Source of the DNA: Candidatus Omnitrophota bacterium
GTDB taxonomy: Bacteria > Omnitrophota > Gorgyraeia > Gygaellales > UBA12090
Reading direction: 5' to 3'
Length of the DNA stretch: 55,264 bases
NCBI GenBank assembly: GCA_030674475.1
Contig: JAUSCZ010000038.1
Location: forward strand, 1 to 55,264
This document shows positions 1 to 55,264 of this stretch, piece by piece. Numbering within the stretch: position 1 is the first letter of the stretch; every line of letters begins with the position of its first letter. The notes beneath the pieces were generated by a model that saw nothing but the letters and a program-made list of their open reading frames with translations, did no database searches and was not told the origin of the DNA. A program made the translations under genes and the position numbers.

Positions 1-1
1 G

Positions 2-283
2 GGAAGGCATACATCAGAAAAATCATCGGCTTCAGCTTTATACTTTAACGAGAGGATATTTACGCCTGGTGATATTTTGTGTGATTTATTGAGTATCCGC
101 GCCCCGCCCGCGCGCAGCGGAAAATCTTCAGCAAAATCCAGTTCTTCCGCCTCTTCGCGGGGCACTATCAGAGAAGCCTTTTCCCGCCGCTCGGACGGGA
201 AAGGCAATGGAAGCCTCTTTGGCGGGGCATTGCCGGTTAATACCAGCTCTGCGGCAGTTGATAACAATAGAAAGATAACATCT
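2..283 (+). other. Ser-rich linker at the left edge
   Basis: About 90 residues dominated by Ser, Ala, Gly and Arg, with a run close to S-A-K-S-S-S-S-A-S-S. It looks like an interdomain linker leading into the permease domain. No family is recognisable. Confidence 0.6.
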
Positions 284-3200
284 TCCGTAGGGCTTGGAAT
301 ATTGATTTCCTTAGGCTGTGCGGCGTTGGTAGCGTTTAAGCCATTTCTTGCTAAAAACCTTATAAAATATAATGTTGACCCCCTGGTAATACAAGCAAAC
401 TATTACCTGCAGGCTTTTGTTGTGCTTTTAATTTGTAAGGCTATTGGGTTTGTGAGGGATGGCAGAAAAGGCCTGGCAAACAAAATCCGCCTGGGTGCTT
501 CATTTACAAAAGGTGAATTAGGTATTTTAGCGGCAGGCGTGTTTACTTCTCAAATGTTGGCATCCCCGTTTTATTATTTATCTCTAAAATATAATTCCGT
601 GTTGATGACGGAGATTATCGTAAGGAGCTCGCCTGTTTTTATTATCCTTTTATCGGTGTTGTTGTTGGGGGAGAAGTTACCCTGCAGGAAGATTGCCGGC
701 ATATTTATAACTCTGTTAGGAGTTGTGGCGGTTATTTTTGCTTTAAAAAGCAGAGGGTCGTTAGGTAATATTACGGTTATGGGTGTTATTTTTGCTTCTA
801 TTTCGTCCGTATCTTATGCTATTGCTGACATAATAAGGAAAAGGACGCGTGATTTTATACCTGCCTCAACGGTCCTTTTTTGGGCATATTTGGTATCTTT
901 TCCTATAATGATAGGCTTTACCTATATCTTCGCCGGAGGGTTTACTTTTATTTTTAGCCTGCCTATGATGTTGATATCTATTATAAGTATGGTAACTGTA
1001 TGGTTGGCTTACCGTGCGATGGATTTTATTTCACCCGTAGAATATAGGAATATTATTAATACGACTCCGGTTTTTACTTTAGCGATAATGAGCTCTATTA
1101 GCCATAGTTTTCCGGATATCGCCTCAATATTAGGCGTAGGTCTGGCGATAACAGGAGTTGTTTTAGCTACAAAAAATAATAAGGCTTCTTCTGCAATCAC
1201 CTTAGCGCTTAATTCCGCGGAAAACGACTTATCTAAAGACGCGGTTGTTTTTGAATTGTTTTCCCGGTTGCCGCAATACGCGCAAGATAAAATAAAGGAA
1301 ATGCTTTCTGTGTTTCAGGGTGATGGAAAAATATTCTTAGCCGCGAAAGAACAATTGAAGAATATGGTGACCCAGAACGCGGGGGATGCTTCTGCCCGGC
1401 AAGAGATATGGGAAATAATTAAGCAATTAACGCAAGTCTTTCACCGGGCCCAATTACGTCAACTTAAGAGCGTTACCGCGTTAGATGCGGAAACGGTATG
1501 GGTTAGCTATGCCGACAGGGATTTGAAAGAGCATAGCGGTGGAATAATAGGCCTTGACGTCCAAGAAGTTTCTCGATGGAAATATCCCCGATTGATAGAA
1601 GAGTTTTATCAGCGTCTTAATCGTTTAAATGAGACTCTTATGCCTGATGACCGGGTGTCAATGAGCTATATCTCCCAGGATGCTATGCTTATTTTTCAAT
1701 TAATGAGCCTTATCCAGGAAGACCCGGGCGCGCGCCGCGTCCTTTCAGTGGGTATTGGCAATGCTCCCTGGGAAATGGCCGCCGGGGAGCATGGGCATAC
1801 GATTATAGGCATTGATTTGAATTTACAGAGCCTGCTATCTATAAAGCAATCAGAGATTTCTTTAGTGAAGGCGGACGCGCATTATTTGCCTTTTAAAGAG
1901 AATATATTTGACGCGGTGGTATTTTCGGAATCTATAGGCGATATGGATATTGAGATGGCACTTAAGGAGGCCGGCGCCGCGCTTAAGCCCAAAGGAAGAA
2001 TTATCATTACCACCTATTCTACCCAGCAGGTAAAAAGGATTAAAAGCACCTTTTATATAAAATACCCCTTCCAAATGATTAAAGAGGCCCTCATAAAGCA
2101 GGGTTTTTATCACATTGAACAAAGAGAGCTGGTCAGCCAATTTGTGATAGATCTGGTTGCTATCATAGGGGTAAAGCAGAATCTGTCGAAGAGGGAAATA
2201 GTTTCTTCTGGAAACGATAATGTTAGAAAAGGCAATTCTGAAAAGAACCCGGGAGAGGATGAAAAGGGGCATTATATAGATTTCATTATACCCAAGGCTT
2301 CGAGTTCATCTATAGCGCCACCGGAACAGTTTTTTATTTTACCTGTGGGGAAAGCGCTTGCGCAGGCAGGTTTAGCCTCCTCCTCAAGCGCGATAGAAAA
2401 AGATTCGGTAAACAAATTGAAAGAGGCATTTAATAACCTGCCCTGGGATAGCCGGGCCTTGGCGTATCTTGAGAATTCAAGCTTGAAAGAACGCCAAAAT
2501 TTGGCGGATATGCTGGAGAAGGACAACGGCTTTATAAAACTTATATCGAAGAATAATGCCATCAAGGCATACGGAGTAAAGAAAAATAACACGATGTATA
2601 TGCTTTTGTTAGCGCTTACTGAGAATAATGGTAAGGAATGGGCGGATGTAATAATTCCTGAAAGGCTTAAGGAAGTATTCTTTGGTAAAGGCGTGAGTAA
2701 CCTTATTTATATGGTGAGAGATGCTATCACGGAAGAGGATTACGGTTGTAATTATGGTTTTACGTTAAGAGTGGGGGTGGCGCGCGCGCAGGTAGTATAC
2801 TTTCTGACGCTTGGCGGACAATGGGGGAATATGCCCCAAGGGACAGACTATTGGTGGCTTGAGAAAAAGATGCCTGGAATGCTCTGCCCGTTATTTTCTC
2901 TGCGCGAAGATTATGATTTGGGCATCGGTAATTTAGACAGCCTTTATAAATTTATTGATTATATGGTATTAAAAGATTTTGATATGTGGTTTTCTCTTCC
3001 CACGACACAAATTGCTTCCGGTGACCCATGTCCATACGCCAGCCTAAGCGTTTTCGCGCACAATGATCTTTATCTGCCGCTTAACAGCCTTATAGGCCCG
3101 GAAAAAATACAACAATACCTAAAATCAGCGCCCGAACTAGCGCGAATACTGCCTGCCGCTAAAAACTCGCCTAAAATTGATTATTCGTCAGTATGCGCGG

Positions 3201-6200
3201 TAACCGCGCATATCCTCAGGAGCGAGTTTATTAATGAGGCATATCCTAAGATAATGAAGGGGGAGGCGGGGTTTGATGATTACCGTGAAGAAAATAAATA
3301 TTGGATAGATGATTATGCTCTTTTCCGCGTGCTGCTTAATTATTTTAAGGGAGATCCTTGGTGGCAGTGGCCGGATGAATACAAGAATAGGGACATCAAG
3401 GCTTTAAAGAGTTTCGCGAACATGCATCAGAAAGAAATAATCTTTTATCAATGGCTGCAGTGGATTTATGGTGCGTGTTGGCAAACGGTGAGAACATACG
3501 CAAAACAGGAGGGAAAGCGTATTATCGGGGATTTACCAATTTATCCTGCTCCAAACAGTGTTGAGGTCTGGGCTTGGAGAGATTTATTTGCTACTGATAA
3601 AAGCGCGGGAGCGCCTCCGGATCGATTGTGTCCGGAAGGACAAAATTGGGGATTATATCCTTATCGCTGGTTGGATAATTATGAAAATGTGCTTGAGTTC
3701 TGGATTAAACGTATCCATTATAGCGCGAAATTCTTTGATGGAGTAAGGGTAGACCATTTGCTGGGATTTCTTGGCGAATGGCTTATTGAGAAAGGGGAAA
3801 AAGCATCCGACGGCGCCTTTTATCCGGCACATGAAGATGAGATGGTTTCTTGGGGGAGGAAAATCTTAATTAGCTTAGCCAAGGCCGCCTTAGAAGACGG
3901 CATTGTCCTTATCGGTGAAGATATAGGCGAAAGACCGCCAAAGGTGAGGGAGATGCTGGATGCGCTTTCCGAGCAATTGCCTAACCTGTTTTTATATAAT
4001 GTGGTGGGTTGGAGGGAGAAGGAAATGGCAAGACAATCTCATACCTTGATTTGCGAGGCAGTCTTTGATAGCCCTTCTACATTTATTACCCGCTGGCCGG
4101 AATTATCTTATTCTGATAAGGAGCAGGTGAGAGGATTTCTGTCTGATTATGGATATGCTATTCAGCAAGGAGAATCCGCGGAGTCTATAGCCCTAAAGGT
4201 TATTGAGGCGATGAAGAAATGTCAAAACCTCTTTTATTCTCTGACGCTTCAAACTGTAGAGGGCTGGGTAGATGATTCCCGGATTAATATCCCCGGAACC
4301 GTAGGGCCGCACAATTGGACATGGAGAATGCCGGTTACCATTGAGTCATTGATAGAGCGGGAGAATCTTAATTCCATAAGACAAGAATCCAACAGCAATC
4401 CGCTTGCCCGCGAAGGCAAAAATGGAACTGCCCCCATTATTCCTCTCGCAGCAACTATGGATATTTATACGGCATCTCCTATTGAATACCCTCGGTTTAA
4501 AAACGGAATAAACATTGATTATCAGCCACAGGTTATTATGCCCGGAGACATCAGGATGGATTCTCCTCAAAGATTGGTAGTGGGAGATATAAATGATATT
4601 GTTGAGGGAGAAAGTGTGGTTCTTACCATGCATGATAGTCCCTTAGCATCCTGGGGAATAGGTGTGGCTAAAGAATACAAAGGATTACGAAATCAGGTGT
4701 ATATCCCGCGGGCGCGGTTATTTGTGATGGATAACGATGTCCCTTTTTATCATTGGCACTACGCGGCAGAAATAGGAATGATTAAGCAAAAAGGGAATAT
4801 CTTGGTTTATCATGATTGGCATGAAGATTTTAATCCCGCGGCACAAGTATACGTAAAGGCGTTGCTTGAGAATCAGGAAAAGCTGCGAAAATATCCTGAA
4901 CCTAGCGTTGCTTCGCCGGTGCGTTCTGGCCGCGGCGAAAAAAAGAGAATACCCATTACTGAAGAATCGTTTAATGCCTATTTTTTTAATCCGGTAATGA
5001 ACAATACAGATACTATTATCGCGATCGCGGCTAATTTAAAACTGCAACAAACCAGGCTTACTAATAATGACTATGGCAATATTTACGCGCCTTTTGTTAT
5101 TGAGCAATTTTATAATATGCGGCAGTTAAAGGAAAAATGGGCGGCAATGAAGGTGAAAATAGAAAGCCATGTTCAGGGCGCGTTTGAGTATCAGGTTGAT
5201 AAACCCGATTTTGAATCCCTTTTCACCGTCTATGATATTTTTATGGCTGTTCCCGAGATAAAAAATGCCATAGAAACCAAGATAAAAAATGTCATTATGC
5301 ATTACCTGAACTATCACCAGATAACCTTTACCCATATCAATGTGCTTAACAGACTCTTCTTTGAATATCTGCACCCTGAACTTGTGGTTGAGGCGTTATC
5401 CCACATCAGGCTGTTTCGTAATGGCGAGAACTTCAATTCTGAGGATATAGACTTCGGAAATCTCCAGGTGGTGGCCAAGAATACCTTTGCAACCTCAAAT
5501 GAAGGGCAGACAAAGAAAGATTTTTTCCAAGGACAACATAAGAAACTCGAAGAAATACTTCTCAAATTGCTTAAGGGAGAAGCAAATGAAGCGATAAGGA
5601 TTAACAGCGTCATCGTCTTTTTGCGTTTGATATTGATAGAGAATGATTATAAAGAGCGGTTCAGTAAACTGCCCCAGAATTATAAAGACGATAAAAACAA
5701 AGAGGCCATTATAAGCATTCTGAAATATTTTCTTACGGAATCCCGTAATCAAACATATATTACGGGAGAAGCATTAAAACGCTTTAGGATGAATACCTTT
5801 ACAATTTACCAGCAGCTTATTTCAACAAAAAAAACGTCTTCTCCTGTTGTCAATAGCAGTTCACGCAGAGTAGTGGGAGGTGATTCTCAGCGGGAAGATA
5901 AAATGAGTTCGCCGATAGAACAGGAGATTAACGCGGAAAGTAAACGCATTACCTTGAAAGAGGCTATTGAAGCGGACTTTAACAAAACCATTGACCCGAA
6001 CCTAAAGATGGTAACGGTTAAAAAGATATACCGTATTGTTTCTAATATTGCAAAAGAAGAGATAGATATGCAATCGCTCATGGTGGATAGGGATAATCCT
6101 TTAAAAGAATTGCTGTGGGGTTCGGTCAATGTGATTACCCGTCTTATCATGCATGGCTTGAAGTATTTCGTTGATAATGGCAATACCATTAATGAGGATA

Positions 6201-9200
6201 GGTACCGGGGGGCTATGGTGTGGTGGCTGAGGCGTTTATTGAATAATCGGGATTTTTCGCTTGTGGTTAAGGCTTCAGAAGGTCCGAAAAAAGGACATTC
6301 ACTTATTGTCCGGCCAACCTTAGTGCATGGAGAGCATTTAGGATTTGGAGAAGAAACCCTTGTGGATATGGTGCTCAATATACTGGAGATGGCACACGGG
6401 ATTACTAAGAGAGGAAAACAGGGGACAGTTGCTTCGCTTCTTTTTGCGCCGGTGAAAAAAGGTGAAGAAGCCATACCCTATTTGCCTGATGACTATATGT
6501 TTAAGATAGTGCTGAATAAGCATTTCGCGGATATTGATCTGGATGCGATCATAGAGAAATCTCTTGATAGGAATAGCGGAAGATTAAATGTGCGGCTTAT
6601 GGTGAAATTGCTTGCCGATGAATTTAAGAAGAGAAAAAAAGATCCGAAAGATATAAAAGTGATGAACCTTGACCGTGACCGGCATGAGGATTTATTTGAT
6701 GCATTCATAGAGAATGGTTTTACCATGGTAACTAAGGATTTTAAGAAGTTAGGCGAGTATGTGCGTAAAAGCGCAGGAAGGTATACAGATGGCAATATCA
6801 TTTGGCGGGAAAATGATGATTGGTCAGACGGCCTTGCCCTGGCATTAGGGGAAATGGACCTTATTATCGGCGCGGGAGGCATGTCTGAGGCAGTCAATAT
6901 CGCCGCGATAATCAGGAAACTTGGCGGAAAATTAAGAGGGATTGCCGTTGCTTCTGAATATATGCCTCATGGAGAAACGTTGAGCCATTTTGATCATATA
7001 TGGAATTTTTCGCCCAGTGAAACACGCAGGCATAAACGGTTTGGGCTTGACCCGCGCCAGATATTTACCGAGAATACCTTGCTCAAGGGTAATCCTCATG
7101 AGTCAGTCCTTGTCATAGGTATTATTAGAGATTATCCGTGGCTGGCCGATAAGATTGATGGAGTGAGAATAAAACCTGATACGGGTAAGGCCACGGTAAA
7201 TATTATTTGGCTGGCTGACGTTGATAACATTTATAATCTGGAAATTGAGGTAGAAACAAGTATCGCGCGATACCTTACGCAGGTTGCCGGGGCAAAACCA
7301 CCAGCTGAAAAAGTCAAAGCCTTATACGAATTAAGCTTAGCCTACGCGGAATTCGGATTGTGGAAAAAGGCAAGGGTAAAAATCGCGGACGCGTTAGATT
7401 TATGCAAACGGCATACCTTGGAAGAGTTATGGATGATTACCATAGCTGGTGAATATATAAAAGGGCTTGAGCAATTTGGCATAGGTGAGCCTGTGAACGC
7501 GATCAATGAAGCGATAAAGATATTTACCAACGCCTTGGAGATTATCAAAAAGCACAATTTGAAAGACACCCTGCATATTCAGCGGATGCTCAGACGTATC
7601 CATATGTACCTTATGGAACAGAAGATAAAAGAGGCAGAAGAGAATATGCGGTTTTTAGCCAGAGAAAAGAGGGAAGTCACGGCAAAACTATTTGATGAAG
7701 CGCTTGAGTTATGGAAAAAGGCATTTTCTTATGCCGGACACGAAGTGGATTTATTAGAAAGATGGAATAGCCTTCATCTTTGGCAGGTGCGCCAGGCATA
7801 TCAGGAAAGAATGCGAATGTTGTGGGAAAAGGGCACTAAAGAGCCTGATATTGCTACAAGGATAAAGATTGCCTATGCGGCATTTAACGAGTTCAGGGAT
7901 GAACGGTTAGTAAAAGAATATGAGGGCTGGCAGAAGAAATATAATGGAGATATTTTATTGTGCGTATTGTTGGATACGGCTTTCGCGGAGTATCCTCCGG
8001 CGCGGCGTAAGGCGCTTATAGAGGCATGGCTTGATTTTAGGGAACAGGTTAATGATTCCCTTTTTTACGCAAAGCGGTTCTATGCCTTTTATCGGCCCTA
8101 CGGTTTGACCAAGAAAATGGCATGGAGCCTGATTCGCTATCGTAATAATAAAAATACAAGAAAAATTGAGACAATCGGTGAGTTTTTAGCACTGCCTCAC
8201 CTAAAGGATAGCAGTAGGATTATAAAGTTTCTGCTAAATATTATTCCTACAGATGCAATGCTGGAAAAAAGAAGAGATAAGTTCTATCTCCTGCAGAAGA
8301 AAGAGCTGCTGCCGACTACCGCTACACAGGAAGAGCTTCTCTGGATCAGGCTTGAGGCAATGTTGAAAGCGGTAGAGAAAAAATTATTGCTGACAGGAAA
8401 AGTTTTCTATGATGATTCAGGTGATTACGCAGGCGCCCAGCGCCTTGCTGGGTATATTGCAGGGGTCTACAGTTATAACGCCCTTATCTTTCTTTCTATG
8501 GGGCATCCTCAAGGCGCAAAAGAGCAATATAAAAAAGCAATTGAATCCTATCTAGAAATACGTAGCAGGTTTGGCGGGTATTACCCTTATGAGTTTCAGC
8601 GTCAGATTGTAGATATATATAAGGAAATGGGCGGGAGATTTAAGAGTAGCGAGTTTTACCAGAACGCGTTAGGTGCCTTGGAAGATTTGCTTAATAAGGA
8701 AAGAAGAGAAAAAATATTTATTGACCCTCGTAATTTCGTGGCTATGGAAACGGCTGTTTTCTTTAATAAAGAGCGGCTGGAAAGAAAGAAATCGGATATT
8801 GAAAGGTTAATCAACTCTTTACCGCAAGCGAATAGAGCCGATACTCTTTTAGGGCTGGTGTCTTCCGCGATAGATTCAAACCCTCACCGCCGCGCGCAAA
8901 GCCCCGCGGTGAATTCCTCATCTATAGAGTATGGGGTTTCATATATTGATAGAGAAAACCTTGAGAGTGAGGTCCTTCAGGGATACGCGAGATTGTCAGG
9001 GCTTCCTCGCGAAAAAGCGCGGGAAAGCATAAGTAAACTTTTAAATAATATTAATGAAATAAGAGAAAAAGAATCTGTGATTAGACAAATAGAGTTATTA
9101 GAGAGCGCTCAGTATAAAATATTTCAAATCCAGGAGCCTTTTGGGATAAATGTCTATGTGTTAATCTATCGGAATAAGGATGGTAAAACACAAGTAATTT

Positions 9201-12200
9201 TAGTTGATGCCGGCCCCGGGTTTTATTTTAAAAAGCTAAAAGAGCAGCTGCGGGCGCGATTACGCGTCGCGCTTAATGATATTGATACCATTATTATCAC
9301 TCACGGACATCCTGAGCATATCGGGGCATTAGGATATTTCCTTGAGGAAAACCCCTCAATTAAAGTTATGGCCCATCCCGCCATAAAAGAAGTTATGCGT
9401 AATATATTCCCGGAGGATGAAGCAAACAGGGAGTATTATGAAAAATTAACCGGATATTATCATCTGGTCTTGGAGAATAAATTGCCGTCAGATATAACAA
9501 TCGCTCCATTTGATAGTAAGGAAAGAGGTGCTTATAAAATCGGAGAACTTTCTTTTTCGCGCTTAGGGGAGATATGTATCGGTAAAGAAGAGTTGATTGT
9601 TTTAACTTCGCCAAGCAAGGGCCCTCCGGCCCGGCACAGCATAGATTCACTCTTCCTATATTTATTTTCTTCAAAAGTACTTTTCAGCGGAGATATCCTC
9701 TTAGAAACCCCCAAAAGTAAAGCTATCCTTAATATCCTGCGCCTTAACCGTAAAGCCCATTCTTCAGAAAATGTTGATAATTTTGTTACCGCGCTAAAAA
9801 ACAATCCCGGGATCAATATCGTCCTTTCCGGACATGGCAGTGTTTCCTCCGCCTGGACATCTGCAAGCCCGGTTACTATTTTATTAGTGGATAATAATAA
9901 GTTTAGCCTGGATTCGCTCCTGCACTTTTTTTCCCGAAGACTTCCAGAAGCAGTTGTTTTAACGGCGAAAGATGGGATAGAAGCGCTTAAGATGCTTGCA
10001 GAACGCAAGGATATAACGCTTATTGTTATGGATGTGAAGATGCCACGGCTTGACGGCATAGGCTTAGTAAAGGAATTACTAAAGTTAAATAAGAAAATAC
10101 CGGTAATTGTTATAAGCGCATTACCAGATGATGCGGTAGACAGGCTTAAAGAAGAAAATATAGAAAAAAACGTGAGTGTGGTTATAGATAGAATGGATTT
10201 ACTTGATTTTCTCATTCCTTCCATAGAAAAAGTTTTACAGGAATTAAGCGGCCCAGGCGAAGTTAGCAGCGCTATTTTCAATAAGGAAATAACCTTGTTC
10301 AAAATAAAAGCCGAACTTAATTTAAAGGGGAGTTCTCCCGTAGGTGATGAAGAGTTTAAGGGGCTTATGCACGCCTTATGGAATCCTTTGGTTGTTACAA
10401 TGCCCGGATGGATAAGGGTTATCAGGAGAGATTATGGGCAGTACGCGGCAAATGAAAGGATGGGTAAATTTTTTAACGCTGTTGAAGAGTTCAAAAGATT
10501 GCTGGAAAAAGACCGGAAAAACAAACTATCCGAGAAAGAAGTAAGGAAAATTATAAATGATAATTTTCTCTCCTTTGTCTTGGCGTTTCAGGAGTTTCGA
10601 AAGGTAGATATGGATTCTTTTCCGGATACACTAAAACAGCTGGTGAATGAAGTGTTGCCTGAAGAGTATACAAAAGCAATAAAAGTTATGGATTCTTTGC
10701 GTTTTTGGGTCCCTTATTCAATGTCCCGCGTATGCGTATTCGCGATTATACAGCAAAGGACTAAAGCGCTCAAGATGAAATATCCCGCGGTGAACTTTGA
10801 GTTACGCGTCAGGCATTCCTTGAAGAAGGTTATTACTACCCAGGTAGATGTATTTGATATGGCTTTTGATGAGTTTATATTAAACGCGATAAAGTATAGC
10901 GGCACAAAAAAGATAATTCTTAAAGCTCGTCAGGAATGGGGAGAGCTTATTGTCAGCGTCACGGATTTTGGCAAAGGCATAGCAGCCAAGAGAATGGATA
11001 CCATAGTAGGAGGTGATACGGAGGCCAAAGATCTCTCGGAAGGCAGCGGCAGGGGGCTGCCTTCAATTAAAGCAGCCGTTGAGTCGGCAGGCGGAGAGTT
11101 ATGGATAAAAAGCAGGGAAAAACAAGGAAGCACCTTTTCCTTCAGCTTGCCTTTATTGCGCGAACCATCGCGGATAAAGAGGATGGCGATGAAACTGCTT
11201 TTTAAACAGCAGTTTATTATCGTGGTCTGCGGCCTTATGGGCTCGCATCGTAAAGCGGTAAGCCACGCCTTGAGCGCTTTCTTTGGCTGCCGCTATATTA
11301 ATGCCGGGTTTCTTATGGAGTCAGCCGTTTACTTGCTGTGGAAAGAAATGGAAAACAAGGCGATAGATCTTGATAGCCAGGATGAAGTGGCACAGCTTAT
11401 AAAAGAACTATTGCCGCGTATAGACTATGCGTGTGAGCCGGTAAAGATTGACGGTGTTGATACCTCCGAGATTATGGAGCGGAGGGGCCATTCCTTGCGT
11501 AAAGAGATACGCGTAATTATTGATAACCGGAGGGAAGAGTTTTATGCCATAGCCTGTTATCCGCGGGTAAAGCAGGCCATTGAAAGCTATCTGCGTATAA
11601 TAGTAAAGAAAACAGTCGCGTCCGGAAAGTACGCGGGAGTGGTTGTTCGTACCAGCGAGCCGTATCCCTGGAAAGAGGCAGTTACTCTTGTGCTTACGGC
11701 ACCGCTTGAGGTGAGGGCAAAGAATACAAAACGCGATCCGGAAGCGATACGCGCCTGGGATAAACTCACGGGAAATGAGGATTACGGCCCCTGGCGTTTC
11801 CCGGAAGTGCGTATGTATGAAATACCGGTTGAAAAACTTACGCATCGTCAGGCATATATGAAGGCGCGCGAAACTGTAGCGAAAGAAACAAAGAGCCTCG
11901 CGGCAATTATCTACGCGGCGGCTAAGTCTGTAAGCGCATTTTTATCGAAATTAAAAAAGTATCAGAAACAGAATAACACACCGGATCAAAATAACGATTC
12001 CCGCGGCACTTCTTCACCGTTAACCGGTATGCAATCATCACCAAAAAGTGACGCTAACTCACATCATAGTGCTTCTCCCGTGGATGGTGTTCCTGTTCAG
12101 GGGATTACTCCGCACGGGGTTGATGATTTTGTTTCTCTCAAGACCGTTGCCTCAGCGCTTGAGCGTAGAGACCGGGAGGCGCGTTTGAGGTTTTATTTCC

Positions 12201-15200
12201 GGGAGATAAGCAAGCTGTATTTGAGTTTAATAGGTTCGCTGTCGCGGCGGATGTGTGCCAAAGTTGATGAGGGTTTATTAGAAGGAGCGGATAATAAAAA
12301 AGGCGAAATTATCAATAGGATTAATAATCTTATGCGGGATAGCTATTTAAACGAAAGAATACAAGACGCTCTCAAGAGCGCGGTGAAGTTAATTAAGGAA
12401 AATAATGAGACAGGGGCACAGCCTGTGCTTTTGATGATACTTAACAGCTTATCCTTTGAAATAAAGCATTTTGCCGGCTGTCAGAGTTATGGTCAGAAAG
12501 TTGTTATATGGTTTGATGAGAAGGATTTATTCTGGAAGATCCGCCAGGGACAATTAATAAATTATGAATTAGTAGGAGGAAGCGGTGAAATTTCAATGCG
12601 GGTGTCCGTGCCTAAAAAATATAGATTTTTTAATGATGCTTTCCGGGCCACTGACCATCAGATAGACAATCAATTAAAAGAAGTCGCCTGGATAGATAAA
12701 GCGTTAAAAATCATAATACGCAATTTAAAGCAAAGCGATATTGACGAATTAACTCTTCCCTTGAAAAAAGCGCGGGTTTTAGAAAAAGACATTGCCTATT
12801 GGGGAATATGTGTGCTTTCAGAGCAGATTAAAATTGAAGATGCCGGGCGTGTTGCAAACACAAAATATATGGTAGAGAGACTATTGAAGGCGCGGAAGAA
12901 TTCGCTTCTTGAAATGATTAATACTACCCAAAGCGGAAGGCTGGGAATTTTAAGGGAAGTTTTTAAGCAGCGTAACAAAATGCTTAAAGCTTTTATTCAA
13001 AAAAATATAGTTTATCTGGAGCAGCAAAATAAAGAAGCGGCCTGGCCAAATATCCACGGTATTTTAAATAGTAAAAGAATGGAGTATTGCTTAGGCGAGC
13101 TGGTCTTTGGTAATGCCTGGCAGCTTTTAGGAAATTGTCAAAGGCTCTTAGAAGAAAATAACCTTAATTACGCGAAGAATAATTTAAAGAGTGTCTCGCG
13201 TAGGATAGATGAGGCTGGGTATGTTTCCTTTTTCAAAGCGCATTTTAGAGATGAGTTTGTTAAGGTAAGCTTAGCCAGCCCGAAAAAGGCCATTTCAAAG
13301 GAAGGGGTATTTGATAGCGTGTTCAAAGTTTATCTTAAGCGCGCGGGCCTAAATAAAGCCTCACCTAAAAAAAGGATCGCCAAAGCCCAGATGTGGCTGA
13401 CAAGATTTTGGCTTTGGGCTTTTGTGCCGCCGCGAATAAAAAATCCCCTTAACCGCCGCGAAAAAATCCCCAATCCTGATTTTACGGTCATATCAGAATA
13501 CATTACTATCCAGGAAAAAATTTATCTAAGAAAAGCAAAAAAATCTTATAAGAAAAATCCTTCTACCGCGGGAGCCCTTAAGCAATTCATCCAGGATAAA
13601 AAGAAAAGCTTTGGGCGATTGACCCCGGAAGACAAAAAAGCATTAGTTAATGCTCTATGCAGTGATTATCCGGCTAAGCTTTCTTCTTGGTTAGATAGAA
13701 ATACTGTTGAAAAGGCTTGTCTTACGGACATAGGAAAGTTTTTGAGCGCCTCAAGCCCGCTTGAGACAGGCCTTGCGAATAGGCAGGTGTTACTGCCACT
13801 GGCAGCGCTATTGATTGAGACGCGTGTGAGCTCGCCGATAACCTTACTATTAGTTGGCAGGGGGAATCAATCAAGCCCGCGAATTTTAATGCTTACACCG
13901 GAACAATTGCAGGAGTTTTATAGGTTTTATCCTTCCAATTTCATGGCAGGATATTATTTGAAGGCAGAACGTTATACTGATGAAGAAGTTGATGAATATT
14001 CTCAATTGTTTGATTCCGAGCAGAAGACTGCTCGCGAGGCAATAAGTCAGGATGTGAACGCGCGCCTGGCTGAATTAAGGAGAGCGGATTTAAAAACACA
14101 ATTGAAGCTATTGTATGAGATTATGATAAACCGTTTTTCGCTCTTATTAGGCAAGAGTGGTTATGGTGTTTTTGTTTCAATGACGGCCATTAATGAACTA
14201 AAGAAAATAGGGCGCACCACGGGTTTTTATGAGATAAAGACTATATCTTCGCGATCCGGCAATGTGACAACCGGGCCGCATTATTTTATCGCGGTAGAGG
14301 ATAATGCTCATAGGCCTGTTTGTTATATAGATTTCAGGCTGGAGCAGTTTTCGCTCCTTGGTTTCTTTAAAGAAGTTGAAGGATTATTGGCCTGGTCATT
14401 CTTGCATGAAAATGTTTCTTCCCCTATTTTAGATGATGATTCAGATTCTAGAGAAGAATTAATCAACCCTTCAAGAAAAGATAATAAATATCACGCGTTG
14501 CCTAAGAACCCTTACCGGCGGGAAAAGGAGTTGAGAAGAAACGACCAGCTAAAGAAAAAAATAAGAACTTCTGATAAGGCGGAGAGTTTGCGGGGTATTT
14601 TTCTGGCAACCATGAACCGTAAAAGAGATGATTTAGATTCAACGATATGCCAAGCAGAGCAAGCGATTACCGGCCTGGAGAAACTGCTGGATGAAAATCA
14701 AAAAATGCCGGAGCTTGAGCGGTTTAGAAATTTAGTGATATGCGGATTAGTCAGGTTCGCGGAATATTATCAAAATAAATTCAGCCGAAGCCGGGATATT
14801 AAAAAAGGAGGCCTTTACATTGAGCGGTCATTAGGACTGCTTAAAGAGGCAAAATCTCTGAGGGCTCAATATTGGGGTAAGAATAAAAATCCGAATTCAA
14901 TCGCGGCTATCGCGGCCATTATCGCGGCTTTTATTAAGGCCGCGGATATTTATTTTAAACAAGGCGAAGTTGATTCGGCTCAGCAGGTGATCGAAGAGCA
15001 AATTTATCCGTTTTTGGCGGATGAACGCTATTATGGGTGCGTGAGATATGATACTGCCGCGACTTTAAGCGCTCTGCTCAATAAATTTAAAGTGAAGAAC
15101 CACGGGATAGAGAAAATAGAAGCCGCGTTACACGAGTTCTATGATTATCCTGATGAGCGCTTTGACCTGGGTTCATTAGACCCTCAAAAGGTAAGTAATG

Positions 15201-18200
15201 AAATTACGAAGCGAAGAAATATCAAGAACCCGGGATACATTGATTACTTGGAAAGAAAGATAACGTCAGGAAACAGAGGAATACGGGAGGCGGCTCTTTG
15301 GGCGATAGCCTGCGAGGTAGTGGGCGGTGAATATTCGCGGTTAAGGCTTAAGGCCTTTAAAAAACTCCTGCCGCTGGTGTTAAAGGATGTGGCTGCTGCT
15401 CCCCGGCCGCCGGAAGAAGGATGGGTTGATTTACACCGCCATACCGATGACTCTGACGCGGAAGATACATTTGAGGCAATGTTTATCGGTCTTATATATA
15501 AAGGATATTACACCGTGGCCATAACCAACCATAGTGTAGTTCCGACAGATGAAGCCCTGGAAGCGGAAAAGCTGCTTTATGAGGCGATAAAAGAATATAA
15601 CCAAGAATACGAGAAGCATATTCCCTATCTTAAGCTTATTCCCGGAATTGAGATTACGGTATTATTGCCGAAAGAAGAGTTATCCAAGAGCGGATTAGGC
15701 AACGGCGAGGATAAGATAATTCACCTGTTGGTTTTTCTGCCGCATAATTTTCGGGAAAAACTTAAAAAGCCCGGGAAAGATTTGGAAGGGTTTATTCAAA
15801 AGCTTGGCAGTCATAGGAAAATCTACGAACAGCAGTTTGAGAGGACTCTCGCGGGGCTAAAAACAAAAGAACCGCGTTTTGAAATCAGCGCGGATGACAT
15901 CGCCAAGGTAAAACGCAATCATCTTTATCCCCAGCTTTTATGGGATATTTTATGGGATAAATATAGGCGAGAATTGCGGGAGGCCGGGTGTAATAATCAT
16001 TATGATGTAGAGGTGAGGTTAAATAAGGGCTGGAATAAACTGACAGAAGAAGACAAGAAAAATTGTCCCTCCCTTAAGGAGGTTGTAGAATTTGCCCGGC
16101 GGACCGGTTCTTTAATCGCGATACCCCATCCCCATACTTTACCGGTAAAAGATAAAGACAAGATGCTTTCCTTTCTGCTGGAGCAGTTGAATGAAATATC
16201 GCGCGAAAGAAAAATTTCTATTGAGCTTTGCAAAACTAATAGGAATGACTCTTCCTTTATCTCCGACGGAGCCAATGCCTTTGTTGTTCCTATTACAAAT
16301 GCAAAGCTCAATAAGAGACTTATTTTGGGAGTCAGTATCTATGGACCAACAATAATGAGAAACCCCGAAATCCAGAAGGGAATAACGGCCGTGGTGGAAA
16401 CATTTAACGCGCGAGACGCTCTCTATCAGACATATCCGCTTATCGGGCTTTTTGAGACCGACGCGCATTCCAGAACCATTTATTATAAACAGCGCGAAAA
16501 AGTTTTTGCTGATCCGGAAGAAATGGCAAAAGCGTTTGAAGAAATGGCAAAAGCGCTTGAAGCAATGAAAGAGAAAGACTTATTCCCGAAAGGTGAAATC
16601 GAGCCTTACATTCAACAATTAAAGGAACATCAACTTAAAAATAGCCCGAGTTTCCGCCCGGAGATAACGGCAGTATCCTCAGCGCTTAGCGGAGCTGTTT
16701 TTTCTATCGCAAAAAGAACCTGCGGGGCGGCGGTAAACACCCTGACCAATAGCGTTCTATCCAGTCCGATAACAATGGAAAAAGGCCTACTGAATGTCAA
16801 GTCCGCCTATACCCGGGCCGCGGGCAGCGCCTTAGTCAAAAGACTTGAACTGATAGTGCCTACCTCTTCATCATTATACACCAATGAAATAAGCTTGAAA
16901 CCCCTGGAAGCCTCATCAAGCGTTACTAACAAAGGCCCGCCCTGGTGGACCTTAAAAGCATTTAGTCTTATTTTTAATGGCTGCAGCTTCTTGCTGTCAA
17001 TATTAATTATCCCGCCTGATTTTATTCCCGCAATAAATTTGATTGTTATTGGACGGATAACGCCTCTCAATGTCTTACCCGCCGCTTATTGTCTTTTTTT
17101 CTCCCCCCAAAGCCCGCGTGGAGAAGAAAATAGAAGCGTTCCCAATCTCTTCACAAATCCGGAAAGTTTAACCGGGGAAATTTCTTCTTCGGCAATATCA
17201 ATGGAAAAAGCAATAGTAAATGTTGGCGCAAAATTTAGTCTTGCTGAAATTAGAAAATACGTAGACAGTATTTATTTTCGGCAGAATATTGACTATTGGG
17301 ATAATTTTGAAAATGAACGTCAGAAAATAAAATTAAAATTCGCCCTGAGAGAACAAGATGCTATATTTAGTCAAGGAACAGCCATTTTATTCTCTGCCCC
17401 GGCACAATCAGGCGAATATTATTACCTTCTTTCTGCCGGCCATGTTATTAACTGGGTTAATATTCCCCAAAAAGAATTGAATCGTTCTTATCGGATTAGG
17501 CTATTTAATGGAGAAGTTGTTGATGGCGAACTTGTATTCAGTATTTGTAATAGAAACATTGATATTGATATTGGGGTGATAAAATTTAAAAAAGGATGTT
17601 TCTCGGGGGATGAATTTTCGGTTATGCCTTTTGGCGATGTCCGTCTATTACGTGAAGCCCTGATGAGTGAGATCGTTATGTTAGGATACCCTAATGGGAA
17701 ATTTCGGAGGGCTGAGGGTAAGTATGCGCGGGAATTGCCGGGGAATAAGATGGAGATAGAATCGTCTCTGCCATACGGCCATTACTCTGAGGGATTTAGC
17801 GGAGGCGCTGTTGCCTCAGAAGGTAAACTTTTGGGAGTAATAACCGCGAATAAAAAGCAACCTTCAATGGATAGAAGTATAGCAACGCCGTATTATTATA
17901 GCTTCTCATCTCTGGCGGTTCTTAGTGTCTTTCAGCAGATTTTGCAAGGGGAAGGGGTAGAAAAATACCCGGGATATGAATCTTGTGTAACAGAAGATGA
18001 TAAAAATATTTTCAGGGAGATCGTAGAAAAGATGACGCGTAAGCCTGTTCCTCCCGGCAGCAGCCCGCTGGGGGCAGGGGAAAAACGGCCGCTGTCCCTC
18101 TTCCTCCGGGGTAATAAAATATCTTCCTCCGCCTTAAGCGGCGCGGATTTGCTAAAGTTAGTATCCTCATCTGAATACATTGGCGGAGGCTCTCAATTTA

Positions 18201-21200
18201 AAGAGGTGTATGAGCTTTTTGATCAAGAGGGAAAAATGTTGCCCTTTGTGATTAAGCTTCCTTCCGAGCTTACGATTATTGAGTGGCAAGGGTATGTAAA
18301 AGTATTACTAGAGATTAAGAAATATATGGGCGGTATCTACCCGGATTTTAATATCTTAACCGGTGAAGATGCCGTATTTATGGATGAACACTATCCTTTT
18401 CTGATTATACAGAAGAGGATGCCGAAGACATATCATAAGGTCTGCATATTACCCGATACGTATAAATTATCAGATGGCACAAAGATTAGCCTGAAAGATA
18501 AGAAGAAAGAACTGATAATGACTCTGATTAAGAAGGGGATTGTTTACTACGATCTAAATTATGACCAAGAATACGGTTTAGACATTGCTTCTAGAATCCT
18601 TTATTTTCTGGATTTTGGTTATACTATGCTTATGGAAAATGGTGAATGTCTGGAAGGTACGTTTGATAGTTTTCTATCGGATGTCAATAAGGAAATTGGC
18701 GTTCCCAGGGATGAGCTAAAGCGCCTTTGGGCAACAGAACAAGACAAGTGTTATCCTGTTCCCGATGTAACTTTAGAAAATAAGGAAGCGGTCAATTTAT
18801 TTAAGGAAAGCGGCAGCAGCCCACTGGGAAAAAATGACTCTGACCCCTTTATTTTGGAGGATGAGTTAAGGTTAGCCGATAAGATACGAGAGGAGATAGC
18901 GGGAATATTTGAGAAACATAAGGTTAATTTTGACAGGGTAAATACGGTTTATGAAACGGCAAAATCCGCGTATGCTGCCGTTCAAAAAATCCTTAAGCCT
19001 GATAGGCGGCTGTATTATCACACGCTTCTGCACGCGGTAGAGACGGCTCTATTTGTTGCCCGGGTATTAAGCCGTTCCGGAGTAGGCAGAAGGAATCCCA
19101 GCCGAAAGGCCCTTGAGCTGTCTGTAATTGCCTCTTTGGTCCATGACAGCGGTTATTGGAGGGAAAGCTGGCGGGAGGAAGGGCATGAGGAAATATCTAA
19201 GGAGTTCATCCCGGGTTCGCAAGGCCTTAGTAAGCTGTTTGAGGAGAATGAGATAGCTATAATGAACAGCATGATAGACTATACGAAATCATTTGTCCCG
19301 GTCATAGATATAGAGAGGAGCGGTTTGAAGGGTAAGATGAGGTTTGCCGGGCGCATTTTAGGCATAGGCGATACCATGATTATGTACGGCGGCAATGAGC
19401 TGGCCGCTTGTTTAAAGAGATTATATTCGGAATTCCAGGTGAGCGGCAAGGCTAAAGAACAGGGCTGGCGCAGGCTGGGGGATTTTTACGCGGATTCATG
19501 CCGTTTTGTCCGGGAAACACTGGAGAGGCGCTATAACGATTTCGGGAAGACCTACAGGTCCCGGCATATCAAAGAATACAGGGATAACTACATAAGAAAT
19601 AAGAAACTGTTGCATAATTTTTCCGTAAGCTACAAACTGCTTGCCCCTGAGGAAGCTGAAAGTATTATTAACTGTTCCTTATATGATGAAAAAGAGCTTT
19701 TCGCGCTTTTGGTAAAGAAGAACGGTTCTTCTGATAAGGCGGCCCAGCGCAAGATAGCTGAATATTTCTTAGGCCTTAATAAAAGGCACATAGAAAAGCT
19801 TGCTGAAAGACTTGCTGATGAGGCGTCCTTTGATAAGGAAGACTTGGTTCAGGGGGGGGTGGTCGGATTCTTAAAGATACAAGATGCCGAAAAGGCAATC
19901 GGGCCGCGCGGAAACTTTGATGCCGCGCAAGAAGCCCGAGAGAGAGAGGAAGAGATAGATAAAATATTGTCTAAGCTGAAGCCCCGGGAAAAAGAAGTGG
20001 TAAGGATGTATTTCGGCTTTAATCCTGAACAGGGGAGCCTTACCCTGGAGGAGATAGGCGAAAAACTTCAGTTAAGCAAAAAGAGAATAAGACAGATAAG
20101 AAAGGAGGCTTTGTCTAAGCTCGATGACCCTTCTGTGGAACAACTATTGAGAGATTTATGTCATACGCGCGCCAGCAGCCCGCTGGGGAAAAATGACTTT
20201 GATCTCTTCGCGCGGTATGAATTTCAGAAGCTAGGTCAAGTTTTCCCGGGCGCTTTCAGCCAAAAAGCGCGAGATGAGAGCTCGTCAAGTTCAATTTCAA
20301 AGTTGGGCAGGGTCATTATTTCCAGCCTGGCTTTAGCAATGGGGACATATGGCGGATATTCTGTCTATTGGCAGAAACAATTAGGGGTTGAAATAAAGCG
20401 CGCGCAACAAGGCGATCCGCAAGGATTTGAGTCATTAATGAAGAATATGCTTCCCCGGATAGATACGCCCTGGTCAGGCGCCTGGACAAGAAATAACCTG
20501 CAGAAACTGTTTCAGATAAAAATCCCAGGCAATAATGAAGAATTTGTTTTTAGCTTATATAATCTTTATAAGCAGATTATTGAGCGCTATGTTGATAAGC
20601 CGGAGATCTATTTACCGATACTTGAACATTTCTTGCGCTGTGACATGAGGGACGGTGAATTTATTATTTATTATGAAAAAGACCCGATGCATCTGACTCC
20701 GGAAATTTTTGTTCCGCTCTATATTTATCAGAGAAGGAATAATCTCCCTTCCCGGGATATTGAATATACCATAAGCGTAATTTCCCGCTATGTCTACGCG
20801 AGAGAGACGTTTGATCCTTTAAGTTATGGCCTTTCGGCTCTACAGAAACTCGCAAACTTCGAAGTGGAGCAGGCTATAGCGCATCCCGCGGCGGTAAAGC
20901 TGTTTTCCGGATATTTGCGCGCGTATTTAAAACGAGAGCAGTTAACGTTTAAAGAATTATATGATATATATTTTTTCATCATTACCTATAATTCCGGCCT
21001 GACTCTTCTGGAGAATGATATCCTGGATCTTTTTGCCAGCCGCCTCTTTGAGCATATGCCTATGGAAGATGTTTTTTTTGAGTTACCGGACTTTTATGTT
21101 AACCAGGAAAAAATATTCTTGATTCCTCAAATGGTTGGCTGGCTTAATGGGAATCATTTTATTAAAGTTAAAATTCCGGCTTCCCGGATGAGCCGCGAAC

Positions 21201-24200
21201 GCCTGGAACTGCTTAATATCGCTTTGGAGAGGTTTGGTAAATATGCCCAGCCAAAATTTTTCCCAGTCTTTGTTTTTCCGTTTGAACTTTCTGATGGAAC
21301 AGCGATTGAATTTGATCAGGATTTTATTTCTACCCTTAAAGAAGATGATAGGCGTTTTAGAAGAATATTCGCGGTGTATCTGGTAAAGAAATTATTCATT
21401 CTTGGGAAGATCCGGCAGTTGGCGGATGCCGGTAAATTTATCCCTGCTATTATTGAGAAGATAGGGCAGACGTATACTTCTAAAACCGCTCTTTCAAAAG
21501 ACGAACTGCGGTTTATTGTTCAAGCGATGATTGCCCGTTATTGGGACAAATTAAAGGATAAACCCGAATTGGCTCAACCAAACATAACCGGAATAAAAGT
21601 GGTTATTAATCCTCCATGCTTTGAGTCGACTCCGGCCAGCCATAATGTCTTGGGAAATGAAGTGCATAAGGATCTTGAGCGGGTCTATCTAAAGCTATTT
21701 TTTAATCAGGAGCACGCTAAATTTATGCCTTTTTATGCTGACGAATGGCCGGAGCTTGAAAAATTGGAGGTTTATGTGTTACATCGTATGCCTCACAGGC
21801 CTCTTTCAGAGGATGATTTAACCAAGATGCGTAATATATTAGATTCATTGAAAGAACGGATACAAAAAAACAAGGATAATTTAGAAGATACTCTTTTCGC
21901 GATTAAGATTTTAGTAAACTACGGATTATTAGACCAATATCCGGCCTATATGCTCCAGGCCATAGAGATTCTCTTGGCAATCAATCCGGAGGATTACCAG
22001 AACATAGAAGACGGGCCGGAGCATATGCAATATATGATTGAGAAATTAAGCGCGGCTATCCCGGCAGTTGAACAATGGCTTATGCAAAATACGGGCAGTT
22101 TAGAGGAATGGCCTTTAAAAGCCGTTCCAGAGACCTTGGTCAAGCTTTATCAGAGGACAGGTTATAAGCGCGAGGATGCCGCGTTTCAATATTTCTTAAA
22201 AGATTTTGAAGCGGCCCGGCGCGATGGTCTATCAAATGACGCCCTGCGCGGGAAACTGCGGGAATATTACCGGACATCCAAACCTCCAAAATCCGGCAGT
22301 CCGCTGGGGAAAGAGAATAAAGAAGATGGGAGTTTCATAAGCCTTATTGATACCGGATTGATAAGGAATAGGCCCTGTGTGTTGGGCGTGCATATGAAAG
22401 GTTTCCGGGATATGAAAATTATTAAAGATTTGCCTGTAAACATGGTTGAATTAAAACCAGAAGACTTCCCCATAGAAGAAAAACCGTTGTATTTTGATAA
22501 AGGCAGAGATTATTTCGTTGAAAATTCTAATAATTTAAACAGGCTTGCAGATTTTCTTAGGAGTAAAAGCCTGACAGCCCAGATGCATTTTCCGTCTCTA
22601 GTGGATATGAATGATGGCGAAAAGAAATTCTGGTCCATAGGTAATCCTGAAGATTGGAAACGTATCCTTCAATATTTTGAGCTCTGGGAACAGGTAAGAA
22701 TGAAATGGGATTTATCCGATGAGTTGATAGTGACTATACATCCGCCTCAGCCCCCTTGTGAAATAGGGGCAAGCAACCATACGCTACTGGACTTAAAATA
22801 TAAAGCAGAGATAGAGAAGGGTCTTCTGATTAATGCCAATAAGTTTTTGATTGTGCTTGGTAAGGCTATAATTGATAAAGATTGGAAGATAAAAATAGGA
22901 TTAGAAAATCAAGCGGATTCGTCCTGGGATTCCTGGAATCTCGGCAATAAGTTAGGGCATTTTAAGATTATGCTTCAGGATACTCCTTGGAGCATTCAGC
23001 TCACGTTTGATACCGGACACAGGATTTTGAGCGAAGGAAACCTGGCATTTAGAACTGTCGCTGATTTTGCCCGCAACTGCGGTAAGTATTTTGTCAATAT
23101 TCACTTCCATCAGAATGAAGGCTGGAAAAAAGACCCTGAAAAAAGGAGTTATAAAGCAGACAGGCATTTGTTTCCCGCTGCGAAAGGGGTCCCCGGATTC
23201 CGTTTCTATGTGGAGCGAGCCGCCAAAGAACGGGTTCCTCTTACCTTAGAAGTAAAAATTCATAAATATCCTAAGGAAGAATTAATCCGCTTAGTTGATA
23301 ATGTGAGGAAATCGGTCGCGGCGATAGAGGTAAAGGTTAATAATAGCAGCCCGCTGGGCTCTGTTAAAATTGGGCCTTTGCGAATGGGAGGTTTATCAGT
23401 TATCTCTAAGGAAGGATATGAGGGGTTCCTTAAGCCTTCTGTTTTCAGCTCTGGGGTGGATGTGGTCTCAATTGATATAAATTCTGCCGCCGCTTCTTCA
23501 TTAGAAAGCTATAGTAGGGATAAGTTTTCCAGGATGGTGCGCCATAAATTTAAGTTGATAGTTACGGATATGGACGATTCATTGATCAAGTCCGCCGGTA
23601 AAATTCACTCGGTTGAGGCCGACCATAAGCTTTCCCCGCAGTCCAGGACTTTGATAAGCCTGTTGCGTGAAAAAAGGGTTAGGTTCGCGGTTATAACCGG
23701 GGCCAGGCTTGAGAGTGCCTTATACCGCTATGCCAATGAACTCTCCCCAGAGGACAGGGCCGGGCAATATTTGTATGTCTGCGGTGGAGGAGAAGGTTAC
23801 CGCTTTAACCGGCAGGGAAGCCTGGATCAGCGGTCCCCTATTTTATATATGCCAATCAGTGAAGATGCAGGCGAGGTTGATCGGCTGGTTGTCTTGATGG
23901 AGGAATCCGTGAAGAAAATCCTGGGTGGCTACGGACTGGATGCCGGTGATTTTCTCCCCGTGGATCGCAAGCCCCAGAATGAGATGCCTGTTGAGCTTAC
24001 TGTAAGCAAAAAGTTTAATGAGGTGGAAGATAAAATCCGCGAGGAGGTCGTGAATGAAATCCGCCGCCGTATCCTGGCTTATCCGGAATTTAAAGGCATC
24101 AAAGCTTTCCGTTCCTCAATGGCGGTTGAGGCCAGCCGGGCGGATAAGGGCGACGCCCTGCGGAATCTAATTAATTTTACCGGAATCAGCCCTGAAGATA

Positions 24201-27200
24201 TCCTTATTATCGGAGACAGCGAAAACGACCTGCCTATGTTTAGGGCTGTTACGAAAGCCGTTAAGCTCTTCGTGGGGAATAAGCTTAGGTTTAATCTCCC
24301 TAAGGAAGTAATTCTTTCTCCTGTGGCCGGCCCTGCCGGGGTGCAGGAAGCATTAAAATTAGTCTTAGGGGCTTACGGGGTTTCGGTTTCCAGCGCCGTA
24401 AGCGAGAATATTTCGCGGGAGAATATGTTTGTAGAAAAAGGTAACGTCTCTATTTTTCATCATTCTAGAATCAATGTTTCCGCCGCCTCACCGGTGGATA
24501 TTGAATATTTAGATCAACTGCCAAATGATTTTATTCCTGGCAAAACCTTTTTGGTGCGGGTTGACTATAATGATCAGCACTGGGATGCGCTTACCGGAGA
24601 ATTGACCGATGCCCGTAGATTTAGAGCGTCATTGCCAACCATTTATTTGATTACCCGAAACGGGGGAAAGGTAATTTTATTAACCCATCAGGGTAGGCCT
24701 CAAAGCAAAGTGGTGGAGGAATTAAGGCTTAATCGTGTAAGGCTGGCAATCAGTGGTTTGCTTGGGATGCCTGTTCGACTGTTAGAGGGGAAGATAGGTA
24801 ATGAGGGAAGTTTTCATCTTATTGCTGATGAAGATAGAAGATTAATTAAAGCCATGCGTTCGGGAGTGGTAATGCTGGATAATACTCGTTTTGATCTAAG
24901 AGAACAGTCAAAGGACTCCGTAGCGCGTATGTCGCTGGCTCAAGAATTGCAATCCTTGGCGGATTATTTTGTCCTTGACGGCTTCCCCGTGGCGCACCGT
25001 GATGAAACATCGGTGACTGAAATAGCAAAACTGCTTCCCAGCGTAAAAGGTTACTGGGTGAAAAATGAAGAAAAGTTACATAATAAATTTATGAAAAAGA
25101 TAAAAAATAGCAATCGCGGGAAACTGGTTGCTATTTTTGGAGGAGCAAAGGAGGATAAATTAGCCACGATAGAAAAGTTTATTTTATTGATGCGTAAAGG
25201 AGATATTGTGTTAATCGCAGGAAAAATCCAGAATGCAATTTTGCCCTCATTACGGAATACCATAAGCCTTTCAGGCATTGATATTCTTTTGCCCGTTGAT
25301 TCAGCCGGCAATGGGCGGGATATTGGCCCTCGTACAATAGCGCGATTTAAAAATGTGTTAGATAGCGGTGAATTAGTTTTCTGGAATGGCCCTCTCGGTG
25401 AGTTTGAGAATCAACCCTATAATAATGGAACCAGGAAAATTGCTTTAGCGTTAAATCAGAGGGCAGTGAGCTCCAAAAAATTTCAGGCCTTTATTACCGG
25501 AGGAGAAACCACGTTCGCGGTTACAAGGGAAATAGGCAATAACCGCAATAAACGCATAATTATCTCTACTGGCGGCGGCACCTCAACGGATTTCTTCGTA
25601 AATAATGGTAAATTAATTGGTTTTAAATATCTGTGTTATTCTTCTTCCGCCTCGCCGGTATTCTTAGGTTCAAGCCCGCTATTAGTAGACAGGGAAAGCA
25701 GGAGCAAGGTAAAAAATAAGGATGGTTCCAGCAGTTCGTTGGAAAGAGATGTAAAGGCAGGAGAAACATCCCTGTTTAAAAACAATCCGGGAGGCTTAAA
25801 ACCGCGTATTGTCGGAGTTTTTCCCAGTTTCGGGAGCATTGGTTATTACGAAAATTTAGACAGCCAGCTATATGATGCGGGGATACCAGCCATTCAATCG
25901 TTATACAGAGATGCCGCGGTTGCATTAGGATTTGTAAATGACGGCGTGCCGGCTCCGGAGAGATTGTTTTTTAGAGAAGCTAATTATCCTAAAGATATTA
26001 TAAGGAGAAAAGGGTTTCTCGCTGCTGCCTTTATGGTGCATAATCTTGCTCTTGATATGTATCTTAAGTTTTTGGCTGAGCGCGCGGATATGCCTTTTGA
26101 TATCCTGGCCTATGCCGGAGAAAGCTTCGGAATTATTACTGCCGCGGTGGCGACAGGGGCCATTTCAGTAATTGATGTAGTTAAGTTGACGCGGGTCATA
26201 GTGTCCGCCATCGCGAAGGAATCTGAAAGGCAGCCGCCTAACCATATCTTCGCGCTTAGGGGTCCAAAGGCCGATATTGTACTTTCTAAATTGCTGGAGT
26301 CTTTTGGCAAAGGCGTGGAAGTCTTTAGGTATTGTGCCGAAGGCCAGAGTTTTGGATATAAACTATTTGTGGCAGATGAAATTCGCGGCCGGTTTGAAAT
26401 ATTTATGAAAAGTATACCGGAAAATGCCGGCGCGGACTTTAAACTGCTTAAGCGGAACAACCGTTTTTTTTCACATGCCAAGACTATGGATGCCGCGCGA
26501 GTGATTGTGGAACGGTTTATGGATGAAAGAATTATGGTCAGGGATCCGGGCATTAAGATCATTTCAAATAGCAATACAGGATATCTTACCACTGCCGCAC
26601 AAGTCAGGGAGGCTATTCTTGCCGCAATCAACCTCCCCGCGTATTCGAGTCAGACGGTAAAATTGACGGAGAATATCAAACCGGATGCTATTGTAATGCT
26701 TGAGGTTGGCGGTAAAGCGCTTCAACTCTTTAAGGATAATGGGGCCACAATTCCATATTTCGGTTTCGATGGGAGGGATAACAGTTTTCCTTCAGTTCTT
26801 CGTGAGATAACTTTAGAATTTAGAAGTAAAAAATTAGCAGTATCATCAGCGCTTCGCGGGCCTGTTTCCTTTATCGCGAAAAGAACCTTCGGGGCGGCGG
26901 TAAACACCAATACCAACAGCACCCCGGCCAGCCCGATAACAATGGAAAAAAGCCTGCTGAATGTCAAGTCCGCCTATACCCGGGCCACGGGCAGCGCCTT
27001 AGTCAAAAGGCTTGAATTGAAAGTGTTTCCTTCTTCATTATACGCCAATGAAATAAGCTTAAAACCTCCGGAAGTCTCATCAACCATTACTAACAAAGAC
27101 CCGCCAGGGCTTACCTTGAAAGCATTCAGTCTTATCTTTAATAGCATCAGCTTCTTTCTGTCAATAGTAATTATCCCGCCTGATTTTATTCCCGCAGCAA

Positions 27201-30200
27201 ATTTGACTGTTGTTGGACGGATAACGTCCATAACCGTCTTGTCTATTCTTTATTGTCCTTTTCCCCTGCCGCAAAACCCGCGCAAAGAAGAAAATAGAAG
27301 CGTCACTATTTCTATACTCAAAAATGCAAGCGATGCCATCAGCAGCCCGCTTGATGGTAGGGCGGGAAAGGATAACAAAATCATCATTCCTTACGCTGAC
27401 TTACCGCCGGACATCCAGAGGCTTATAAGAAAGATACTTAAGGTTCAGGTCTTGCTTGCTCCTTTAAGAATACTGTATTTGTTTCTATTTGGTTATCAAA
27501 TAGCCCTGTTTCCTGAGAATATGCTTTCGGCTATATTTTTGCAGCTAAGTGTTTCTCTTATAACCAATATGCCGGTGGTCTTTTTTGAATATCAGATGGC
27601 TGACAGAATTGAGAAAGATTATGACGGAGGAAACGGGTTATTGAAAATTTACGCTGAAAAGCCGGGTTTGCGCGGTAACCATAATAACGAAACGGTTAAA
27701 ACTATTATATCTTCCCACCGCGGCGTCGAGGCCTTCGCGGTTGATATAAGAAAGAATCTTATCCTTTATTTTCATGCCAATCGCGCTGAGTGGTTCACGC
27801 GGTTCTTTTTCTGGCCGTATCCTTATGTGATGTATCCTCTGAGGAAATATTTTAAGGATAAGGCGCCCGCATTCATTAATTTTGTGAGAAAAGGTAAAAC
27901 CTTCCTGCCTGAGGTGAGCAAGCTAAACCATAAGGGTCAGGCCTTGAAACGCGATAAGGTGGGAGGTTTTTTCAGCTCTTCGGCAAATAAAGAAACAGAA
28001 CCGCCCCCACCTGCTTTAACCAGCAGCCCGATATTTGGTAGAAAAGAATATAAGCAAAAGGATAAGGATGTTTTCCCCGGCTATCTTAATGTGAATGGCG
28101 AATTTGAGGGGATCCGCTATCTTTATGAAGACGCGCTTATTGATTACATCGAGTCAAGAAAAGGACAGCGCGCCAAAATGCTGTATATTGGCGCGGGCAG
28201 AGGCAAAGCAATTGTTGAATTATTGCTAGTGTATCCATCTTTGGCAATCTTCTCCGTAAATAGGCAAAGAGGATTGCTGTATGATAAGAAGCATTTAAGG
28301 AGCGAATTTTCTCATTTGCCAGAGGATACCCTTACTACCCTATATTCGCGCCTGCACAAAACTCATATGGTTATGGATGTTGCCTCCGATAAGGCTTTAG
28401 CGCGCCTACCCGATAATTTTGACTGTGTGGTAATGGGTAAAACCGTGGTTATGCATATTCCCAATCAAATCGCCTTCTTAGAGAAGCTTTATATGAAGGT
28501 TAATGCGGGAGGGCGTATATTTACTGAGATAAATTCCGTGGTTAATAGGGAGAAGGAATTTATCCATCAGTTTGTGGTTAAGGAAATAAGAAAGAGCATA
28601 AAAAGTGAAAACCTTATGGTTTTTACGCCGCGGGCAATGGGAGTTTCTTTAGTAATAAAGAAAGATGCCCACGCGGTATTGAAATTGTCCGCCTTCAGGC
28701 ATATTCCCTACTCTTACTCCCTTTTTGATATGTATGAATATGACAGCGCGGCTTTGCCTGAAGTTTCATCCGCGATACAAGATTCCGCTTTGGCGCGAGA
28801 GATTATTGAGGAAGCCTTGGCGATTATGAGCGAGAAGGGGTATTGGCTGGAGAAGTTCTCCCAGGGCTTTAAGGATAATTTAGTTAAAAAAGCAGGGCGG
28901 CTCAATTTTGATAAAGAAGGTTTTAAGGCTGCGATAGGGATAGTGATAAGCTTAGCGAAAGATATACAAGCTAACTGTATGGAAGAATATTTCAAATATG
29001 CCCCCGCGGCAATTGAGGCCTGCAATGGCGATATTAAATTATTAAGGCATGTAATTCAGCAGAAGGAGTGTTATATCAGCCCTTATACTAAGCCTATAGG
29101 CAGGCCCAAAGGAAAGATTCTTTATCCTGCCGAAGAAGAGCTTAAGAGATTAATTATAGAATGTGAAGCTAATTGCAAACTAATCCGGGATAAGCTTGAG
29201 AAAGATTATGGGTTAGACCGCGCCCAGCAGACCATATCAGACAAGATAAACAGCCATCCGGAGTTGAAAAGGCTTGCTAAAAGAATAAGGGAAAACCGCT
29301 TATCAAGGCCGCATAAGCAGATAGATAGCAGGATATTTAAAGAAGTCCTGCGTAAATATTCGGCAAATGTAACCTGCATGGAGAAGGCGTTGAAAAGCAG
29401 GGGAAAGGACGTCAGCACATTTTGGATTAGGGACAGGATTGAGAAGAACCCGGAATTCAGGGCTATTGCTGATGAGTTAAGGGGTAAGAGTAAAAAGACG
29501 GGAGTGGACAGTTCTGTTTTGGGTATAAAAAAGTCTGGTAGCAGCCCGCTGGAGGAAGGGGAAAACGGCTACTGTCCCTATTCTTCTCTTAAGATGGAAA
29601 TATCCGCAGATAGTTTATCTGTAACCAGCTTATCAGTGAGTAGTTACATAAAGCGTCTTGAAGATTCTTTAAAGCCGGAGATTATTCCAGAGCCGAATCT
29701 ACTCAGACCTTATAAAGAGAAATATCCTTGGCATAAAAGGATATTACCGAAAGCTGTCTTTATTTCCGGCTCAGCTTTTCTATTTATACAATTATGGAAT
29801 TTGATTACCAGTGTTTATTCAATGGGATATGCGATAGGTCTGTTATTTTTCGCGGGTATTGTGAGCGGCGGCGGGTTTATATCAGGCAATTGGTTTGCCA
29901 AGAAGTTGGATAAGTATAGCAGCGTAAACTCGGCCGCCGATAAAAATTCAAATAATTTTATTGATAGAAAAGAAGGAAATGATAAGACCTCCGCCAGCCC
30001 ACTGGGGAAGGTAGGCAGGGCGCTCCAATATGAGAGCATACTACAGGATTTAACCGCCAAATTAGGGCCGCTTCAAGGCAGGAGGATCGCCGTCATAATA
30101 AGCGCGGGGCCAAAGGCTTATCAGGCAGTGTATCTTGTGAGCCGGCTGGTGAAGGAGAAGGCCGAGGTTGGTGTCTTTATGAATGAAGGCGTTGAAGACT

Positions 30201-33200
30201 ATATAAGAGAGCAGACTTTTCGCGCGATTTCCCAGTGTCAGGTCAAGCCGGCAAAAGAGCTAAAGCTTTCTAAAGCTCAGACCTTTGATGAAATTATGGA
30301 ATTGGACGGAAAAAGCGAGCTTCTGGGAGATTTTGCGGATTGGAAAGAAGCGCGATTATTTAAAGATAAGAACATTATCATAGGCATTACGGGAAGCATA
30401 GCGGCTTATAAGGCGTTGGAGCTGGTAGAGCGTCTCATTTCTGCCAAGGCCCAAGTGAGAGTGGCTTTCACGCCCACGGCTTTAAAGTTTATCGGCAGGG
30501 CCGCTTTTAATGATTGGGGTGTGGAGGCAGTAGAAGATGAATTTAAGGAAATTAATGGCTGGAAGGCCGGTCATATCGCTTGGGCAGACTGGGCCGATAT
30601 GGTGATTGTCGCTCCCGTAACAGCCAATACCCTTGCCAAAAGGGCTAGGGGGATAGCGGATAATTTTTTGACTAATATTCTTTTAAGCGCGGATAAGCCT
30701 GTTCTTTTTGCCCCGGCGATGGAAACGCAGATGTATAAAGATGAGGCAACGCGAGACAATATTCGCGCCATCAAGTCTTTTAAGACAAAAAGGCATTTCT
30801 TTATCGGCCCGCAAAAAGGTTTACTGGCTTCCGGAGAAATGGGTTTAGGACGTATGTCTGAACCCGCGGGGATACTTTCTTATGCCGCTTTGATATTGTC
30901 TCATCAACCTTTATTATCCGGAGAAAACCGGAAAGAAGTTCTGTGTCGTCAGGTGCGGGAGCTATTGTCTCATTCACGGTGCGTAGAGGCTTCAATGAAT
31001 AATAGTACTGCCAGAGATTCCGCGGGTCTTGTAATTATTACTCGTAAAATGGGTAAATACTATATACCTATGATACAGCGTAAAAAACAGCTTAAGGAAT
31101 GGCCAGGGTTATGGGCTCTTCCGGCGGGCAAGAGGGATAGCTCTGATAAGGACATCCTGGAAACGGCTATCCGTGAGACAGAAGAAGAAATAGGAGTTCG
31201 TATCGCGGAAGGTGATATATTTGGCAGATTCTCATGCGTGTTTACAGATGATCTTAGATATAAGATCACTTTATTTATGGCTATGCCTGAAAAAGAGCCA
31301 TTCTTTAAAGTAGATAAAAATGAAGCGGATGACTTTGCGTTGGTTCCTTTGGAGGATTTCTTTAAGGACAAAATGCATGTTCGGCGCCTGGTTGTTGGGG
31401 AGCGGTTTAAGAAAATGGCCGTCGCGTTGGGATGGGTAGCGCAAAAAGCGGCGGGAGTTCTTGAGGGTTTGCCTTTCATATCAGGCCTGCTTAAGGAGTG
31501 GCTCACGAAGCGGACAATATTAAAAGAGATGCGATTAGGGCCAGCCAATCAGGAGATTAAGAAGCAGATAAGGAAATTGATTGCCGCCGCGTTGTGTGTC
31601 AGGATTTATGGCTGGCCGATGATGAGTTTTGATAATACCTTACTTAGGGGTATGTATAGGCTTTTATTGAGCAGTCCGGAATTGGTTACGCGGATATTGG
31701 ATTATCTGGATACACCCAAAGACCTGCGAGGCTTGACCGTTGTGGTTACCGCGGGCCCTAATCAGGAAAAGATCCCAGGCTACGAAGAGTATATTACGAA
31801 TTTATCTTCGGGCAAGCAGGGTTTTGCGGTGGCCATGGCCGCGGCAAACCGGGGGGCAGGGGTAATCTTGATCAGCGGGCCAGCGGATTTAGAGACGCCT
31901 TTTGGGGTTGAGCGGATTGATGTCCGCAGTAACACCCAGATGCTTAAAGCGGTGGAGCAATATATAGGAGAAGCGGATGTGTATATTTCTACCGCGGCTA
32001 TCGCGGATTTTCGTCCTGACGCTATTAAAGAATTAAATGGTGTATTTGAACTTCAGATGGCGGCTAATCCGGATATCTTAAAGAAAATCGGAGAATTGAA
32101 AAAGACCATGAACCGGAACCTCTTTAGCGTGGGTTTCGCGGCGGAGACTATGCGCAAAAGCCTGATCGTCAGAGAGGCAAGAAGAAAAATGGCAAATAAA
32201 AATACCGATATGATTGTCGGTAATGATGTAACAGCCGCCGGAGCGGGATTTAGGGGCGACACCAATAACGTAGTGATGATTTTTAGTAAAGATACAACCT
32301 TGTTGAATATGGCCGGCACAAAGCTGGAGATAGGCCATAAGATTTTGGATATGGTTAAAGAAAAAGGCAATACCCTTGCTCACGCCCCGCCGTTTACCCC
32401 GTTAGAAAGCCCCGCCATTTATGGCGGGGTAAAAGTCCCGTCTTTTCTAACGGGGCTTACTTCTCAGGATACCCTTGAAGCTGCAGCGCGGCTTACTCAA
32501 TCCCTAGAACCCCTTTACAATAGGCCTGAAAATAAAAAAAATCTCTCCTTACCCGGTATTGCCGGTAATAAAATTCTTATTACCGTCGGCTCCACCCGGG
32601 AACACATTGATCCCATCCGTATTTTAACTCGTCAGTCAGAAACCGAACTGCCTTTAGCCATTGCCCGCGTTGCCGCGTATAATCAGGCCGAAGTTATTCT
32701 TATCTCTGGCCCGGATGTCAATGTCTCATTGCCAAATATTCCCCATCTTAAGGTGAATACAGCCCGGGAGATGGTCGAGTTAGTGAGAAAACATTTTACG
32801 GACGTGGATATGTTCTTTTCTCTGGCTCAAGTCCCCCTCTTTAAACCTCTGGCTGCCGCCCGGACGAAAATCAAGAAGGCCGGAAAATCCAATATGGCCT
32901 GGACGCTTGTTCCTAATGACCGGATACTTTCCGGTGATTTCGCGGTGAATCCAAATGTCATTATTAAGACTTGGGATGATTTTCCGGAAACGCCATCAGA
33001 CAATTTGGAAGCGGCCGCTTTCGCCCTGCTTGAGGCGCGTGATGATGACCCTCGGCTGTATATGGGCGTAAGCCGATTGACTAATTGGGATCATCCTGAC
33101 ATTCAACAAAAAGCCCGGGAGCTGACAAAAGGGCTTAAATTGGTTATGGACAAGGTTAAGGCTGTCTGCGGGTTTATCCATAAAAATATTCCATACCGCA

Positions 33201-36200
33201 TTGACGGCTGGGATACCCCGGCATCGGAGACCCTGCGCAAGAAATACGGCATGTGCGCCAATGTGACAAACCTGGCTGTTGCCTTATGCCGCAGCTTGGG
33301 TATTCCGGCGAGATTCGTTAGCGTGGGAATCCATAAAAACGCCTTTACGCAGGATGTGGTGCTCAGTTACTTTGATCGGATGCGGCCTTTAACGCGACAT
33401 TATCTTATGCAGGTTTATCAGGCCGGATGCTGGCAGGATGTGCATGTGGATTTGGTCAGCGACCCCGGGGCGCTGGTGAAGGCGTATAAGAAAATATACG
33501 CTTCTAAAGATGATATTTTAGCGGCCAGAAAAGATACGAAGTCGCAGGGATTGGGTAATGACGGGGCCTTCCGGTATCTGAACCGTCTTTACTGGGAAAA
33601 AATAAACGCGGGGCACGCGCCGGAATATCTGCCTTCCTGCCCGAAGATTATTTTTATCTCCGGCCTTATCGGCAGCGGGGTAACGGCTGTGTCGGCTATG
33701 GTAGAGATTTTTGCTTTAACCGGCGTCAAGGTGATTAGTCTTGATGAAATCCGGCGGGATATTTTTAATGAAAGAAAGGCTGAAGCCTCGCGGATTACCG
33801 GTAAGGATATTTCGGCTGATGATGGCTCCGTTGATTATTCTTGGGTAGAGTCTTTGATGATCAAAGACCCAGAGGTTAGGGATGCCCTGATTTCCGCGAT
33901 TAGCGCGCGCGTTCAAGAAGTTGTTGCTACACAGGTCAGCGAGGCTATTGATGCCGGTAATAAGTATATTCTCATTAAGTCCGGGCTGTTCCTGGAAATA
34001 GACTTCAAGGAAGAGATTAAGGAATTATGGATTGTGGAGACGATAGAAGAAAAGCGATTCAGCCGCCTCAAGGAGACTCGCCCGGTATCCCACGAGGATA
34101 TCCGCGCCCTTACGCAATATCAGAAACCGATTTTAGAGGAGCTAAAATCCAAGGCAAAAATTTGCCGTAGTATCAATAATAGCGGCGAGATTCAGGAAAC
34201 ATCGCTGCAGGTAGAAAAATTGCTTAAGGAGCAGGCGTCTTCTTCTTTGGATACGCAGGATAGGAATGAAATTATGTATGGGCGCTGGGATAGGTTTTGC
34301 GATAAACTCCAACAGCATTTTGCTATTGAAATTCCGCCTGTCCTGCGGCAGGGTATTTTTGATCTCCTGTCTAAAACATATCAGTTGGAAGATAGACATT
34401 ATCATGTTTTAGAGCATGTAGCCGGGATGCTGGTTGAATTGGAAGAACTGAATATGCAAGCTGATGACGCGCTATCGTTAGAATTCGCGGTTTGGTTTCA
34501 TGATTTTATATATCGGCCTCGCCGTGTGGATAATGAAATGAGAAGCGTCAACTACGCCGGAAGGATAGCTAAGATTATCGGCCTGCCGGATGAATTTATT
34601 CAGAGAGTTAAAGGGTTGATCTTGGGAACTAAGTCTCATATCGCCCCGGAAGATGATGCTTGCGCCCGGATTTTGTTTTGTCTGGATCTTGCTATTTTGG
34701 GCGCGGCGGCGGAAAGATATGATAACTATCGCGGGCAAATTAAAGAAGAATTTAGCGCTATCCCCCGGGTCCTCTATAAACAATGGCGGATAAGGGCGTT
34801 GAGAGGATTCTTGAAAAGAGAAAAAATATATTCTTTGCCGTACTTCTACGAGAAATACGAGAATCAGGCGCGAAGTAATATTGAGAGAGAAATTAAAAGC
34901 CTTAAGGTTGAGCCCTGGACGCATTTAGAGAAAAATCTCGTTGAAAAATTAATCCTGCCGGAAGGCTCTTTAACCCCCTATCCTTATCAATTAGGCCGGC
35001 AGACATTGGCTGTGTATCCGGGATATTTTGATGGCCTGGAGAACGAAAATACCATGGGTAAGCATCTGGATATTATCTTAAAATCCCTCAAGATATTTGA
35101 TAATTTAACCGTTTTGGTGATAGACAAGCAGCCCGGCCAGCCGGATATTAATGTAGTAAAAGAAAAAGTTAACACTATGTATGCCGCGATAGACAAAGAA
35201 CGCCTAAAGAACATCCTGGTATTGGGGCTCACAGATAACGGCTTACTGCCTTTTCTTCTTGAGGCATTAGGAGCTAAAACCATTATCCGCAAGCTAAGCG
35301 CCTTACCGACCGCGGAAAAACTCTCGCATGAGTCTGGGATCGCCAAGAAGAATTATGATGCCTATGGCTTAGAGACAATTTTTATCTTGCCCGATAACAA
35401 ACATATAAATATCGCTGTGGAATCGTTACTGGATTTTGAGGCTCAATTCAGAAAAGACCTAAGCAAGTCTCACATTGTAATTCCCGATAGCGTGCGCATT
35501 AAGGATGATAGTTTTAGGAAATTGGTTTTAGATTATAATAAAATTCGTAAAGCGCCAAGGCGGGCGGTTGACGCCCGGGCCGCGGTGTATCCGGGTAGTT
35601 TTGATCCGGTTACCGCGGGGCATATGGAGGTGATTAAACGTTTGTCGGATAGTTTTGAGAAGGTGTATGTGGTGGTGGGATATAATCCGGATAAAGAATA
35701 TGCCATTACCGCGGAAGAACGAAAAGAATGGGTGGCTGAGGCGGTAAGCTCGCGGCAGCTTAAGAATGTGTTCGTGTTTGCCTATTCGGGTTATATCGTG
35801 GATTTCGCCAGAGAAGTCGGGGCGGGCACGATTGTCCGGGGCGCGCGCTCCATAGATGACCTGGGTAAATTGGAGTTGGGGTATAAATATGCCAACGAGA
35901 TATTGGACCATGGCATTATCACGGCAATAGTGGTGCCTTATCAATACGCGGACATCAGTTCCAGCCGTTTCCGGAAGACACTTAGGCAGGAGGGCAGTAT
36001 TATTAATGAAATCCCTCTTAATTTGAAACGGCATTTGACTGAGCCTCCTTATGGCGCTTTCTGGCGGTATCTTAAGCCGCATTTACAGATAAAAAAAGAT
36101 AATTTGGAGACCAAAATCATTGGCTTGGCAGGAGGTATCGGCAGCGGCAAGACAACAATAGTGGATATACTTGAGGCAGAAGGGGCATATTGTATTAAAT

Positions 36201-39200
36201 ACGATATTATTGGCAAGAAGGTCCGTGACGGAGAAAAGAAGGCGGAGGTAATAGAGGCATTTGGAAAGGAAATATTAGATAGCGCGGGCAGGATTGATTC
36301 TAAGAAACTGCGCGGGATTGTTTTCTTTGACCGAAATAAACTTCAGGAGCTTAATGATTTGCTTTTTCCCGCGATGAACAAGCTGGCGTATCAAGAGATC
36401 CTTATAGCCTTAGAAATAAAATATCACCTGATTGTTATTGAGGGGGCTATCTTATTTGGGACCGGTGTTCAGGAAATCCTGGATTGTGTGTGGGGGGTAA
36501 CGGCTAATGAGAGTGTGGTGTTTGAGCGGAAGAAGAGCGAATACACTCCTGAAGAAATCCGCGCTATCAGAAAAATACAATATTCTCCCGAGGAACTGAA
36601 AGAAATGGTGGATAAGGTAATTGATAACAGCACCACAAAAGAGAAGCTTATTGAATCAGTTAAAAATTTGCTCCAAGAGATAAAGGCGATAGATAACCTT
36701 AAGGTCAGCAGCGCTCTCAAGGAAAAGGAAACAGATTCTTCTTTAAATTACCCTGAATTTAATCCAGTGGTTAAAGAGGCCGGCGGCCACATCCTGCGAT
36801 TAAATGAAAAACGTAACGGCCAAGGAGTAATCTTTGGCACTGATGGCTTGCCGGGGTCAGGAAAATCAACGCTTCTACGGGAGATCGGCAAATATCTGGC
36901 TTCTCAAGGATATTATAATCTTATGGTTGGAGGGGATATCTTTGTCAATTTGCCGCTTCTTCGCGCTACGCGCAAGAAAGTCCTGGGATTGCCTTTACCT
37001 GAAGAGTTGAACGAGTTTAAAGCACAGGTGTCTTCTATTAAAGAAAATATTGAATATTATGAGGTGAAATCACTTTTTCATCAAGACAGGATTCAAGATT
37101 TATTCCGGGCAATGTCTGGCTTTTTAAAATCATCAGAATCAGAAATGGAGTATAAAATTGCCGAAGCCTATGACCCAAAGGACTGGCAAAAGAAAGAGTT
37201 CACGTTGCTCTTTAAGAAAAATATGATTATTGGCTTTGATTGGATGTTTGCCTTCACGGACTATTTAAAAGATTATTATGATATCTGTTACCGTATGGAG
37301 GCTTACCCGCGAGAAAGTATGGCCGCGTTTTGTAAGAGAGAAAAAGAAAAAGGCGCGGATGAAGAGCTTATCACCGAGTTAGAGCTGTTTTATTACTTTG
37401 GCTTATTATCCAGCTATGAGCTCTACGCGGAGGAAACAAAGGAAGTGGTTAATTATATAATTGATGCTAGAGAGAAGAGAATAGAGATACAAAGAGAAAT
37501 TCCAGGCCGCAAGGCCGGCAGCCCGCTGGGCTCCATTAAGATTAGTCCTTTGCGAATTAGGTATAGCCAGGCGCAACATCTTCTTAAATATGGTGATTTC
37601 CGTAATTCTAAGGAAATTTTTGAAGGCATACTAAGTGAATTAAAAGCCGCGGAAAAAGACGGAAAACTTTGCCAGATAGGAATAACTTTAAAACGTAAAG
37701 TAGAAAATCGCCTACAGGAAATAGAAGCGGATAAAAAGAGGGAAGGGATTAAACAGGAAGTAAGAAATACACGTTTCAGGAAAGAGCGTGAAAAGAAAGG
37801 AAATAGCAATGGAAAAGAAAGGATTGATGTTCGTAACCCGCATAAACAGTTAAAAGAGGATTCCTTGGGCGACAGCAGCCCGCTGGAGGAAATGGAAAAA
37901 CGGACGCTGTCCCTATTTATATTTAAAGCAGGTTATGCCGCACATCACTTATTTTACAAGCAGATATTTAATTCTTTCGCCAGCTCGCCGGTTATCCAAA
38001 GGATAGCAGCTCAAAGAATGCGCGATAGGGGAAGTTTAGCAAAAGAATTGAGTAGAATCATAATCCGCAACCATGCGCAGGATAGAAATACAACAAATAT
38101 CTTTGCGTTCCCAGGAAATGCAGGCGCGGGGAAAGAATATATTACTGGTTTATTGCGTGGAGAAATAGAAGCATTGAGCGGAGAAAGTGTGATTGTTTTT
38201 CCTGGTGATAGGCTTATGATTCCTTTGGTTTTAAGAGATAGAGATGCGCCTTATCCTTTTCAGGTATTTGAGATGGAGAGGATGCATGATATTATTCGTA
38301 AGCTAAAAGGCAATGAAACTATCCTTGTCCCGTTTTTTGATCAAAAGAGTAAAAAGCGGATTCTGGCAGCAAATGGTGAGGGGTTAGGGAGCAGCGTTGA
38401 ACCCCAAATTATGAGAGAAGCCTCTTTGGCCGAAAGAGAAAAATATATTAATTTGTTAATAGAAAGAAATAATAGGCTTTTTATAGATCCGGTTACAGGT
38501 GAACTATTGGAAGAAATTAATCCCAGGGGGGGCAATATTCTGTTTGATTGGGCGCCCTCTTTATTGTGTGGTTGGAATGAATTGTATTCAGCCTCGGTAT
38601 TTATTTGGGCGGATAGAACTACTCGTGAAAAAAGATTTATTGGGCGCTGGTTAAAAGGTGAAAGATATGTTGGGTTCTCTCATGAACAGGTTCTTGAGAG
38701 AATTAAAGATGTTTTTGACGGGGAAAGAGAGCCGTTAGTATTTTCAACTATGCAGTTTGCAGATTTTATTTTAGATAACAATACAGATGATTCAGTGAGT
38801 TCGCCCATTCTGCTTCATGGTGGTGGAAGTAGTGTTGGCTTAAAAGAAAACAGATACCATTTTATAATTGATAATGTAGAGTTATTCCCTTTAATTTCAC
38901 CGACAGCTATTACTCATTTAGATAGCAGGTATCAATGCGCCACAATATTTACCGAGGATGTCTCAGCAGACCTTATTGTGCAATCTGCTACTCAAGCTTT
39001 AGTTTTTCTTCCGGCAGACGTAGAGATGCTAAGGACAACCTTTACTTTAGAACAAGCAGAGAATTGGATTAGCGGGGCTAAACTCGGAGATGGCTTTTGC
39101 GAGTTAGGTCGTGCAGGCAGCCTAGGCACTCTCCCTGAAGTTATCCAGATTCCATATACTCAGGCAATCCATACCAAATTAACTCGTTTAGAACAAACAA

Positions 39201-42200
39201 GACATTTTATCATTTTAGCAAATACCAGTAGATGTGAATCAACAGAGGATGCAATAATGATGGCAGGATTCGCGTTCAAGATTTTAGAGACTCCTTATTT
39301 GAAGCTTGAAATCAGAAATAAAGAATTAATGACGAAGAATGGCGCCATATTTGATACGGTTAAGCGGCTGGTAGAGCTCAATGATAAGATTAAAATTCTT
39401 GCTTTAATAGGGAAAAGAATAGAAATAGGAATGTTGGATAGTTTATTAGATGTTAAACAAGTTGTCGCCTTACGCATTGAAGGGACTCGCCCGGGTTCCT
39501 GTGAAGGTTTAGGGACAGAAGAAGAGAAAAAGCGGATAAGAATGGTTATTTCTTCAGCCAGGAATAAAAGGCCCGGTATTCAGTTGTTAGCTGAATGTGG
39601 AATGGGTACGCCGGAACATGTTAAGGAGGCGTTAAGAATGGGATTTAATGCTGTTTTGGTAAATGCAGCTATTACTCAAGCCAAAGATCCACTTAAAGCC
39701 GCTATTGATTTTCGCGCAACTATTGATGAATATATTTCTGTTACTTCCGCCAGCCCGCTGGGGGGAAAACGGCCGCTGTCCCTATTTTCTGTATCAACTA
39801 TCGGGACGACAGCAAGAAACATCATTTTCAGAATGTTTCTTGCCTTGTCCGCGATCACAGGTTTTCAGGGGGATGCCAGGAGTGGCAAGAAACCGTTATC
39901 AATGGAGCAGGAACTAAGATTGAGTTCCGAAGAATTTGAGAAAGCACTAAAATACAACGAATACTATTGGAAGATTCCGGGAAGACGGGAAAAGCTGGAC
40001 AATATACTAGAAAGTAACCTAACTCAAATTCTGGACGGCAATAAGGTTGAAATCAGTTATCTGCTTTTGCACATACAAATGGCAGGCCTCAAGAAATTTG
40101 AACGCATTTTTAACTTGTTATCGGATCTTGCGGGAGGAAAAGAAAAGACAGTGTCTCTGCTTAGAAATGAATCTCTGAGTTTTGCAACAATTATTGGGCA
40201 TCTTAACCGCCTGGATACGGATTTGGAGCAGTTTAAACAGCATATAAATACAATAAGAGACTTCGTCACCAAAGACCGGTTTGAGAAAAATTTTAAGGCT
40301 TATTGGTTTCTGGATATGGTTCGTGGTTTTTATCAAGCCAAGTTTTCTCATGGGATTAATCTAAAGCAGATAAATCTTCAGGCATCTTTAAAGGTATTCA
40401 GTGATAGTGTGGGGAAAGAGGTTGTTCTAAATAAGTTGCTGGACCAGGATGGAGATATTTCCGAGACGGTCGTTTCATTGCTTAAAATTCCGGCAAAGAT
40501 TAACCCTGATGATTTCCTGTCGTATGCTCAAGAGCTGGCCTTGTTTTGGGAAGAGGAGGAGATGGTTAATCAATTTAAAAGAAGCATATTACGGTTTATG
40601 CATCCAATCGAAATGATTGCTCGTTTGGGGCCTGAACAATTCCGCAGGTTATATCATGAGGTCGGAGTGATCTTGCCTGACGGTGTCCTTAAAAGAGCTT
40701 TTTATATGAATTCCATCTGGGCTTCCAACGTTATGCAAACCATTTCCGAAATGGGCCTGGATGAATTCCAGGAATTTGTCGATTTTATAGAGAAGACCCG
40801 GGTGGGTGAGACTTTCATCGGCGGTCATAATTCATTTTCTCTCACCGCGGCCTACGCGTTTGATAATGTTTTAAATGCTGTTTCCAAGATGGGGGTCGCA
40901 GAGTTCAAGAGTTGGGCGAAATATCTCGGAGAGGATGAGGTTAAGAAACTTTTTAAAAAAAATCCTTATGCCTTTGGCAACATATTTAGTCATCTTCACG
41001 CGATCGGAGAAAAAAGGTTTAAAGAATTAATTGTCCTGCGCGGAAAAGATAAATTTGTTGAGGATCTTCTAAACGAGCCGTACACTGTGGAAACAATATT
41101 AAAACATATTAGATTTGATATTAAGGATGGCCGCATAGAGGATATTGTTCAGAAAATCAGGAAAGAGCATCCATTTCTTTTTGATATCAAAGGCAGGCTT
41201 AATCAGCAGCCTTCAGAAGAAACACAAAAGATATTAAATACTTTGCCTCTATTAATGGAAACAATTTTGGACTCTCCTCAAGCTGAAGAGATTTTGCGAA
41301 CATCTGTTTTGGCGGTTCTGGCCATGTTTCAGGAAACCTTTTCCTTCTTAACGCAAGAAGAGTATGCGAATTTAACGGGTAAATTTCTTCTTTACCCTCA
41401 ATTTAGAGATTTTAATTCAGGGCAGACACATGATGCTGATTACCACATAGATATAAATAAGCAGTCTGTAAGAAGAGCCAAACTTTCCGATTATTTTATC
41501 GGAATATTGGGCCACGAGGTGACGCATAATTTTTTTCCTTACGCTATTAATCCTCTCATTGATGAGTTTGGAGCGGAAGCAGGCGCTATTACTATTCATC
41601 ATTTGAGAAACCGGCATGATGTTTTACGGAAAGCCCTGCAAGTCTTGGATTCTCTTGTCTATGCCGCAAACAAGAGTAACCCGCCGGTTATTACCGAAAC
41701 AGCTCTGAAGGCCAAAACCCAATTGTTATGGATCATAGAAGCGTTTCAGGAGAAAAGTGATTCGATTGATTGGAGCAAATTTTATAAATTAACTGTTCAT
41801 CTGGCGCGTGAACAACCTGATTTAACTTTTAGAAATTTTATTATTAAATTGATGGCGAGCTATTTGCAAGAAGCAGGAAGAAGCAATATTACATGGGAAG
41901 GCATAGATTTACTCCTTTCTCCAGAATCAGGTGTGGATATGCTTACGCCTAAAGAATTAAATTTGATTATAAATGCTAATAGAAAGGAAAAGGGGAGTTC
42001 GCCTCTGGAGAATAAATTTGAAATAATAGGGACTGAAAATAGGGGACAGCGTCTTATTTCTCCATGGAAAGATTTGGACTTAAGTCAGGGCGAAGCCGGC
42101 AGCCCGCTGAGTTCGTTTTCATCTTTGCTCAGGGCCTCGTCATCTTTAGAGAAAGAGGTGAGTTTCTTTGATAATCTGGGCCGGATAAGTTTTAAGGCTA

Positions 42201-45200
42201 AAATTAAGCCGGAAAGGATAGATTTTATTAAGAGTGGGCTGGAAAGCATTCTTGAGGCTATGCCAAAGAATATCATCGCGGATTTGAAACTAAATATTTC
42301 TGCCGGAGGAGCTGAGTTAAAAGTAGTTTACGAAGACGCGTTAAGCCAAAGCAGTTTGCTTAAGAATTATAATGGGATATGCCTGAATATAGGCAAAGAT
42401 GTCCTGCCTAAGATATCCGATAACCTTGATTTGCTTTTACTCTGGGATGTGCTGTCCGAGGGAATAGCTTCTTTAATACTTAGTGATTACGATGAGTTAA
42501 AGCATGCCTCCCGGACTAACGAAAACGCTTATTTTAAGATAGAACTGATTAAGGCCTTGTTGAATTATAAGGCCTATTTATACATTTACCACAAGACGCT
42601 TTATAGGCGCTTCTGGAATCCTGAGCATTACTGGGACAAAAAGACGCCTGGTGAGCAGGACAAGCTTATTGACAAATATCGTCAGGAATTAGACGAGAGT
42701 ACTCAAGAGATGGACGGCATTTATCAAGGGAGAATATTCTTTAATGTTATGGGTGATTGCGACCCTATGTTCTTGGTAACCTATTATATTCATATCCTTA
42801 TGAAGAATATTTTCTTCAGCGAAAAAACCATCTACGATAATATTATTAAGATACGAGAGCTGGAGGTTTTAAATAAGCTCAGCTTTACCCGGTTAAGGAA
42901 TGTGTTTAAGGAATTATTTTTTAACGGAATTATCAGGCTGCCTTGGCGCGGTAATAGCTTTAAAGAAAGGAATTCCTTCAGTCATTTTGACGATACCGGG
43001 TATCTTGCTGAGTTAAAAGATATGTTGTTTACGGCAAAAGACATAAATGTCTTCTATCGTGGATTGCGCCGGCTTATCCAACATCTCCTGCCTTTGACGG
43101 AAAAGGGTTTAGACGACGAGATAAAAATCCTGTTTGCTGAAGATATATTTTTATCTACCGATAGGGAAAAGGCGGTAAAAAAGGCAATCGGCGAAATACT
43201 CATCCGCCGTTTAGGCGAAAATGCTCTTAGTTGCGTAATGAAATTCCTTAGCGGGGATAGAAGTTCAGCTTTTGTGCCCTATATGGATATATTACCCATA
43301 ATTTTAAATAGAGGGGATAATGCCGATAATTATGAATCATTAAGAAGCCTGCCAGGGAGAGATATTAATTATAATTTTGTTTCCGGCGAAGATGGTATGG
43401 AAACAATGGACTGGGTGCCTCGCCTCTTTTTAATCCTGCCCAAAAAAGATTCTTCGGATGGCGGATATATTCAGTCCGCCTCGCCGGTGATGGTTAAAAG
43501 GGGACAGTTAGAAGGAAACGGTTCAGGGGATACTAATTTACACTTGTCGAGTCAGCGGAAAGAAATCCTTCTTTTCGGAGACAAACACTCTCCTTCAGAT
43601 TCCGTAACAGAATTTTTATCGGCAGTTTGTGATTTAGAACATAAGTTGAATTCTTACGGGGATTCCGATTTAGATGAAAGACAAAAGATAATTAAAGAAT
43701 ATGAAGTACGATTGAAAGAGTTGATAAAAGGTTGGTCAGGGGAAATAGCAAACTATAAATATAATTTAAATAAAATCAAGAAAGTGTTGTCCTTAGGTAA
43801 TATTAAGTTTATTGCTTTGGAAATGTCTCAAGGAGAATTGTTTAGCGAGAAAGATACCGTAAAAAAACTTAAGGGGAAGTTAATAAATAACTTTCAAGCT
43901 TGGGGCATTGATATTTCCCAAGAAGGAATGGAAGATCTTTTGTTGTATTTATTTGGACCAATATTATACTTGGCTGCCCATGAGGACCCATTAGTGAATG
44001 ATAGGGCTTTAATATTAGCGGATAGCTATGAGTTTAAAAAAGAATCGCAAAAGACCCGCGATGAATTTCTAGAGAAAGTCCGAGAGATAGAAAAGATATC
44101 TTATTTTTATGAAACAATGGAGAGTTTCTACGGGTTTTTCCGTAAAATATATGATGCTAATGAATGCCCCCCTAATGAAGAAAAAGATTATTTATTAGGA
44201 CTGTTTAACGGCAAGGATAAAGAATTAGCCCGGAAGGCTATAGATAAATTTATTGAGCATTTTGAATATTTAACAGTAAAGAGAGAAGAATATATAATTC
44301 AGCAATTAATTGTTTTATCCGATACTGTTTTGTTATACATTGGCGATAGGCATATTAAAAGCATCGCAGCGGGATTAAAAACAAGGAATATCGCTTATGA
44401 GATAATCGAGAGCGCTAAGGATCAGGCCTTGAAATGTGAAAAGAAAGAAGCCTCTTCAAAACCTCCGGAAGTCTCATCAAGAGGAAAAGAGGACGGTTCT
44501 ATTTCTTTGAGCAGCCCGTTGGGGATGGAGCAAAAATTTGGACATGGAGTTACGAATTATTATTTCGGCAGAGGCTCCTGGGGCGATAGTCGCGAAAGCG
44601 GGATGAATTATAGTTGCGAGGCAGTGGAAGCATCATTTTTACCTATTATTGAGCAGCTAAAGCGCTATTTCCCGAAATTCATTGGCGTGCGATTATTGGA
44701 AATTGGCTGTGGGACAGGTAATCTTCTAAAATATCTGGAAAGCCACGGGATGCATGTCCGTGGTATTGATAATGACGCAGATACGGTTGCTATAGCCAGA
44801 CAAAAAGTAAAAAACGTGTTTTTTCTTAAAAAAATATCCGGAATTAAAAAAGCTTTGCGCGGGGAGGTGTTTGATATTGTTATCAGCAGTTTTTTACTTC
44901 AAAAACCAACACTGACTGATACCGAAATAGGAAATGTCGTGAAATATGCCAATGCCTTATTAAGAGAAGGAGGTGTGCATATTCACGCGGCAGCCCATAA
45001 GATCCCTCTTAAACATTTTCGTTCGCGGGGAATTACTATCATAACGGATATCTCTTGCGACTCCAAGATATATCCCTATTATCATCTTATTGTTGGCAAG
45101 AAACATTCTAAGGAGAGCGTTTCATCGGGGATAGCTCGGGGAGTTCGGGGGGCGCAAAACTTATTTCTGGTCACCGGGATTGCCGGTAAGGCAGGCATCC

Positions 45201-48200
45201 CGCTGGAGGATGAGGAAAAGGTGATGCCAGTTTCTAATCTGCCTGAAATATGCAGCACCTTTTTGTGGGACAGGCTATTTACTACAGGTAAATATTTAGG
45301 CGTGTACGTGCACAGGAAGGTTGATATTGAGATGGCCAAGTTCTTCTATCGGCAGGCGTTGGCTTACATCAAGAATCTCAATTCCGTAAAGCTTCCCGTT
45401 TTTATCCATATCTATGAGGATTCCGTCGCGAAGCTTAAGGGTTTCCTTAGCCTTGCCTGTTTGAAATTGGATGTAGAGGGCATCGGCCTTTTCATCAAAA
45501 CTTATATTCATAGGTTATACCTCTTTCAGCCAATAGGCGGTGATAATGATTATCTCAGAGTCAAGTTTTTTATAAACAACTTCCAGGGTTTTGTTTCCAA
45601 ACATTTTTTGAGCAATAAGGCGCCTGCCAAAGCTATGCAACTGTCTATCGGTATGCCTTATGGTATTTTCTATTTCCTTTTTACTGAGATTCCTTTGACT
45701 TATCCTAAGTTCCGCATGATGGGTATATATGAATTTCACAATTCAGAATATAGCATATCATTAATGATGTGTCAAGGTGTGAGAAATGTATGTGTGATCT
45801 TATCTGTCGGCAGTCCGCTGGGGGAAGGGGAAAAACGGCCGCTGTCTTTATTTACCCAGAAATTAAACTCCAGTAGCGGCTTGATAGCGTTTATTACAGA
45901 TGTTTTGGTAGAGTTTATAAAGAATTGCAGGCTTTTTATTCTCATAAAGGTCTTGGGGATTGATTGGCGGGGGATTTCTCAATATGCCCAGAGGAAATTA
46001 CAGGCTATCGGTAACCGGGCCTACGGGCCGCTTTGGTATGTTTCTCAATATAGCTTAAATCCCTGTGTCCGGGCGAACGCGTTACTGCCGTTACTCCATA
46101 TCGGTATTTCTATTGTCGGAGCATTAAAAAACGGGCCTTTTCCTGTTTTGATAAGAGCCCTGAAAGACCGGCACCCTGCTGTTCGAGAAAAGGCGGCTGA
46201 GGCAATTGCGATTTTTGTCAGGTATGACTTTCGAATGCGGCCCAAGAAAGCAAGCCGGTTAGTGGAAGAAACATTAGATAACTACATCAAAGACCTGGGA
46301 GAAACTAATCCGGATATGCTGGTGCACATTATTGGTTTGACAGGGAAATGGACCATTGATGGCGCGGTTAATTCCTTGATGCGGTGCGTCGAGCAGGCAA
46401 CAAGCCGGCGAGATGTCCGTGTTGCCGCCATTAAAGCCCTTGGCGGGTTCAGGGATTTCAGGGCATTGAGAATACTAATGCCACTGCTTGAGGAAAAAAA
46501 TATCGAGAAGTGCCAATTTTGGAGTTTAGAGCGGATCCAGGTTGCGGCTGCCAGGGCCATCGGCGCCCTGGGTATTGCCGATATCATCCCAATGCTTGAG
46601 GTCGCAGGTGAGTTCTGGTCTAAAGCAGGTTATGACCTAGCTGTTGATGATCAGGAAACTTTAAGGAGCATTATTGTAGAGATTAAGATAGCGGATGCCG
46701 CGGCCAAAGATGATCCCAAAAATATTGCCTTAGCCCTGCGTTATCAGCAGAGTCCAGATGGAAGTATTCATCCCTGGGTTCAGGTGCTTGCGGATAGATA
46801 TAAGTTATCCATGGATGTGGCCAAAGAGGTCTTGATATATTTGATTAAACCAGATGAACGCACAACAGATATTTCTTTGCGCGAGATCATCCAGGAATTA
46901 GAGGTTATGGATGATCTGGCGATCATCACCCGCTTGCGGAAGATAACGCAGGGGTTTAGAAAAGAAGAAAATAATATGAAAGAAGCGGTTAAGAATTTAT
47001 TCCCTAAAAAAGACACCCGCCCCCATACATGGCTTATTCATATAGATTGTATAGCGTGTAAGCATGAGCACACTTTACCGAAGTTAAGGGCAGAAATAGA
47101 AGGGTTGGTAAAAAGCCTGGTGGCTAAAACTAATATAAGGCGCGAAGAAGATTTCTGTCCTGGTGATTGTTCAAAAATAGGCGGGGTCCTTCTATATAAG
47201 CTTTTTGATGAACCTAAACACGAATTAAAGACTCATGAGATTAACGCGCTCATCAAAACATTGACCGGAAGAAAAGAAATCGAAAGTTCAGACGTTCTCA
47301 CCTTTACTGATTTATTGGAAGTAATCAAGAAAACCACCTTGTATGATCGTCACCTTCAGATGCTTATGATCTATGGGCTGGCTGAGGAAATAAGAATGAA
47401 AAAGCTGATTTTCTCCGGCTCTGACCTTGATAGTTTACTAAAAGAAATTAAGACGGTCATAGAAAGCCAAAAACAAACCAGCAGCCCGCTGGGCCAAGGC
47501 AGGAAAATAGAAGCGTCCCCATTTACTCAATTAACAGTAGCATCGGCGCTTAGCGGGCCTGTTTCCTCTATCGCAAAAATAACCTTTGGGGCGGATGTAA
47601 ACACCCGGACCAACAGCACCCCGGCTAGGCCGATAATGATGGAAAAAGGCCTGCTGAATATTAAACCCGACTATATCCGGGCCGCAGGCAGTGCCTTAGT
47701 CAAAAGGCTTAAATTGAAAGTGTTTCCTTCTTCATCATTATACGCCAATGAAATAAGCTTAAAACCTCCGGAAGTCTCATCAACCATTACTAACAAAGGC
47801 CCGCCCCGGTGGACCTTAAAAGCATTCAGTCTCGTTTTTAATGGCTGTAGCTTCTTTCTGTCAATAGTAATTATCCCGCCTGATTTTATTCCCGCAGCAA
47901 ATTTGACTGTTGTTGGACGGATAACGCCCATAACCGTCTTGTCTACTCTTTATTGTTCTTTTCCCCTGCCGCAAAACCCGCGCAGAGAAGAAAATACAAC
48001 CGTCCCCATTTCTACCAGTGTACTTAGTTCTTTTGTCTCCAGCTCGCCGGCGAAGCATAATAATAGGACCGTCTCCAATTTTTCCAATCATCCGGCTGAA
48101 GATTTCTTCGCGACTTTTGAAGGGCCGGTCTATTATCCTGCCAGCGAACTGGACATAGAAAGTATTGTTCTGTTGACGAAATTGTTTCCGAAGCTCAGGA

Positions 48201-51200
48201 AATTGGTGTATGCCGATGTTTTAGATCCGGATGAAATGAATTCGGCAACTATTTTTAAACCATGGGAAGATGACGATCTATGCGCCTATTCAGCTTTTCG
48301 ATATTATAGATCCGATGATATGCCATTGCTGCAGCGCCAAATGCAAAATAAATTAGCCCAATTTCAATATTGTGAAGAGGCGGTTATTAATCAAAAAAGC
48401 ACTTCGGTGAGTATTGTTTCAGCTGAAAGGATGAAACTGTGGCTTCAGATAGCTTTTAAGGAAAATATTAAAAGCGCGCCTTGGATTAACGGTAGAGTTA
48501 TAGAGATCAACTTTTTAGTTCTTGATATTTTTGATTATAAGAAAACATTTGACGTAATTTATGTCAATTATCCTGGATATTGCGGTACATTAGCCGAAAG
48601 CGAAAGATTTTGGGAAACGATGCATAGACAAACCTCTGCGCGAGGGTATTTATTAGAAACAGATGTGCATTGTAAAACGAATGAAATCGAGGCCTTTAAG
48701 AATGGGTTTTTTGTTAGGCTAGCTCAGACGTCTGTCGAGTATGAACATCGTTTTTATAGTATAACCATCTTGCAGCCGCTATCACGGGATGATAAGCGCC
48801 CGCTTACCGGCAAGAAGGGCAAAAATTGGGGCGGTTCTGTTTCTAGCTCACCAGTGGAGGAATTAAGAGAGTTATTTAAGAAGTCTCAAGAATTTTTCTA
48901 TAGTGAGATTAGCGTGACGAATAATGCGCGGGGAAAAACTGATGGTCCTATTTCCGGCAGCAGCCCGCTGGGGGAGCTTGTTAAGAAGGCCTTGCCGTTT
49001 ATGGTCGCGGCTGTGTGCGAATTTTTGGGGCTTTCTTTGGTTTTCGCGGATAAGATAAATAATCCAGTCCGAATTATGCCCAAAAATGAAAATATCAGCC
49101 TCCGGTTTTCTCCGGAAGAAGTTAGCAGGCGTATCAATAAGAAAATACTAAAGATATTTCCTGATGCGGTAATTGTAAGGGATGGGAATAGATATATTAA
49201 AGAAATTTACATATTAGGGGCAAGCGATATGCCTATAGAAGCTTATAGGAAAGAGGAAGAGAAGATTGTTCTTGCCGATATAAAAGAAAACGCGGCCCGA
49301 AGAGCGCAAGATTTCATAGGCCATATTAGTAACCTGGAGAAACTTTGTTTAAATTATAATATAAATACGGATCATTTGCTTGATTCTTGCGGGAGGGATA
49401 GATTATTCCGATTTGCCGAAGATTGCCGCGCGATATTGGATTCTCGCGCCGCGGATAAAGAGAATGACGGCGCGCTTGCGTTCGCGGATTTGCCGGATGC
49501 GGATATAAACGCGATTTATATTATTGATAATTTAAAGCGGACTATTTCATTTGTGGAAAATAAGTTAAGTGCGGTAAGGCCGGATTATCCCGGGATAGGA
49601 GATCCGAGCTTTTGGCCTTATTATTTAGCTGAACAGTGCTATGTGGAAGTTCTCCTGAACGGATATTATAAGGGGATAGTGCCGGATAAATTTATATTTT
49701 CACCCGCAGACTGCGTTTGGTTGGAAGATGCCGGCCGCGTATTCTTAGGATGGTCTTTGGAATTGATGTATAGCCTGCCGCAGGAGGCCGAGAGCAATAA
49801 TCCTGAAACTTCGGAAGATTATTTTTATCCCCACAAACCAGGTTTCGCCCAAGAGGTTAAGGTGGTTAGCCGCGTTGTTGGTTTATCTGCCCGAAAAGCG
49901 TTTAAGATGATTAAGCAGATAGTTGATGATTGTGTGAAAAACGCCGATAAGTCTAAATCAATTCCCAATAAAGGCAGCAGCCCGCTTGAAAAAAATGAAC
50001 CCGTTCCCTTTTCTTTGAGCGTGCATTTTCAAGGGTTTGATGATCGTAAGATAATTTCATCGCTGCCGGTGGGGACGATTGAGGTAAAACCCGATAAATT
50101 TAACCGTAGTGAACAGTTGATTCTTTGGGATGATAAGAGAGAGTGTTTTATCGAAGATGAAGCTTATATGACGAAGCTGGCTGATTTTATGCGGCTGAAG
50201 AATCTAAAAGCGCAGTGGCACTTCCCCGAGCTGGTTGCCATGGCTCACGGAAAAACAAAAGAGTGGTCTATCGGGGATACGGATGAATTTGGCAGGTTAT
50301 TGGTATATTTTGAATTCTTAGAGAAAATGAGGCAAAAATATAGTTTAGCAGAAGAATTAATTGTTACCGTGCACCCTCCCAAGGAAATACTTACCTATAA
50401 ATTCTCAAGCCTTATAAAAGAATACAATCTGCCTGCCACCATAACACACCATAGTCAGATACCACCTAAAATTAAAAGACAAATCGAGCGTGATATCCTG
50501 AAAAAGGCTAATCAGTTCCTGGTGCTTCTGGGAAATATGATACAGGAAAAAGGTTGGCGGATAAAAGTTGGGGTAGAGAATATGCGCCCTTCTACGCAAG
50601 AATTATGGCGCATAGGTAATAAAATTTCTGATTTTAAACTCTTGTTGCCAGATACCAATGCATGTATCGGGCTGACCCTGGATACCGGGCATATGCTTTT
50701 GACAGGTGAAACATTGAATTTTGAGAATTTTCTTCGCTTTGCCCAGCGGCATAAGAAACGTATTTTTAACATCCATTTTCATGAGAATCGCGGCAAAGCC
50801 GATGACCATATGTTCCCGACGCCCAGAGGCCTCAAGGGGCTCTACGAAAAGACCATAACTTTAGCTTTGATAGAAGGGATCCCCTTAGATGTGGAGGTAA
50901 CACGAAAAGCCTATAAGCAGAAAAAACTTATTTTATTATTTAATGCTTTATCAAATGAACTTAAACAAAGGCAAGGTAAATTTTCCGGCGGCAGTCCGCT
51001 TAATCAGCTGAGCCGTAGGGTATTGCGGATTGCCAAAAACAGCCGTCTGCTTGCGGTTTTTGACGTCCACGGCACCTTGCTTGAGCCGACCTGGAGGCAG
51101 GAATACGTGAAAGTCTATCCCCGGCTCACCGCAAAAAGCGAGAGAGAGGCTGTGTCCTGGGTCAATGGCCTGGCTTCTGATATAGGCGAATCAGAAGTTA

Positions 51201-54200
51201 TTAAGATGCTTTCTGAATTATCCGGATATTCTCTGGAAGATACGCGGAAATCTTTCACCGCCCTGCGCGAGGATATCCGGAAAAAGCTTACTCCCCCGGT
51301 CAATCCGGGGGTTTTAGGGTTTATCGAAGCCTTGCGTAGACAAAAGATACCTATAGTTATTGTCAGTGGTTCAGAACATTCCTTGATTGAGTCCCAGCTC
51401 AATCATCATGGGCTCCTGGAATACATCGGCGCCGAGATGGTTATCGGCAGGGATGACCTGGAGCAGGGAACTCCCAAGGATAAGATGGGTTTAAGGGCCG
51501 CGGCCATAGAGAGCGTAATGGCCCATTATTCCGGGTATACCCTGCTGTATTTTAATGATTGGCTTGACGGAATTAAGGAGGTTAATTCCATGGGCGGGAT
51601 AACCTTTGGCATCCTTAACGGCGAAGGCAGGGAGAGGGAATTTAACCGTGAATCTTTGACTGGTCAGGGAGTAGATTTTATCCTGGAGGGCTGGCATAGC
51701 TGGCCGGAAATATTCGCGGTCCTAAACATAGGCCGCAAGGAGAAGAAAGTAAGGGGATATTCGTTTTTAGATGCCCGCGCCAGGCGCAAGCAAATAGAGG
51801 ATAAGATTTATACCAATACCCGAAAGATGGTAGAGGCCTTTCAACCGTTTCTTAAGGAGAAGGCAAACGGTCAGGAAAAAGAGCTGAAACAGTTATTTCC
51901 GGAAATCCACGGCTATTTATATCAGAGGCCGCAAGAGACAAATTATGATTCAGTCCTCGTGCCGGTTATCGGCGGACGGAACTTATCTCTCCTCAAGCAT
52001 ATTGTTGAACGCGGCCTGGGCCGTAAACTACTGGGGATAGAGAGATATGACATCGCTTTATTCCAGGACACCCCCGGCATATCCTGCCAGGAGTTTAGGC
52101 GGCTTTCTAAGATAGTCAAGTCTCTGAATAAACAAGGCATCCTGCCTTATCTGCGCTGCGCCTTTCTCTATCATGATATTGCTAAGGCCGGACTAAAGCG
52201 GCTAAGGCGCGTCTGGCAGGGAATAAAAGGGCTGGACCTGCTTATCCCCAACAAGGCCTCGGCCTTAATCTTGCGCGATAAAATTTATCCCGGAAGCCTA
52301 AGGAGAGGGCTTTTTGAGAATATCGCCTTGTTTGAGGGACATCCTCACCGAAATATCTTGAATGAATTATTTTATCGGATAATTGAGACCCGGGGTTTGG
52401 CCGGCCAGTGGATAAGGGGCGAGGTTAGCTATGAGGTCTTTGAGGATTTCACCGGCTGGCTGCGCACCCATCTTTATTCCCTGGCCGCGGCCTTAGGCTG
52501 TAAAGACGACTTGAATCAGGCGGCCCAAAGGATAACCGATACCGTGTATCTTTTTAACTTTCTGGATACCTCCAGTATCCGCGAAGGCTTGATGGACAGC
52601 CGTCTGAACCGTGAATTTGAAGAATTCTTCGCGGATTTCCGCAGGGTAATCACCCCCGGAAACGGAAAATTCCTGGCCAGCTGGCAGGGGCAATTACTTT
52701 CCCGATGGGATGATTTCCGCTCACATAGAGAGCGCCGGGAGTATCTAAAAGATCGCTTAGGCCGCTTCCGCAAGGAAAGAAGGGATATCGGCGAGCCAAG
52801 TGAGGAAATAGACCGGATCATAGATTCGCTAAGCCCGCAAGCCTTATCGGTATTTTTTTACAATATCCGCTATCTCCAGGGTTGGTATGTGGAGAGCGCC
52901 ACCTTCGGGCTGATGGCTGATGCCCAGCTAAAGCTTATTGCCCTGGCCCTATCTATGGCCGGGAGAAAAGGGCTGGATATGGAAAAACCGTTCCATATCA
53001 ATTTCTTTAAGTTGATGCGCCTCTTATCCGGCGGCCGGCATGAGTTTGATCCCTATAAGACCCGCATCCTGGAGGCGATGTTAAAGGATATCAGCCTGGA
53101 AGATATCCTCTTGAAGTTGGAAACGGCAGAGCCGTTTGACCGGGAGTCTTTATCTTATCAGAAAAAACAACCGCTGGGGGCGGTGTCTATGGTTATAGAC
53201 GGGCAAAAGGCCATTTCTTTTGATTTCTCTTTCAGCGATGAGGCAAATAAACTCTTGGAGCTTATTCATATGTATGAGCGCAGCAGCCTCCTCCGGCATC
53301 AGCAAGCGTTGAATATGCTCTTGGATCTCCTGGGCTTGCGCCGGGACCAGTTTGACCGGGTGGGTAATCAGGATACCTATATGAAGGCAATGGCTTCTTC
53401 CTGGGATGATAAGGCCAGGCTTTTAAGCTATGGCAAGGGCCCGGTCTGGGTGGATATTGGCCCGGCTGACGGTCCCACCCTGGAGATAGCCCAGAAACTA
53501 AAGTGTAAAAAAGGGATTGAGAGGATATTGGCCATAGAAATATCCCAGGAGGCCATAAAGGCTTTAAATAAAAGAAAGACGGAACATAATCTTTCCCTGA
53601 TAACGGCTGTAAGAGGCGATGCTAGCGAACTGCGGGAATTATTAAAAAAAGATGGAATTGCTTTGGCTGATACCATTGTTTTCTCCTCTGTCCTCCACGA
53701 AATTTACAGTTACAGCCGTAAGGACGGCCGGATTTTTAACCTGGATTTGGTAAGAGATGTTTTGCGCGAGGCGCTCCTGGCCTTGTCGGGCGGCGCCCGT
53801 CTACTTATCCGTGACGGGGTAATCCCCGAGGATGGGGAAGAAGAGCAGATTCTTGAACTTAGCGGCGAAACCAATAAAGAGGTGTTTGATTATTTTGTCC
53901 GGCATTTCCCGGGCCGGGATTTGAAGGCGGCTTACCGGGTTATAGATGAGGACCGCCAGAATCAGCTCTGGAAGATTGTTATCCGGCGCAAAGACGCGAT
54001 GGAATTCCTGTTTAAACTTACCTGGTGCTGGCGGCCGGAGTTTAACCCCTGCACTTTCTGGGATGAGGTCAAAGAGCAATACGGGGTTCTGACCAGGAGA
54101 GGGTATCTGCGATTGCTCTATGAGATTGCCAATGAACAGTGTATTGACCTAAAAGAAATCCTCCTGCCTAAAGAAGAGCGGTCGTATCTCCAGCCGGGAT

Positions 54201-55264: not shown

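Follow-up and report, generated by a model that had tools for sequence, protein, structure and literature searches.

Single open reading frames (ORFs) of more than 20 kb have been described in Omnitrophota, including an ORF of 39,678 residues in V. archaeovorus (Seymour et al., 2023; PMC10066038). These published giant ORFs are rich in transmembrane (TM) segments, feature large extracellular or adhesion domains and contain few annotated domains, and the role of giant Omnitrophota genes has been described as poorly understood (PMC10066038). More recently, the integrity of such giant proteins was considered unclear in a 2025 paper (PMC12057145). The window analyzed here, a stretch of 55,264 nucleotides, is occupied by a giant ORF that resembles the published ones in several respects. 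The host genome belongs to Omnitrophota, as does its family-mate G006 (Omnitrophica WOR_2 GWF2_43_52), and the ORF, at 55.3 kb, is likewise a single frame of more than 20 kb that is poorly conserved; simple hydropathy predicts some TM-like segments in it. It differs from them in its product, which strings together paralogues of metabolic enzymes and carries a recurrent linker code. No adhesion or carbohydrate-binding domain was found in the window by Pfam at E<=0.01, although such domains are not defining for all published giants.

Other known systems share some of these features. Viral polyproteins, such as those of picornaviruses and flaviviruses, are also single ORFs with many functional units and a short conserved peptide at the borders, but the present chain is bacterial and far longer, its cargo consists of cellular enzymes, and both cleavage and a cognate protease are here only putative. 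PKS and NRPS megasynthases are similarly very long bacterial multi-domain enzymes, whereas the giant ORF has unrelated housekeeping-type enzymes in place of an assembly line, with no KS/AT/ACP or C/A/PCP modules found by Pfam in either of its contigs (C33 and C38, described below). Shorter chains related to the giant ORF, predicted to be exported, recall two more systems. PGK-TIM fusions of the Thermotoga type (NF010569) also join glycolytic enzymes in one chain, with exported TIM modules scoring against the TIM portion of NF010569, though far below its cut-off; the exported chains differ in adding a signal peptide, N- and C-terminal domains, further enzymes, and permuted PGK and enolase. Type IX secretion cargo is laid out as a signal peptide, cargo and a C-terminal domain, as are the exported relatives with their conserved C-terminal domain; unlike that cargo, the relatives occur in Omnitrophota records and carry an N-terminal domain without a Pfam, NCBIfam or PDB-fold match and a C-terminal domain without a PDB-fold match. 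To our knowledge, bacteria are not known to have large processed polyproteins of metabolic enzymes. The literature searched yielded no paper on Omnitrophota polyproteins, nor any description of the linker code, of the enzyme chains or of how they are exported, though a prior mention is possible.

The earlier note on this DNA had claimed that one stop-free ORF of at least 18,421 codons fills the window and is open at both ends, and a stop scan confirmed this. Frame +2 (positions 2..55264) comprises 18,421 codons with 0 stops, and each of the other five frames contains 641-1,760 stops, with longest open runs of 70-300 codons. An alternative code or readthrough is unnecessary, as in-frame stops of any kind are absent. 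The frame is open at both ends because the window is the entire contig C33 of the host genome (2.19 Mb, 92% complete, 42 contigs), and the contig itself ends there. That the frame is coding and not a product of chance is indicated by modules shared with a same-genus genome under purifying selection. Gene sizes are ordinary across most of the sampled host genome. Other long ORFs, wholly or partly open, lie on C11 (L008), C26 (L015) and C18 (L011) of the same genome; these are of a repeat-rich, adhesin-like type without linker enrichment.

The same note had proposed extending the contig, and C38 was found as a probable continuation, whose 8,199-codon open frame closes with a TGA at C38:24598. 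C33 ends in the N-terminal part of a FolD module and C38 starts within one, with the FolD C-terminal part located at C38:652-1095 in a giant frame; apart from one canonical FolD, the host genome contains only this single C-terminal part of FolD in a giant frame. Over its final 42 bases, C33 aligns to C38:138-180 at ~88%, and no exact overlap was found when joining contigs by their ends. A DNA pattern of the linker, present in 23 forward-strand copies and 0 reverse copies, occurs in the host genome only on C33 and C38. From the FolD halves and the end match, we infer that the two contigs probably adjoin, and their adjacency would give one ORF of ~26,600 codons. The segment C38:1-137 (L022) is not a clean continuation of C33; strains may vary here, or the end of the contig may be misassembled. 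Further modules on C38 are FTCD_C, a response regulator, PanB, a PPDK-like module and a divergent SecA. Divergent SecA domains are also reported to feature in the West-Roberts giant-gene preprint.

Modules of the window were called by Pfam, which gave ~25 at E<=0.01 and roughly 21 above curated cut-offs (Table 1). The earlier count of more than 30 recognizable families is thus reached only if FabD-like, HD and trypsin-like modules named by eye are included, and Pfam alone falls short of it; the accompanying description of a chain made mostly of cytosolic-type enzymes in an Omnitrophota giant ORF is borne out by the Pfam modules. The FabD-like module shares 35% identity with one module of a G051 ORF of 3,229 codons. 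Simple hydropathy predicts 18 TM-like segments in C33, of which 7 are in the single EamA module. Trypsin-like H/D/S and HExxH motifs were seen by eye in chain modules, and a search for protease identity with two trypsin-like modules and one HExxH module returned no significant match.

Table 1. Modules and example linkers of the giant ORF, with its probable continuation on C38.
Feature	Position	Strand	Basis or remark
EamA transporter module, 7 TM-like segments	293..1177	+	Pfam, hydropathy
Methyltransferase module	1742..2008	+	Pfam
4-alpha-glucanotransferase (GH77) module	2888..4333	+	Pfam
GlpX-type fructose-bisphosphatase module, partial match	6212..6718	+	Pfam
Metallo-beta-lactamase-fold hydrolase module	9140..9730	+	Pfam
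Linker SASP	9860..9871	+	response regulator domain starts 3 residues on
Response regulator receiver module	9878..10129	+	Pfam
Histidine kinase ATPase module	10862..11155	+	Pfam
PHP phosphoesterase-like module, below cut-off	15428..15736	+	Pfam
Linker SSPL (AGC AGC CCG CTG)	18059..18070	+	
Sigma-70 region 4 module	19967..20122	+	Pfam
Xylose-isomerase-like TIM barrel, below cut-off	22886..23287	+	Pfam
HAD hydrolase module	24017..24262	+	Pfam
Linker ASPV	24485..24496	+	immediately upstream of PGK module
Divergent phosphoglycerate kinase (PGK) module	24536..25594	+	Pfam
FabD/acyltransferase-like module	25793..26782	+	named by eye
Linker SSPL	29540..29551	+	
CoaC (flavoprotein decarboxylase) module	30368..30793	+	Pfam
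NUDIX module	31013..31375	+	Pfam
CoaB module	31724..32281	+	Pfam
Transglutaminase-like module	33107..33421	+	Pfam
Second, more divergent CoaE-like kinase	33647..34195	+	
CoaD (nucleotidyltransferase) module	35585..35977	+	Pfam
CoaE module	36116..36637	+	Pfam
Linker SSAL	36707..36718	+	
Linker SSPL	37874..37885	+	
Linker SSPI	38798..38809	+	upstream of ThiG-like module
ThiG-like module	39167..39724	+	Pfam
Methyltransferase module	44696..44974	+	Pfam; 66% identical to G002, dN/dS 0.20
HEAT repeats	46139..46507	+	Pfam
Linker SSPL	49976..49987	+	
Second xylose-isomerase-like TIM barrel, below cut-off	50525..50812	+	Pfam
HAD hydrolase module	51053..51502	+	Pfam
Zeta-toxin-like kinase P-loop module	54461..54604	+	Pfam
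Linker SSPV	55061..55072	+	FolD domain starts 3 residues on
FolD N-terminal piece, cut by contig end	55079..55261	+	Pfam
Probable continuation of giant ORF	C38:~138-24597		then TGA at 24598

By sequence, the chain duplicates housekeeping enzymes in divergent form, and a canonical stand-alone gene is present in every case checked. Canonical stand-alone PGK, CoaBC parts, CoaD, CoaE, SecA and FolD are all encoded elsewhere in the host genome, which rules out the chain as the sole-copy source of essential genes. The window PGK and the canonical PGK of the host share 38% identity; the former retains most active-site motifs, with GGGD now TGGE. The GH77 module retains its main motifs, and in the FolD piece the catalytic lysine position is, by eye, apparently lost. 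Divergent PGK modules within giant or long ORFs are also found in many relatives, together with a canonical PGK.

Between the modules lies a peptide motif, SS[PA][ILV], SASP or GSP[LV]. Strict sites number 49 in the window, compared to 3.4 in shuffles. A broader pattern gives 54 sites, only one of which falls within a Pfam domain at 21% domain coverage (P=5e-5), with profile-match borders serving as the domain borders. Among the 27 SSP[LVIM] sites there are 20 different codon spellings, and all 11 SSA sites differ from one another (11 spellings), with both AGY and TCN serines in use; because synonymous spellings are so many, the linker is seen to be conserved as a peptide and not as DNA. Several linkers do share a 48-nt DNA repeat, but codon diversity rules out this repeat as the general cause of the linkers. 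At several linkers (18055-18102, 37870-37917, 45805-45852 and, inverted, 55000-55024) there is a repeat that terminates in a GGGACAGCG-like sequence and resembles a REP-type element or a transposon end read in frame. The frequency of linker sites per 1,000 residues is 2.8 in the giant ORF and 2.2 in 22 other ORFs of the host genome, vs 0.19 in 608 control ORFs drawn from sampled stretches of that genome, making the motif ~14x commoner in the giant ORF than in ordinary proteins.

Most of these 22 ORFs feature a signal peptide, a conserved N-terminal domain (NTD), cargo and a C-terminal domain. In complete ORFs of the order, a Sec signal peptide (recognized by eye) is usually followed by the NTD, which spans ~340 residues including the signal, then by the cargo and a GGID C-terminal domain. 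The NTD is present in 93 of 127 genomes of the order and in at least 19 copies in the host genome, and when 84,980 GTDB species were searched, the best 79 loci were nearly all labelled Omnitrophota. It has no Pfam or NCBIfam match, and neither its predicted structure (pLDDT 82) nor the C-terminal domain gave a PDB fold match at E<=0.001. Linkers mark both ends of the cargo: in 15 of 19 host ORFs, one follows the NTD by no more than 60 residues (random expectation 0.17), and in 16 of 18, one precedes the C-terminal domain by no more than 40 (random expectation 0.13).

The cargo of these chains includes glycolytic enzymes, among them triosephosphate isomerase (TIM). Exported cargo in the host genome includes two aldolases with TIM, enolase with PPDK, PGM/PMM, and iPGM. 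A single 3,600-residue chain in a relative combines GAPDH, PGK, an aldolase-like module, TIM and enolase, and chains of other relatives carry PFK, GAPDH and PGK; PGK and PPDK; or PGK and enolase. In some exported chains, PGK and enolase are circularly permuted; in L078 (G055), L082 (G045) and L083 (G053), the C-terminal half of PGK is placed ahead of the N-terminal half, and enolase is permuted as well. When compared with known active sites, the TIM and enolase copies among the exported cargo of the host (contig C23) retain their catalytic residues. Canonical TIM, GAPDH and enolase exist in the host genome beside the exported copies, for which the canonical TIM-PGK-GAPDH gene cluster at C2:69233-71805 serves as reference. 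Nine exported ORFs with NTD and C-terminal domain, on C1, C2, C3, C21, C24, C27 and C36, have cargo without any Pfam match. Neither the NTD nor the GGID C-terminal domain occurs in C33 or C38: the start of the giant ORF lies beyond the assembled sequence, and its end at C38:24598 is without the C-terminal domain. In the favored reading, one linker-defined system comprises both the giant ORF and the shorter enzyme chains with signal peptides, and the giant ORF may likewise be exported.

In certain genomes, the place of the linker is taken by DGG. These DGG-type genomes contain no SS-type sites (23 DGG and 0 SS-type in G026; 15 and 0 in each of G059 and G046), and SS-type genomes have few DGG sites. 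The codons of the DGG linker vary too. In a PGK tree, G048 (SS-type) and G059 (DGG-type) contribute modules that group as sisters (support 100/100); long branches obscure one vs many origins in this tree, and only this pair was used. As sister PGK modules carry different linkers, the linker follows the genome and not the module. Such a pattern would be expected of an enzyme that processes or modifies linkers genome-wide.

Giant ORFs of this kind recur in relatives. The same-genus genome G002 contains a 6,572-codon ORF with the same modules in a different order. Between host and G002, dN/dS is 0.16-0.42 for measurable modules (two pairs are saturated), with the SecA-like module 83% identical at a dN/dS of 0.29. 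In the same order, contigs that are open throughout reach 11,919, 12,767 and 13,505 codons. Complete ORFs with ordinary neighbors also occur there, at ~3,600 and ~6,800 codons. A ~480-nt in-frame element is present in three copies in the window (16671-17150, 26838-27314 and 47535-48014; 66-92% DNA identity) and also in the same-genus genomes G001 and G002. It evolves more loosely (dN/dS 0.57), and its + strand product looks like the antisense of a coding sequence.

The best explanation of these observations, to which we would give an even chance, is that the window encodes a giant polyprotein that is made whole and then cut or otherwise processed at lineage-specific linkers. One giant gene would specify a polyprotein of probably ~26,600 residues, consisting of divergent and shuffled second copies of housekeeping-type proteins along with unknown modules, all linked by the short motif. 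After translation of the entire chain, an enzyme with a specificity fixed per lineage (SS[PA][ILV], SASP and GSP[LV] here, DGG elsewhere) would cut or otherwise specifically process it at the motif, and the released modules would act as separate proteins, presumably with enzyme activity. In this reading, the shorter chains of the phylum, with their signal peptides, take a second glycolytic set out of the cytoplasm, possibly for activity in the envelope or directed at a host or prey cell.

The main alternative, somewhat short of an even chance, is that the protein stays uncut, as beads on a string. The linkers would then be flexible hinges or modification sites (e.g., for Ser O-glycosylation), and the folds would form a scaffold, an adhesin or a multi-enzyme assembly. 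The linker statistics suit a modification or sorting motif equally well as a cut site, and the linkers are rich in Ser, Pro and Ala; motifs of this composition resemble O-glycosylation contexts. The TM-like segments in C33 and the CoaBC-to-CoaE block, in which 2,239 residues pass without a linker motif, are also consistent with an uncut protein, as is the proposal that Omnitrophota giant proteins are surface coats or adhesins (PMC10066038). However, modules are freely shuffled among same-genus genomes, DGG occupies the same place as the SS-type linker though it lacks a residue typical of O-glycosylation, and Pfam detected neither adhesion nor carbohydrate-binding domains in the window.

It is improbable that the chain is instead a gene graveyard, in which decaying duplicates were fused by the loss of stops and are translated to little functional effect. 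The strong divergence of the modules, the loss of some catalytic residues, the very long branch of the window PGK and the accumulated in-frame DNA repeats would be expected of such decay. They must be set against the purifying selection on shared modules, 55 kb without a stop, catalytic motifs mostly retained in PGK and GH77, and a linker peptide that has been kept despite codon drift. An ordinary operon with lost stops, each module having its own internal start, would account for modules that resemble separate genes with linkers at their borders, yet this is very improbable given the initiation signals. Ordinary genes of the host genome show a Shine-Dalgarno signal (25% vs 3% internally), whereas of 111 linkers none is accompanied by a Shine-Dalgarno sequence plus a start, and ATG occurs less often around linkers than around random positions. 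Separate translation starts for each module, which the earlier note had named as evidence that would refute a single ORF, are thus absent at the linkers. An assembly artefact, whether a chimeric contig or collapsed repeats, is unlikely in the extreme: the window comprises an entire contig that is open at both ends and the first ~137 bases of C38 give no clean match to the end of C33, but independent MAGs have the same architecture, some with complete ORFs that lie within contigs of 38 to 328 kb, and randomly joined pieces would not hold one frame.

Returning to the processed polyprotein, a more specific version can be put forward tentatively. Omnitrophota may make enzymes, including a second, exported glycolytic set, as giant polyproteins that a lineage-specific protease cuts at a genome-wide linker code, with the code having switched between SS[PA][ILV] and DGG across the phylum and the modules having been kept.

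Four points go beyond the earlier note: the modules as second copies next to canonical genes, the peptide linker code, the family of exported relatives, and the probable continuation and end of the ORF on C38. With one peptide code common to every chain of a genome, and a different code in other genomes, polyprotein processing becomes directly testable. Exported copies of glycolytic enzymes, with active sites that appear intact by sequence, prompt the question of whether a widespread, uncultured phylum runs metabolism beyond its cytoplasm, or within a host or prey. The polyprotein reading likewise gives a framework in which the function of giant Omnitrophota genes can be considered. Ultimately, the giant ORF and its relatives suggest that bacteria may make enzymes as giant, possibly cut-up precursor proteins.
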